NCBI GenBank assembly: GCA_021847425.1
Contig: JAJZRF010000015.1
Location: 1 to 51,916 of the forward strand
Length of the DNA stretch: 51,916 bases
Direction: 5' to 3'
Source of the DNA: Deltaproteobacteria bacterium
GTDB taxonomy: Bacteria > Desulfobacterota > Desulfobulbia > Desulfobulbales > Desulfurivibrionaceae
A model generated the notes under the pieces. The model was not told the DNA's origin, made no database searches, and was given only the letters and a program-made list of their open reading frames with translations. Of this stretch, positions 1 to 51,916 are shown in pieces. The first letter of the stretch is position 1, and every line of letters begins with the position of its first letter. The position numbers and the translations under genes were made by a program.

Positions 1-1291
1 GATAGAGCAAGGCGAAAATGCGTTCTTCGCGCTGTGCGTCCCGGATGGAGTTTTCAAGCTTCTCGAAAAAAAGATTGCGGTTGGCGACTTCGGTGAGGGC
101 ATCATAATGAGCCATTTTTTTCAGCGTGTGTTCGGTTTTTTTAAGCTCGGTGATGTCATTGAATACGCAGATAATTCCCTCCAGGGTTCCGCGTTCATGG
201 TGCATGGCTGAACCTGAAAAATGAGCGGGAAAGCGGCGGCCGCTTTTGGTAAGGCAGGTAATCTCCCGGTCTTTCATGGGGCCATTCTTTGCCAGGGTGT
301 TGATGAGGTTTGTGGAGAAAAGCGATTCATTTTCCGGGGTAAGCAGGGTGGTGACCATCTTGCCGAGCAGTTCACCTTCATGGTAATCGAACATCTCCAG
401 CGTCCGTTGGTTCACGGTCTGAATGGTGCCGGATGGGGAGACAACCACAAGCCCGCCGGTCATGTTTTTTATGATGTTATCGACATATTTTTTAGAGACG
501 GTGGTGATTTTCAGGTTTTGGGTCATCTCCCAAAAGGCGTTGGCCAAATGACCGATTTCGTCCGTGGCGCTGGTCAGTTCGGGGCGAATGACATCCTGGG
601 TGAGGGAAAATGTATGGACATCTTCCTGGAGTTTGGCCAGGGGGGTAATGAGAAGCCGATGGGCCACCCGGTCTATTATCAGGGTGACGGCCAGAAGCAC
701 CAGCACGAACAGGGTGCCGAGAAAAATGGTGCTTGTGAGTGATTTGATTTTATTCTGTTCAATTTCACTGATGAGAAAGCTATTCAAGCTTTTGTCAAGA
801 TCAGTGAATTCCGCAAGGAGGCGGTGCTGTGACCGGCCCAATTGGGCCACCTCTCTTTGGAGATTAATGGAAGATTCCACATCCGAGCCTTGGATGTATA
901 TCTTGCGGGCGAGTTGGGCGTAAGCCAGATAGTCATCCCGCAGTTTCTCCACATGGGCCGCACTTGCCTGCGGGTGCGGATAACGTTTAACCGCTTCAAG
1001 AAGTTGCTCAAGCATGGTGGACAGGCTGACGGTGAGGTCGTTTGCCTGGGTTGCCAGTTCGCTTTCTCCAGTGAGAAAGGCCCCCTCGTAGCGTTCCGTC
1101 TGCTTTCGAAAAGTATAGAGGATGTCGTTTCCCAGCGTTGCCTGGGGGAAGTGGCCCTGCATAAGGAGAGAAAGTCTGTCGTACTGGGACATGTTCGAGT
1201 AAAAACTCGACAGGGTCGCGACAAAATATCCGATGAGGGCGACCAGAACGCAACGCCAGATTTTTGAGCGGATACTCCCCCCGCCCCGCAT
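1..1291 (-). CDS. Membrane sensor diguanylate cyclase, HAMP-PAS-GGDEF (3' end cut off by window edge)
   Basis: Reading the minus strand from ATG at 1291 gives 430 codons with no stop, running off the window. The N-terminus has a membrane segment at about residues 10-31, then a periplasmic helical sensor region to about 180 and a second membrane segment at about 184-206. A HAMP-like region follows (about 207-260), then a PAS domain (about 265-390, with NMTGGLVVVSPSGTI and LVVVSPSG-type strand). The start of a GGDEF domain is visible at 394-430 (HYDALTEVANRNLFFEKL). The GGDEF catalytic loop lies outside the window, so activity cannot be judged. The ATG is only 1 nt past the stop of the PstS-like gene, so the two are probably translationally coupled. 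The binding protein may supply the signal to this sensor. Family knowledge: such proteins make c-di-GMP at the inner membrane. An EAL domain could follow. Confidence 0.85.
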   Translation of the reverse strand, partial: MRGGGSIRSKIWRCVLVALIGYFVATLSSFYSNMSQYDRLSLLMQGHFPQATLGNDILYTFRKQTERYEGAFLTGESELATQANDLTVSLSTMLEQLLEAVKRYPHPQASAAHVEKLRDDYLAYAQLARKIYIQGSDVESSINLQREVAQLGRSQHRLLAEFTDLDKSLNSFLISEIEQNKIKSLTSTIFLGTLFVLVLLAVTLIIDRVAHRLLITPLAKLQEDVHTFSLTQDVIRPELTSATDEIGHLANAFWEMTQNLKITTVSKKYVDNIIKNMTGGLVVVSPSGTIQTVNQRTLEMFDYHEGELLGKMVTTLLTPENESLFSTNLINTLAKNGPMKDREITCLTKSGRRFPAHFSGSAMHHERGTLEGIICVFNDITELKKTEHTLKKMAHYDALTEVANRNLFFEKLENSIRDAQREERIFALLY

Positions 1292-1292
1292 C

Positions 1293-1766
1293 TCAGCGGA
1301 TCTCCACTTTTTTAACCTGTCTGTCCAGTGAATTTTCATTAATATAGCTGATGGCGTTCTTGTGGGTGGCAACATAAGATTTTGCCGCCTCGTCATCTTT
1401 AACGGCAAGGGGCAACATCCCGACGCCGCTGTATAAAATCTTTTTCCAGTAGACAGAAAGCTGGATAGGAGATTTCTGCAGCACGACCCTGGTGAATTCT
1501 TGGTGTATTTCTTCATTGGTATTCATGACAATGGTAATGGGAGAATCGTTTCCCCATTTGGTCTTCTTGCCGAGGAAAATATCCTTCACATCCTGGGTGG
1601 TTAATCTTTCCACGGGATTCTCCTTGTGAACCACGAGGATATATTCCGCCGCCATGGCGGGGAAGGGTCTTCCCAGAAGCAGATTGAGCGTAATCAGCAA
1701 GATGTATGTGGTTCTTTTTAATTTCAATTTTGTTTTTTCGTTTACTGAAAAAAATCTGTTGGCCAA
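1293..1766 (-). CDS. PstS-like periplasmic substrate-binding protein
   Basis: This encodes 157 aa with a signal peptide (basic start, hydrophobic segment at about 19-33, cleavage near AMA-AEY). The mature part resembles the first lobe of the phosphate-binding protein PstS and related short proteins: an early strand (YILVVHKENPVERLT), then DVKDIFLGKKTKWGND, a pattern typical of this family (DIFLGK..W..G). It is about half the length of a full PstS, so it is a single-domain member. These are often paired with signalling proteins rather than with an ABC transporter, and no transporter genes are nearby. The next gene is a membrane GGDEF sensor starting 1 nt after this stop. I infer a ligand-sensing role for that sensor; the ligand is unknown. 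Confidence 0.75.
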   Translation of the reverse strand: MANRFFSVNEKTKLKLKRTTYILLITLNLLLGRPFPAMAAEYILVVHKENPVERLTTQDVKDIFLGKKTKWGNDSPITIVMNTNEEIHQEFTRVVLQKSPIQLSVYWKKILYSGVGMLPLAVKDDEAAKSYVATHKNAISYINENSLDRQVKKVEIR

Positions 1767-1811
1767 GCCGCCTCGGAAGCAGGCAGCGGCCCGGCGTTCT
1801 TTTTTTTTTCG

Positions 1812-3200
1812 TCACCGCGGGCCAATGTTTTGCCGGTCACTTGTCGTCCCTGTCTCCTGCTCAACGTTGCTCCGGGGGGCTTGTCCTGCTGCTTCTGGCG
1901 TCACCGTCGTTGGCGCAGCAACGGGTGGTTCCTTGGGCGTTGCCGTTGCCGGAACACCGGTTTTCAGCTCCTTGGAGCCGGAAAAGGTCATGTTGAACTC
2001 AGCCTTGAGAATCTGGACCCGATTGTTGAACAGGTCCGCGACAATAAGCCGGCCCTTCCGGTCTACCGCGATGGAGTTCGGGAAGTTGAACCAGAGCGGG
2101 CCGCTGCCGCGTCCGCCGAATTCGAAAAGATACTTTCCGGACAGGTCGTACGCCAGGATGGTGTGGCGCATGTAGTCAACGATGTAAATGATTTTCCGGC
2201 CTTCGTTGATGGCAATCCCATGGGGGCGGCTCATTTTTCCGGTAGAGCCGCCCTTTTCGCCGAAGCTGAAAAGGAAATTCTCGTTGGCAGCGTACACATA
2301 CACCTTGCTTGTTTCTTCGCTGAGAAGGAAAAGATGTCCCTCGCTGTCCGTGATGATGTCGGTGATTGTGACCGGGCCCTGGGAGGGGCCGCCTCCGGAA
2401 GTCACTGCTTTGAGCTGCGATTTTGGGCGAAGTTCCGGCGGGAGACCGAGGAGGTCGGTTTCGGGGGGCGACTCAGTGGTTGGGGGTGGTTCGGCGGCTA
2501 CTTTTTCCCCCGGCGATTCTTTTTCCTGGACCTGGACCGTTTTATCCTCTCGCGCTTGCCGGAGGACGCTGTCCGTGGGCTTGAGCCACCGGAGAAAATT
2601 GCCGTCCTTGTCAAGGACAAGAACGCCGCGGATATTGTTGTCGACCAGGTAAATATCGCCTGTCTTTCCCAGAGCGCCTCGGTGGGGAGAAAAATTTTCG
2701 GCATCCGGCATGTGGTCGAAAAGGATCTCTTTGACCGGAAAGAAGGCCCCGTTCAGAATGGTAAGCCGGGGAGGGTGGTCAACTGATTTACCTTGGCATA
2801 TAAAGAGGTTCCCGTCCTTGGGGTCGAAAAAAATACCCTGCGGGGAATCAATCCCCCGCCCGGCCCCGAGGAATAGGTAGGGGATGAAGTCGCTGTCATA
2901 AATAACGAACCCCCCTTGGCCGCCGTTGATGACATATGTTTCTTCCTGTTCCCGGTCAAAGGCCACAACAGAGGGAAAACGCAATGTTGCGCCCTGATTG
3001 TCCTCGGTGAGTATGGTCACCACGCCCATTGGCTGTGTGGAGGTAATTGTTTCCTCTGCCCGGCAGAGGACGGGACCGGCGGCAATGCCGAGCAGACAGG
3101 AGGCGAGACAGCAGCATTGCCGCACGAATTTTCCCCGCCGCTCCTGTTTTGCGCGGAGTTTGTTTGGGGCGGTCATCGTGCGGGAAACAAAGCGTGCCAT
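1812..3200 (-). CDS. Secreted NHL-repeat beta-propeller protein
   Basis: This encodes 462 aa with an N-terminal signal sequence (hydrophobic stretch CCCLASCLLGIAAGPVLCRA). Repeated strands of NHL type are visible: FPSVVAFDREQEETYVING, GIFFDPKDGNLFICQGK, GDIYLVDNNIRGVLVLDKDG, HGIAINEGRKIIYIVDYMRH and NSIAVDRKGRLIVADLFNNR. Together these suggest a six-bladed propeller. A proline/glutamate-rich loop (about residues 214-262) interrupts the propeller, and the C-terminus is a Pro/Ala/Thr-rich tail. It starts 16 nt after the decaheme cytochrome's stop, so it is in the same transcript. NHL proteins are often encoded beside polyheme cytochromes in Geobacter-type electron-transfer clusters. Their role there is not established; scaffold or partner binding is inference. 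It is similar in kind to the NHL protein at 23153-24043. Confidence 0.8.
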   Translation of the reverse strand: MARFVSRTMTAPNKLRAKQERRGKFVRQCCCLASCLLGIAAGPVLCRAEETITSTQPMGVVTILTEDNQGATLRFPSVVAFDREQEETYVINGGQGGFVIYDSDFIPYLFLGAGRGIDSPQGIFFDPKDGNLFICQGKSVDHPPRLTILNGAFFPVKEILFDHMPDAENFSPHRGALGKTGDIYLVDNNIRGVLVLDKDGNFLRWLKPTDSVLRQAREDKTVQVQEKESPGEKVAAEPPPTTESPPETDLLGLPPELRPKSQLKAVTSGGGPSQGPVTITDIITDSEGHLFLLSEETSKVYVYAANENFLFSFGEKGGSTGKMSRPHGIAINEGRKIIYIVDYMRHTILAYDLSGKYLFEFGGRGSGPLWFNFPNSIAVDRKGRLIVADLFNNRVQILKAEFNMTFSGSKELKTGVPATATPKEPPVAAPTTVTPEAAGQAPRSNVEQETGTTSDRQNIGPR

Positions 3201-3216
3201 GTGCTTGTCCCCGCTG

Positions 3217-4395
3217 CTAGTAATGGCATTGGCTGCAGATCTGGCCGCCCAGAATGTCGCCGATCAGCAGGAATTTAAAATCAGAGCCATGGGGATTGTG
3301 GCAACTGGTGCAGGTGAAAGTGCGTTCCGGCCTGCGTGGATCTTTTGTGCCTGAGACCGGGTGGCCGCCTACCGGGTGGCCTCTGGTGACGCCCTTGAGT
3401 GAGGTGTGGCAACCCGTGCAGAGGTCGTTGATCGGCTTGTAGAGCTGGAAGGGGTTATCCGTGGCATGGGGGTCGTGGCAGGCGATACAGCCGATGCCGT
3501 TCAAGATTCCGTGCACGTAGTAGACAGGTTTTTTCCCGGAGACCAGGTTTTTTTTGTCCGTATGACAGGCGACACAGAGTTCGTCCTTGCCGTTTGCCCA
3601 AAGTTGGAAGCGGTTGATGTCCCCGTGGGGATTGTGGCAGATCGTGCAATCCCCTGTCCCGACCGGGCCGTGAATATGACTCTTTTGGAGCCATGCCTTC
3701 TCGTTGACGTGGCACCGGAAACAGAGATTTTCCACCTTTCCGCCGGGGATGGAAATTTTTAACGGAGAGCCCGGGCCGGACTCCTTATGGCAGGTGAGGC
3801 ATTGCTTGTTGACGGCGGGGCTATGCTGCCAGGGGGTTTTCCCCAGGATATTTTTATGGCAGGAAAAGCAGAGGGGCTGGGCTTCATTGTTGAGATTTTC
3901 CGTAAGCTTGATCTTTTTCGGGTCATGGCATTGGGCGCAACTTTCCGGGAGCACCTCATTGCGATGAAAAAGATAAATGCTCTTGTCGTTTAAATTCAAA
4001 GTCGACAAGGAGCGCAAAGGGTTATAGGTGATGGAGAGATTCTTCCCGGAAGGGCGAAGCTCGAAGGAATTCTTGCCGGGCTTGAGCGAAACGCTGAAAT
4101 GCTGGTAAGAGAATCCCTGGCTCGACCACGTGCCCTGTGGCGCAAAAAGAACATCCCCGCTTTTGATTTGCATTTGGCCGAGGGTCTTGTCGTCTTTCTG
4201 CCGGACGATAATATTGATAGACGGGATCTTGGCATGGATGATCGTTTTTGCCGGGGGATAGAGGATTTCCGGCTCTTCCGCCCAGGTTGTCATTGGGAAA
4301 AGGAAGATGCCAAGCAAAAGAAGCAGCATGGCAAATGCGGTAAGGGTTTTCCCTTGTGACCGGTTGTCCGATGTGTGTTCCGGCGGAGTTTTCAT
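3217..4395 (-). CDS. Decaheme c-type cytochrome with N-terminal beta domain
   Basis: This encodes 392 aa with a signal peptide (hydrophobic AFAMLLLLLGIFLFPMTTWA). Residues about 40-130 lack cysteines and look like a beta-sandwich. Residues about 150-392 contain ten CXXCH motifs: CAQCH, CFSCH, CLTCH, CFRCH, CTICH, CVACH, CIACH, CTGCH, CTSCH and CSQCH. Several are in the paired-CXXCH pattern (C..CHNPHG, HGPVG..DC..CH). The protein would be periplasmic or outer-membrane associated and pass electrons along the heme chain. Its plan (beta domain, then doubled-CXXCH repeats) matches the 16-heme protein at 10418-12175, so the two clusters probably share a pathway. The gene lies downstream of the TPR protein, separated by about 320 nt of repeats that may carry their own promoter or processing site. 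Confidence 0.9.
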   Translation of the reverse strand: MKTPPEHTSDNRSQGKTLTAFAMLLLLLGIFLFPMTTWAEEPEILYPPAKTIIHAKIPSINIIVRQKDDKTLGQMQIKSGDVLFAPQGTWSSQGFSYQHFSVSLKPGKNSFELRPSGKNLSITYNPLRSLSTLNLNDKSIYLFHRNEVLPESCAQCHDPKKIKLTENLNNEAQPLCFSCHKNILGKTPWQHSPAVNKQCLTCHKESGPGSPLKISIPGGKVENLCFRCHVNEKAWLQKSHIHGPVGTGDCTICHNPHGDINRFQLWANGKDELCVACHTDKKNLVSGKKPVYYVHGILNGIGCIACHDPHATDNPFQLYKPINDLCTGCHTSLKGVTRGHPVGGHPVSGTKDPRRPERTFTCTSCHNPHGSDFKFLLIGDILGGQICSQCHY

Positions 4396-4420
4396 CGTAA
4401 TCCTGTAATATTGTTGAGGC

Positions 4421-4707
4421 GTAACTACTGCTGTTAGGTGTTTAGGCTGACGGCTGAAGACCGAAGTATATCCACATTTTTTCCTAAAAACCTTCCACCT
4501 TCGGTCTATCCACCTGAGCTGAAGGCTGAAGGCCGAAGACTGAAGACCGAAGTATATCCACCTGAGTAGTTACGGTTACGTATTATTTTTTCCTAAAAAC
4601 CTTCCACCTTCGGTCTATCCACCTTCGGTCTATCCACCTTCGGTCTATCCACCTTCGGTCTATCCACCTTCGGTCTATCCACCTTCGGTCTATCTACCTG
4701 AGTAATT
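4421..4707. repeat. Interspersed palindromic repeat cluster filling the gap between two minus-strand genes
   Basis: This 287-nt stretch has no credible gene. It holds copies of the repeat family found throughout the window, with blocks such as CCACCTGAGTAGTTACG (4557-4573, an end motif), CTTCGGTCTATCCACCTGAG and GAAGACCGAAGTATATCCAC. The blocks AGACCGAAG and CTTCGGTCT are complementary, so the RNA could fold into hairpins. Both orientations occur, as in a nested or compound insertion. The right part contains the six-unit tandem array listed separately. Confidence 0.85.
4604..4693. repeat. Six perfect 15-bp tandem repeats inside the interspersed repeat
   Basis: The unit CCACCTTCGGTCTAT is repeated six times head to tail (4604-4618 and every 15 nt to 4693) with no changes that I can see. 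It is flanked by the same sequence in single copy, so the array looks like recent slippage expansion of one arm of the interspersed repeat. The unit length is a multiple of three, so an open frame of repeated V-D-R-P-K residues appears on the minus strand, but nothing supports its translation. Confidence 0.95.
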
Positions 4708-4716
4708 GCAGCGGCA

Positions 4717-5751
4717 TCATTCTTTCGCGTGTTGCATCTGCCGGTCGAGCAATTCATATGCCTTGCGGAATTCCTGGGCCGCCTTTTCCGGGTCGGCTTT
4801 TTTGCTATACAGTGTGCCAAGGACATAATGCAGGTCGTGGTTGCGGCCATTTCGAAAAACCATGGCCTGCAGGTCGGAGATGGCCTGGGCAACCTCTCCC
4901 TTTTCCGCCCGTATTTGCGCGTTGCATATCTCGCCCTGCAGCGATTTGGGGTCCAGGGCCAAGCCGTTATCAATGGCAGCCTGCGCCTCCGCAAATTTGC
5001 CGAGTTTCAGCAAAACACAGCCACGCTCGATATGGGCGCTGGCAAGTTTCGGGTCATTTTGGATGGCCAGGGCGTATTCCTGGGCGGCAGACTCGAGCTG
5101 TCCTTCACGGGCCATGATCTTGCCAAGATTCAGGTGGCGGTCGCCCTCCTTTTCGCCCTTGCTTTTTTCGATCATGGCGGGGTGAAGTTCGGTCTCAAGC
5201 TGCGCTTTGCTTTTTTCGCCCAGCAGAATCTCTATTTCGCCTTTGAGCCTGCTTACCATCTCCTGACTGTAGCCCAGGCCAGTGACCACCTTGCCCCCCT
5301 TGTCAACGAGCATCACCGATGGCATGACCAGAATCCCCAAGGCGCCGTAAGCGCTTTGGTCCGGATCCAGGTATGTCGGGGAGGAGAAACCCGAGGCGGT
5401 TACAACCTCCTTGATAATCTCTGCCGAATCCCCTTGGGCATTAACTGCCAGCAGGTCAATCTGCTTTTCTCGAAAAAAGGGAGCCAGTTGCTGGATCTGA
5501 CTCAATGCCTGAACGGACCGCTGTTTTTTTGAGGGCAGGTCTGCTCCCCAGAAGGCAAGAACGGTAATGTGCCCGCTGGGTTTGCCGAGGGAGATTTTTT
5601 TCCCGGAGTCGCCCTGCGAGAATGTGACGGCAGGGAGCATGTCGCCGGGGTTGACCGTCCGAAAAGGAAAGGATTCAGCAGCCTCTGTGGCGATAACGGA
5701 ATGGAATACAGCTAAAAAACAGAAAACGGCGGTATGAAAACGGATTTTCAA
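4717..5751 (-). CDS. TlpA-like thioredoxin-fold protein with TPR repeats; CXXC absent
   Basis: I place the start at TTG 5751 because AAGGAGAGAGG lies just upstream; an upstream ATG at 5829 has no ribosome site. From there it is 344 aa with a signal peptide (KIRFHTAVFCFLAVFHSVIATEA). The N-terminal half is a TlpA/redoxin fold (GDMLPAVTFSQGDSGKKISL, ITVLAFWGAD, YGALGILVMPSVMLVDKGG with the cis-proline). Where the active CXXC should follow the tryptophan, the sequence is WGADLPSKK, so it cannot do thiol exchange. The C-terminal half (about residues 190-344) has three to four TPR units (LNLGKIMAREGQLESAAQEY, HIERGCVLLKLGKFAEAQAA, YVLGTLYSKKADPEKAAQEF). It is first in the minus-strand cluster, and I infer a periplasmic adaptor for cytochrome assembly. 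Confidence 0.8.
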   Translation of the reverse strand: MKIRFHTAVFCFLAVFHSVIATEAAESFPFRTVNPGDMLPAVTFSQGDSGKKISLGKPSGHITVLAFWGADLPSKKQRSVQALSQIQQLAPFFREKQIDLLAVNAQGDSAEIIKEVVTASGFSSPTYLDPDQSAYGALGILVMPSVMLVDKGGKVVTGLGYSQEMVSRLKGEIEILLGEKSKAQLETELHPAMIEKSKGEKEGDRHLNLGKIMAREGQLESAAQEYALAIQNDPKLASAHIERGCVLLKLGKFAEAQAAIDNGLALDPKSLQGEICNAQIRAEKGEVAQAISDLQAMVFRNGRNHDLHYVLGTLYSKKADPEKAAQEFRKAYELLDRQMQHAKE

Positions 5752-5898
5752 AGGCGCACCTCTCTCCTTGTGTATGCGAAGCCGTGGCATAACGTGGCCT
5801 GCATGCATTAGTATACCATGGAAAATCAAGGGGCGGAGAGAAGAGATAGAGGGCTTTGAGGGGCAAGATGGTAACGGGGAATTACCAAATAGGGCTAA

Positions 5899-5927
5899 TT
5901 AATACTCCGCTTGGTTCGAATGATCAA
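5899..5927 (-). promoter_or_regulatory. Possible sigma-70 promoter for the minus-strand cytochrome cluster
   Basis: On the minus strand TTGATC (5927-5922) and TATTAA (5904-5899) are separated by 17 nt. Each box matches four of six consensus bases. It would drive the TlpA/TPR gene and the genes below it with a leader of about 140 nt. Confidence 0.35.
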
Positions 5928-5941
5928 TAACTTAAATTAAA

Positions 5942-5993
5942 AAAAATGACCGGCAAGAAATGGAAGTCATTTTTGCCGAACGTGGTTCACGTT
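5942..5993. promoter_or_regulatory. Overlapping inverted repeats upstream of the regulator gene
   Basis: Three perfect dyads lie side by side. AAAAATGAC (5942-5950) pairs with GTCATTTTT (5966-5974). CGGCAA (5951-5956) pairs with TTGCCG (5973-5978) and is interleaved with the first. AACGTG (5979-5984) pairs with CACGTT (5988-5993) around a 3-nt centre. The last has the size of a protein operator, and the first two could form alternative hairpins. They may be autoregulatory sites for the response regulator or shared control of the divergent genes. Confidence 0.45.
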
Positions 5994-6060
5994 GACCAGT
6001 TGGGAAAATTGAGGTAACTTTTTTGTTATGTTTTTTCCTGTTTTCTGGAGGGTAATGCCG

Positions 6061-7413
6061 ATGAAGGTGTTGATAATTGATGATGATCAGGCGCTCTGTC
6101 GATCTTTGCAGATCGCGCTTACCCTCAGACGGAATGAGGTGCGGTGCTCTTTTTCCGCGGATTCCGGGGTGCTGGAGGCGCATGATTTTTCCCCCGATGT
6201 CGTTTTCCTTGATGTGAATCTTCCGGATCAAAGTGGGCTTAAGGTCCTGTCGGGTTTGCTCAAAAACCCCTACCTGCCGACGGTTATTATCATGACCGGC
6301 GAATCCGACAATAATGCCGTGGTTGAAGCCATGCGCAAGGGGGCTTTTGAATACCTGCGAAAGCCCCTGGATATTAACGAGATATACACCATTGTGGCGC
6401 GGGTGGAGCGTCATCGCAGCCGGGTCGAGCCTGAGGTGAAGTCTCCGGCAAAAGTACTGACCGAAAGCTGCGGCTTCGAGATGGTCGGCGCACATCCGAA
6501 AGTGGTCGCATTGCATAAAAAAATAGGATTGTTGTCCAGGAGCAAGGTGATCGTTCTTGTTCAGGGTGAGTCCGGAACCGGGAAAGAGTTGGCTGCCAGG
6601 ATTCTGCATCAGGCAGGGTCGCCTGGCAAGCCTTTTGTCGCCGTCAACTGTTCGGCCGTGGTGGCGACTTTGCTGGAAAGCGAGTTTTTCGGCCATGAAA
6701 AAGGATCCTTTACCGGGGCTGACCGGGTGAAGATAGGGAAACTCGAGTATGCGGATGGAGGCACGGTCTTTCTTGATGAGATTGGCGATATGGCCATGGA
6801 TTTGCAGGCCAAGTTGTTGCGGGTGCTGCAGGAGGAGGAATTCGTCCGGGTGGGCGGTTTGGAGCCCATTCCGCTTACCGCCCGCATTGTCGCCGCCACC
6901 CACTGTGATTTGCGGCGACTTGTCAGCGAGGGGCGGTTTCGGGAGGATCTTTTCTACCGGCTGAGCGTTTCTTCGCTGCATATACCCCCGTTGCGGGAGC
7001 GGCGAACAGATATTCCTCTTTTGGTTGATGCACTGCTGGAAAAGATTTCCTCAAAATTTCAATGCTTTAAGCCGGCGCTCTCTGAAGACGCCCTGCAAAA
7101 TCTGCTTGCTTATGACTGGCCCGGTAATGTCCGTGAATTGGAAAACGTTCTGACCCGTGCGGCCGTTTTGGCGGTCGATATGATGCTTACTGCCGAGGAT
7201 TTGCAAATGACCCCGGCCGACCGTGAAAGGGCGTCTGTGGGAGACTGTGGCGCCAGGCCGACCACCTTGGCGGAAGCGGAAAAGCGTCATGTCGAAAAAA
7301 CCCTGGACAGCCTCCGGTGGAACATCACCAAGGTGGCCAAACAGCTGGCTATTTCGCCGACCACCCTCCGAAAAAAAATAAGCGATTATGAATTGCTGAA
7401 CCCCTACACCTGA
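6061..7413 (+). CDS. NtrC-family sigma-54-dependent response regulator
   Basis: This encodes 450 aa from ATG 6061, chosen because GGAGGG (6047-6052) lies 8 nt upstream; in-frame ATGs at 6028 and 6055 are less well placed. Receiver domain: acidic pocket D7-D8, phosphoacceptor D51 (FLDVNLPD), conserved K101. AAA+ domain: Walker A GESGTGKE (169-176), sigma-54 contact loop GSFTGA (215-220, usual form GAFTGA), Walker B VFLDEIGDM (about 236-244), R-finger region FREDLFYRL. A Fis-type helix-turn-helix is at the C-terminus (about 412-447, VAKQLAISPTTLRKKI). It activates transcription from -24/-12 promoters when phosphorylated. A near-consensus sigma-54 site begins about 200 nt after its stop, directly in front of the cytochrome locus, so that locus is its most likely target. 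No histidine kinase is present in the window, so its partner must be elsewhere. Confidence 0.95.
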   Translation: MKVLIIDDDQALCRSLQIALTLRRNEVRCSFSADSGVLEAHDFSPDVVFLDVNLPDQSGLKVLSGLLKNPYLPTVIIMTGESDNNAVVEAMRKGAFEYLRKPLDINEIYTIVARVERHRSRVEPEVKSPAKVLTESCGFEMVGAHPKVVALHKKIGLLSRSKVIVLVQGESGTGKELAARILHQAGSPGKPFVAVNCSAVVATLLESEFFGHEKGSFTGADRVKIGKLEYADGGTVFLDEIGDMAMDLQAKLLRVLQEEEFVRVGGLEPIPLTARIVAATHCDLRRLVSEGRFREDLFYRLSVSSLHIPPLRERRTDIPLLVDALLEKISSKFQCFKPALSEDALQNLLAYDWPGNVRELENVLTRAAVLAVDMMLTAEDLQMTPADRERASVGDCGARPTTLAEAEKRHVEKTLDSLRWNITKVAKQLAISPTTLRKKISDYELLNPYT

Positions 7414-7439
7414 TCAGGACAGGGGCATCTTGCGCCGGT

Positions 7440-7471
7440 CAGTTTCTGGCTATGGCGCTCCACAGAAACTG
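7440..7471. promoter_or_regulatory. Dyad, possible enhancer site for the NtrC-type regulator
   Basis: CAGTTTCTG (7440-7448) is repeated in perfect inverted form as CAGAAACTG (7463-7471), with 14 nt between. It lies about 175-205 nt upstream of the predicted transcription start, a normal distance for a sigma-54 activator site. No run of T follows, so it does not look like a terminator of the regulator gene. Confidence 0.45.
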
Positions 7472-7553
7472 GATGCCTGGCCGCTGATTGCGGTCGGGAA
7501 ATTCCTCTCTTTGGGGGAGCTGGGAAAAAAATAAAATTTTGCTCTCTCCCTTT

Positions 7554-7613
7554 CCTGGCAAGGGATTTGGTCGCGCACCGGACAGGCGTCGTCCATCTTT
7601 TCCCCTTGCCAGG
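7554..7613. promoter_or_regulatory. 11-bp inverted repeat just upstream of the sigma-54 promoter
   Basis: CCTGGCAAGGG (7554-7564) and CCCTTGCCAGG (7603-7613) are perfect inverted copies separated by 38 nt, ending 6 nt before the -24 element. They could be paired protein sites that loop, or the arms of a hairpin ending the upstream transcript. Confidence 0.5.
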
Positions 7614-7619
7614 TATAGC

Positions 7620-7636
7620 TGGCACATTCCTTGCTA
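7620..7636 (+). promoter_or_regulatory. Sigma-54 (-24/-12) promoter of the cytochrome locus
   Basis: TGGCACATTCCTTGCTA matches the consensus TGGCAC-N5-TTGCW at every defined position. The GG (7621-7622) and GC (7633-7634) dinucleotides have the required 10-bp gap. Transcription should begin near 7646. The gene just upstream encodes a sigma-54 activator. Confidence 0.9.
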
Positions 7637-7821
7637 TTTTATTGTTTTGATATATATTGTATTAATAGTGGTATATAGTAGAATAAAGGTGATATAATTC
7701 AATTATAATTTTGGTCAAGGACAGTTTTTGGGGAAATCCGAGAGCAAGGAGGGGAGCTGGCAGGGCATCAAGGGGATTTGTGGGGTTGAATGTTTTTTGG
7801 GGAAACAAAGGAGGAGAAACA

Positions 7822-8979
7822 ATGCATTACACAGAGAAAAAAATATCAGGAATTTTCACGGCACGGAAGATGTCGCTTGCCATGGCCGGACTGTTGCTCG
7901 GCACGGTTTGTCTGTTGCCCCGGGCGGGTATGGCTCAGGTTAAGGGGCAGTGCGCCAATTGCCACACCATGCATAACAGTCAGGACGGTGCGCCCATGAA
8001 CAGTGCGTTCGGCACGAACACCGCGGCCACCGTGTATCGCGCCCTGACGAGAGGCGACTGTGTCGGCTGTCACACCGGGACGACTGCAACCGATCTGAAC
8101 CTCAACAACATTCCCAAGGTGAATCATACAGTTGCGCCAACAGCGGGAACCTTGGCTGGCGGCAGTTTTTACTGGGTGGGGACCGGCGCTGTGGATGCCG
8201 ACGGGCATAACGTGGTGGGGATATCAAGCGCAGACGCAAAATTGGGCCTCACTCCGCCGGGAGGCACGGCCTTGGCATCACAGTTGACCTGCGCCGGCAC
8301 CACGGGCTGTCATGGTGATAGAACCGTGGCGGATCAGTATGCCTCGATCAGCGGTTCGCATCATGCCCCGCCGCAGAACGCCGGAGGCGTAACCGGCGCT
8401 GTTGACGGCACAACCTTGGCCAATAGTTACCGTTTTCTCAAGGGAGTCGAGGGCATTGAGTCTGCTGACTGGGAACTCCCGACTAACCTCACCGCTGGCA
8501 ATCATAACCAGTATTACGGGGTGGCCCGGACCACGGATGCTACTGTTACTGGTACCATCAGCTCCCTCTGCGGGCAATGCCATGGCGCCTTCCATGCCGC
8601 AGCTACTAGTTCGCCCTCCACTGGGGTCGGGATCAGTTATGCCAACAACATGACCTCCCCTTGGGTACGCCACCCCACCGACTTTGACATGAACACCGTG
8701 AAGGCCAAAGAATACGGTGCATACGGGGGCGGGGTGATCGGCACAGGCGGCGGCGCCTATCAGCCCAACACGCCTGTGGGAAGCAATAGCATCTCGGGGG
8801 TGAAAGCCACGGTCCTGACTGCTCCCGGCGACGCTATTGTCTTGTGCGTCTCCTGCCACCGGGCCCATGGCAGCGATAAGCCCGATATGTTGCGCTGGGA
8901 TTACACCACCATGGTTACCGGTGGGACGGTACAAAATACTACCGGCTGTTTTGCCTGCCATACCACTAAAGATACTTGA
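7822..8979 (+). CDS. OmcS-like hexaheme c-type cytochrome, candidate nanowire subunit (paralog 1)
   Basis: This encodes 385 aa from ATG 7822, 5 nt after AAAGGAGGAG; the open frame extends upstream but has no start with a ribosome site. The signal peptide is cleaved near GMA-QVKG. Heme sites: CANCH (44-48), CVGCH, CAGTTGCH (157-164, CX5CH spacing), CGQCH, CVSCH and CFACH at the C-terminus. Order and surroundings follow Geobacter OmcS as I remember it: CxxCHTMHNS at the mature N-terminus, a GHN motif, PPGGTxxxxQLxC before heme 3, SYRFL, CxxCHxxFH then (W)VRHP, CxSCHRAHxS with a following RWD/RFN, and a terminal CxxCH. OmcS forms extracellular filaments of stacked hemes; whether this protein polymerises is inference. 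It is the first gene after the sigma-54 promoter and is followed by a strong hairpin, so it may be the most abundant product. Confidence 0.88.
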   Translation: MHYTEKKISGIFTARKMSLAMAGLLLGTVCLLPRAGMAQVKGQCANCHTMHNSQDGAPMNSAFGTNTAATVYRALTRGDCVGCHTGTTATDLNLNNIPKVNHTVAPTAGTLAGGSFYWVGTGAVDADGHNVVGISSADAKLGLTPPGGTALASQLTCAGTTGCHGDRTVADQYASISGSHHAPPQNAGGVTGAVDGTTLANSYRFLKGVEGIESADWELPTNLTAGNHNQYYGVARTTDATVTGTISSLCGQCHGAFHAAATSSPSTGVGISYANNMTSPWVRHPTDFDMNTVKAKEYGAYGGGVIGTGGGAYQPNTPVGSNSISGVKATVLTAPGDAIVLCVSCHRAHGSDKPDMLRWDYTTMVTGGTVQNTTGCFACHTTKDT

Positions 8980-9021
8980 TCCATGGCATAAAGAGCTCGT
9001 TGTCAGGGTTGGGATTTGATG

Positions 9022-9066
9022 AACACCGCGCCGGTCTGTTGGCAAAACCCCGGCGCGGTGTTTTAT
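9022..9066 (+). terminator. Strong hairpin terminator or attenuator after the first cytochrome gene
   Basis: AACACCGCGCCGG (9022-9034) and CCGGCGCGGTGTT (9050-9062) form a perfect 13-bp GC-rich stem with a 15-nt loop, followed by TTATT. The tail is short, so termination may be partial. That would let some transcription continue and make the first cytochrome mRNA the most abundant. Confidence 0.8.
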
Positions 9067-9154
9067 TGTGCCCAACCCGGCAGGAAGCCCTGCGGATTGG
9101 CGACTGCGGAAGGATTGACAGCCACATTAATTCCCCGGGGGGAGGTGAATTAAA

Positions 9155-10297
9155 ATGAGCCTGATGTGTCGCGCTGGATACATTCTCTTTTTTAGCGCCG
9201 TCCTAACTTGGGGTATGCAAACTCATCAGGCCTCGGCCAAGATGACCGGCCCTTGCTCCAACTGTCATACCATGCACAGCAGCCAGAATGGCGGCAGCAT
9301 GCAGTTTAACAACACGGCCAAGGTGGAGCGAAACCTGCTGCGGGGAGATTGCCTCGGTTGCCACGGGCAGGGAACCGCTCAGAAGATCGTCAACTTAAAC
9401 GGCAGCCAGATTCCTCAGGTCCTGCATTCCGACCCGAGCGGAGATCTGGCCGGAGGCAATTTTGCTTATATTACCGGCAGTAAAGGAACTGCCTCCGACA
9501 GCCATGGCCATAATGTGATTGATCTCGGCGCGGCATTTACAGAGAAAGTCTTGGTCAACATTCTGCCCGGCGGAATCAGGCAGTCGTTCCACGAAGATTA
9601 TATCGTAAACTCTTCAAATCTGACCTGTGCGGGGGTGAATGGATGCCATGGCTATCGGCTCACCGCTGGCACACCCACTGGTGTTGATGCAATGAAGGGT
9701 GCGCACCACAACAACGTGGACGGCCAGCTGCTGGTGGCCGACACCCCTGCAAACAGTTATCGCTTTCTTGTCGGGGTTAAAGGCTACGAGAACCAGACCG
9801 ACAAATGGCAAAACGTGAATGCCTCCAGCCACAACGAATATTACGGCGCCACTACCCCCATGACCTTGGGCTGCAGTGCCACCAGCTGTCATGGCAGCAT
9901 GGGTGTTTCTCCGCCAAACCACACGATCAGCGGATTTTGCGGCACCTGCCACGGCAATTTTCATACCCTCTCCGCAGGTGCCAGCGACGGCATCGGACCG
10001 GGCATAACCTCGCCGTTCATCCGGCACCCGAACGATATCGTGCTCCCGGCCTCCGGGGAATACAAGAATTACACAACCTACAGTGTCGAGGCTCCCATAG
10101 GCCGCACCACGGTACCAGCATCTGCCAGCAGCGTCGTTACCCCCGGCACCGATGTCGTGACCTGCCTCTCCTGTCATATGGCCCACGCCAGCCCGTATCC
10201 AGACATGCTGCGCTGGGATTACAGCAAGATGAATGCGCATCAAAGCGGTGATATAAACACGGGATGCTTTACCTGTCACACTGCCAAGGATACTTGA
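9155..10297 (+). CDS. OmcS-like heptaheme c-type cytochrome (paralog 2)
   Basis: This encodes 380 aa from ATG 9155, preceded by GGGAGGTGA. The signal peptide is cleaved near ASA-KM. Heme sites: CSNCH (34-38), CLGCH, CAGVNGCH (158-165, CX5CH), CSATSCH (240-246, CX4CH), CGTCH, CLSCH and CFTCH. It keeps the OmcS-like marks of paralog 1 (CHTMHSSQ, GHNV, LPGG, SYRFL, CHGNFH, IRHP, CLSCHMAHAS, LRWDYSK, CFTCHTAKDT). It has one extra heme site, the CX4CH, inserted before the fourth canonical position. It could be a second filament subunit or a cap/adaptor. It is separated from paralog 1 by 175 nt containing the hairpin, and is followed by a repeat. Confidence 0.85.
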   Translation: MSLMCRAGYILFFSAVLTWGMQTHQASAKMTGPCSNCHTMHSSQNGGSMQFNNTAKVERNLLRGDCLGCHGQGTAQKIVNLNGSQIPQVLHSDPSGDLAGGNFAYITGSKGTASDSHGHNVIDLGAAFTEKVLVNILPGGIRQSFHEDYIVNSSNLTCAGVNGCHGYRLTAGTPTGVDAMKGAHHNNVDGQLLVADTPANSYRFLVGVKGYENQTDKWQNVNASSHNEYYGATTPMTLGCSATSCHGSMGVSPPNHTISGFCGTCHGNFHTLSAGASDGIGPGITSPFIRHPNDIVLPASGEYKNYTTYSVEAPIGRTTVPASASSVVTPGTDVVTCLSCHMAHASPYPDMLRWDYSKMNAHQSGDINTGCFTCHTAKDT

Positions 10298-10300
10298 TTC

Positions 10301-10350
10301 GTAACTACTCAGGTGGATAGACCGAAGGTTGAAGGTTTTTAGGGAAAAAT
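10301..10350. repeat. Half copy of the interspersed repeat
   Basis: GTAACTACTCAGGTGGATAG at 10301-10320 is followed by ACCGAAGGTTGAAGGTTTTT and AGGGAAAAAT. This is the left arm of the repeat family, with no right arm nearby. It lies between the heptaheme and 16-heme genes. Confidence 0.85.
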
Positions 10351-10417
10351 TAGGGATAATCGCTTTTTACTCATCTGCGAGATGACTGGAAAAAAACAGT
10401 GGCGGGAGGAAAAGAAC

Positions 10418-12175
10418 TTGAAACGCGTTTTTGGTAATCCACAGAGCGGCAACAGGCCATTGGCGCCGGCGAGTCTGTTGCAAGGCATCCTTGCCGCATG
10501 GTGTATTCTGGTTGGGCTTGGTGTCTTTGCTGCCCCGTCTGTAACTTGGGCCGCGTCGGCGGAGATAACCGTGATTGCTCCGCTTGATGGCGCTTGGGTG
10601 ACCGGCAAGGAGCTTTTTCTGGCCGGCTCCGTCAACGGGGCGGAGGTCAAGGGGGTTGCCATTGACGGCGTGAGCAATAAGGCGCCCGGCGGAGTCATGC
10701 CGGTGGAGGGGGGGGCCTTTGGTACGATGATTACCCTCAGGGAAGGGGAGAATGTCATCACCTTGAGTGCCGATAAGCTCCAGAAGAAGGTGAAGGTTTT
10801 TTATGGGCCGGCGCAAAAAAGTAAGGTCGCGCCCAAGGGTTACAAACGTTTTTATGTCCACGGCAATCCCGTGGCTCTGGACTGTAAGGAGTGCCACAAG
10901 CAGCGGCGCGGCCAGTATGATTTTAAAAAGATTGTGCCGAGCCGGGCCAATTGCACTACGGGGAAATGCCATGCCAATATGGGCAAGGCCGCCCATGTGC
11001 ACGGACCGGTGGGCGCCGGGGTCTGCATTTCCTGTCACAACCCGCACGGCTCCTTCAACCCCAGGGCCATGGAGCGAACCGGGCAGGATCTCTGTCTGGT
11101 CTGCCATCAGGCCAAGCAGCAGGAGTTCAATGACAGCGTTGTGCATGAACCGGTAAAGGACGGCTGTGTCGATTGTCATAATCCCCATGAATCCCCGATG
11201 CGTTTTCAGTTGCGCGGGAACGGCTCCAGCGTCAGCAGCCTTTGCTTCAACTGTCATGAGGCCGCCCTCTTTACCAAATCCCACCGGCATGGGCCTGTGG
11301 GCGCTGGGGATTGTATAGCCTGTCATCGGCCCCATGCCAGTAAGCATAAACACCTGCTGATCGCCTCTCCTGCAAAAGGAGAGCTTTGTTTTCGCTGCCA
11401 TCAGGACCGCAAGGATGAATTCAGCATGAAGTTCGTCCATAAACCGGTGAGTGAAAATTGCAACAATTGTCACGATCCGCACAGTTCCGACAACCAGTTT
11501 CAGCTGATCAAAAAAAGCAGCGAGCTTTGTGCCGGATGCCACCAGAAGCTGAACCCCGCTGTTTACAATGATATTAAAACCGCGGTTTATAAGCATGCAC
11601 CTGTTGACCAGGGAAAGTGTACGGCGTGTCACCGGGTTCACTCCTCCAATGAAAAATATCTGTTGAAAAACACCACGGCGAAACTGTGTTTTAGCTGTCA
11701 CGATGAATTAGGCGATAAAGTCGCGGGCAGCCGGTACAAGCATGGGCCGGTCCAGACCGGTGATTGCACGGCCTGCCATAAGGCGCATGGTTCCAAGTAC
11801 AGTCGCCTTCTTGTGCGTTATTATCCCGAGGAGTTCTATAAGGACTACAGCCCTGAAAATTATGATCTTTGTTTCGGCTGCCACAACAAGGAGATTGCCA
11901 AAAATAAATTCACCAGCACCCTGACCAATTTCCGGGATGGGGAATACAATCTGCATTTCTTCCATGTCAACATGAAGAAAGGTCGAAATTGTGTTGCCTG
12001 CCACGATCCGCATGCCAGCAGCCAGGCAAAACACATCCGCACGGAGGTTCCCTTCGGTTCCTGGTCATACCCTATTTCTTTCACCAAAACCGAAACCGGG
12101 GGAACGTGTGTGGTGGGGTGCCACGCCCCGAGATCTTATGACCGGAAGAATCCAAAAATTAAACCGAGCAGGTAG
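10418..12175 (+). CDS. 16-heme periplasmic cytochrome c with N-terminal beta domain
   Basis: Start TTG 10418 is chosen because GGGAGG (10404-10409) lies 8 nt upstream; the ATG at 10382 lacks a ribosome site. The product is 585 aa. A signal segment is at about residues 18-48 (LLQGILAAWCILVGLGVFAA). A cysteine-free beta domain follows (about 49-130, ITVIAPLDGAW..GVAIDGV..LREGENVITLSA). The rest is doubled-CXXCH repeat: 14 canonical motifs (CKECH, CISCH, CLVCH, CVDCH, CFNCH, CIACH, CFRCH, CNNCH, CAGCH, CTACH, CFSCH, CTACH, CFGCH, CVACH). CTTGKCH (CX4CH) and a terminal CVVGCH (CX3CH) bring the total to 16 possible hemes. Recurrent HxPVxxGxCxxCHxPH units indicate a wire-like heme chain. The architecture equals that of the decaheme protein at 3217-4395. 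It probably carries electrons across the periplasm to the outer-membrane barrel encoded next. Confidence 0.88.
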   Translation: MKRVFGNPQSGNRPLAPASLLQGILAAWCILVGLGVFAAPSVTWAASAEITVIAPLDGAWVTGKELFLAGSVNGAEVKGVAIDGVSNKAPGGVMPVEGGAFGTMITLREGENVITLSADKLQKKVKVFYGPAQKSKVAPKGYKRFYVHGNPVALDCKECHKQRRGQYDFKKIVPSRANCTTGKCHANMGKAAHVHGPVGAGVCISCHNPHGSFNPRAMERTGQDLCLVCHQAKQQEFNDSVVHEPVKDGCVDCHNPHESPMRFQLRGNGSSVSSLCFNCHEAALFTKSHRHGPVGAGDCIACHRPHASKHKHLLIASPAKGELCFRCHQDRKDEFSMKFVHKPVSENCNNCHDPHSSDNQFQLIKKSSELCAGCHQKLNPAVYNDIKTAVYKHAPVDQGKCTACHRVHSSNEKYLLKNTTAKLCFSCHDELGDKVAGSRYKHGPVQTGDCTACHKAHGSKYSRLLVRYYPEEFYKDYSPENYDLCFGCHNKEIAKNKFTSTLTNFRDGEYNLHFFHVNMKKGRNCVACHDPHASSQAKHIRTEVPFGSWSYPISFTKTETGGTCVVGCHAPRSYDRKNPKIKPSR

Positions 12176-12386
12176 ATGGATATGGAAGGTTGAAGGTTGA
12201 AGACTGAAGTATATTTGAACTGAGTATTTATGATCTATATTATTTTCCCTAAAACCCTTCAGCCTTCGGTCTATCTACCTGGGCAGTTAGACTGAAGACT
12301 TAGGTATATCTGTCTGAGCTGAGTAGTTATGATCTATATTGTTATGCCCTGTAAACCTTCAGCCTTCGGTCTTCGGTCTATCCCCT
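12171..12386. repeat. Interspersed repeat copies between the 16-heme and barrel genes
   Basis: Two degenerate copies in opposing orientation. Recognisable blocks are GGAAGGTTGAAGG, AGACTGAAGTATATTTGAAC, CCTTCAGCCTTCGGTCTATC (twice, near 12257 and 12357) and GAGCTGAGTAGTTATGATC. The left end overlaps the last codons and stop of the 16-heme gene (CAGGTAGATGG resembles the repeat end CAGGTGGATAG), so an insertion may have replaced the original C-terminus. Confidence 0.75.
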
Positions 12387-12416
12387 GCCTGGCCCTGCCA
12401 AGGATGAGCAGGGAAA

Positions 12417-14561
12417 ATGGCGGGTAGGGTATTGTGGGGTAATTTTGTTTCACGTGTAGTTCTGTCGGCCCTTGTCGTGCTGTTGGCGGCTCCCGGCAGT
12501 GCGGTTGCCGTGCAGTCTCTGACCGCCAGTTGGCTTCATGAGGATACAAAAACCAACCCCACGGTGGATGAATACCTAGCAAGTTATTCTCTTGACATCA
12601 AACAGGAACTCACCGAGGCCATGTCCCTCCAGGAGGCCTTTCGCTACAACCGGGATTGGCGGGGGGCCGAGGACAGGGAAGGCTTTGATCCGAGTATGCG
12701 GTTTGCGGTCAAGAACGACCTGTTCGTGTTTGACCTGTTTGGCTCGGCCAGTGAACAACGAGATTCCATTTTGACAAACCGCAGCCGGCGGAGTTGGGAA
12801 TCCACCTGGGCCAGCAACTGGCAGAATCGTTTCTGGCCGGCGTTGCGCGCTTCGTATGGCAGGGATTTCAGCAAGGATGACGCAAATCCTCATCTGGAAG
12901 ATAGCGATAATACCCGCGAGTCCGCTGGCGTGGATTGGGATGTCGAGCTGTTTAAAACCCATTATAATTTCAATCGTACCCATCAGAACGATAATGCGAC
13001 GTTAGGAGAAACCACTTCCACCAATCACTTCGGGCGGCTGGACAGTTCCGGCCGCTTCTTTGACAATCGGCTCAGTCTTGGTTTTTCCCAGCAGTATTCA
13101 ACAAGCCAGACGGAATCTTCCACGGCGGTGGGGATTGGGGGATTTGCCCTTGTAAAACAGAACATCGCCCAGGTGTTGACAGGACATGATCTCACCCCGC
13201 TCGTCACCGATTCTGGCGAACTGAGCACCAACAGCCTGATGTCCGACGGTGATGTTTCGACCGTGTCCGGAATATACACGGACGGTTTTGATAATCCGCC
13301 ACTGAATATCGCCATCAGGGTCGATCTGCGGGAGGTTAACCAGATTTTTCTGTACACCGATAAAAATATCGGCGTGGTGGTTGCCGGCTCTTTCGTCATG
13401 GACCTCTACGACAGCCTAAATGGCACGGATTATCAGCGCATCCAGCAGAACGTCCCTTTTGTTTATAATTCCGTGAAAAACCGTTTTGAGCTCACGTTGA
13501 ACAGCGTCACCTCCCGGTGGTTAAAGTTGGTAATTACCAACAGCCCCCTGCAGCGGGTGGATTTTACGGAAATAGAGGCGTATGACCAGGTCGTTTCCTC
13601 AGAGCCATTTGTGTCCAGAAGAGATAAAACATTAAGCAATATCAGTGATATGAATATGGGGTACAAATTTTCGTCGGCACTGGGCATGACGTACAATCTT
13701 TCTCTTGAAAATGGGAATTATTCTTCCGCCATCGACTATCGTCGGCAAAATCATATCGGCGAGGTGCGTTGGACCCCGGGGGAATATCTTACCTCCGCCT
13801 TGGGCTTCAGTCAGAACATGGAAGCGATTGAAGGTTTGCCGGAGACCTTGAACAGGGCTTACACACTGCGCGTGGGTTCTCCGCCGGTCCCCAGCGTGGA
13901 TATGAATCTTGGCCTGTCCAAAACGGAGCGGTATCAAGATAAGAGTTTATTTTCCACCTCCTATGAGACGGGGCTTTACACCTCCGCCGCGCTTTATCCC
14001 GATCTTAATGCAAATCTTGATCTCACCTGCGGGCAAACGAAATATGAAAGTGCCACTTCGCTGGTCACACTGTATGGGCCGTTGTATGCGAATACAGGAA
14101 CAACGACCAGAACGTATGGCTCGCGCCTGACCATGACCGCCAGGCTCATTCCACGCTTGACTGCGGATTTGATTACCGATTATCAGGACATCCATGGTTC
14201 TGTCGCCACAGAAACAATGGATAACAAGCTCACCCTGAATTGGCGCGTGTCCGATATCCTTTCTCTTTTGACAACCGTCGGGCAAAACTGGCAAAACTGG
14301 CAAAGCGCGGGAGAGAACCTCCTGATGCAAACCACACTGGCGCCAACGGATAATACGCAATTTGCGGTAAGCTACTATGTTGCCACCGGCCTGAATGCCG
14401 CCAGCAGATATACCCTGAGCGGAAGTTGGGCCATTGGCCCTCATCTGACCCTGCAGGGGAATGTTTTATATGTGGAGCGGCAGCAGGCAAGTGCTGCTTA
14501 TGGGTTGTCAAGCGATGAGACGGACTGGCAGGCGAACACGCAACTGATAGCCAGATTTTGA
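12417..14561 (+). CDS. Outer-membrane beta-barrel protein with an inserted discoidin-like domain
   Basis: This encodes 714 aa with a signal peptide (VVLSALVVLLAAPGSAVAV). Long runs of alternating polar/hydrophobic residues with aromatic girdle residues fill residues about 50-240 and 405-714, and the protein ends in aromatic F (LIARF), the outer-membrane barrel signature recognised by BAM. Between the two barrel parts, residues about 255-390 look like an F5/8-type C (discoidin) beta-sandwich (IAIRVDLREVNQIFLYTD, YDSLNGTDYQRI, SRWLKLVITNS, FTEIEAYD), presumably in a loop or plug. No heme motif. By position it may be the outer-membrane conduit or the exit pore for the OmcS-like proteins. It does not look to me like MtrB/PioB (no N-terminal CXXC), so it may be a separate porin family. 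Confidence 0.8.
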   Translation: MAGRVLWGNFVSRVVLSALVVLLAAPGSAVAVQSLTASWLHEDTKTNPTVDEYLASYSLDIKQELTEAMSLQEAFRYNRDWRGAEDREGFDPSMRFAVKNDLFVFDLFGSASEQRDSILTNRSRRSWESTWASNWQNRFWPALRASYGRDFSKDDANPHLEDSDNTRESAGVDWDVELFKTHYNFNRTHQNDNATLGETTSTNHFGRLDSSGRFFDNRLSLGFSQQYSTSQTESSTAVGIGGFALVKQNIAQVLTGHDLTPLVTDSGELSTNSLMSDGDVSTVSGIYTDGFDNPPLNIAIRVDLREVNQIFLYTDKNIGVVVAGSFVMDLYDSLNGTDYQRIQQNVPFVYNSVKNRFELTLNSVTSRWLKLVITNSPLQRVDFTEIEAYDQVVSSEPFVSRRDKTLSNISDMNMGYKFSSALGMTYNLSLENGNYSSAIDYRRQNHIGEVRWTPGEYLTSALGFSQNMEAIEGLPETLNRAYTLRVGSPPVPSVDMNLGLSKTERYQDKSLFSTSYETGLYTSAALYPDLNANLDLTCGQTKYESATSLVTLYGPLYANTGTTTRTYGSRLTMTARLIPRLTADLITDYQDIHGSVATETMDNKLTLNWRVSDILSLLTTVGQNWQNWQSAGENLLMQTTLAPTDNTQFAVSYYVATGLNAASRYTLSGSWAIGPHLTLQGNVLYVERQQASAAYGLSSDETDWQANTQLIARF

Positions 14562-14574
14562 TCCAGCTCAAGAG

Positions 14575-15240
14575 ATGAACGTGGAGGAGAAAGGGCCAGT
14601 GGGGAACAAAGTGTGGCTGTCATCGGCATTGCTTGGACGGTCCGGATCATTTTTCGGATTGGAAAAGGTTTTTTTCTGCACGCTGCTGCTGGGAGTTTTT
14701 CTCGGCTTGACAGGCTGCAGCCTGCCATTTGTCGGGAAATCAAAGGCCTTTGTCCGGGAGAATGTGGACTTCGGGTTCGTTAAAAAAATTGCTGTTTTGC
14801 CAGTGGAAAACAACAGTAAGGACGAATTTGCGCCAGAACTTGTGAGGGATGTCATCATCACTCGCATCCTTGCCATGAAATTGTTTGATGTGACAGATAA
14901 AGGGCTGGTGGACAGCTTTTTAAAGGAAGAGGCCATCGACCCGGGCAAGCCTCTCGATACAGCAACGATAAAGAGGCTGGGACAGAAACTCAACGTGCAG
15001 TGCGTGTTGCTCACGACCTTGGACATTGCGGCGGACAGCCGCCAAGGGAGCATGAGCTACCCGGAAATTTCCGTTACCTTGCGGTTGTTGGAAGTGGAGA
15101 CGGGTCTGGTTATCTGGCAGGCTGGCGGCCATCAAAGTGGTGATTCCATTTGGCGCCGGCTGTTTGGTCTGGCTGGACGGGACAAGTATCAGGTAACGGT
15201 ATCGTTGGTGGAAGATATTCTTCGGACGATCCCGCGCTGA
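14575..15240 (+). CDS. CsgG/PelC/LpoB-fold lipoprotein 1
   Basis: This encodes 221 aa. Lipobox LTGC ends at C48, so the mature protein is a lipoprotein. The start is uncertain: ATG 14575 is weakly preceded, GTG 14599 follows GGAGGAG, and either keeps the lipobox. The mature domain begins KKIAVLPVENNSKDEFAPELVRDVI, then ITRILAMKLFDVTDKGLVDSFL and KRLGQKLNVQCVLLTTLDI, ending TLRLLEVETGLVIWQAGG. This alternation is the anticodon-binding-like fold shared by CsgG, PelC, LpoB and GNA1162-type proteins, which sit at the outer membrane, often as rings. It is 13 nt after the barrel gene, so an outer-membrane complex with that barrel is likely. It is the first of three such proteins here. Confidence 0.75.
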   Translation: MNVEEKGPVGNKVWLSSALLGRSGSFFGLEKVFFCTLLLGVFLGLTGCSLPFVGKSKAFVRENVDFGFVKKIAVLPVENNSKDEFAPELVRDVIITRILAMKLFDVTDKGLVDSFLKEEAIDPGKPLDTATIKRLGQKLNVQCVLLTTLDIAADSRQGSMSYPEISVTLRLLEVETGLVIWQAGGHQSGDSIWRRLFGLAGRDKYQVTVSLVEDILRTIPR

Positions 15241-15245
15241 TAATA

Positions 15246-15478
15246 GGAACTACTCAGGTGGATAGACAGAAGGTTGAAGGTTTTTAGGAAAAAATACAGA
15301 TATACTTCGGTCTTCAGCCTTTAGTCTAATTCTCAGGTTGGTAGACTGAAGGCTATTAGGCTGGAGGGCTGGAGATATTTTTACAATGTGTGGAGATTAC
15401 GGCCCATTGCCCATGATCTTGTCTGTTCGCTTTTGCAAACAGCCTTCAGCCTACAGCCTAAACAACCTGAGCAGTTAC
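15246..15478. repeat. Full copy of the interspersed repeat with terminal inverted ends, upstream of the four-helix-bundle gene
   Basis: The left end GGAACTACTCAGGT (15246-15259) and right end ACCTGAGCAGTTAC (15465-15478) are inverted copies matching at 12 of 14 positions. Inside are the usual blocks (AGAAGGTTGAAGG, ATACTTCGGTCTTCAGCC, AACAGCCTTCAGCCTACAGC) around an unrelated core at about 15380-15435. The right end lies 5 nt before the ATG of the four-helix-bundle gene, so the repeat must supply that gene's 5' region. Confidence 0.85.
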
Positions 15479-15483
15479 AAATA

Positions 15484-15840
15484 ATGCGTGATCATACAAA
15501 ACTCCGTGCTTTTGAGATGGCTGACGAGGTAGTGGTATTGGTATATCAGGCGACCGCAAGGTTTCCGAGAGAAGAGTTGTATGGACTGACTTCTCAAATG
15601 AGGCGGGCAGCGGTTTCGGTTCCTTCTAACATCGTGGAGGGTTGCGCACGTGACAGCCAGGCAGATTATCTTCGCTTCCTCCATATGGCCTTCGGGTCAC
15701 TGAGGGAATTGCATTATCAAATAGGTTTGTCAAAGCGCTTGGGGTTCTTATGCAACCAGGATGCGGCACTGATTGAACCAAAGATGGTAGAAACCGAGAA
15801 GGTCCTGAATGGCTTGATCCGAGCGTTGCGTGATGAGTGA
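15484..15840 (+). CDS. Four-helix-bundle protein, S23/23S rRNA intervening-sequence family
   Basis: This encodes 118 aa starting at ATG 15484; the frame is open upstream to 15388 but that part is repeat sequence. The family signature is clear: FPREELYGLTSQMRRAAVSV then PSNIVEGCARDS and YLRFLHMAFGSLRELHYQI, four amphipathic helices. Members are often encoded in 23S rRNA intervening sequences or beside mobile and diversity-generating elements, and their cellular role is not settled; related Avd proteins bind nucleic acid and a reverse transcriptase. Here the gene sits between a full repeat (15246-15478) and a repeat arm (15841-15879), splitting the three CsgG/PelC-like genes. No strong ribosome site is visible. 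I take it as cargo or helper of the repeat family and unrelated to electron transfer. Confidence 0.9.
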   Translation: MRDHTKLRAFEMADEVVVLVYQATARFPREELYGLTSQMRRAAVSVPSNIVEGCARDSQADYLRFLHMAFGSLRELHYQIGLSKRLGFLCNQDAALIEPKMVETEKVLNGLIRALRDE

Positions 15841-15879
15841 CAGATATACTTCAGCCTTCAGACTTCACATAACTATCTG
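15841..15879. repeat. Right arm of the interspersed repeat after the four-helix-bundle gene
   Basis: CAGATATACTTCAGCCTTCA (15841-15860) begins right after the stop of the four-helix-bundle gene and matches the right arm (AGATATACTTCGGTCTTCAG) of the copies at 15298 and 23072. It is followed by CATAACTATCTGA, a decayed form of the end motif. Confidence 0.7.
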
Positions 15880-15884
15880 ATTTT

Positions 15885-17405
15885 ATGTTACTATTGAACC
15901 GGCAGGGCAACAGACGACAAAAGGCAGCAGGGATCGGGGTGCTGCTGTTGTTATTGCTGGTGGTTGCGGGAAAAGGGCTTGCTGTTCAGTTGGCGGTGAT
16001 GCCTGTTGAAGACCTGAGCAAGGGGGATAATGGTTTGAACCCGTCGATGACGGGTCGGCTGTGTGAGGCGCTTATCCAGAAAGGATATGCCGTAGTCGAA
16101 GAGAAACGGATCATCGATTTCATGGCAAAGTACCGAATCCGGTGGGTGGGTCGTCTCGACACCAATCATGTTTTGCTCCTGCGCAAGGAACTGGGTATCG
16201 ATTATCTCCTGCTCGGTTCGGTGAACCAGGTGCGGGAGAAAGAACCTGCCGCCCTGGGTGTTGCTCTTGAGATAGTCCGGGCAAACGATGCAAAGATGAT
16301 CTGGGCCGGAAGTGCGCAGCTGTGTCGGGCGGATGTCCGCAAATTTCTCGGTCTTGCCGAACCCCGGAATATTTCGGAGATAGAGGATATCGTTGTTAAG
16401 CGGATCATGGAAATCTTGCCGCAGAAGCTGCCGGAAAGCGCGGAATTTTCCCCGGAAAATCTCACGGAGGAGATCCGTCTCACCCCGGAAGTAGTAAAGC
16501 CCGGGGCAATGATGCACTGCCGCATCCGTTTTAGCGAGAATAATATGAGGCCGACGGATGTGTCCGTCTCCGTGGTTATCGGCGAGAAAATTGTCGAAGC
16601 CGTTTATTCGTCTCAAGAGCAGTGTTATGAGGCAGCATGGACAGCCACCGGGAGAGATGGCCGCTATCCGGTGTCCGTCAGCATCAACAGAGGGAAGCTG
16701 GGCAGGAAAAATATTTTTGCCGGAAGCTTTCAGGTTGATGGGCAACCGCCAGAAATCGCCCTGTCCCTGCGTGGGCAGGAACTGGACGGAGAGGTTGTTT
16801 TGCGCAGGCAGCTGACGGTGATTCCTGTTTTGAAAGAACCCGAACCCCTTGCCACCTGGGAGGTCGGGATTCTTGATGCATCCGGCCAGGTTGTCAAGGC
16901 AGAGAGTGGTCACGGCAATCTGCCCGAGCGTTTTTCCTGGTGGGGACAACGCCAGGACGGGATAATGGCGGAGGATGGCCTGTACACCGTCCGGGTGAGT
17001 GTTTCGGATCGAGCCGGAAACGATGCCTCTGCCTCCGAAAAATTTCGGGTCTTGCGGAAACGACCGGAACTGAACATTGTCACGGAAAAAAAAGAGGGAG
17101 CGCTCCAGATTGATCTTGGCTACGATGGCAAGGTTCCCCTGGCGTTCTGGAGGGTTGAGTTGAGAAACGGCGCCGGGGCGATTCTGCTGGAAACCAGCGG
17201 AGAAAAATTGCCGGCGCGGCTACTGGTTCCTCTGAGCAAAGAGGGCGACAAGGTGTCCTGCCGCGTTTATGGGCAGGATGTGCTGGGAAACAAGCTGCGG
17301 CAGGTTATTGACAACCTCCTGGCTCTCAAGTCCGGTGGGGATAAGACCGAGGACCAGGCCAGCGGGAAAGATGCGGAGGGGAATGGTTGGGCGGTGGATT
17401 TTTAA
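15885..17405 (+). CDS. CsgG/TolB-N-like periplasmic protein with Ig-like (FlgD-type) repeats
   Basis: This encodes 506 aa. N-terminal hydrophobic segment GIGVLLLLLLVVAGKGLAV with no lipobox, so it is secreted or membrane-anchored. Residues about 35-190 have the same fold as the two flanking lipoproteins (LAVMPVEDLSKGDNGLNPSM, GRLCEALIQKGYAVVEEKRI, LLRKELGIDYLLLGSVNQV, LEIVRANDAKMIWAGSAQL). Residues about 200-480 contain three or so beta-sandwich repeats of FlgD/Ig type (DASGQVVKAESG..FSWWGQRQDG..EDGLYTVRVSVSDRAGN). The C-terminus is polar and low-complexity. No strong ribosome site before ATG 15885, where a repeat ends, so the insertion may have altered the start. I infer an outer-membrane assembly factor working with the barrel. 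Confidence 0.7.
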   Translation: MLLLNRQGNRRQKAAGIGVLLLLLLVVAGKGLAVQLAVMPVEDLSKGDNGLNPSMTGRLCEALIQKGYAVVEEKRIIDFMAKYRIRWVGRLDTNHVLLLRKELGIDYLLLGSVNQVREKEPAALGVALEIVRANDAKMIWAGSAQLCRADVRKFLGLAEPRNISEIEDIVVKRIMEILPQKLPESAEFSPENLTEEIRLTPEVVKPGAMMHCRIRFSENNMRPTDVSVSVVIGEKIVEAVYSSQEQCYEAAWTATGRDGRYPVSVSINRGKLGRKNIFAGSFQVDGQPPEIALSLRGQELDGEVVLRRQLTVIPVLKEPEPLATWEVGILDASGQVVKAESGHGNLPERFSWWGQRQDGIMAEDGLYTVRVSVSDRAGNDASASEKFRVLRKRPELNIVTEKKEGALQIDLGYDGKVPLAFWRVELRNGAGAILLETSGEKLPARLLVPLSKEGDKVSCRVYGQDVLGNKLRQVIDNLLALKSGGDKTEDQASGKDAEGNGWAVDF

Positions 17406-17489
17406 CATGGCAGCCCTGATGTGCCGACGGGGATTTTATTTCCCCCACTCTTTTACCGGTGAGCGATGTGCTGTGGAAAAAAGAAGAAA

Positions 17490-18107
17490 ATGAAGACAGG
17501 AAAGAAGGTGTGCCGGGCATTGTGTGTGGTTATTTCCTTCTGGGGGATGTTCGCCCTGACCGGATGTGGCGCGAAAAAACCGTATGTCCAGGAATTTTCC
17601 GTAAGAGGGTCGGCTGATCGCCAAAACATTGCGGTGTTGCCTTTTGTCAACAGAAGTGGGTTCCCCCAGGGCTCAAAGATTCTCTATCGTCTTTTTCTCG
17701 TCGAATTGGTGCAACAGTGTCATTGGCATGTGGCGCTGGAAGGGGATGTGTTTAAAATCTACCGGCAGATGCATCTCAAGCCTTGGGATGTCCCGGACGT
17801 TGAGCAATTACGCGTTATTGCCGTTCGTCTTGGGGTTGATACCCTGATCGTCGGGGAAGTGCTGGAGATGGACGAGAAGGTGACGCAAAGCGGGGTGAGT
17901 CCGACGTTGAGTTTTCAGGTCCGGGTATATGATGGAAAGAGTGGTCTTCTGCAATGGTCCAGTTTGTATCGCCGGGAGGGCGGAGACTATCAGAAAATGA
18001 TGCATTTCGGCATGGTAAACACGGTAAGCCAACTTGGGAAGAAAATGGTTCAGGAGATTTTGAAAGTATGGAGAGAAAAAGGGCTGCTGGTATGCGCCGA
18101 CTCATAG
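17490..18107 (+). CDS. CsgG/PelC/LpoB-fold lipoprotein 2
   Basis: This encodes 205 aa from ATG 17490, chosen because it gives a normal lipoprotein signal (MKTGKKVCRALCVVISFWGM, lipobox ALTGC with C26); ATG 17466 is an alternative. The mature protein has the same plan as the protein at 14575: NIAVLPFVNRSGFPQGSKIL, FLVELVQQCHWHVALEGDVF, LRVIAVRLGVDTLIVGEVLEM, VRVYDGKSGLLQWSSLYRR. It is separated from the preceding gene by about 84 nt and overlaps the next gene. It is the third member of the tandem set, so a heteromeric or ring-like outer-membrane complex is plausible. The ligand and export substrate are not determined by sequence. Confidence 0.75.
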   Translation: MKTGKKVCRALCVVISFWGMFALTGCGAKKPYVQEFSVRGSADRQNIAVLPFVNRSGFPQGSKILYRLFLVELVQQCHWHVALEGDVFKIYRQMHLKPWDVPDVEQLRVIAVRLGVDTLIVGEVLEMDEKVTQSGVSPTLSFQVRVYDGKSGLLQWSSLYRREGGDYQKMMHFGMVNTVSQLGKKMVQEILKVWREKGLLVCADS

Positions 18108-19738
18108 TGGGGGTATGTTTTTTCCTGGTGTTTTCCGCCGGTCTTGCGCGGGAGCGGGCCATGGCGTCCTGGTCCTGGCCTTGGGAAGACACAAAACTGG
18201 TAACGATTAATGGCACGGATTATTCCACCGAGGATTATAAGCACTGGTGGCAAATCTGGAGGGAGGAGACGACGCCGCTGCCGGAAACTCCGGAGGAGTT
18301 CATCGACTGGCATCTGATGGCCCAGGAGGCTATCAAGATGCAGCTTTTTCTGGAGCCGACCTACAGAAGCAAAGTGGACATTTTTCTGAGAGTTCGTTCG
18401 CTTATGCTGTTGCAGGATGAAGAGGTAAATTCAAAAATTTCAGTAAGTGACAGCGAGATTCATAAGTTTTACCGCGAACAATATATCCCCCGGATACGGG
18501 CTCGGATTTTTTATTACACTGTGGGCAGTCCGGCCGAAGAGAAAATGACGGCCCTGCGGGACGGGAAGCTTTCCGTCGAAGAGCTGCTCGCCCTGAAACC
18601 TGAAGAGGGGGGTGTCACCTACAGTGAGGAGAAATGGTTCCGGGTTCCCCAGGCGCAGGGAGAATGGCGGACAATTTTGCAGGATGCCAAGCCGGGAGAT
18701 ATCACCCAGCCGGTCACCATGAACAAGGGGCTTATTGTTTTGAAGATCGAAGAGCGACAAGGAGAAGACCCCCATGATTTTGAGCAGCTCAAGGGGGGCA
18801 TTGAAAAGAAACTGCAGACCGTGAAAAATGATGCGGGGACCGCCCGTTTGGTGGACTCCCTGATCAAGAAATTTGGCATACAGGTGGATGAGGAGGTTCT
18901 TGCCAAAATCGGCCTGGACCCCCTTGACAAAGAATTGGCCGACAAGACGGTGATCAGCTCCAAGCAAGGCAATATCAGCGCGGCAAATTTCTGGGCAAGT
19001 TTGCAGAACGAGAAGGCGTTCAGAGAAAAAAATCAATTTCCGGCCGAGGAAATTGAGGCTATGAAAAAGCGGGTGCTGGCTGGTATAATTTCCCAGACGG
19101 TTATTTCCTGGGAGGCCATGGCCCGGCATTATGAAGAGAAAGAGCCGTTTAAGTGGGTGTATCGATTTTACTGTGAACACCGCTTGAACAAGGAGCTTGA
19201 AAAGCGCCTCGTGGAGCCGCAGGTAAAGGTTGACGAGGCGGAGATCGGGAAGTTTTATCAGGAAAATTCCGAGCGGTTTTCACATCCGGAGATGGTGGAT
19301 TATCTGTTGGCGGAGGGGGAAACTCCAGCGATAAGCAAGATGTGGCAGGAGGTTTCTTCCGGGCGTGATTTTGCTGAAGCGGCGGCAGAGCAGTTATCCG
19401 AGAAGCCCCAGCTCCAGCAGAAGCCGGTGAGTCAATTCAGCCCGGAACTCAAGGAGATTGTCCTTGCCCTGCGCAAGGGGGAGATGAGTCTGCCCTTCGC
19501 CTACAAAAACGGGAGCGCCGTGGTCCAGCTGGTGGATCATCGGGAAAAAGTTCTCCTGCCACTCCCGCGGGTCAGGGAGCAGATCAGTCAGGAATTGAGC
19601 CGACAGAAATATATGCAGGCCCGGGAGGATTTACTGCGGAAGTTAAGGGATGGGTCCGAGATAAGCATCAATCAAAAAGTGTGGGATAAGCTGCGAAAGG
19701 AGCTCGAGCATGCCGATGTCGCTGTCAAAAGCAAGTAG
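18092..19738 (+). CDS. SurA/PpiD-like peptidyl-prolyl isomerase (two PPIC-like domains)
   Basis: This encodes 548 aa from ATG 18092 (AAAAAGGG upstream; the signal peptide RRLIVGVCFFLVFSAGLARE is then well formed); ATG 18068 is possible. The N-terminal helical part (about 35-130) is SurA-like (YSTEDYKHWWQIW, EEFIDWHLMAQEAIKMQLFL). The first parvulin-type domain is at about 130-230 (SEIHKFYREQYIPRIRARIF, ILQDAKPGDITQPVTMNKGL). The second, weaker one is at about 390-500 (ALRKGEMSLPFAYKNGSAVV). It would fold or chaperone secreted substrates in the periplasm. It overlaps the preceding lipoprotein and the following 26-heme gene, so all are one unit; likely clients are the barrel and the OmcS-like cytochromes. 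Whether the parvulin domains are catalytic is uncertain. Confidence 0.82.
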   Translation: MRRLIVGVCFFLVFSAGLARERAMASWSWPWEDTKLVTINGTDYSTEDYKHWWQIWREETTPLPETPEEFIDWHLMAQEAIKMQLFLEPTYRSKVDIFLRVRSLMLLQDEEVNSKISVSDSEIHKFYREQYIPRIRARIFYYTVGSPAEEKMTALRDGKLSVEELLALKPEEGGVTYSEEKWFRVPQAQGEWRTILQDAKPGDITQPVTMNKGLIVLKIEERQGEDPHDFEQLKGGIEKKLQTVKNDAGTARLVDSLIKKFGIQVDEEVLAKIGLDPLDKELADKTVISSKQGNISAANFWASLQNEKAFREKNQFPAEEIEAMKKRVLAGIISQTVISWEAMARHYEEKEPFKWVYRFYCEHRLNKELEKRLVEPQVKVDEAEIGKFYQENSERFSHPEMVDYLLAEGETPAISKMWQEVSSGRDFAEAAAEQLSEKPQLQQKPVSQFSPELKEIVLALRKGEMSLPFAYKNGSAVVQLVDHREKVLLPLPRVREQISQELSRQKYMQAREDLLRKLRDGSEISINQKVWDKLRKELEHADVAVKSK

Positions 19739-21656
19739 ATTATTCAGTGCTGTTTTGGGGGTGGTGCTGCTGGTTTCCGGCGTGCAGAACGCCTCGGCCG
19801 AGCAAGCCCGGAAAACGTGCGTGGACTGTCACGCCGATATGGTGGCAAAATTCCAGCAAGGGGTTGTGCACGCTCCTGTCCGGGAGAAAAAATGTGATAC
19901 CTGCCATTTGCCCCACGGCATCATCGGCGGCACCTTTTTGCGGCAGGATAAACCGGCGCTGTGTCTGCACTGTCACCAGAACCTGGCGCCGGAACCGACT
20001 GCGGTTTCCGTGCACGAACCGGTGCGCAAGGGCAACTGCTCGGCCTGTCATGCCAGCCATAATTCCCCCTATCCCAAGCTGTTGCTCAAGGAACAGAAAG
20101 AGGTTTGCTACGGCTGCCATGACCGCAGTCGTTTTGAGAAGAAAAATGTGCATGCCCCGCTCAAGCAGGGATGTATGGTCTGCCATTCTCCCCATCAGAG
20201 CAAACAGCCTTTCCTGCTGGTGCAGGAGGCGGACAGCCTCTGCCTGAAATGCCATGAAAGCGGCAAGGAGACAATGCGCAAAGCGCATCAGGGCTTTGTT
20301 TTGAAGGAGGACTGCTTAAGCTGTCACAACCCCCATGCCAGCGACAAGAAGGGTTTGTTGAAAGCCGTTGTTCATCAGCCGGTTCTTGCCGGACAATGCG
20401 GACGCTGCCATGACGGGACCGGGGCGGATTTTGCCAAGCCAACGCAGAATGCCGATTTGCTTTGCGTTCAATGTCACAAGCAGGATCAGGCCACGCTCGC
20501 GGGGCAGCATCAACCGGTTAAGGAAGGGAAGTGCACGCAATGCCACAGCGTGCATGCCAGTGAAGTGCCGGGCATGTTGGCAGCTCCGGCGGCGACAGTG
20601 TGCCTGAAATGCCATGCGATGGGCAAGGACAGTAAGGCGCAGAGTGTGCATGATCCCGTGAAAAAAGGGGATTGCCTGGCGTGCCATCTCGGACATGGCA
20701 TAAGTAAAAATGCCAGCCTCAAGGCGAAACCGGCCGAGTTGTGTGCAAAGTGCCACAGCCGGGATCAGTATGGCGCGGGCAAAGGCGGGCATTCCCCCGC
20801 AGCCAAGAATGAATGTGCAACCTGCCATACCCCCCACGAGTCAAAGGAAAAGCACTTGCTTGTCAAGCCTGACGGCGCGATCTGCGTCGGATGTCATCCG
20901 CAGGTTGATAATCAGCTCGCCCGTTTCAGCGTGCACCTGCCCTTTGCCGCCGGGGAGTGCAGCCGGTGTCACAATCCCCATCAAAGCAGCGAGAAGGCCT
21001 TTCTGGTCAAACCTGTAACCCATGGAGAACTCTGTCTGACCTGTCATACGACCCTGCGCAAGAAACAGGCGGGCGAGAAGGGGCATCCGCCCTTTGAAGA
21101 GGGAGCTTGTCTGGGATGCCATGCGGCCCATTCCGCGGATTATGTCTTTCTCCAGGAGAAGAAACCGGGAGATCTCTGCCTGCAATGCCATGTACAGGTG
21201 AAAAAAGAACTTTCAGAGAAAAAAAATATCCATGAACCGTTCAAGTCTTTGGACTGCGGAGGATGTCACCTGGCCCATGGGTCGGAGCTAAAGAATGATC
21301 TGATAAGAAAGCAGCCGGACCTGTGTCTGACATGCCATCCGGAGATAGCCGTCAATTGGCAGACCGGGGTTGTTCATGTTCCGGCCGGCAAGGACTGCGG
21401 CCTTTGCCATGAAGCCCACGGCGGCAACCAGACGGCTTTGTTAAAGGTGGCGCCGGACAAGTTATGCGCTACCTGTCATAAAGGAGACGGGGCCAAGTTT
21501 CTCAAGGCGCATTCGGGTATGACCCCTTCGGGGAAATCATGTCTCTCCTGCCATGATCCCCATGGGGCTCCTGCCAAAGGCCTCTTGTATCCGGTGCAAC
21601 ATGCTCCCTTCAAGAAGGGGAATTGCAAAGCCTGTCATCCAGGGAGGAACAACTGA
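19710..21656 (+). CDS. 26-heme periplasmic cytochrome c (doubled-CXXCH repeats)
   Basis: This encodes 648 aa from ATG 19710, with AAAGGAG 7 nt upstream, overlapping the isomerase gene by 29 nt. The signal peptide is cleaved near ASA-EQAR. I count 26 CXXCH motifs from CVDCH (about residue 37) to CKACH near the end, all canonical, one per about 24 residues, in about a dozen units of pattern VHxPVxxGxCxxCHxxH...L..xxxLCxxCH. This makes one of the longer heme chains in a single polypeptide. No beta domain or membrane anchor is visible, so it should be soluble in the periplasm, or surface-attached through partners. It probably bridges the inner membrane and outer-membrane conduit. The stop codon overlaps the start of the following 16-heme gene by one base. 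Confidence 0.92.
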   Translation: MPMSLSKASRLFSAVLGVVLLVSGVQNASAEQARKTCVDCHADMVAKFQQGVVHAPVREKKCDTCHLPHGIIGGTFLRQDKPALCLHCHQNLAPEPTAVSVHEPVRKGNCSACHASHNSPYPKLLLKEQKEVCYGCHDRSRFEKKNVHAPLKQGCMVCHSPHQSKQPFLLVQEADSLCLKCHESGKETMRKAHQGFVLKEDCLSCHNPHASDKKGLLKAVVHQPVLAGQCGRCHDGTGADFAKPTQNADLLCVQCHKQDQATLAGQHQPVKEGKCTQCHSVHASEVPGMLAAPAATVCLKCHAMGKDSKAQSVHDPVKKGDCLACHLGHGISKNASLKAKPAELCAKCHSRDQYGAGKGGHSPAAKNECATCHTPHESKEKHLLVKPDGAICVGCHPQVDNQLARFSVHLPFAAGECSRCHNPHQSSEKAFLVKPVTHGELCLTCHTTLRKKQAGEKGHPPFEEGACLGCHAAHSADYVFLQEKKPGDLCLQCHVQVKKELSEKKNIHEPFKSLDCGGCHLAHGSELKNDLIRKQPDLCLTCHPEIAVNWQTGVVHVPAGKDCGLCHEAHGGNQTALLKVAPDKLCATCHKGDGAKFLKAHSGMTPSGKSCLSCHDPHGAPAKGLLYPVQHAPFKKGNCKACHPGRNN

Positions 21657-22828
21657 TGCGGCGTCTGTTTATCACTCTGGGAATATTCAGCCTGCTCTCC
21701 GGGCTCGCTGCTTCTGTCGTCCTGGCCGGAGATGTGTGCTACACGTGTCATGACAGGAAGAATTTTACGGGGAAGTCCATCCATCCCCCTGTGGCGCAAG
21801 GGAAATGCGGCGATTGTCATAATCCGCATGTTGCCAAATATCCCGGGTTGCTGGTGGAAGAAGGTTCCAAGCTCTGTTACACATGCCACCAGCGGGCGAA
21901 ACTCGAGTTTGCCAAAGGGGTGGTGCACCAACCGGTTCGAGATGGAAAATGTCTGAGCTGCCATGCTCCGCATGCTTCCGGCCATAATGGCTTGCTCAGG
22001 AAAAACCTGGCGGAGACCTGTTTCGGCTGTCATCAGGAGTTGGCAAAGCCCCAGGCCGTGACCCATAAACCCTTTGCCCAAGGGCAGTGTAATGTCTGCC
22101 ACCAGTCCCACCAGGCAAAATACGGTCAGCTTCTCAAGATGGAAGCCGGGGCCTTGTGTCTGTCCTGCCATCCGCAGGCGCAAAACAGTGCCGGGCATCG
22201 TGGCTTTCCTGGCAAGATCAGTGGCTGCCTTACCTGTCATAATCCCCATGGCAGCTCACGCAAGGGTCTTATCCGCCAGTATGAGCATGCGCCCTTTGCC
22301 GAAAAAAAATGCGACACGTGTCACGGGCATCAGCAAAGTCCCGGAAGCGAAATCTGCCTGCGGTGTCATGCCGGCGTGAAAACCAGCATGATGGCCCCGC
22401 ATAATCATATGCTGGCCGGGGCGGAAAACGGTTGCATCCTCTGTCACAGCCCCCATGCCGCGGATGATAAAAACATGTTGAGAAACTCGGGCAACAAGGT
22501 GTGTCAACAATGCCATGAAGACACTTTTGCCCGTTATGCACAGAGCAAGTATCGCCACCCCAGCGTCAAGTCTTGCAGTGACTGTCATGAGGTGCATGGC
22601 TCCGACCGGCTGGCGATGCTTCGGGATGATGGCAACAAGGTGTGCACACGTTGCCATCTGACCCAGGGCAAGTTCAGTCATCCTGTGGGCGAGAAGGTGA
22701 TTGACCCGCGCACCGGGCAGGAGATGACCTGTGTGACCTGTCATGATCCCATGGGCTCGGCGAATAAGTATAATCTTGTCTTGAGCGGGAAAAAAGACTT
22801 ATGCGTTCAATGTCATCGCAGTTATTAA
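21656..22828 (+). CDS. 16-heme periplasmic cytochrome c
   Basis: This encodes 390 aa from ATG 21656, within the TGATG overlap with the 26-heme gene and preceded by GGGAGG. The signal peptide is cleaved near VLA-GDV. Sixteen CXXCH motifs run from CYTCH (residue 28) to CVQCH near the C-terminus, with one motif per about 23 residues. The order of paired motifs, e.g. CGDCHNPH..LCYTCH, matches the 26-heme protein, which suggests duplication. It would be a companion electron carrier. The stop is followed within 8 nt by the triple repeat. Confidence 0.9.
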   Translation: MRRLFITLGIFSLLSGLAASVVLAGDVCYTCHDRKNFTGKSIHPPVAQGKCGDCHNPHVAKYPGLLVEEGSKLCYTCHQRAKLEFAKGVVHQPVRDGKCLSCHAPHASGHNGLLRKNLAETCFGCHQELAKPQAVTHKPFAQGQCNVCHQSHQAKYGQLLKMEAGALCLSCHPQAQNSAGHRGFPGKISGCLTCHNPHGSSRKGLIRQYEHAPFAEKKCDTCHGHQQSPGSEICLRCHAGVKTSMMAPHNHMLAGAENGCILCHSPHAADDKNMLRNSGNKVCQQCHEDTFARYAQSKYRHPSVKSCSDCHEVHGSDRLAMLRDDGNKVCTRCHLTQGKFSHPVGEKVIDPRTGQEMTCVTCHDPMGSANKYNLVLSGKKDLCVQCHRSY

Positions 22829-22831
22829 AAC

Positions 22832-23126
22832 GTAACTACTCAGGTGGATAGACCGAAGGTTGAAGGTTTTCAGGGAAAAATAGAGAGATATTTCAGCCTT
22901 CAGCCTTCAGCCTTCAGTCTAACTCCCCACATTAACTACTCAGGTGGATAGACCGAAGGTTGAAGGCTTTCAGGGAAAATAGAGAGATACTTCGGTCCTC
23001 AGCCTTCAGTCTAACTCCCCACATTAACTACTCAGGTGGATAGACCGAAGGTTGAAGGCTTTCAGGGAAAATAGAGATATACTTCGGTCTTCAGCCTTCA
23101 GTCTAATTTAATTACCTGAGTATTCA
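22832..23126. repeat. Three tandem copies of the interspersed repeat
   Basis: The block beginning AACTACTCAGGTGGATAG recurs at 22834, 22934 and 23026 (periods 100 and 92 nt). Each copy runs through GAAGGTTGAAGG, CAGGGAAAAT, a variable middle, CAGCCTTCAGTCTAAC and CCCCACATT. The last copy ends with the inverted end motif TTACCTGAGTATTC. AGACCGAAGGTTGAAGG pairs with CCTTCAGCCTTCAGTCT over 17 positions with one mismatch and one wobble, so each copy can form a stem-loop. It fills the 324-nt gap before the NHL gene, and no gene is visible in it. Confidence 0.92.
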
Positions 23127-23152
23127 CATTAACACATCGCATGGGAGAGAGT

Positions 23153-24043
23153 ATGCTCCGGAAAAAACCAAGATACTTTGTCGGTTGGTTGCTGTGCTTC
23201 GGACTATTTTTCTCCGCCGCGTCCGGAGCATGGGCGGTTGAATTGCAATCCCCCTGGAAATTTGTTTTTAGCCTCCAGGGGCCGGGCAGAGGCATGGCCC
23301 TGCCCGTTGCCCTCTATGTCGATAAGGAAAAAGAACGCTATTACGTGGTGGACAGCACCGGCAACAGAATCCTCTCCTTTGCCGAAGACGGCAAGTTCTT
23401 GCAGGATTTTACCGCCGAGAGCAGTCTGGAGAAACCATACGACATGGCGCGCTTGAAAGACGGGTCGCTGCTGGTCGTGGAAAAGGGGCGCAACAGCCTG
23501 ACCAAGGTGGATCTGAAAAACAAGAAAACCGATCCCGTTGTTATAACGTACCAGGGGCAGGACGTTTTTGTGGACCGTCTCGAGGTTGCGGGCGGCAAGG
23601 TATACGTTCTTGATCGTGCATCAGGCCGGATTTTGCAGCTCGATGAAGCATTGAAGGTGACAAAAAGTTATGCAATGCCTGCCAATACAGGCTGGCTTGC
23701 CGATTTCAAGGTGGTGGACAAGAAGATCTGGGCTCTGGATCAGAAGAAAAAACAGATCTATTCCTATGATGAAAATGGTCGCACAACCCCGCCGATACAG
23801 CTGGCCGGGCTTTCTTTCCCGGTGTCCCTGGCCGTTGACCAGGCAGGGACTTTTTATGTCCTTGACCGGCACCGCGATGCGGTTGTGGTTTACGGACGAA
23901 ACGGCGAGTTTAAATACAGGTTTCTAACCAAGGGGCATGGCCGGGAAAACCTGTATTTTCCCAAAGAACTCCTTTTCGATTACCAGGGGCGTCTTTGCGT
24001 GGTGGACGAGGGAAACAGCAGGGTCATGGTTTTCAAGCGATAG
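23153..24043 (+). CDS. Secreted NHL-repeat beta-propeller protein
   Basis: This encodes 296 aa from ATG 23153, with GGGAG 6 nt upstream; ATG 23141 is the alternative. The signal peptide (FVGWLLCFGLFFSAASGAWA) is cleaved before VELQ. NHL-type strands: MALPVALYVDKEKERYYVVD, YDMARLKDGSLLVVEKGRNS, WLADFKVVDKKIWALDQKK, FPVSLAVDQAGTFYVLDRHR, YFPKELLFDYQGRLCVVDEG. This amounts to a six-bladed propeller without insertions. It starts 324 nt after the 16-heme gene, across the repeat, and ends 7 nt before the third OmcS-like gene. In Geobacter, as I recall, an NHL gene also lies beside omcS. A role in filament biogenesis or anchoring is inference. Confidence 0.82.
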   Translation: MLRKKPRYFVGWLLCFGLFFSAASGAWAVELQSPWKFVFSLQGPGRGMALPVALYVDKEKERYYVVDSTGNRILSFAEDGKFLQDFTAESSLEKPYDMARLKDGSLLVVEKGRNSLTKVDLKNKKTDPVVITYQGQDVFVDRLEVAGGKVYVLDRASGRILQLDEALKVTKSYAMPANTGWLADFKVVDKKIWALDQKKKQIYSYDENGRTTPPIQLAGLSFPVSLAVDQAGTFYVLDRHRDAVVVYGRNGEFKYRFLTKGHGRENLYFPKELLFDYQGRLCVVDEGNSRVMVFKR

Positions 24044-24050
24044 GGGCCAG

Positions 24051-25145
24051 ATGATGCGGCGCCAGGCAGTTGGGGTTGGACTCTTTTTAGCGATGTTTGC
24101 ATGTCCGGGCATATGTGCGGCCAGGGTGACCGGGTTGTGCGTCAATTGTCACACCATGCATAACAGCCAGGGCGGCAGCCCCATGGCCTATACCGTCAGC
24201 AGTACCGGAGCTAAGACCTACGGCGGCCAGCTGAATGCGGGGCTGCTCAATACCGATTGTGTCGGCTGCCATCAGGGCACCAATTTTGCCGGTTCGATCC
24301 CTTTTGTCCTTGATACCGGTTCGCCCAACTATGGAACCACCGGCACCGAGGCGGGGACAACCACCCTGGCCGGGGGCAATTTTTACTGGGTCTGCCAGGG
24401 GAATGATAGAGCCGGGCATAATGTTTCCGGGATTACGTTGGTGGATGCAACCCTCGGCGTAATTCCGCCGGGTGGTACGGCCATGGCAGGCCAGCTCACC
24501 TGCGCCGGCACCCTGGGTTGCCATGGCAGCTCTTCGGTCGCCATGCCGACCCAGGCGGTTATGGGGGGCCATCACAGCAAGGACATGACCGTTTGGCAGG
24601 ATGGCACTTCCGTGGCGAAGAGCTACCGGTTTCTAAACGGCATCCAGGGACTGGAGGACAGCCTCTATGAATTGCAGCCAACGGCGAGCAGGCACAACAA
24701 GTATTACGGGAAAAACCGCATTTCGGAGACCGATACCGCCGCAGGCACCATCAGCAGCCTCTGCGCCCGATGTCATGGTTCTTTTCATAACGGCAGCGGC
24801 AATATTGCGGCCGGTTCTTTCGGCGCCGGGGTCTGGCTCAGGCATCCGGTCGATTTTGACATGAGCAATGCGGTTTCGAGTACGGAATACACCACCTATA
24901 ACAATGGGACCGGCTCGGCCAATCCCTACAGCGTCATCGCGCCGGTGGCGACCAACAGTACCACGGCGGTGGTGAATTCCACCGTGGATATTGCGACGCA
25001 TTCCAATAATGCCATCGTCATGTGCCTCTCCTGCCACCGGGCCCATGGCACCCCCAATGATGCAATATTGCGCTGGAATTATAAACAATGGCCGCAAGCG
25101 GGCGGCTACAATGGGTGCGCGGTATGTCATACTACAAAAAATTGA
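24051..25145 (+). CDS. OmcS-like hexaheme c-type cytochrome (paralog 3)
   Basis: This encodes 364 aa from ATG 24051, preceded by AGGGGCC, 7 nt after the NHL stop. A second ATG follows at once (24054). Heme sites: CVNCH (30-34), CVGCH, CAGTLGCH (151-158, CX5CH), CARCH, CLSCH and CAVCH near the C-terminus. OmcS-like landmarks: CHTMHNSQGG, AGHNVSG, PPGGTAMAGQLTC, SYRFLNG, CHGSFHNG, WLRHPVDFDM, CLSCHRAHGT, LRWNYKQ. It is the closest of the three to OmcS in length and heme number (OmcS mature form about 407 aa, six hemes, from memory). Adjacent genes on both sides (NHL, octaheme) look like a filament-gene unit of its own. Confidence 0.88.
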   Translation: MMRRQAVGVGLFLAMFACPGICAARVTGLCVNCHTMHNSQGGSPMAYTVSSTGAKTYGGQLNAGLLNTDCVGCHQGTNFAGSIPFVLDTGSPNYGTTGTEAGTTTLAGGNFYWVCQGNDRAGHNVSGITLVDATLGVIPPGGTAMAGQLTCAGTLGCHGSSSVAMPTQAVMGGHHSKDMTVWQDGTSVAKSYRFLNGIQGLEDSLYELQPTASRHNKYYGKNRISETDTAAGTISSLCARCHGSFHNGSGNIAAGSFGAGVWLRHPVDFDMSNAVSSTEYTTYNNGTGSANPYSVIAPVATNSTTAVVNSTVDIATHSNNAIVMCLSCHRAHGTPNDAILRWNYKQWPQAGGYNGCAVCHTTKN

Positions 25146-26434
25146 GTCGAAAGAGCGCACTGGGGGCCGGGCTCTTCTGCCTGCTCCTGCCTGCCGTTGC
25201 CCTGGCCGGAGGGTATCTGCTTTCGGCCCACGGCTCCACCACCGCCGGGGTCGCCCGCCCGGCAATGACCAGCGCCGGATACGGCCAGGGCAACTGCGCC
25301 CATTGCCATGAGATGCATGCCAGCCTTGGCGGGGTCGAGCCTGCGCCCGCAGGAGGGGCGCCAAGTCCCTATGCGGTCTTTGCCCAGAATTTCGACACGA
25401 CATTCACCGTCAATCCCTACGGCCAGGGGAGCGATTTCTGCTTCTATTGCCACAACAGCACAGGCTCGGTCCAGCAGGTGACAAACCAAGACTACAGCGC
25501 AACCTTCGGCAACGGCGACAGCACCGGACCCCAGTCGATTATGGCGGCCTTCAACCAAGCTTCCTATCACAATCTCGGCGACATTAAAACGTTTGTCACC
25601 AACAACTCCAGCACATATTCCTGGTTCAGCAGCAGCTACAGCAACCCCTGCAACGGTTGCCACAACCCGCATCTGGCCAAGCGCAACTGGTATTCCGGCC
25701 TCAGCGGATATCCGTTGAATGCCGCCATTTCCAAACCGAGCAGTCACTTCAGCCTCTGGGGCGAGACCCAGCTCATGTCGGCCTACACGAATTCCTATGA
25801 CGCGCCCTATACCACCTATCAATCAACCTATTCCACGAGCTACCGGGAACCGGCCGGGGTGGGCGTGGCCAACGGCTCCAAGACCCCGGACTATCCGGGA
25901 TTCTGCACCGACTGTCATACCAGTACGGCCACCATTTACAGCACAACTCTGGGCCGGAACCTCAAGATGATAAACTGGACAAGCGCGGGAGACATACATG
26001 GCGGATTTGCGCGGTATTACAGTACGATAAGCAATAGAGACCCCTATGCCCACGATGCGGCAACAGCGAGTAATTTTGTCCTTTCCTGTCTGGATTGTCA
26101 CGAGCCCCACGGCTCTCCGAACATCATGCTCCTGCGGCGCAGGATAAACGGCGAGAACCTGGAAGGGAACATCACCACCACCAATGTCATGGGCTATGTA
26201 TGTCGGCGCTGCCATCTGGATGATAAGGGCGCAGCGGCCGGCACCAATACACTCAATAAATGGCAATACGTGCACCACTTGGCAAGCTATCATCCCTATA
26301 CCCCAATTCAATGCGGTTTTTGCCATGGAAGCGGCGGGCCAACTCCGCCCCCAATCCCTTGCGGCAACTGTCATGGGCATGGCATGACGGACAGCTGGGC
26401 TGGAAGCAGAGCGACGGGGAACAAAGCTTTTTAA
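25124..26434 (+). CDS. Octaheme c-type cytochrome
   Basis: This encodes 436 aa from ATG 25124, overlapping the end of paralog 3 by 22 nt, so it is translationally coupled. The signal peptide (SALGAGLFCLLLPAVALAGG) is normal. Eight CXXCH motifs: CAHCHEMH, CFYCH, CNGCHNPH, CTDCH, CLDCHEPHG, CRRCH, CGFCH and CGNCH. Long Gly/Ser/Tyr-rich spacers, for example between residues about 140 and 250, resemble exported surface cytochromes more than the compact periplasmic ones. It may be a surface or terminal element associated with the OmcS-like subunit. It is not recognisably an OmcS paralog. Confidence 0.85.
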   Translation: MSYYKKLSRKSALGAGLFCLLLPAVALAGGYLLSAHGSTTAGVARPAMTSAGYGQGNCAHCHEMHASLGGVEPAPAGGAPSPYAVFAQNFDTTFTVNPYGQGSDFCFYCHNSTGSVQQVTNQDYSATFGNGDSTGPQSIMAAFNQASYHNLGDIKTFVTNNSSTYSWFSSSYSNPCNGCHNPHLAKRNWYSGLSGYPLNAAISKPSSHFSLWGETQLMSAYTNSYDAPYTTYQSTYSTSYREPAGVGVANGSKTPDYPGFCTDCHTSTATIYSTTLGRNLKMINWTSAGDIHGGFARYYSTISNRDPYAHDAATASNFVLSCLDCHEPHGSPNIMLLRRRINGENLEGNITTTNVMGYVCRRCHLDDKGAAAGTNTLNKWQYVHHLASYHPYTPIQCGFCHGSGGPTPPPIPCGNCHGHGMTDSWAGSRATGNKAF

Positions 26435-26451
26435 TCTTACGGTGGAAAACC

Positions 26452-27918
26452 ATGGCTTCATACGGGTCGGAAAACAGCAATGATACGGGATCAGTGCCCT
26501 GTCGGCCGAAATGGCAAAACACCATTGTCCTCCTGCTGTTGTCCCTGTTGCTCAGCTCCTGCGCCGGTACCGAGGGCAAGCGTCCGAGCTCCCTTGCCCC
26601 GGTGAGGGCTCCTGGTGCCAACGAAGCGTTGCTCTCCGTCTTTCTGCATCTGGCCAAGCCTGCTTCCGTCGGACTCTGGATGGAGGTGAATTCCGCGGCC
26701 CTGGTGGGAGAAAACACGGTTATTCCCCTGGACATGGAGAGAACCCCGTTTGCCGCCGGGGAAATCATGGGCGGGCAGCGTTTTGTCGCCCGAGGGGTTG
26801 TGGCGCCTGGGCGTTACAGGGCGTTGCGCCTGACCATTAACAAGGCGGCCTTGGTGCGGCAGAGCGACAAACTGTTTCTTTCCGTGCCTGAACCGGTGGT
26901 GGAGCTTCCCTTGCCCACCGATTTTCGTCTGGAGGCTGGAGTAAGCCGCTCCCTTTTTTTGGTCTGGGATGAGGAGGCTTCCGTGAGGAACAGCGCCTTT
27001 TTTGTTCCCAGCCTGGCGGTCATACCGGAGCAGCTGCCCCTGCTTGCCGATCTGGCTTATGTGAGCTGTCCGGACATTGATACGGTGTATCTGGTTCGGA
27101 CGGACAACAACCGGGTCTGCGGCTCCTTGGCCATAAGCGGCAAACCAACCTATATGGCCTATGATCCGGGACGCAAGCGTTTGTATGTGTTGGCCACGGA
27201 GAGTGCCGCCATCTTCGTGGTGGACGCCGCCACCAACAGGATTATTGACCGCATCAAGATTCCCATGACCGTCAACCCGTCTTATTTTCTGACGAATGAC
27301 GGGAAATGGGGATATGTCCTTGATCAGGACGAGGATTCCCTGCTCAAAATCGATCTGCTTCAAGGCAATTTGGACAGGCGCATCCGTTTGGGCGACAAGC
27401 CGCGTTTTTTGCTCTGGGTGCCTGCGCTTGCGCAATTGGCCATTTCTTCGGGGTTGTCGCGGACGGTTTATCTGCTTGACCCGGAAACCCTGACCACCAG
27501 GGGCACTGTGTTGGTGGGCAATGGGGCGGACGGCTTGCTTGCCACGGACAATTATTTGTATGTGGCGGAAAGTTCGTCGAACACCGTGGGCATTAATGAT
27601 TTGCGCAGCGGGCAGCTCATTAAAAGGGTCAATGTCGGCTTCATGCCCAGGCGTCTGGTTCAGAGCGACAGCCGGATATACATAAGCAACTTTTCGGATA
27701 ACACGGTTTCGGTGCTTGCCGTCCAGCAGCAGGCGGTGCTTCGGGATATCCGGGTGGGAGAGATGCCTCTGGAAATGGCGGTTTCCGCCAACCACAAATG
27801 GGTTTATGTTGCGGAACAGGGCACGGGAAAGCTTGCTGTTATAGATCAGACGACAAACCGGGTTGTACAGCATGTTGAACTGGGAGCAAAGCCGCAGCAT
27901 CTCCTTGTTGTGCCGTAA
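26452..27918 (+). CDS. YVTN-type beta-propeller lipoprotein
   Basis: This encodes 488 aa from ATG 26452 (GGTGG 8 nt upstream). Lipobox-like SSCAG follows a hydrophobic segment (IVLLLLSLLLSSCA), so it is probably lipid-anchored. Residues about 45-200 form a DUF4382-like beta domain (FLHLAKPASVGLWMEVNSAAL, GRYRALRLTINKAAL). Residues about 210-488 hold YVTN/NHL repeats (AYDPGRKRLYVLATESAAIF, LATDNYLYVAESSSNTVG, MAVSANHKWVYVAEQGTGK), consistent with a seven-bladed propeller. It starts 17 nt after the octaheme gene. It may anchor cytochromes or filaments at the outer membrane; no enzyme motif is visible. Confidence 0.78.
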   Translation: MASYGSENSNDTGSVPCRPKWQNTIVLLLLSLLLSSCAGTEGKRPSSLAPVRAPGANEALLSVFLHLAKPASVGLWMEVNSAALVGENTVIPLDMERTPFAAGEIMGGQRFVARGVVAPGRYRALRLTINKAALVRQSDKLFLSVPEPVVELPLPTDFRLEAGVSRSLFLVWDEEASVRNSAFFVPSLAVIPEQLPLLADLAYVSCPDIDTVYLVRTDNNRVCGSLAISGKPTYMAYDPGRKRLYVLATESAAIFVVDAATNRIIDRIKIPMTVNPSYFLTNDGKWGYVLDQDEDSLLKIDLLQGNLDRRIRLGDKPRFLLWVPALAQLAISSGLSRTVYLLDPETLTTRGTVLVGNGADGLLATDNYLYVAESSSNTVGINDLRSGQLIKRVNVGFMPRRLVQSDSRIYISNFSDNTVSVLAVQQQAVLRDIRVGEMPLEMAVSANHKWVYVAEQGTGKLAVIDQTTNRVVQHVELGAKPQHLLVVP

Positions 27919-27957
27919 TTCCCGTTACAATTTCCGCGTATACGAAAAACGGAACCG

Positions 27958-29166
27958 ATGAAAAAAATCTTGGAAAATTATCTGAGGCCGCGCAGCTTCT
28001 TTGCGGGCGCATTGGTCCTGGCCCTCTTTTTGGCCATTTATGGTTGGAGCATGGCCGATAACGTACCTGCCCCCGAGCAGTGCTGCGAGTGTCACCGGCA
28101 GGTGTGCGAGGATACGGCGGACAAGCGCTATGTGCATGCCCCGTTCCGAGAGAGACAATGTGCCCTGTGTCATATCGCCCCTTCCGGAACGGATCGGATT
28201 GCTATTGCCAAAAACGGCCAGAGCCAGGTGCAATGGCTGACCGAGAGCTCTCCACGGCAGGAGATAGAGTCCTGGTTTTCCATCCCGCCGGTCCTGGCAG
28301 GCAAGAAGATCATTCTTCAGGCGGAAGGGCTTGGCAGGAAAATGGTTCGGATGGAGGTGCAGTTGCCTAACTTTTTAGAGGCGGAACAGCTGGGCGCTGT
28401 TTCCAGACCACCTGAAATTTCAGGGCTTGGCGTGGATGAGGTCAAGCAGGGTGTTTTGCTGACAGCGCGGGTTATCTGGAAGACCGAAAGGATTACTGAC
28501 TCGACCGTGTTGTACGGGGAAAACGCACCAGCGGGCAAAAGTATTGTCGACCCCCGGCTGACCAAGGAGCATGAAGTGCTGTTGACGGATCTGCAGCCGG
28601 GAAGAAACTACAGTTTTGTCGCGGTTTCGCAGGATATTTTTGGAAATAAAACGGTTTCTCCGGCAAAGACTTTTTCTACCCGCACATTCTTTAGCCGGCC
28701 TCGCGTGGAACAAGCAAAGACCACTGAAAAGGTCACGGTCTCCGGGAAATACTTCCGGGTTGATAATCGGTTTTTCGCAAAATTTGTCGCCAATCAACCG
28801 ATCCGCGTGAGGCTTGGAACCCTTGCAGGACAGATGATTAACGTTTCCACCAAAGCAGCATCCAGCGGACGGACCGGCAAGCTGCCTCCGGGACATCTGC
28901 CGTTGACGGATTCCCGTTTTCTCAATACCGGCGTTTGTTACAGCTGCCATCCGCAAACAAAGGGAGTGTTGTCTCATCCCGTGGATGTGCTGCCCAAGCG
29001 GGGAATGATAATTGATAACCGTGCGTATAAACTCTCTGGAGATGGCCGGATTACCTGTATGTCCTGCCATATGCCCCACGCCTCGGATAATGAGTACAGA
29101 GTGATTCTGAGCGATAAGAAGAAGTTATGCCTTGGCTGTCATAAAAATTTCGGGGGTGGGCTCTAA
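27958..29166 (+). CDS. Pentaheme cytochrome with central fibronectin-III-like domain
   Basis: This encodes 402 aa, start ATG 27958, with an uncleaved or poorly cleaved N-terminal membrane segment (FFAGALVLALFLAIYGWS), so it may be inner-membrane anchored. Two CXXCH motifs sit near the N-terminus (CCECH, CALCH), and three at the C-terminus (CYSCH, CMSCH, CLGCH). In between, at about residues 140-245, is a fibronectin-III/purple-acid-phosphatase-type beta-sandwich (GVLLTARVIWKTERITDSTV..YSFVAVSQDIFGN). Separating heme pairs by a beta module is unusual. By its anchor it may take electrons from the quinol-oxidising side and pass them to the periplasmic polyheme proteins. It is the last gene of the locus. 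Confidence 0.8.
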   Translation: MKKILENYLRPRSFFAGALVLALFLAIYGWSMADNVPAPEQCCECHRQVCEDTADKRYVHAPFRERQCALCHIAPSGTDRIAIAKNGQSQVQWLTESSPRQEIESWFSIPPVLAGKKIILQAEGLGRKMVRMEVQLPNFLEAEQLGAVSRPPEISGLGVDEVKQGVLLTARVIWKTERITDSTVLYGENAPAGKSIVDPRLTKEHEVLLTDLQPGRNYSFVAVSQDIFGNKTVSPAKTFSTRTFFSRPRVEQAKTTEKVTVSGKYFRVDNRFFAKFVANQPIRVRLGTLAGQMINVSTKAASSGRTGKLPPGHLPLTDSRFLNTGVCYSCHPQTKGVLSHPVDVLPKRGMIIDNRAYKLSGDGRITCMSCHMPHASDNEYRVILSDKKKLCLGCHKNFGGGL

Positions 29167-29326
29167 ATGAAGTGTCCCCCCAGTCCTTGGGTTGCCGTCA
29201 GTCGAGCCTCGACGCGGACACAACGTTCTACCCCAAGCAGTTCCGCGCTGTTGGACCGGCGCTTTTTTTCTTGATATCTCCCACTACTTGCGTGACTTTG
29301 AGCGGTTCACGTAAAAAGGAACGCAG
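29167..29326. other. Intergenic stretch between the cytochrome locus and the cyclase gene
   Basis: About 160 nt. I see no clear hairpin terminator or promoter here; small frames that cross it have no family features. Confidence 0.5.
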
Positions 29327-31276
29327 ATGCCCGACCAACAGCAGGATGCAGCAGAACAGACTACTGGACACCGAATAGCCGGGTTATTCAACTGTCAGCA
29401 AAAAAATCCCTTCAGTTGTTTGATCAGAAAAGCGCTTGACACCGGAATCACCGGAAAACTTCTGGGCATGCTGGTCGTCTCGCTTCTCGGCTTCACCCTG
29501 GTCCTCGTCCAGGACACTTACACCCTGCGCAAAATCGAAAGACTGACCGACAACATCAAGGATGCAAACATCCCCCAGTACAAGGCAAGCCAGTACATCC
29601 TCCGGAGCTTGAATGGCTTCAAAATTTCCCTCCTCCACCTGCTGCACCAAAAAAATGTCACCGCGGACGACAAGAATATCCTTGCGAACCTCCAGAGACT
29701 GAAGCTGCTTGAGCGCATGGTGCTTGCCATGAGGGATGGCGGCACCATCATGGATGTGTCCAAGTCTTCGCAGAAAACCATGGACATCATCACAATTGCC
29801 CCAACCAGCAGTCCGGAAATGACGACCCAGGTCAACGGGGTCATCGCCGAATTCACCGCTCTTGAAAAAAACTTCCAGGCCCTGGTTGATTCCCTTGCCC
29901 AGCAGCCCGGCAGCCCGGCTGCCGATCAATACACCGAGGAGGTAGTGGGAAATCTCGACGAGCTGCACAACCTTGTCACCAACCTGGCCATAACCGTAAA
30001 CGATAGCTACAACCGCAACCTCAAGGAAACCGCAACGACCATCAAAAACTCGCAGTTCAAGCTCTACCTCACCAGCGCCATCATCGCCGTCATTCTCTTC
30101 ATCGGCACCATGTTGTACATCATGCTCATCGTGATTCCACTCAAGGATATCCTCGATAAAATCAAACAGATCGCAAAGGGAGAAGGAACCCTCTCTCAGC
30201 GGATCGAGGTTCACACCCACGACGAAGTCGGTCAGCTGGCCAAGGAACTGAATACCCTGGTCGACAATATATTCAGCCTGAACACCTTCAAGGCCATCAT
30301 TGAGGAGGAAGAGACCACCACCGAGGTGAACAAGCGCCTGGCCAAACTCCTGCAGGAGCGCTACAAATTCAAAAACCTTTTCATCTACGAGATTTCCGGC
30401 AGCAAGAATAACATGGCCGTTGCCTTTGCCTCCGCCTATGAAAACCTCTGCAGTCCGGACATCCTCGATGACAGCAATTATTGCCGGGCCAAACGCACCG
30501 GTCATCCCATCTCCTCCATCGAATACCCTGCCATCTGCAAAAAATTCCCCCACGGAGACAGACTGGAGCACCACTGCATCCCCATGATCGCCAACGGCAT
30601 GGCGGTGGGAATCGTCCAGTTTCTGCTGGACAAAGGCCACCCTGCGGCGGAACTGGAAAACTTTGAAAAGCGGGTCAGGAGAGCCAGCCGCTACATCAAA
30701 GAGGCGACTCCGGTGCTTGAAGCCAAGCGCTTTGCCTCGGCCTTGCAGGAGACCACCCTGAAAGACCCGATGACCGATCTTTACAACCGGCGTTTTCTCG
30801 AGACCTACACCGAAACCTTGGTCGCAAGCACAATACGGCGCGCCTCAAAACTCGGCATCCTCATGTGCGACATGGATTTCTTTAAGGAGGTCAATGACAA
30901 TTACGGCCATGAAACCGGCGACGTGGTGCTGATCAAAACCGCGGATGTGCTCAAAAGCCGCGTCAGGGCATCGGACACGGTTATCCGCTATGGCGGGGAA
31001 GAATTCCTGATTCTGCTCACCGATGTGCATGGCCGTAACGATGTAGCCGAACTTGCGGAAAAAATTCGCAGCACCATGGAGCAGACCGTTATCAACATCC
31101 CGGATGGGACCCTAAAAAAGACCCTCAGCATCGGGTACAGCCTTTTCCCCGACGACACACAAGGGCTCTGGGAAGCCATCAAGTTCGCCGACGTCGCCCT
31201 CTATCGGGCAAAAGAATCCGGCCGCAACAGGGTCATCGGTTTTCAGCCGGAGATGTGGTCCCAGGAGAAATATTGA
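29327..31276 (+). CDS. Membrane diguanylate cyclase, HAMP-GGDEF
   Basis: This encodes 649 aa. Two membrane segments (about 43-62 and 246-268) enclose a helical periplasmic sensor region. HAMP follows (about 270-325), then a linker domain with GAF-like features (about 325-465) and GGDEF (about 475-645). The catalytic motif is GGEEF (YGGEEF), the metal-binding DMDFF is present, and an inhibitory RxxD site (RASD) lies five residues before GGEEF, so it should be active and feedback-inhibited by c-di-GMP. It sits just after the cytochrome locus, and a second GGDEF sensor is at the window's left end, so c-di-GMP (or a related dinucleotide) may tune surface electron transfer. Base composition is similar to its neighbours. 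Confidence 0.92.
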   Translation: MPDQQQDAAEQTTGHRIAGLFNCQQKNPFSCLIRKALDTGITGKLLGMLVVSLLGFTLVLVQDTYTLRKIERLTDNIKDANIPQYKASQYILRSLNGFKISLLHLLHQKNVTADDKNILANLQRLKLLERMVLAMRDGGTIMDVSKSSQKTMDIITIAPTSSPEMTTQVNGVIAEFTALEKNFQALVDSLAQQPGSPAADQYTEEVVGNLDELHNLVTNLAITVNDSYNRNLKETATTIKNSQFKLYLTSAIIAVILFIGTMLYIMLIVIPLKDILDKIKQIAKGEGTLSQRIEVHTHDEVGQLAKELNTLVDNIFSLNTFKAIIEEEETTTEVNKRLAKLLQERYKFKNLFIYEISGSKNNMAVAFASAYENLCSPDILDDSNYCRAKRTGHPISSIEYPAICKKFPHGDRLEHHCIPMIANGMAVGIVQFLLDKGHPAAELENFEKRVRRASRYIKEATPVLEAKRFASALQETTLKDPMTDLYNRRFLETYTETLVASTIRRASKLGILMCDMDFFKEVNDNYGHETGDVVLIKTADVLKSRVRASDTVIRYGGEEFLILLTDVHGRNDVAELAEKIRSTMEQTVINIPDGTLKKTLSIGYSLFPDDTQGLWEAIKFADVALYRAKESGRNRVIGFQPEMWSQEKY

Positions 31277-31397
31277 GTAGCGATATGCGCCGTTTCCTGA
31301 GTGAATGTGAAATAACAAGATTTGAAAATATTTGATATGCAATGCGGGTGATTTCCTGGCAGCGTGGATAAAAACAAGAAGACTTGAGGGCGTATGC

Positions 31398-31928
31398 ATG
31401 ACTGGTTTTAAAAGAAAGAAGTTGAATCTGGCTGTGAAAAAAGAGCTTCAGCGCTGGTTGCTGGTGCGAATTTTTGGAGTGGTTCTCTTGAGCTCCTTGA
31501 TTGCCGCTTTTATTCTGTATTTTTATGCCCATAAGGAAGTCGGCGATTCCTACTATAATGCCCATATTACCATCAGGCATGTCAGTGATCTGCTCTGGCC
31601 GGTGATTGCAGCTGGCTCCATGGTAAGCCTGGTGAGCGGTATGCTCCTCGCTGTTTTTCTGCCGCAAAAGATAGCCGGGCCGATTTATCGGATCGAAAAG
31701 GAGTTGGAGAGGCTTGGGCAGGGAGATCTGACGGTGGAAATCAGGTTGCGTTCCAAGGATCCATTTCAGGATTTAGTCGGGGATATCAATCAAAGCATCG
31801 CCGGCTTGAGGAGCCACATTCGGGTAATTCAGGATATCTGCAACGAAATTGAAAAATCAGACGAAGGTGGGGGGCTGAGTGATCAGAAAAAACTTGCCTG
31901 TTACGAGCTGAAATTCTTTAAGACCTGA
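31398..31928 (+). CDS. HAMP-only membrane protein
   Basis: This encodes 176 aa from ATG 31398 (TTGAGGG upstream; the open frame extends to 31332). Two membrane helices (about 23-45 and 69-93) flank a short periplasmic loop of about 24 residues. A HAMP domain (about 95-147, QKIAGPIYRIEKELERLGQG, then DLTVEI) follows, then a short helical tail. No kinase, GGDEF or methyl-accepting domain. Such proteins are sometimes accessory signal transmitters. Its stop is 12 nt from the end of the oppositely oriented rodA. Confidence 0.7.
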   Translation: MTGFKRKKLNLAVKKELQRWLLVRIFGVVLLSSLIAAFILYFYAHKEVGDSYYNAHITIRHVSDLLWPVIAAGSMVSLVSGMLLAVFLPQKIAGPIYRIEKELERLGQGDLTVEIRLRSKDPFQDLVGDINQSIAGLRSHIRVIQDICNEIEKSDEGGGLSDQKKLACYELKFFKT

Positions 31929-31940
31929 GCGGCGGATCGA

Positions 31941-33053
31941 TCAGCTTGTCCCCATGTAGCGGCGCATCCGGATATTCATCAGTAGGCCGAGCCCTGCCAG
32001 ATTTGTAAGCAACGAAGAGCCGCCATAGCTGATAAGGGGGAGTGGCACTCCCACCACGGGCATCAGGCCCATGACCATGGACAGGTTGATGAATGCCTGC
32101 CAGAAAATGAGCGAGACAATGCCAAAGGCCAGCAGCACTCCAAATTTATCCCTGGCGGAGATGGCGATGTTCAGGCCCCAGAGGATCATGAAAAAATAGC
32201 AGAGCACCAGAACAACAGAGCCCAGGAAGCCCCACTCCTCGGCCCAGACGGAAAAGGCAAAGTCGGTGTGCCGTTCCGGCAGAAAATCGAGTTGGCCCTG
32301 GGTTCCTTTCATATACCCCTTGCCGAAGATCAAACCGCTGCCCACGGCGATTTTTGACTGGATGATGTGATAGCCTGTGCCCAGGGGATCGTTTTCTGGG
32401 TTGAGAAAGGTTGCAACCCGTTGGCGCTGGTAGGGTTTCAGGAAGAACTTCCAGGCAATGGGGAGGGCGGAAAGCCCGCCGCACAACAGAGTTGCCAGGG
32501 TGGTCCAGCGGAGTTTGACAAACAGGGTCATGGAGATAAAGATAAAGCCCAGCAAAACACCTGTGCCGAGATCGGGCTGTTTGGCGATGAGAAGAAATGG
32601 CAGTCCGGTCAGCAGGGCCGGGACAGCCAAGTCGAGCAGGCCGAAACCCTTTCCGGTTTCTTTTCGATAATAATAACTGGCCAGGGTAATGACCAGGATG
32701 AGCTTGGCGGGTTCCGACGGCTGCAAGCGGAAAAAACCGAGATTGATCCAGCGCTGGGCGCCGCCAATGGTTTTGCCGAAAACAAGCGCGAAGAGCAGCA
32801 GGAGGATCATCCCCACATACAAGGGGTAGTTCAGAGTGAGCAGCACCCGGTAGTCGATGCTGACGATGAGCAGGACGATGGCCGCGCCGAACAGGTAGTA
32901 GGTGAGTTCCTTCAGGTAGAGCGGGGCACCCACATTGGTATACAGATGGGTTGAGCTGTAGATATTTGCCAGACCGATGAGGGCGACAATAAATACGGCC
33001 CCAATCAGAACCCAGTCAAAATTAAGAAGCAGGCGGCGGTCAAAGCGTAGCAT
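31941..33053 (-). CDS. rodA: Peptidoglycan glycosyltransferase RodA (SEDS family)
   Basis: This encodes 370 aa with about ten membrane helices. SEDS features: NIYSSTH near the start, NLGFFRLQPSEPAKLILVI, FLLIAKQPDLGTG and the C-terminal MPVVGVPLPLISYGGSSLL. With PBP2 it polymerises lipid II during cell elongation in the inner membrane. Start ATG 33053 is 3 nt from the upstream mrdA stop. It is the last gene of the mreBCD-mrdA-rodA operon and the order is typical of rod-shaped bacteria. Confidence 0.97.
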   Translation of the reverse strand: MLRFDRRLLLNFDWVLIGAVFIVALIGLANIYSSTHLYTNVGAPLYLKELTYYLFGAAIVLLIVSIDYRVLLTLNYPLYVGMILLLLFALVFGKTIGGAQRWINLGFFRLQPSEPAKLILVITLASYYYRKETGKGFGLLDLAVPALLTGLPFLLIAKQPDLGTGVLLGFIFISMTLFVKLRWTTLATLLCGGLSALPIAWKFFLKPYQRQRVATFLNPENDPLGTGYHIIQSKIAVGSGLIFGKGYMKGTQGQLDFLPERHTDFAFSVWAEEWGFLGSVVLVLCYFFMILWGLNIAISARDKFGVLLAFGIVSLIFWQAFINLSMVMGLMPVVGVPLPLISYGGSSLLTNLAGLGLLMNIRMRRYMGTS

Positions 33054-33056
33054 TAT

Positions 33057-34961
33057 TTATTCTTCCTTTTCATCCTTGGCAGGGGATGGCGGTGGCTCCG
33101 CTGCGTTTTCCTGTTTGCCGGTCTTGAGTTCAAAATAGCGTTTGTACACGGCCTTGGCGACGGGGCCGGCCGCGGAGCCACCGTGCTGGCCATGCTCCAC
33201 CAGGACGGTTACGGCAATCTCAGGTTTTTCTGCGGGGGCGAACGAGGTAAACCAGGCATGGTCCCGGTATTTATAGGGGATGCCGCTCGCGCCCAATCCT
33301 TCGACCTGGCCGAGGCGCACCACCTGGGCGGTGCCAGTCTTGCCGCCGATGAGGACATTCGGCAGCGCCACCGATTTGGCGGTGCCAGCCGGCGAGTTTA
33401 CCACCCCGACCAAGGCTTCCTTGATCAGATCGAGCGAGTGCTCGGAACCCAGAATCTTGCCCTGGCTGACCGGGGCAAATGTCTTTATGGTTTTGCCGTC
33501 CGGCGCAGTGATGCTTTGCACGATCTGGGGTTGGTAAAGGGTGCCGCCGTTGACTACGGCCGCAGTCATCCGGCAGAGCTGCAGGGGGGTGACCAGCACA
33601 TAGCCCTGGCCGATGGCAACGGAGAGGGTTTCCCCCTCCTGCCATTTTTCCTTGTAACGTTGTTGTTTCCACGTTGTTGAAGGAATGACCCCGCTTTTTT
33701 CATGTTCGAGGTCGATGCCGGTTTTTTCCCCCAGGCCAAGGCTGTTTGCGTACTTGGCAATTCTATCGACCCCTAGCCGTTGACCGACCGAATAAAAATA
33801 GACATCGCATGATTCGATCAGTGCCCGTTGGAAATCCACCGTGCCGTGGCCGCCTTTCTTCCAGCAGCCGTACCGCCGGTTGCCGTAATTTAAGTAGCCT
33901 GGGCAGAAGAAGGTGTTGTCAGGGGTGACGACCCCTTCGGAAAGGGCCGCCAGGCCAGTGACGATTTTGAAGGTGGAGCCGGGCGGATATTGTCCCTGAA
34001 TGGTTTTGTCGAGCAAGGGGTTGAGCGGGTCATTGAGCAGCCTGTTCCAGTCGGTTGTCGAAATGCCGCCGACAAATTCCTGGAGATGCAGCGGGGGGGA
34101 GCTGCACATTGCCAGTATCTTGCCGGTGTTCACCTCCATGACCACCACGGCTCCGGCCCTGTCGCCCATGGCTTCTTCCGCGGCGCGTTGCAGCTCGATA
34201 TCGAGGGTCAGGTGCAGGTCGTTGCCTGGGAACGGTTCCTGTAGCTGCATCTGGCGCTGTTCAAAGCCATGAACGTCAACCTCAAGATAGTTACGGCCTT
34301 TTTCGCCTTTGAGATACTGCTCAAAGATCTTTTCCACCCCCTGCTTGCCGACTTGATCGCCGCTCTCATAGCCGGCGTAGCGTTTTTCCGCCAGTTCCGC
34401 CGGACTTATTTCCGCAAGGTAGCCGACGAGATGGGAGGCCAGGTCCCCGTAGAGATAGTCGCGGGAAGGGACGACCTCGATGCGGACTCCGGGAAGCGAG
34501 AGGTGTTTGTTTTCTATGGCGGCCAAGGTTTCCCAGTCAATATCCTCCTGAAGTCTGGTGGGCATGTAGCGAGGATTCTCGGTGGCGGCCCGGATCCGGT
34601 CCAGGAGTACGGAAACGTCTTCGTGGAGGATCTTGGCGAGATCCTTTATGACCGCATCGGGATTGGGGGCGTCTTCCCGGTTCCAGACCACATTGAAACG
34701 GGGGCGGTTGGTGATAATCGGCTGGCCGTTCCGGTCCAGAATATTGCCGCGGGGAGCGGCGATTTCCTGGATGCGGATGCGGTTGATCTCCGAAAGTTTT
34801 GCATATTCATCGCCCCGGTATATCTGGAGATACCAGAGCCTGGTCAAAAGGAGGGCGGCGGAAAAAATGATCAGGGCCATGGCGATATCAATCCGTTTTT
34901 TGAGCATCTTGAGCTCAGCCGGATCAATCTTGTTTATTTTGGCAAGGGGGCGTGGCGGCAT
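33057..34961 (-). CDS. mrdA: Penicillin-binding protein 2 (MrdA)
   Basis: This encodes 634 aa with one N-terminal membrane helix (about 24-45). The pedestal domain has RGNILDRNGQPI. Transpeptidase motifs: SxxK is S329-T-F-K332, SxN-equivalent is SCD (384-386), and KTG is K541-T-G. It cross-links the peptidoglycan made by RodA at the elongation complex. The length is normal. The C-terminus is Glu/Pro-rich. The gene is 18 nt after mreD and 3 nt before rodA. Confidence 0.97.
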   Translation of the reverse strand: MPPRPLAKINKIDPAELKMLKKRIDIAMALIIFSAALLLTRLWYLQIYRGDEYAKLSEINRIRIQEIAAPRGNILDRNGQPIITNRPRFNVVWNREDAPNPDAVIKDLAKILHEDVSVLLDRIRAATENPRYMPTRLQEDIDWETLAAIENKHLSLPGVRIEVVPSRDYLYGDLASHLVGYLAEISPAELAEKRYAGYESGDQVGKQGVEKIFEQYLKGEKGRNYLEVDVHGFEQRQMQLQEPFPGNDLHLTLDIELQRAAEEAMGDRAGAVVVMEVNTGKILAMCSSPPLHLQEFVGGISTTDWNRLLNDPLNPLLDKTIQGQYPPGSTFKIVTGLAALSEGVVTPDNTFFCPGYLNYGNRRYGCWKKGGHGTVDFQRALIESCDVYFYSVGQRLGVDRIAKYANSLGLGEKTGIDLEHEKSGVIPSTTWKQQRYKEKWQEGETLSVAIGQGYVLVTPLQLCRMTAAVVNGGTLYQPQIVQSITAPDGKTIKTFAPVSQGKILGSEHSLDLIKEALVGVVNSPAGTAKSVALPNVLIGGKTGTAQVVRLGQVEGLGASGIPYKYRDHAWFTSFAPAEKPEIAVTVLVEHGQHGGSAAGPVAKAVYKRYFELKTGKQENAAEPPPSPAKDEKEE

Positions 34962-34979
34962 GATTTTTGACTGGGATCC

Positions 34980-35519
34980 TTACTGCGTCCGGTAGCGGTT
35001 TCCTGTTTTGTGACGGCGGAACGGATTGTTCGCGTTTTTGCTGTCAAAAACCCTGGTGAGCCAATGGAAAAAATTGAAAAAAGGGATACAGATAACCGAA
35101 AGGATAAGGACTTGCAGAATTTCATTGCCCCAATCCCAGTACAGCCTGCTCTCCGGCGTCAGGATGGAGGTAAAGATGAATATGCTGCTGGCGGTAAAAA
35201 GATAGCTCAGGGCAACCAGCGGAATCTGATGGATAGACTCATTGATGGCCAGGTGTCTGGAAATGATCTGGAGGACGAAAAAGAGAATAAGGTAAATCGC
35301 CGGGTGGAGACCAAGAAAAACACCGGAAAAGATATCCATGATCAGGCCAAACAACAGGGCCAGCACCGCGCCTTTATAGAGATCAAGGTATGTGCCAAGA
35401 AAAACAATAAACAAAAACAAAAAGTCGGGGCGTCCGAACCATTCAGGCAAGGCATGGAGCAGAGTGGTCTGCAGGATGAGGAGGATTGTCCCTGAGAGGA
35501 AAAGAAAACTTACAACCAT
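34980..35519 (-). CDS. mreD: Rod shape-determining protein MreD
   Basis: This encodes 179 aa if started at ATG 35519. About five membrane helices (VVSFLFLSGTILLILQTTLL, FLFLFIVFLGTYLDLYKG, ALLFGLIMDIFSGVFLGLHP). It is an inner-membrane part of the elongation machinery with MreB and MreC. The frame is open up to 35786, but that part is arginine-rich and unlike MreD; no strong ribosome site marks the start, so it is uncertain by some codons. Overlaps none of its neighbours. Confidence 0.85.
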   Translation of the reverse strand: MVVSFLFLSGTILLILQTTLLHALPEWFGRPDFLFLFIVFLGTYLDLYKGAVLALLFGLIMDIFSGVFLGLHPAIYLILFFVLQIISRHLAINESIHQIPLVALSYLFTASSIFIFTSILTPESRLYWDWGNEILQVLILSVICIPFFNFFHWLTRVFDSKNANNPFRRHKTGNRYRTQ

Positions 35520-35820
35520 TGGGCAGAGGTCTGGGTTGAGATTGATAGGGGCAATGAACAACGTATTGCTTGGGGCGGAACCGAGGTTTCGGGGGATTGT
35601 TTGGCGGCCGGCATGGGACATGTCTTTTCGGAGTGGGCGTGTCGCATTATTTGTTGAAATCGCAGATGAGCGCAAAACTTCGAAAAGTTGCGGTTGCAAC
35701 AGTTGTCGCCTGGCAACCCTGTGATTTCTGAGTCCCGCCGGCGCGCGGACCTGTGTCGCGGACCTGCGCCGATGGGGCAAATCCATCCGCAGGGCTTTTT
35801 CTCTTTTTGCGAGCGTATCA
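35520..35820. other. Unassigned stretch between mreC and mreD
   Basis: About 300 nt inside an otherwise tight operon. An ATG overlaps the mreC stop (TAATG at 35823-35819) and opens a 103-codon frame that ends at 35510, but it lacks hydrophobic segments or family features, so I do not call a gene. Direct repeats GCGGACCTG occur near 35747 and 35758. It may be a decayed gene or an insertion. Confidence 0.5.
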
Positions 35821-36654
35821 TTATTTTGCCAGCGGATCCTTTTTCATGACAATGATCAGATATTCAAGCTGGGAGAAATCCGCAGCGGGTTTTATCTCAA
35901 TTTCCTGGAACATCCCCCTGCCTGATTTTTCGACCCTTGACACCGTGCCGATCGGCACACCTTTCGGAAAAACCCCTCCGATTCCCGAGGTGACGATTCT
36001 GTCGCCTTTTGCCACCTCGCTGTTTTTGAGCACGTACTCCATGTGGAAACTGGTGCCGCCTCCCTTGACGATCCCCTGAACCCTGGTTTCCTGGACCAGA
36101 GCGTCAAGAGCGCTGTTTGGGTCGGTTGCCAGGAGGATCTTGGCAAAATGCGGGGAGGTGTTTGTCACCTGACCCACAACGCCCTCCACTGTCACGGCGG
36201 GCATGCCGGCCTGGACCCCATCGCTGCTGCCCCGGTCAATAATGATTGTCTTGAACCACTGGGAAGGATCCACCCCGATGATTTCGGCGGTAAGGGTGGG
36301 GGCCGGGAGGGTTTCTTTCATCTCGAGAAGTTTTGCCAGCCGGACATTGGTTGCTACGGCCTCGCGGTATTCGTTGTTGACCGCCTTGTATTTCTGCAGT
36401 TCTTCCCGCAAGCGGGCATTTTCCTCCCGAACGTTGATCAGCGCACTATAATTGCGCCAGCCATTTTTGAGACTCTGGGTCATCCGGGTCATGCCATACT
36501 GGGCGGTGCCGATGACCTCAAGGGCTAATTTGTGGGGAGCATTAAACTCCTGGCGGCCCACAGTGGAGACAATCAGAATAATGAACAGGGCGAGGAGAAG
36601 GCCGAAAAAAAGAAAGAGTCTTATCTGTCTGGCACGTTTATTTTTTTTCCTCAT
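35821..36654 (-). CDS. mreC: Rod shape-determining protein MreC
   Basis: This encodes 277 aa. Short basic cytoplasmic start, one membrane helix (LFLFFGLLLALFIILIVSTV), a coiled-coil (about 70-110, REENARLREELQKYKAVNNE) and the MreC beta domains (IIIDRGSSDGVQAGMPAVT, VTSGIGGVFPKGVPIGTV). It is a periplasmic scaffold that activates PBP2-RodA. A normal-length member. About 116 nt separate it from mreB. Confidence 0.97.
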   Translation of the reverse strand: MRKKNKRARQIRLFLFFGLLLALFIILIVSTVGRQEFNAPHKLALEVIGTAQYGMTRMTQSLKNGWRNYSALINVREENARLREELQKYKAVNNEYREAVATNVRLAKLLEMKETLPAPTLTAEIIGVDPSQWFKTIIIDRGSSDGVQAGMPAVTVEGVVGQVTNTSPHFAKILLATDPNSALDALVQETRVQGIVKGGGTSFHMEYVLKNSEVAKGDRIVTSGIGGVFPKGVPIGTVSRVEKSGRGMFQEIEIKPAADFSQLEYLIIVMKKDPLAK

Positions 36655-36770
36655 TACAGACTCTGGAAATAATTGTTTATCGCCATGTTTTTCTCAAAAT
36701 AAAAGAGAGGAAAGGTGCGCCCGAAGCTTTTGACAAGGAAGAATCAAGGGACGGACTGAAACGCTCCACC

Positions 36771-37931
<1,161 letters not shown>

Positions 37932-37946
37932 TCATGGAGAAAACGC

Positions 37947-37975
37947 TTGACATGCAATACGTCGGATGTTATTTG
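37947..37975 (+). promoter_or_regulatory. Sigma-70 promoter of tRNA-Ala
   Basis: TTGACA (37947-37952) is perfect consensus, then a 17-nt spacer and TATTTG (37970-37975). Transcription would begin about 40 nt before the tRNA. Confidence 0.7.
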
Positions 37976-38023
37976 AACCAGCGTGTCTGGCGGGTTTTCG
38001 TTGTCCGGCGCTTCAGAAAATGT

Positions 38024-38099
<76 letters not shown>

Positions 38100-38155
38100 C
38101 TCTTTTGCAAACGCACCTTTGGGGAGGGCCTGACCGGTTTTTCTCAACAGGTCAG

Positions 38156-38206
38156 CCTCTGCCAGCCTTAAGAATTGGCCTTCTTCGTGTATGGCAGAGG
38201 TTTTTT
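38156..38206 (+). terminator. Intrinsic terminator after tRNA-Ala
   Basis: CCTCTGCCA (38156-38164) pairs perfectly with TGGCAGAGG (38192-38200), followed by TTTTTTC. The loop of 27 nt is long, but a shorter hairpin, CTGACC with GGTCAG, lies just upstream. Confidence 0.55.
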
Positions 38207-38249
38207 CTTGCCTTTTCCTTGGTGTTCCTTCCCCCCCCCCGAGAATTCT

Positions 38250-38429
38250 ATGAGCCAGTCAGCTAAAACGCCAGAACCTGCTCTGAAGCCTGTTTCCGAG
38301 GATGTCATTCTGAAGGTGTCCAAGGAGATCGTGGTGAAGTTCATTGAGGTGGGTCGGCTTGCGCCGTCCAATTTTGACGAGATGTTCCGTGCCATTTACC
38401 AGTCGGTGCGGGATACCGTCCGGTCCTGA
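38250..38429 (+). CDS. Small conserved-looking protein of unknown function, upstream of mpl
   Basis: This encodes 59 aa from ATG 38250; the upstream in-frame part is terminator sequence. Charged helical protein with no signal or membrane segment (VSEDVILKVSKEIVVKFIEV, LAPSNFDEMFRAIYQSVRDT). I do not recognise a family with certainty. The stop is 2 nt before the GTG of mpl, so it is probably co-translated with it. Confidence 0.65.
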   Translation: MSQSAKTPEPALKPVSEDVILKVSKEIVVKFIEVGRLAPSNFDEMFRAIYQSVRDTVRS

Positions 38430-38431
38430 CC

Positions 38432-39898
38432 GTGTCCGTCATCCCGGTGGGCCTTGATCCTGCCCTCAACCGCTTTCCTGAGAATATCAGACACATCCAC
38501 CTCATGGGTATCTGCGGCACCGGGGTGGGCGCCCTGGCCGGCATGCTGAAAAGCGCGGGATTTTCCGTGACCGGTTCGGATCAGCAAGTCTATCCCCCCA
38601 TGAGTGATTTTCTGGCCGGGCAGGGGATTGCCGTCCAGTCGGGGTATTCCCCGGATAATCTTGAGCCGCGGCCGGATCTGGTGGTGGTCGGCAATGTCAT
38701 CCGGCGGGACAACCCGGAAGCGCTGGCCCTGGCTGAACGCGCCATCCCCTATGTCTCCTTTCCCCAGGCTCTGAGCCATTTCTTTATCCGTGACAAGACC
38801 TCCCTGGTTGTTGCCGGAACCCATGGCAAAACCACGACCTCCTCCCTTCTGGCCAGCCTGCTCCGCGAGATCGGCGCTGAGCCGAGTTTTATGATCGGTG
38901 GGCTGGTGCAGGCTTTTGGCCGGAATTTTAATGTGGCGGAAGGGAAATATTTTGTCGCCGAAGGCGATGAGTACGATACGGCCTTTTTTGACAAGGGGCC
39001 GAAGTTTCTGCATTACCGGCCACAGATCGCCATTCTGACCAGCATCGAGTTTGACCATGCCGATATCTATGACGATCTTTCTGCCATCAAGGCCTCTTTT
39101 GCCAAGCTCGTCGCCAGCATGCCCCAGGATGGGTTTCTGGTGGCCTGCTGGGATGACCCGGTAGTCCGGGAGGTTTGCCTGCAGGCCACCTGCACGGTGG
39201 TCGGCTATGGGTGTTCCGAAGGGTGCGACTGGCGGGTGACTGATCTGCGTGTCGGTCCGTCATCCACCGCCTTTCAGGTCAGCAAAAACGGAGTCCCCTC
39301 TGGCGGCTACGAAAACGTGTTGCCCGGACGGCACAATGCCTTGAATGCCCTGGCCGTGATCGCGGTCCTTGATATCCTGGGCTTTGCCCGGCAGGACGCA
39401 GCCCAGGGCTTGCGAAAATTTCAAGGGGTCCGGCGACGGCAAGAGGTTCGGGGCGTGGCGCGCGGGGTGACGGTGATCGACGATTTTGCCCATCACCCGA
39501 CAGCGGTCCGGGAAACCCTCGCGGCCCTGGTCGCTGCCTATGCGGGGCATCGTCTGGTGGCTGTTTTCGAACCCCGGACAAACTCCAGCAGGCGCAAGGT
39601 CTTTCAGGAGGCTTACGCCTCTGCCTTTGATGCCGCAGACGAGGTCTTGGTGCGCGAGCCTGCCCCCCTTGCCAATATTCCGGAGGCCGAACGGTTTTCT
39701 TCCCGGCAGTTGGTTGGCGACTTGGCAAGCCGCGGTCTGTGCGCCAGGTATTTTTCGACAACCGAAGAGGTCCTTTCCTATCTTGATGGCAGCTCCCGCG
39801 AGGGTGATGTGGTGGTCATCATGTCCAACGGCGGGTTTGACAATATCCATCAGCGGCTTCTCGAGTTGCTGGGTCGGACTGTCACCGCACCGATGTAA
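38432..39898 (+). CDS. mpl: UDP-MurNAc:L-alanyl-gamma-D-glutamyl-meso-DAP ligase (Mpl)
   Basis: This encodes 488 aa starting at GTG 38432. Mur-ligase family: N-terminal GICGTGVGALAGML (Rossmann), ATP loop GTHGKTTTSSLLAS (about 129-142), central FVAEGDEYDTAFFDKGPKF and IDDFAHHPTAV, then the C-terminal ligase domain with FEPRTNSSRRKVF. The order FVAEGDEYD..DKGPKF is typical of Mpl rather than MurC. It reattaches recycled tripeptide to UDP-MurNAc in the cytoplasm. Placed after the rod-shape genes and tRNA. Confidence 0.93.
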   Translation: MSVIPVGLDPALNRFPENIRHIHLMGICGTGVGALAGMLKSAGFSVTGSDQQVYPPMSDFLAGQGIAVQSGYSPDNLEPRPDLVVVGNVIRRDNPEALALAERAIPYVSFPQALSHFFIRDKTSLVVAGTHGKTTTSSLLASLLREIGAEPSFMIGGLVQAFGRNFNVAEGKYFVAEGDEYDTAFFDKGPKFLHYRPQIAILTSIEFDHADIYDDLSAIKASFAKLVASMPQDGFLVACWDDPVVREVCLQATCTVVGYGCSEGCDWRVTDLRVGPSSTAFQVSKNGVPSGGYENVLPGRHNALNALAVIAVLDILGFARQDAAQGLRKFQGVRRRQEVRGVARGVTVIDDFAHHPTAVRETLAALVAAYAGHRLVAVFEPRTNSSRRKVFQEAYASAFDAADEVLVREPAPLANIPEAERFSSRQLVGDLASRGLCARYFSTTEEVLSYLDGSSREGDVVVIMSNGGFDNIHQRLLELLGRTVTAPM

Positions 39899-40201
39899 AA
39901 AAAATGATAAAAAAAGAGCAGGACAGGTAGTTGTCGCCACGGTATTTGTACCTTTGCTAACAGTTTGATTTTGTGTCAATTTCAAAGCGTCTTGCATGCG
40001 CTGGCGCAGAATAAGCCCCGTCGCGAATCCTGCTTTTAACTTCTTGAAAAAATGTAAAAACTTTGGATTATTCGCCTCTTTTTCTGGCACAATGCTTTTT
40101 CTGAATAGCCATTCAGTATTTGCTTGACATCAAATTTTGATAGGGCTATTTAGACCGGAAGCTATTCGTAAATTGCGCTTCAACATAAGGAGCATAACGT
40201 C
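39899..40201. other. Intergenic region with the complex I promoter
   Basis: About 303 nt without a credible gene. A minus-strand frame over the mpl gene extends into it but is its shadow. It holds the promoter at 40124-40152 and is AT-rich from about 40040. No strong terminator of mpl is seen. Confidence 0.65.
40124..40152 (+). promoter_or_regulatory. Sigma-70 promoter of the complex I operon
   Basis: TTGACA (40124-40129, perfect), 17-nt spacer, TATTTA (40147-40152). The predicted start is about 43 nt before the nuoA GTG at 40202. Confidence 0.75.
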
Positions 40202-40624
40202 GTGGAACAGAAGGCAACTCTTGATATTCTCTATGTGGCAGCCTTTTTCCTGGGTGGCCTGGGATTTGCGGTGGGCCCGTTCATTATCGCCCTTCTCCTC
40301 GCCCCACGCACCACCAGAAATACCCGGGAAAAAACGAAGCAACTTATTGAATGCGGCATGGAGCCCATTGGCGACGCCTGGATTCGTTTCGGTATTGTCT
40401 ACTATCTCTATGCCCTGATGTTTGTGGCCTTTGCCGTGGACATCCTCTTTTTGTTTCCGGTGGCTCTTGTTTACAACAGGGCAGGGCAGGCCGGGTTCAA
40501 TATCGGCGACCTCCGGGCGTTTGTCGAGATCCTGATCTTTGTCGGAATCCTGTCATTGATAATCATCTATGCTTGGAAAAAGGGAGTGTTCAAGTGGGAA
40601 CGCAAAATATACAACCCGCGATAG
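40202..40624 (+). CDS. nuoA: Complex I subunit A (NuoA)
   Basis: This encodes 140 aa, start GTG 40202, preceded by AAGGAG. Three membrane helices (about 7-30, 64-86, 100-120). Conserved loop [20 protein letters not shown] between helices 1 and 2 shapes the quinone site. First gene of the operon, overlapping nuoB by 31 nt. Confidence 0.96.
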
Positions 40625-41091
40625 TTCAGTTTGCCCAGCTTGACAAACTGCTTGCCCTGGGTCGGGCCAATTCTCTCTGGCCCATGACTTTCGGTCTTGC
40701 CTGCTGCGCCATTGAGATGATGGCCACCGGCGCCTCCCGCTTTGATCTGGCCCGGTTCGGCGCCGAGGTGTTCCGGCCCTCCCCCCGCCAGTGCGACGTG
40801 ATGATTGTCGCAGGCACCATCAGCAAGAAGATGGCTCCTGCCGTGGAAACCCTGTACGACCAGATGCCCGAACCAAAATGGGTCATCGCCATGGGCAACT
40901 GCGCCATCTCCGGCGGGCCCTTTGTTTTTGACGGTCAGTACGGCATTGTTGAAGGCGCGGATAAATTGTTCCCGGTGGATGTGTTCATCCCCGGATGTCC
41001 GCCGCGGCCGGAGGCCTTGATCGAAGGGATTCTGGAACTTGAGGAAAAGGTGACGGGTTCCCGCAGATGGCCAAGAGTGGAGGTGGGTTGA
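40594..41091 (+). CDS. nuoB: Complex I subunit B (NuoB), carries cluster N2
   Basis: This encodes 165 aa from GTG 40594 (GGGAG 8 nt upstream); the frame is open further up but overlaps nuoA deeply. Ligands for the N2 [4Fe-4S] cluster are visible: the CC pair in [13 protein letters not shown], then MGNCAISGG and [10 protein letters not shown]. It lies at the end of the electron path next to the quinone site. Confidence 0.97.
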
Positions 41092-41093
41092 AC

Positions 41094-41666
41094 ATGAATC
41101 GTGCCGCGATCAAACAGAAACTGGCCGCTATTCCGGCTGAGGCGGTAATCGAAACGGATTACGACCGCAAAGGGTTTACTCTGGACGTGCAGGTTGCCCC
41201 TGCGCAACTTGTCGCCGCAGTCTCGGTGCTGGATGCGGCGGGATTTTTCATAGAGGCTGTCACCGGCGTGGACTGGCTGGGTGAGCAGGCTGCTCTGCGC
41301 AAGGAAGCCCAGGCAAAGATTGCCGCGGAGGCCAAAGCCCGGGCAGAGGCTGCTGCCGCCGCAGGGGAAGAGCCGCCCCCGGCCGCACCACCCGCGGAAC
41401 AGGGCGAACTTCCTGAAGACGCGCTGGAGGCGGTGTACGACTTCAATCATTACGAGGAGCTGTGCCGGGTGACGGTCAGAACCAGGGTTCCCCGCAGCAA
41501 GCCGGAGGTCCCCAGCATTTCAGAGATCTATCCCGGGGCCAACTGGCATGAGCGGGAAACACATGATTTCTTCGGAATCATCTTTGCCGGACACCCCTAT
41601 CTCGTGCCGTTGCTGTTGCCGGAAGATGCTGATTATCATCCACTGTTGAAGGATTTCCGCCCATGA
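41094..41666 (+). CDS. nuoC: Complex I subunit C (NuoC) with Ala/Pro-rich insertion
   Basis: This encodes 190 aa from ATG 41094, 2 nt after the nuoB stop, with GGAGGTGGG upstream. The hallmark SISEIYPGANWHERETHDFFGI is intact, followed by PLLKDFRP. Between the strand ending GVDWLG (about residue 62) and YDFNHYEEL (about 115) lies an inserted stretch rich in Ala, Glu, Lys, then Pro (KIAAEAKARAEAAAAAGEEP), which most NuoC proteins lack. It looks like a helix and a proline linker. NuoC is a structural subunit of the peripheral arm; C and D are separate here. Confidence 0.95.
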   Translation: MNRAAIKQKLAAIPAEAVIETDYDRKGFTLDVQVAPAQLVAAVSVLDAAGFFIEAVTGVDWLGEQAALRKEAQAKIAAEAKARAEAAAAAGEEPPPAAPPAEQGELPEDALEAVYDFNHYEELCRVTVRTRVPRSKPEVPSISEIYPGANWHERETHDFFGIIFAGHPYLVPLLLPEDADYHPLLKDFRP

Positions 41667-42781
41667 GCGCCTTTGCCGGAAGTGAAGCCAACGAAACCTT
41701 TGTTTTAAATCTTGGCCCGCAGCATCCTGCCACGCATGGGGTTCTGCGCGTCAAGCTGACCATGGACGGAGAGTACATCGTGGAAGCGGAGCCGGTTCTG
41801 GGCTACATCCACCGCATGCACGAAAAGATGGGGGAGAACCGGACCTGGGCCCAGTTTTTGCCCAACACCGGGAGGATGGATTATCTGCATGCCCTTGCAT
41901 ACAACCATGGCTATGTCTCGGTGGTGGAACGGGCAGCGGGTATTGCCGTGCCGGAGCGGGCTGAATATCTGCGGGTGATCACCGCCGAGCTGAACAGGGT
42001 TTCCAGCCATCTTCTCTGGTTTGGTGCCTTTATTCTGGATCTTGGCGGATTTTCTCCGTTGCTCTATGCCTTTGACGACAGGGAGCATATCCTTGACCTG
42101 TTGGAATCGGTGACCGGTTCACGTCTCACCTATTGTTATTTCCGTTTTGGCGGGGTGTACAACGACATCGATGATAATTTTGTCGCAGGGACCCAGGCGT
42201 TTATCAAGCGTCTGCGCGGGCGGATGCCCATGTACCATAATCTGGTCACCAAGAACATCATCCTGATGACACGACTCAAAGAAATCGGCCCGATTTCAGC
42301 GGAGATGTGCCGCAAATACGGGGCAACCGGTCCGGTTTGCCGGGGCTCCGGCATCAACTTTGATGTGCGCAAGCACGAGCCGTATTCCATCTACCCGGAA
42401 TTTGATTTCGATGTGCCGGTGTACGAGCAGGGCGATTCCATGGCCCGCTATATGGTGCGGATGGACGAGATCGAACAGAGTCTGCGCATTATTGAGCAGG
42501 CCCTCGATAAACTGCCGGAAGGCCCGGTCATGGCTGACAAGGTTCCCAAGATCCTCAAGCCCGCCAAGGGCGATTATTACCATGCCGTGGAAACGGCGCG
42601 CGGTTCGTTCGGTGTGCGGGTGGTCAGCGACGGGAGCAACACCCCCTATCGCCTGAAGCTCCGTTCTCCAACTTTTTCCAATTTGAGCCTCTTTGGCGAG
42701 GCCTGTCGGGGCATGTTGCTGCCTGACGCCCTTGCCTTGATGGGAAGCCTGGATTTGGTCATCCCCGAGATAGACAGGTAA
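41663..42781 (+). CDS. nuoD: Complex I subunit D (NuoD)
   Basis: This encodes 372 aa, ATG 41663 overlapping the nuoC stop by 4 nt. NiFe-hydrogenase-like 49-kDa subunit with LGPQHPATHGVLRVKLTMDG, which holds the quinone-site His, and MGENRTWAQFLPNTGRMDYL. It lines the quinone pocket with NuoB. Shorter than D subunits with fused C, and normal for a stand-alone one. Confidence 0.97.
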   Translation: MSAFAGSEANETFVLNLGPQHPATHGVLRVKLTMDGEYIVEAEPVLGYIHRMHEKMGENRTWAQFLPNTGRMDYLHALAYNHGYVSVVERAAGIAVPERAEYLRVITAELNRVSSHLLWFGAFILDLGGFSPLLYAFDDREHILDLLESVTGSRLTYCYFRFGGVYNDIDDNFVAGTQAFIKRLRGRMPMYHNLVTKNIILMTRLKEIGPISAEMCRKYGATGPVCRGSGINFDVRKHEPYSIYPEFDFDVPVYEQGDSMARYMVRMDEIEQSLRIIEQALDKLPEGPVMADKVPKILKPAKGDYYHAVETARGSFGVRVVSDGSNTPYRLKLRSPTFSNLSLFGEACRGMLLPDALALMGSLDLVIPEIDR

Positions 42782-42791
42782 GGAGCTTCTT

Positions 42792-43784
42792 ATGCATGTG
42801 GATCCTGAAATAATAAGGCTGCTGGCATTCCTGATCGGAGTGATCGCCTTTGCGGCCCTGAACGCCGCCTATCTGGTCTGGCTGGAACGGAAAGAAGCGG
42901 GGCATATCCAGCGGCGGATCGGTCCCAAGGAGGTCGGCCCCTTTGGCTTGCTCCAGCCTTTGGTCGACGGCATCAAGCTGATGACCAAACAGCTCATTGT
43001 TCCGGCCGGGGTTGATCCCGTCCTGTTCAGGATTGCCCCGATCCTGGTCATGGTTCCAGCGATCATGAGCTTTGTCACCATCCCCTTCAGCGAAACACTG
43101 GTGGCGAGAAATCTTGATATCGGCCTGCTCGCCATCTTTGCCTTTGCCTCGGTAAACGTCCTCGGTCTTCTCCTTGGCGCTTGGGGCTCGCGCAATAAAT
43201 ACGCGGTTATCTCCGCAGCCCGCGTCGTTTCCCAGAACGTGGCCTATGAGATACCCATGCTGGTCACGGTGGTGACCTTGGTCATGATCACCGGCACCAT
43301 GAACCTCCATAATATAGTGATGCAGCAGCAGGGCGGTTTCTGGCACTGGAATATCTTTAACTTTTCGGCAAGCCCCCTGATGCCGGTGGCCTTTCTGATC
43401 TTTTTTGTCTGCATGCTGGCGGAGACCAACCGGGCCCCCTTTGACATGGCCGAAGCGGAGAGCGAACTGGTCGCCGGTGCCTTTACCGAGTATTCCGGCA
43501 TGGGCTTCGGCGTCTTTTTCATGGGCGAGTATGCCAATATCGTCATCGGCGCCAGCATGGCGACTATCCTGTTCCTGGGCGGCTGGGATTGTCCTTTCGG
43601 GCTTTTTCCGGGAGTGCACTGGTTTCTGATCAAGATGTATTTCCTGATTTTCACCGTCATCTGGATTCGTTGGACCTATCCAAGAACAACCTTTTACGGG
43701 CTGCTCAATCTTTCCTGGAAGATTTTGATCCCGATCTCCTTTTTTAATCTGATTCTTACCAGTGCCATGTTGAAGGTGTTTTAA
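42792..43784 (+). CDS. nuoH: Complex I subunit H (NuoH)
   Basis: This encodes 330 aa with eight membrane helices. Features: ERKEAGHIQRRIGPKEVGPF near the N-terminus, AETNRAPFDMAEAESELVAG in the mid-loop and WIRWTYPRTTFYGLLN near the end, all charged residues of the quinone-coupling channel. It directly follows nuoD: the usual E, F and G genes are absent. Confidence 0.97.
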   Translation: MHVDPEIIRLLAFLIGVIAFAALNAAYLVWLERKEAGHIQRRIGPKEVGPFGLLQPLVDGIKLMTKQLIVPAGVDPVLFRIAPILVMVPAIMSFVTIPFSETLVARNLDIGLLAIFAFASVNVLGLLLGAWGSRNKYAVISAARVVSQNVAYEIPMLVTVVTLVMITGTMNLHNIVMQQQGGFWHWNIFNFSASPLMPVAFLIFFVCMLAETNRAPFDMAEAESELVAGAFTEYSGMGFGVFFMGEYANIVIGASMATILFLGGWDCPFGLFPGVHWFLIKMYFLIFTVIWIRWTYPRTTFYGLLNLSWKILIPISFFNLILTSAMLKVF

Positions 43785-43786
43785 CC

Positions 43787-44230
43787 ATGATCGACTATCT
43801 CAGAGAGATTATCAGCGGGACCTGGAGCCTGTTTGTCGGCCTGGGGATTACCATCCGGTATTTTTTTCAGCCGGTGGTGACGGTGCAGTATCCATACCAG
43901 ACTTTGCCCATGACCCCACGCTTCCGCGGGCATATCGAACTGGTGAAGGACGAGGAGACCGGCGAGACAAGATGCATCGTCTGCGGCATGTGCCAGAAAG
44001 CCTGTCCCTCGAACTGCATCACTGTGAATGGTGAAAAGCGGGAAGGGGTGAAAGGAAAGGTGCTGACCGAATACAGACTGGATTTCACCAAATGCAGTCT
44101 GTGCGGACTCTGTGTGGAAAGCTGTACGCCCAAGGCAATCACCTTTTCCAAGGATTACAACCTCGCGGGCGTCAGAAAGGAAGCGTACATCTTTGATCTC
44201 AAAAAACGTTTGGAGGCAAAGAACCGATGA
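43787..44230 (+). CDS. nuoI: Complex I subunit I (NuoI), two [4Fe-4S] clusters
   Basis: This encodes 147 aa. Two ferredoxin motifs: CIVCGMCQKACPSNC and CSLCGLCVESCTP, binding clusters N6a and N6b, which pass electrons to N2 in NuoB. The N-terminal helix contacts NuoH. The stop overlaps the nuoJ start by 4 nt. Confidence 0.97.
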   Translation: MIDYLREIISGTWSLFVGLGITIRYFFQPVVTVQYPYQTLPMTPRFRGHIELVKDEETGETRCIVCGMCQKACPSNCITVNGEKREGVKGKVLTEYRLDFTKCSLCGLCVESCTPKAITFSKDYNLAGVRKEAYIFDLKKRLEAKNR

Positions 44231-44751
44231 TGTCCTTGCTTACGGCTGAAGGCCTTTCCGGCCTCTTGTTTCTGGTATTTATTGGAGTGACTCTGGCCGG
44301 GGCTCTGGTTGCCACGAACGCCCGCAGCCTGATCCGCAGCGTGGCCGGGCTGGCTCTCTGTTTCCTTGGGGTGGCCGGGCTCTACTATTATCTTAACAGC
44401 CCCTTTGTCGCCCTCATGCAGATCCTTATCTATGTGGGCGCTGTCTGCGTCACCATTATCTTTGCCGTGATGCTGGCCGAATCTTCGGATCTAAAGCGGG
44501 TTACCCGGCGCAACGGGCTGGTTGGCCCCCTGGCTTTTTTGACCAGCGGCATTCTGATCTGGGCACTGGCGGGATTGGCTTTGAAAACAGAATGGCGTCC
44601 AGCTCCCTGTCTGCTTAATCGCGGGACGGTGGAGAATCTTGGCCAGTCATTGCTCACCACTTACAGCATGAGCTTTGAACTGATTTCCGTGGTCTTACTG
44701 GTGGCTGTGGTCGGCTCCTTGGTTCTGGCCCGGGTCGGGAGGGATAAATAA
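44227..44751 (+). CDS. nuoJ: Complex I subunit J (NuoJ)
   Basis: This encodes 174 aa with five membrane helices (FLVFIGVTLAGALVATNARS, LMQILIYVGAVCVTIIFAVM). The VGAVCVTIIFAVML segment matches the helix with the pi-bulge. Its stop shares a base with the nuoK ATG. Confidence 0.95.
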   Translation: MMSLLTAEGLSGLLFLVFIGVTLAGALVATNARSLIRSVAGLALCFLGVAGLYYYLNSPFVALMQILIYVGAVCVTIIFAVMLAESSDLKRVTRRNGLVGPLAFLTSGILIWALAGLALKTEWRPAPCLLNRGTVENLGQSLLTTYSMSFELISVVLLVAVVGSLVLARVGRDK

Positions 44752-45077
44752 TGAATGTTCTTGTCCTCAGCAACAGCCTGCACACCTATCTGGTGATTGC
44801 GGCCCTGCTTTTTGGCATCGGCCTCTACGGCATGGTGCAGCGCCAGACCTTTATCGGGATGTTGATCTCCGCGGAATTGATCTTGAGCGGGGCTTCCCTC
44901 AACTTTATGGCCTTTAACCGATTTCTGGCTCCCGATCCCACGGTTGGTCAGGTCTTTACCCTGTTCATCATGGCCATTGCCGCTGCGGAGGCGGCTATTG
45001 CCCTGAGCATAATTATCGCCGTCTATCGGAACTACAAATCCATCGACACCGAAGATGTCGTGGATTTGCAAGGTTAG
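44751..45077 (+). CDS. nuoK: Complex I subunit K (NuoK)
   Basis: This encodes 108 aa with three membrane helices. Features: YLVIAALLFGIGLYGMVQRQ, SAELILSGASLNFMAF and AIAAAEAAIALSIII, whose two buried Glu residues form part of the proton path (MrpC-like). Overlaps nuoJ by one base; 20 nt to the next gene. Confidence 0.96.
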   Translation: MNVLVLSNSLHTYLVIAALLFGIGLYGMVQRQTFIGMLISAELILSGASLNFMAFNRFLAPDPTVGQVFTLFIMAIAAAEAAIALSIIIAVYRNYKSIDTEDVVDLQG

Positions 45078-45097
45078 AGAGGAAAGGAATAAGGGTC

Positions 45098-46603
45098 ATG
45101 GATACAATTGTTTCCGTAAAACCGCTGCTCGCCATACTGACGGCCCTGGCCGGGTCTATTCTTGTGATGATGTCCGGTCGCAAGCCCAATATAAGGGAGG
45201 CGTGGTCCTTTATCGCGGCGGTGACGATGTTCGGCATCATCATCTCGATGGTCACCACCGTTGCCCCGGCGCCCTTGGGCGAGGGCAAAACCATTGTCTA
45301 CCGTCTCTTCAGTCTCCTGCCGGGGGTCTCTGTCACCCTGCGGGTTGATGCCTTTTCCATGATTTTCGCCGTGGCCGCCTCCTTCCTCTGGATATTGGCG
45401 GTGTTTTATTCCGCAGGCTATATGCGCGGTCTGCATGAGCATGCCCAGACCCGGTTCAATGCCTGTTTCGCCCTCTCCTTGTTTGGGGCCATGGGCGTGG
45501 CTTTTTCCGACAATCTTTTCACCCTGTACCTCTTCTACGAGATTGTCAGCATCTGCACTTATCCGCTGGTTGCTCATCACCAGGATGAGGAGGGGTACCA
45601 GGGCGCCAAGAAGTATATAGTCTATCTGACCACCACCGCCAAAGGCATGGTGTTGCCGGCCATGATCCTTATCTATGTGCTCACCGGCTCCCTTGATTTT
45701 GCCCACAATATCCGCACCGGCATTTTTTCCAGCGGTACGGTTGATGCCCATGGCGCCTTGGTGACAATGCTTTACGTCTTCTGCCTCCTCGGTTTTGCCA
45801 AAAACGGGCTCATGCCCTTCCATAACTGGCTTCCCGGAGCGATGGTGGCCCCGACCCCCGTTTCCGCCCTGCTCCATGCCGTGGCCGTGGTCAAGGTCGG
45901 TGTGTTCTGCACAACCCGGGTCATGCTCTATGTCTTCGGCACCGACCTGATGCATGGCCTGAATCTTGGCATCCCCACCGCCTATTTTGTCTCCTTCACC
46001 ATTCTGGTGGCCTCGATCATTGCTTTGTCCAAGGATAACCTTAAGGCACGCCTTGCCTATTCAACGGTGAGCCAGCTCTCCTACATCATCCTTGGCGTGG
46101 CCCTCCTCACCCCCAGCGGCATTCAGGGCGGGCTGATCCATATCGTCAATCATGCCTTTTCCAAGATCACCCTCTTTTTCTGCGCCGGTGCCATCTATGT
46201 GGCTACCCACAAGAAGAATATATCCGAGATGAGCGGACTGGGGCGGAGCATGCCTTTCACCTTTGCCGCCTTCGGTATCGCCTCTCTCAGCATGATCGGT
46301 GCGCCGCCGGTTGCAGGCTTTGTCACCAAATGGAAGCTTTTGGTCGGGACCATGCAATTGCAGTCTCACTATATCGGCATTTTGCTGGTGCTGCTGGCCA
46401 GCACCCTGTTGAACGTGGCCTATTTCGCGCCGGTAACCTATCGGGCCTTTTTTGGCAAACGTCCCGAGGGTGAAGCCTATGCAGGGATCAAGGAGGCGCC
46501 CCTGGCCATGGTGGTGCCCCTCATGATTGCCGCGATCATCTCGGTGGTCATCGGCATCTACCCTGATTTTATGATGAACTTTGTCAAGGCGGTGACGGGA
46601 TGA
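45098..46603 (+). CDS. NuoL/MrpD-type proton-pumping subunit (short form)
   Basis: This encodes 501 aa with about 14 membrane helices. Antiporter family motifs: DNLFTLYLFYEIVSICTYPL, a Lys-bearing helix around GFAKNGLMPFHNWLPGAMVA, and SKDNLKARLAYSTVSQLSYI. It lacks the long C-terminal lateral helix of standard NuoL (about 610 aa), so it resembles MrpD. In this operon it takes the place where nuoL usually lies. One of four antiporter-like subunits here. Confidence 0.9.
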   Translation: MDTIVSVKPLLAILTALAGSILVMMSGRKPNIREAWSFIAAVTMFGIIISMVTTVAPAPLGEGKTIVYRLFSLLPGVSVTLRVDAFSMIFAVAASFLWILAVFYSAGYMRGLHEHAQTRFNACFALSLFGAMGVAFSDNLFTLYLFYEIVSICTYPLVAHHQDEEGYQGAKKYIVYLTTTAKGMVLPAMILIYVLTGSLDFAHNIRTGIFSSGTVDAHGALVTMLYVFCLLGFAKNGLMPFHNWLPGAMVAPTPVSALLHAVAVVKVGVFCTTRVMLYVFGTDLMHGLNLGIPTAYFVSFTILVASIIALSKDNLKARLAYSTVSQLSYIILGVALLTPSGIQGGLIHIVNHAFSKITLFFCAGAIYVATHKKNISEMSGLGRSMPFTFAAFGIASLSMIGAPPVAGFVTKWKLLVGTMQLQSHYIGILLVLLASTLLNVAYFAPVTYRAFFGKRPEGEAYAGIKEAPLAMVVPLMIAAIISVVIGIYPDFMMNFVKAVTG

Positions 46604-46851
46604 TAGTAAAACTGATTGATTTTCTGCGTGACCGGTTGCAGCTGGTCATCCGTCTGTGCTATGTCGGGCTGGCGCTTTCGGTGGTCTGGGATGTCCTTTT
46701 TGTCTCCAAGGAACATGTCGAGACCGCGGCCGAGCGTATACCGGGCTTCTGGGCGATCTTTGGCTTTGTCTCCTGTGTGGTGATCATCATTGTTTCCAAG
46801 TGGTACGGCCATCTGGGAATCATGACCCGTGAGGATTATTATGATAACTGA
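46600..46851 (+). CDS. Small two-helix membrane protein within the complex I operon
   Basis: This encodes 83 aa with two membrane helices (about 14-33 and 49-66), separated by a short loop. ATG 46600 overlaps the preceding stop by 4 nt and its own end overlaps the next start by 11 nt. I do not recognise a family; it may be an adaptor between the two antiporter subunits. Confidence 0.85.
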   Translation: MIVKLIDFLRDRLQLVIRLCYVGLALSVVWDVLFVSKEHVETAAERIPGFWAIFGFVSCVVIIIVSKWYGHLGIMTREDYYDN

Positions 46852-48637
46852 TTTCTGGCTGCATCCATCTCTCATACTCATTGTTGGCGCCTTTATCATG
46901 CCCTTTCTGCCGAAATGGCTGAAGCGCCCCTATCTGGTCATCGTTCCGACCCTGGCCTTTCTGGATGTGCTGTCCATGCAGGGCCATCACGGCACCTTCG
47001 GAGTGGTTCGTTTTCTCGATTGGTACCTCACCTTTGGCCGGGTGGATGGGCTGACCATGGTCTTTGCCTACATTATGACCCTGATGTGCATCATCGGCAC
47101 CATCTACGGACTCCATGTGGAGGATGATTTTCAGCATGTCGCGGCCTGGCTCTATGTTGCCGGTTCGCTGGGGGTTATCTTCTGCGGCGATTATCTGGTG
47201 CTCTTCCTCTTCTGGGAGCTGATGGCCTTTGCCTCGGTCTTTCTGGTCTGGTTCCGCAGGCGGCCTGAATCCCTGGCGGTCGGCTACCGGTATCTGCTGG
47301 TGCATACCGCTGGTGGCCTGGCCCTGCTGGCCGGGCTTATTCTCCGCTACAAGGCCACGGGCGGCGATCTCTCCTTCGGCCCCATCGGTGTGGGCAATCC
47401 CAGCCTTTACACCTATCTGATCTTGATCGGTTTTCTCTTGAACGCCGCGGTTCCGCCTTTCCATGCCTGGCTGCCCGACGCCTATGGGGAAGCGACCGTA
47501 ACCGGCGCCGTCTTCATGTGCGCCTTCACCACGAAAACCGCGATTTATGCTTTGGCCCGCGCCTTTGCCGGGATGGAGATTCTGGTGCCGCTTGGGGTGT
47601 GCATGGCTCTCTACGGTGTGGTCTACGCGGTGCTTGAAAATGATGCCCGGAGGTTGCTTGCCTACCACATCATCAGCCAGGTCGGCTACATGGTGGCCGG
47701 GGTGGGGATCGGCACCGAGCTTGCCATCAATGGGGCCTGCGCCCACGCCTTTGCCCATATCCTCTATAAGGGCTTGTTGTTCATGGGGTGCGGCTCCGTG
47801 CTGCACATGACCGGCAAAAGCAAGTTCAGCGATTTGGGCGGTCTCTACAAGAAAATGCCGAAGAGTTTTGTCTTCACCATGATCGGGGGGCTTTCGATCT
47901 CCGCTTTTCCGCTTTTTTCCGGTTTTGTCAGCAAATCAATGATCATTGCGGCGGGCTTTGAGGTCCACAACTACTGGGCCGGCTTCCTGCTGACCCTGGC
48001 CGGGGCAGGAACTTTTCTTCACACCGGTCTCAAGGTGCCCTATTTTATCTGGTTTGGCAAAAACAACTGCAGCCAAGAGACTTGGGACAAGGCCGCTGAT
48101 CCGCCATGGAACATGCAGCTCGGCATGGGTATTGCCGCGTTCCTCTGCATCCTGATCGGCTGTTATACCCCCTATCTTTACAACATGCTGCCCTATCAGC
48201 AGGCTGCGGCGGAATACCATCCATATACTGCCAGCCATCTTTCGGAAACCATACAGATTCTGCTGTTCACCGCGCTGGGATTCTTTCTGCTCATCAAGAA
48301 GCTCGCACCGGAGCCAAAAATCAGTATTGATCTAGACTGGTTCTATCGCATGGGCGGCCGCGGCTTTTACTGGCTCGCCAGAAAGCCCATCCAGTGGGCG
48401 GACAGCTGTGTCAGTGAAGGGTACCGCTACGTTGGCTTGATCCCGCTTATGACCACAGCCAGGTTCTGGTCCTGGTTTGACTGGCATGCCATTGACGGCG
48501 TGGTTGACGGAGTGGCCAGAACGGTGCGCGGCATCGGGGGCTTGGTTCGGCGGACGCAGAGCGGTCAACTGCAGTACAACATATTTTATGCGGTATCCCT
48601 TGTTGCTGTTGCGCTCGCTTTATATGTATTTGCCTAA
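46841..48637 (+). CDS. Additional NuoL-type antiporter subunit with C-terminal extension
   Basis: This encodes 598 aa from ATG 46841 (GAGG upstream, overlapping the small gene). About 14 helices with the antiporter motifs FCGDYLVLFLFWELMAFASV, AAVPPFHAWLPDAYGEATV and ENDARRLLAYHIISQVGYM. The C-terminus has a further helical segment ending with the NuoL-like RTQSGQLQYNIFYAVSLVAV, which suggests a lateral arm. It therefore shares features with NuoL and MrpD. It is extra compared with the standard L-M-N set. Confidence 0.9.
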   Translation: MITDFWLHPSLILIVGAFIMPFLPKWLKRPYLVIVPTLAFLDVLSMQGHHGTFGVVRFLDWYLTFGRVDGLTMVFAYIMTLMCIIGTIYGLHVEDDFQHVAAWLYVAGSLGVIFCGDYLVLFLFWELMAFASVFLVWFRRRPESLAVGYRYLLVHTAGGLALLAGLILRYKATGGDLSFGPIGVGNPSLYTYLILIGFLLNAAVPPFHAWLPDAYGEATVTGAVFMCAFTTKTAIYALARAFAGMEILVPLGVCMALYGVVYAVLENDARRLLAYHIISQVGYMVAGVGIGTELAINGACAHAFAHILYKGLLFMGCGSVLHMTGKSKFSDLGGLYKKMPKSFVFTMIGGLSISAFPLFSGFVSKSMIIAAGFEVHNYWAGFLLTLAGAGTFLHTGLKVPYFIWFGKNNCSQETWDKAADPPWNMQLGMGIAAFLCILIGCYTPYLYNMLPYQQAAAEYHPYTASHLSETIQILLFTALGFFLLIKKLAPEPKISIDLDWFYRMGGRGFYWLARKPIQWADSCVSEGYRYVGLIPLMTTARFWSWFDWHAIDGVVDGVARTVRGIGGLVRRTQSGQLQYNIFYAVSLVAVALALYVFA

Positions 48638-48677
48638 GCCGCTGTAACAAGATTACCTGGATGGTCAAAACGGCATA

Positions 48678-48736
48678 AGGAGCCGTAAAGAAAGGGGCCC
48701 ACAAGCATAGGTTGTTTCGTAAAGGCTCCTAATTTT
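48678..48736 (+). terminator. Possible attenuator hairpin between the extra antiporter gene and nuoM
   Basis: AGGAGCC (48678-48684) pairs with GGCTCCT (48724-48730) and is followed by AATTTTTA. A nested ACAA/TTGT stem lies inside. The stem is short and the loop 39 nt, so it is weak. The gap here (about 119 nt) is the longest in the operon. Confidence 0.35.
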
Positions 48737-48756
48737 TATTACTGAGGATGGTGGGA

Positions 48757-50280
48757 ATGGACTTTTTGATAATGAACCATATGGGGTTTCCCATTCTGAG
48801 TGCCCTGATCTTTCTGCCCTTGGTCGGTGCCCTGATTTTGTTGTGTATTCCCGGGGAAACCGCGGCCAAGAACTGGACGATGCTGGTGACTGTGGTCACG
48901 GCCCTGGTTTCCCTGCCCCTATACTGGAATTTTGATGCTACTACCGCTAAATATCAGTTTGGCGAACACGCCTCCTGGATTTCCGCTCTGCATATCAATT
49001 ATACCTTGGGGATCGATGGTATCTCCCTGCTGCTGGTTTTGCTGACGACCTTGATCATGCCCCTGTGCGTCCTCGGATCCTGGCGGTACATCGACAAACG
49101 GGTCAAGGAATTCATGATCTGTCTGCTGCTCATGGAAACCTCCATGCTCGGCGTGTTCATGGCCCTTGATTTCATCCTCTTTTACCTGTTGTGGGAAGCG
49201 ATGCTCATTCCCATGTATCTGTTGATCGCGGTCTGGGGCGGTCCCCGGAAGGTGTACGCCTCGACCAAGTTTTTTCTCTACACCCTGGCAGGCTCAGTAC
49301 TGCTGCTTGTTGCCATCATCGCCCTCTATCTTGACCAAGGGACCTTCAGCATCCCTACCTTGATGGGGCAGGATTATTCCACAAACTTCCAGATTCTGAT
49401 TTTCCTGGCCTTTTTCCTGGCCTTTGCCATCAAGGTTCCGATGTTTCCTTTCCACACCTGGCTGCCCGCCGCCCATGTCGAGGCGCCTACCGCCGGCAGC
49501 GTTATCCTGGCCTCGATTTTGCTGAAAATGGGAACCTACGGGTTTTTGCGTTTTTGCCTGCCCATAACTCCGGAAGCCACCATGATCTTCGTGCCTTATA
49601 TTCTGTGGCTTTCGGTGGCCGGTATTCTCTACGGTGGCTTCACCGCCTTGGCCCAGCAGGACATGAAAAAACTGATCGCCTACTCCAGCGTAGGCCATAT
49701 GGGATTTGTTACCCTTGGTATTTTTGTCCTGAATCAGCAGGGCATTGAGGGGGCGCTCCTGCAGATGATCAATCACGGTATCACCACCGGCGCGCTCTTT
49801 TTCTGTGTGGGCATGATCTATGAGCGCACCCATAGCCGTGAACTGGACGCAGCGGCAGGTCTCGGCAAATACATGCCGGTGTATGTCAGCTTTCTCGCGT
49901 TTTTCTCGCTTTCCTCCCTCGCCTTCCCCGGAACCAACAGTTTCGTGGGAGAATTTCTGATCCTGGTCGGCGGTTTTGCCAACAACAAGATCGTGACGGC
50001 CTTCGCCATTCCGGGCGCGGTGTTGGCAGCGGCTTACATGTTCCGCATGCTTCAACGGGTGGTGTGGGGCAGGCCTGTGAATCCGGATCATTCCGGTATC
50101 TTAGACCTCAATGTCCGGGAAATGGTGACCCTGGCGCCCTTGCTCTTCTTTGTTTTCTGGATTGGTTTGGCTCCGGCGCCGTTCCTGAAGGTGATGCATG
50201 TGAGTGTTACACATCTTATCGAGCAGGTAGGGGTTGCCTCTGGTGGCACCGTTTCTGTCGCAAAGCTGATGATTCCGTAA
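48757..50280 (+). CDS. nuoM: Complex I subunit M (NuoM)
   Basis: This encodes 507 aa from ATG 48757 (GAGG 9 nt upstream; ATG 48748 is within the ribosome site). Fourteen helices; LDFILFYLLWEAMLIPMYLL with the key Glu, KVPMFPFHTWLPAAHVEAPT with the broken helix, and QQDMKKLIAYSSVGHMGFVT. Length and motifs are those of standard NuoM, a proton-pumping subunit. Confidence 0.96.
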   Translation: MDFLIMNHMGFPILSALIFLPLVGALILLCIPGETAAKNWTMLVTVVTALVSLPLYWNFDATTAKYQFGEHASWISALHINYTLGIDGISLLLVLLTTLIMPLCVLGSWRYIDKRVKEFMICLLLMETSMLGVFMALDFILFYLLWEAMLIPMYLLIAVWGGPRKVYASTKFFLYTLAGSVLLLVAIIALYLDQGTFSIPTLMGQDYSTNFQILIFLAFFLAFAIKVPMFPFHTWLPAAHVEAPTAGSVILASILLKMGTYGFLRFCLPITPEATMIFVPYILWLSVAGILYGGFTALAQQDMKKLIAYSSVGHMGFVTLGIFVLNQQGIEGALLQMINHGITTGALFFCVGMIYERTHSRELDAAAGLGKYMPVYVSFLAFFSLSSLAFPGTNSFVGEFLILVGGFANNKIVTAFAIPGAVLAAAYMFRMLQRVVWGRPVNPDHSGILDLNVREMVTLAPLLFFVFWIGLAPAPFLKVMHVSVTHLIEQVGVASGGTVSVAKLMIP

Positions 50281-50326
50281 CGGGACTTTCTGAAGGTTTT
50301 TAAGGAACTTACGCAAAGGATACAAA

Positions 50327-51748
50327 ATGAAGCTCATGCTGTTTGCTCCAGAATTATTTCTTCTGTTGGGGAGTCTGATCCTTTTCTTGGTCAGTACCGG
50401 CAAGGTTGGCGGCAAGAAAGCCCGCGCCGTGACGCTGAGTCTGGCGCTGATTAATGTTCTTGTCTGTTTTGCCTGTTTGCATCAGGAGGGCAGCCTGTTT
50501 CATGAGGCGTACCGGATTGATTTCTTTTCGCAACTGGTCAAGCTTGTCATATCCATGGGATTTGCAGTTGTCCTGCTGTTCAGCACAGAGCTGAAAGGGA
50601 TCGATGATGGGGTCCGTCCCGAGTATTACCTGTTTCTGACCTTAAGCACCCTGGGTCTCCTCATGTTGGTCAGCAGTGTCGAGTTGCTGACCATGTTTAT
50701 TGCCCTGGAGCTCTCTTCCTATTCCCTCTATCTCCTGGTGCCCATGCGTGATGATCGGACGGGGCTGCGGATGCAGATGGAGTCTGCCATCAAGTACATC
50801 CTTTTCGGGGTGGTCGCCACCGGTGTCATGCTGTTCGGCATGAGTTACCTGTTTGGCCTTACCGGCACCACCTATTTGGTTGAGCTTTTGCCAAGACTCC
50901 ATCAGATGATGGGTAGCCCTGCGGCCCTCATTGCCATCGCCATGGTGCTGGGCGGCTTCTTTTTCAAGCTGGCTGTCTTCCCGTTCCATTCCTGGGTCCC
51001 GGATGTCTATCAGGGGGCTTCCAACGAAACAACCGCGTTTATCGCCTCGGTTCCCAAGGTCGCGGCCGTGGCCATGCTCATCCGGCTCACCGCTCTGGCT
51101 ACCCCGGAAGGCCAGCCCATTGTCATGTTGCTCATTGTCCTTTCGGTCTGTTCGATGTTTTATGGCAATCTTGTTGCCTTGGTGCAGACCGACATCAAGA
51201 GGATGCTTGGTTTTTCCGGCATAGCTCATGCCGGGTATGTCCTGCTCGGTCTTGTCACCATGCAGGAGGTTGGCTACGCCACCTCACTGTATTATATCGT
51301 CGGCTATCTGGTGATGAGCCTTGCCGGTTTTCTGGTCATCTGCAAGGTGTCCGAACACGGCGAGAACCTTGCGGTCGATGATTTGAGCGGGTTGCATAAA
51401 CGCTCGCCATTGCTCGCCTTGACCCTGGCGGTCAGCATGTTTGCCATGGCCGGTATCCCCCCGTTTGTCGGGTTTATGGGTAAATTCATGCTGCTGACCG
51501 GGGCGTACAAGGCCGGACATCTTCCCTTGGTCATTCTGGCGGCCATCAATACCGCCATTGCCATCTATTACTATCTTTCCGTGGTTCGGGTCGTCTATTC
51601 AGCCAGCCCGGAAGATCGTCCCGCCGTGGTTGTCGGCGGGATGGCCAAGGCAGTAAGTGTTGGCCTGGTGATGATCATTATCGCCATGGGGATTTTTCCT
51701 GACCAGATTCTGCAACTGGCCACGGACGCTGTTCGCGCCATTCTCTAA
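50327..51748 (+). CDS. nuoN: Complex I subunit N (NuoN)
   Basis: This encodes 473 aa from ATG 50327 (AAAGGA upstream). Antiporter fold: MFIALELSSYSLYLLVPMRD, FKLAVFPFHSWVPDVYQGAS and VQTDIKRMLGFSGIAHAGYV. It is the last gene of the operon and closest to NuoK in the complex. No clear terminator is seen after it within the window. Confidence 0.96.
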   Translation: MKLMLFAPELFLLLGSLILFLVSTGKVGGKKARAVTLSLALINVLVCFACLHQEGSLFHEAYRIDFFSQLVKLVISMGFAVVLLFSTELKGIDDGVRPEYYLFLTLSTLGLLMLVSSVELLTMFIALELSSYSLYLLVPMRDDRTGLRMQMESAIKYILFGVVATGVMLFGMSYLFGLTGTTYLVELLPRLHQMMGSPAALIAIAMVLGGFFFKLAVFPFHSWVPDVYQGASNETTAFIASVPKVAAVAMLIRLTALATPEGQPIVMLLIVLSVCSMFYGNLVALVQTDIKRMLGFSGIAHAGYVLLGLVTMQEVGYATSLYYIVGYLVMSLAGFLVICKVSEHGENLAVDDLSGLHKRSPLLALTLAVSMFAMAGIPPFVGFMGKFMLLTGAYKAGHLPLVILAAINTAIAIYYYLSVVRVVYSASPEDRPAVVVGGMAKAVSVGLVMIIIAMGIFPDQILQLATDAVRAIL

Positions 51749-51916
51749 TCCCAGGCCCGTTGCCTGTCATCCCTGGAGTTTCCGCCAGACGTGTTGCCTC
51801 AAAAGAAAAGGTAACTGAAGGGTCAGATACGTTGCCTCACATTGGAGGTAACCGGAACGAGCTGAAAAATGGTCTTCAATTTTACTTCGATGCGTCGTTT
51901 GAGTTCAAACGGATTA
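51749..51916. other. Region after nuoN
   Basis: About 168 nt to the window end. A near-repeat CGTGTTGCCTCAAAAG (51789) and ACGTTGCCTCACATTGG (51829), each followed by GGTAAC, is present. No gene or terminator is seen. Confidence 0.5.

Follow-up and report, generated by a model that had tools for sequence, protein, structure and literature searches.

The closest described counterpart of the locus studied here is the osc cluster of Geobacter sulfurreducens (GSU2504-GSU2493), which has been presented as the block for maturation and secretion of OmcS nanowires (Shen et al. 2025, Cell Chem Biol 32:239-254, as cited in PMC13194489 and PMC12977616). Within this block, GSU2500-GSU2493 have been linked to OmcS maturation and secretion (PMC12977616), and OscE, OscF and OscG have been assigned to secretion (PMC13194489). 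The need of the osc cluster for folding and secreting the OmcS filament is, according to the latter source, proposed for Geobacter, and how much OmcS filaments matter physiologically is reported to be disputed (PMC13194489, PMC11077965). The oet cluster of syntrophic sulfate reducers (OetABI with OmcX/OmcS/Apc2a), also reported in Desulfobulbia, resembles our locus by its description, in that its OmcS-like genes have genes for a barrel and for multihaem proteins as neighbours (PMC10553843). Moreover, Desulfurivibrio alkaliphilus possesses an OmcS homologue, DA_402, which is reported to be strongly up-regulated on iron oxide, to rise as the bacterium couples sulfide oxidation to iron oxide and to have a predicted filament oligomer (PMC12545173). 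The accessible text of this paper discusses DA_402 but not the cluster around it.

The locus lies in a window of 51,916 nucleotides, by which we mean the whole stretch of DNA that was analysed. It is an osc (omcS-companion) cluster of the kind already published, and the view of the first-pass annotation that no export machine of this make-up had been described must therefore be abandoned. The new part is that the locus belongs to a deep second branch of osc clusters, referred to here as type B. This branch is marked by its own OmcS subfamily, an OscG apparently split over two genes, a downstream OscD and extra cytochromes. In the mostly open-access literature searched, no paper was seen to describe the type B split or to connect DA_402 with an osc-type cluster.

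Re-examination of the genome recovered all genes named in the first-pass annotation on the + strand between 7,822 and 29,166 (Table 1), and the 16 ORFs of the locus include one deemed unrelated. As had been proposed, there are three OmcS-family cytochromes (S1, S2 and S3 with 6, 7 and 6 haem sites), 16-, 26-, 16-, 8- and 5-haem cytochromes according to the haem-site counts, an isomerase (Pfam PF13145, E 5e-21) and two propellers, one of the NHL type and one YncE/cytochrome-D1-like. Some of the gene overlaps claimed earlier are artefacts because the ORF starts were over-long; for instance, S1 starts at 7822 and the isomerase gene probably at 18068. A lipoprotein-like signal (LSSC) lies within the ORF of the YncE-like propeller, and its true start is therefore inside the ORF.

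Table 1. Features of the type B osc cluster and of the region upstream
Feature	Position	Strand	Basis
NtrC-type response regulator (receiver, sigma-54 AAA+, Fis HTH)	6028..7413	+	Pfam
Candidate sigma-54 -24/-12 promoter TGGCACATTCCTTGCT	7620..7635	+	Motif scan
S1, OmcS-family hexahaem cytochrome, type B	7822..8979	+	Haem sites, alignment, tree; RBS at 7822
S2, OmcS-family cytochrome, seven possible haem sites	9155..10297	+	Haem sites, tree
16-haem doubled-CXXCH cytochrome, variable extra	10382..12175	+	14 CXXCH + 2 longer sites
Predicted outer-membrane beta-barrel with inserted beta domain, OscE position	12417..14561	+	AlphaFold, profile
PelC/LpoB-like lipoprotein, OscF counterpart	14575..15240	+	Pfam, profile, lipobox LTGC
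23S rRNA-IVP-like protein gene within cluster	15388..15840	+	PF05635, E 5e-31
N-terminal PelC/LpoB-like domain + FlgD-like Ig domain, counterpart of OscG N-terminal half	15885..17405	+	Profile
PelC-like lipoprotein, best match OscG C-terminal half	17466..18107	+	Profile, lipobox check
PpiC-type prolyl isomerase/chaperone, OscH counterpart; likely start 18068	17954..19738	+	PF13145, profile, tree
26-haem cytochrome, OscI counterpart	19710..21656	+	Haem-site count, synteny
16-haem cytochrome, OscJ counterpart	21623..22828	+	Haem-site count, synteny
NHL beta-propeller, GSU2493 position	23141..24043	+	PF01436 E 1e-13, synteny
S3, OmcS-family hexahaem cytochrome	24051..25145	+	Haem sites, alignment, tree
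Octahaem cytochrome with MtrC/F-domain-like match	25088..26434	+	Haem-site count, domain search
YncE-like propeller, OscD counterpart, relocated	26260..27918	+	Domain search, profile
Pentahaem cytochrome, weak fibronectin-III/phosphatase-N-like middle	27958..29166	+	Haem-site count, domain search

S1-S3 are homologous to OmcS on the evidence of sequence profiles. When the PDB was searched with their family profile, OmcS (6ef8) was the sole strong match (E 3.5e-25; next chain 0.053), and the local alignment spans the first five haem sites. Moreover, six cysteine-pair/His sites are invariant across the 20-row alignment of the OmcS family. Single OmcS-like proteins gave no match in the PDB at E 0.001 with phmmer and one irrelevant match at E 10, and a profile is therefore needed to detect OmcS. 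Likewise, when the genome that contains the window was searched with the single OmcS sequence, there was no match at E 1e-10; identity to OmcS is low in type B relatives (31-33%). S1 and S3 each contain five CXXCH sites and one CX5CH site, and S2 has in addition a CX3CH site; the CX5CH sites were read by eye from the sequences and the alignment. S2 shares a clade with DA_402, while S3 falls into a clade of ten downstream copies in which several families are represented. A haem-free AlphaFold model of S3, based on 20 sequences, had a mean pLDDT of 43.

The comparison with Geobacter was made via relatives carrying OmcS homologues up to 73% identical, which stand in for G. sulfurreducens, a species outside the genome samples. 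Sixteen type A clusters have an OscH row, and in 15 of them the genes for a propeller, the barrel, a PelC-like protein, a larger double PelC-like protein, the isomerase, a 26-haem and a 16-haem cytochrome and an NHL protein follow in this order; the exception, L086, lacks the OscG-like gene in its place. The 26-CXXCH, 16-CXXCH and NHL genes are present in 16/16. This eight-gene order resembles GSU2500-GSU2493, with the 26-haem gene at the position of GSU2495/OscI. Type A profiles match the window's propeller (4e-49), barrel (4e-29), OscF (3e-30) and isomerase (5e-30), and the OscG profile matches both OscG parts (7e-20 and 1e-15). Thus, the window has the OmcS-family genes, the propeller, barrel, PelC-like, isomerase, 26-haem, 16-haem and NHL genes in common with the osc cluster, and the order from barrel to NHL is collinear apart from the apparent split of OscG, the first part of which bears an Ig-like tail. 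By contrast, the OscD gene of the window lies 3' of S3 and not 5' of the barrel, 16-, 8- and 5-haem genes are added, the third site of the OmcS-like family is mostly CX5CH, and OscH falls into a deep separate clade. The trees of OscH and of OmcS are split alike, and the types of machinery and OmcS agree in 29/29 clusters that are represented in both trees. Types A and B occur within one genus and apparently even within single genomes (for example G034, G067, G087 and G104). With this pairing, one could test directly if an osc machine recognises its own subunit, for which the genomes with both types would be useful.

The three proteins previously described as having a CsgG/PelC/LpoB fold are PelC/LpoB-like, but their CsgG identity had to be dropped, since the Pfam family CsgG has no match in the whole genome and none at E up to 0.1 at the locus. 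The OscF counterpart meets the Pfam cut-off for LpoB (E 4.6e-6). The protein with the Ig-like tail matches the LpoB chain weakly (E 0.023), and its classification is based on its relatives more than on this match. The third protein matches the PelC chain (E 1.6e-4); its best match and the gene order led us to equate it with the OscG C-terminal half. It may alternatively be a duplicated OscF because the PelC-like profiles cross-match (type A OscF with the OscG C-terminal half, 4e-16; the third protein with type A OscF, 3e-12). If real, the split marks two separable PelC-like domains, which would be useful for structural work. Compared with the known PelC/LpoB outer-membrane lipoproteins, to which OscF is similar by profile or Pfam and both OscG parts more weakly, the substrate would presumably be a protein and not a polysaccharide. 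A barrel-PelC fusion suspected in L098 (816 aa) was discarded as the barrel lies in a different frame (L098:4292-7366).

The sigma-54 promoter proposed earlier also stands as a candidate. In a scan with the -24/-12 consensus, TGGCAC-N5-TTGCT was the sole mismatch-free motif among 56 loose matches in the window, a number at chance level (59 expected); the strict background of 0.011 per kb and strand corresponds to about one chance match in a window of this length. The site is credible because of its place and its conservation. Six of the eight clusters examined, the window counted, have a strict match upstream of their first OmcS-like gene, whereas L019 has a looser match there and L021 none. 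The NtrC-type regulator is the probable activator of the cluster. In L013, L016, L017 and L019, a gene for a relative of it (65-87% identical) precedes the first OmcS-like gene, and one is also present in L094, as is the octahaem cytochrome gene.

Co-occurrence counts support the idea of a single co-inherited system centred on the OmcS-family cytochromes, and the barrel and OscF-like genes travel with the OmcS-like genes across genomes. Among the 146 genomes of the order sample, 54 have both the barrel and OmcS-like genes, 1 the barrel only, 10 OmcS-like genes only and 81 neither (Fisher 1.8e-28, relatedness ignored), and both genes are on one contig in at least 48 of the 55 barrel genomes. 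In G116, the barrel is present and an OmcS-like match absent. The phylum sample of 393 genomes gave 57, 0, 9 and 327, respectively; outside the order, 44 genomes have both, none the barrel only and 8 OmcS-like genes only. A strong barrel match is absent in 10/64 OmcS-like genomes of the order, so some subunits may act without the machine or may stem from incomplete genomes.

We consider it likely that the locus encodes an envelope machine, probably under sigma-54 control, that folds, exports, anchors and feeds filaments of OmcS-family cytochromes. The observed basis consists of the family correspondence to the osc block, the homology of S1-S3 to OmcS, the co-inheritance, the matching types of machine and subunit and the conserved promoter; the individual roles, polymerisation, the direction of export and the order of events are what we infer or take from the osc literature. 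The subunits would first be exported by Sec and receive their haems, and the OscH-like isomerase would hold them folded yet unpolymerised. The outer-membrane barrel and rings of PelC-like domains could then pass or dock the subunits, while the 26- and 16-haem proteins would relay periplasmic electrons to the base of the filament. The two propellers might cap or organise the filaments. The alternative that S1-S3 are exported by the cluster as monomeric outer-surface reductases appears rather improbable. It is in line with the report that OmcS alone is known as a wire-former among related hexahaem cytochromes of G. sulfurreducens (PMC12977616), and the histidine following the first haem site is missing from six family members of type A, each of them located 3' of its block, so polymerisation is not required of every member. 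This histidine (CXXCHxxH) is, however, present in 30/30 type B rows, where it aligns with OmcS residue 16, and we take His16 to be the inter-subunit haem ligand of OmcS. In the OmcS filament, a histidine of the previous subunit is reported to bind the haem of the next (PMC9473688), and the predicted oligomer of DA_402, a member of the S2 clade, likewise speaks against monomers.

A more serious competitor, although we would not bet on it, is a porin-cytochrome conduit similar to OetABI, in which a polyhaem cytochrome would sit inside the barrel, like MtrA inside MtrB, and electrons would pass to extracellular OmcS-like proteins, with no export involved. The barrel, borne out as an AlphaFold prediction (28 long strands counted on the model, mean pLDDT 78, pTM 0.56), has no Pfam family at E 0.1, and a profile search of the PDB by sequence gave no credible relative. 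Its inserted beta domain is unnamed in Pfam, and a discoidin-like fold for it would be no more than a guess. In a fold search, MtrB of MtrCAB (6r2q_B) had the best TM-score among the 50 matches listed (0.40/0.44); it is a large barrel too, albeit one of 26 strands, without the inserted beta domain and with no sequence match to ours. The predicted barrel thus suits an electron conduit no less than an exporter. A related cluster with OmcS/OmcX nearby has indeed been read as OetABI (Murali et al. 2023, PMC10553843), and the 26- and 16-haem genes adjoin the machinery and are replaced by a single gene for a 42-haem protein in L026, L087 and L105. Yet one would not expect a conduit to come with three PelC-like domains and a dedicated isomerase, and the published secretion roles of OscE, OscF and OscG point elsewhere. 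Moreover, the conduit reading of oet includes an extracellular cytochrome lipoprotein, whereas a simple lipobox pattern recognised none among the 26-, 16-, 16-, 8- and 5-haem proteins; this absence is weak evidence because the pattern detects just 6/13 type B OscF-like proteins. The conduit and the export machine are not fully exclusive. Somewhat more doubtful is a merged basal body: the filament would be exported by the barrel and PelC rings, which would afterwards serve as its anchor, and the whole would be wired directly to the 26/16-haem proteins. It agrees with the strong co-occurrence of barrel and OmcS-like genes and with the gene order (barrel, PelC-like, isomerase, 26-haem, 16-haem) that types A and B have in common, but we know of no precedent for export and conduction through one pore.

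Returning to the export machine, we can speculate, with some reserve, that nanowire secretion has at least two systems of ancient separation (types A and B and perhaps a third lacking the isomerase), whose machinery and subunit would form locked pairs moving between species as units. The PelC-like domains of OscG would be apart in type B, where the barrel and the PelC rings together would act as a basal body for extruding, anchoring and electrically charging the wire.

The published primers place DA_402 beside the barrel of a type B cluster, and the identity between DA_402 and S2 is 41.7% across 410 aligned positions. The response of DA_402 to iron oxide is thus tied to a complete candidate machine whose genes could be tested one at a time in a strain available in culture. 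Two minor observations concern the remaining genes. The variable 16-haem cytochrome has an N-terminal Glucodextran_B (Ig-like) match below threshold. In L013 and L015, the flanking genes leave no space for the IVP-like gene, which is probably an unrelated insertion in the window.

The genes reported in the first-pass annotation are real and lie on a single strand, as judged from the open reading frames and haem sites of the window, and domain searches backed the protein types named there. Only the label 'CsgG' had to be replaced, because the domain searches identified PelC/LpoB-like proteins and no CsgG family member. It had also been stated that no described export machine of this make-up was known. 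However, the window carries a cluster of the already published osc kind, the omcS-companion cluster of Geobacter sulfurreducens (GSU2504-GSU2493). Shen et al. 2025 reportedly found OscH to be a prolyl isomerase, OscEFG to be channel-like and OscD to be propeller-like. According to passages in one paper, an eight-gene block (GSU2500-GSU2493) is located 3' of the OmcS-like gene GSU2501 in every genome having it and is tied to nanowire maturation and secretion (PMC12977616, citing Shen et al. 2025). Passages in another paper assign folding to OscH, secretion to OscE/F/G and morphology to OscD, and name the loci OscC (GSU2501), OscI (GSU2495) and OscJ (GSU2494) (PMC13194489).

Coordinates of the discussed features (window positions unless a locus from a related genome, L, or a sampled genome, G, is named)
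Feature	Position	Remark
Thioredoxin-like/TPR, 10-haem cytochrome and NHL propeller genes	1812-5829	minus strand, divergent from cluster
Candidate sigma-54 site	7620-7635	exact
Cluster	7822-29166	plus strand
OmcS-like S1	7822-8979	
OmcS-like S2	9155-10297	
Barrel	12417-14561	OscE position
OscF counterpart	14575-15240	
23S rRNA-intervening-sequence-like gene	15388-15840	between OscF-like and OscG-like genes; not at that place in L013, L015
OscG, first part	15885-17405	
OscG, second part	17466-18107	
OmcS-like S3	24051-25145	
HAMP-GGDEF gene	29327-31276	immediately 3' of cluster
Another OmcS-like gene	G000:C40:140-1189	window's own genome; E 2e-81
OmcS-like gene	G011:C27:6133-7245	same genus; E 2e-112; barrel search there without match
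OmcS-like gene with DA_402 primer matches	L095:13414-14706	adjoins barrel of type B cluster
Type A OmcS-like copy without His after first haem site	L096:4491-5876	
Same	L096:6073-7410	
Same	L099:17074-18408	
Same	L100:17768-19201	
Same	L101:3224-4444	
Same	L106:16122-17198	
42-haem gene	L026:13359-16388	
42-haem gene	L087:10419-13541	
42-haem gene	L105:13274-16420	
Type C stretch	L087:10419-19335	
Type C stretch	L105:13274-19998	

An OmcS sequence search of 393 phylum genomes yielded 23 with matches at E 1e-10, and further clusters were taken both from this set and from genomes with weak matches in the order to which the window belongs. In 15 of the 16 Geobacter-type (type A) clusters with an OscH row, the genes for an OmcS-like cytochrome, propeller, barrel, PelC-like protein, 370-490 aa protein, isomerase, 26-haem, 16-haem and NHL protein correspond one for one in order to GSU2501-GSU2493; the exception, L086, has no OscG-like gene in its place. 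The window's cluster is alike in gene content, but the exact order differs: OscD lies far downstream and the OscG counterpart is apparently on two genes. The cluster is real, conserved and, by content, a member of the published osc kind. Our analysis adds the distinct branch of the window (type B), the apparent OscG split, the pairing of subunit and machine, and the link to DA_402.

Positions 42-196 and 217-368 of the type A OscG profile align to the first (E 7e-20) and second (E 1e-15) OscG part, respectively, an assignment made by best match and gene order as PelC-like profiles cross-hit. From these alignments, the two PelC-like halves of OscG appear to be separate genes in the window, and both types would therefore have three PelC-like domains. 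The first part, taken alone, has weak PelC/LpoB likeness. The best PDB chains for OscF are 5t11 and 5t10 (E 7e-4 to 9e-4; record title 'uncharacterized protein'), which we take to be PelC, and 9h80_C, a chain named PelC, matches OscF at E 0.06 and the second part at E 1.6e-4.

Of 28 near genomes, 18 (including the one that contains the window) had matches to the protein of the first OscG part, and the surroundings were compared in 13 of these. All 13 loci have the barrel gene, the OscF-like gene, the two OscG-like parts and an OmcS-like gene; the isomerase is present at 12 and the 26-haem gene at 11, the absences being contig ends (L016, L019). The upstream 16-haem gene varies between loci, as do those for the octahaem and pentahaem cytochromes. 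L024 has two ORFs for the OscG-like gene and two for the isomerase gene. G028 carries a pair of such clusters (L094, L095). A single 42-haem protein (1010-1049 aa) takes the place of the 26- and 16-haem proteins in three clusters, which are of two kinds, and this suggests that the two proteins form one unit.

As proposed beforehand, co-occurrence was checked across genomes, and the barrel and OmcS-like genes do travel together. Among 146 genomes of the order, 54 have both, one the barrel only (G116), ten OmcS-like genes only and 81 neither; OscF gave identical counts, and P values are inflated by the kinship of the genomes. Both genes share a contig in at least 48 of the 55 barrel genomes. The corresponding counts for the 393 phylum genomes are 57, 0, 9 and 327 (outside the order: both 44, barrel only 0, OmcS-like only 8), and of the nine with OmcS-like genes only, three (G246, G383, G507) do carry a barrel of type A whose divergence put it beyond that search.

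The type B osc cluster is probably a sigma-54-controlled envelope machine that folds, exports, anchors and feeds OmcS-family filaments. Alternatively, the barrel could be a porin holding a polyhaem cytochrome, similar to OetABI or MtrB, without any export. The barrel model (pTM 0.56, closure uncertain) has 11 long strands, an inserted beta domain (residues ~240-395) and 17 further strands by manual count. The best 50 of 875 Foldseek matches are mostly TonB-dependent receptors, whose TM-scores lie around 0.20-0.35. Within these 50, MtrB is eighth by E-value but top by TM-score (0.40/0.44), which keeps the conduit alive, but all TM-scores are low. The lipobox pattern turned out to be a weak argument against a conduit, and the split of OscG has become less certain; therefore, our confidence in the filament machine is slightly lowered. 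Regarding its control, the proposed sigma-54 promoter has an exact site, although roughly one such match per window would arise by chance alone. The candidate is credible because strict matches occur 5' of the first OmcS-like gene in six of eight clusters examined. An NtrC-type regulator gene lies 5' of the site, likewise in L013, L016, L017, L019 and L094.

A quick OscH tree parts 13 type B rows, including the window, from 16 type A rows by one branch (SH-aLRT 100), and the OmcS-family tree has the same split (supports 98 and 95) between 30 and 37 rows, one type A gene being counted twice since L096 and L097 overlap. In each of the 29 clusters represented in the OscH tree, the OmcS-like genes are of the matching type. 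The sample is not random; however, only 8 of the 16 type A clusters were chosen by OmcS likeness and the others by machinery likeness, so the match is not fixed by choice. The window's genus has both types (type A in G008, G010), and G034, G067, G087 and G104 combine a type A cluster with strong matches to the type B barrel on separate contigs (barrel search only), which argues for transfer of whole clusters and against plain descent. A smaller relative of a third kind (type C) lies close to type A genes and comprises OmcS-like (L087), 9-haem, shorter barrel-like (by eye), two PelC-like and 42-haem proteins; an isomerase was not among the profile matches in the two stretches. The type C row of L087 is a long branch outside both OmcS-family groups.

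With a profile of 20 OmcS-like proteins, OmcS (6ef8) was matched with an E-value of 3.5e-25 and the second-best chain with one of 0.053. Six haem sites are conserved throughout the alignment; most members of type B have CX5CH as the third of these. The first is CXXCHxxH in 30/30 type B, 31/37 type A and 1/1 type C rows. This motif presumably contains His16, the OmcS residue binding the neighbour's haem. In the published account, a histidine of one OmcS subunit binds the haem of the next (PMC9473688), and the histidine after the first site may do so in the OmcS-like proteins. The six type A rows lacking it all lie 3' of a type A block and could be caps or non-polymerising forms.

In Desulfurivibrio alkaliphilus oxidising sulfide with iron oxide, passages of one study report a rise of more than 100-fold for an OmcS homologue that was the most prominent of the multihaem cytochromes, single out DA_402 as the extracellular one with the highest transcription, and list DA_756 and DA_765 as up-regulated relatives (PMC12545173). 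Both published DA_402 primers match exactly in L095 (positions 998 and 1081 of the gene), and the one recA primer tested matches G028, which also carries L095. The L095 gene groups with S2 (support 99; 41.7% identity). With locus numbers nine apart, DA_756 and DA_765 would fit by position the two OmcS-like genes flanking the other type B block of G028. The word 'barrel' is absent from the main text of that study, and its passages on DA_402 do not discuss the cluster around the gene (PMC12545173).

The source genome comprises 2.7 Mb in 121 contigs (81% complete). The nearest named relatives of the OscF-like gene (81-84% identity) are from Desulfobulbaceae bacterium UBA2273, Desulfurivibrio sp. 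S2_56, Proteobacteria bacterium (two) and Deltaproteobacteria bacterium HGW-Deltaproteobacteria-3. The divergent genes may serve in maturation or electron feed; in L016, L017 and L019, a 10-haem relative is likewise present on the far side of the regulator gene. The HAMP-GGDEF gene has a counterpart (84% identical) 3' of the L018 cluster, and GGDEF matches are also present next to the type A clusters L088 and L093.
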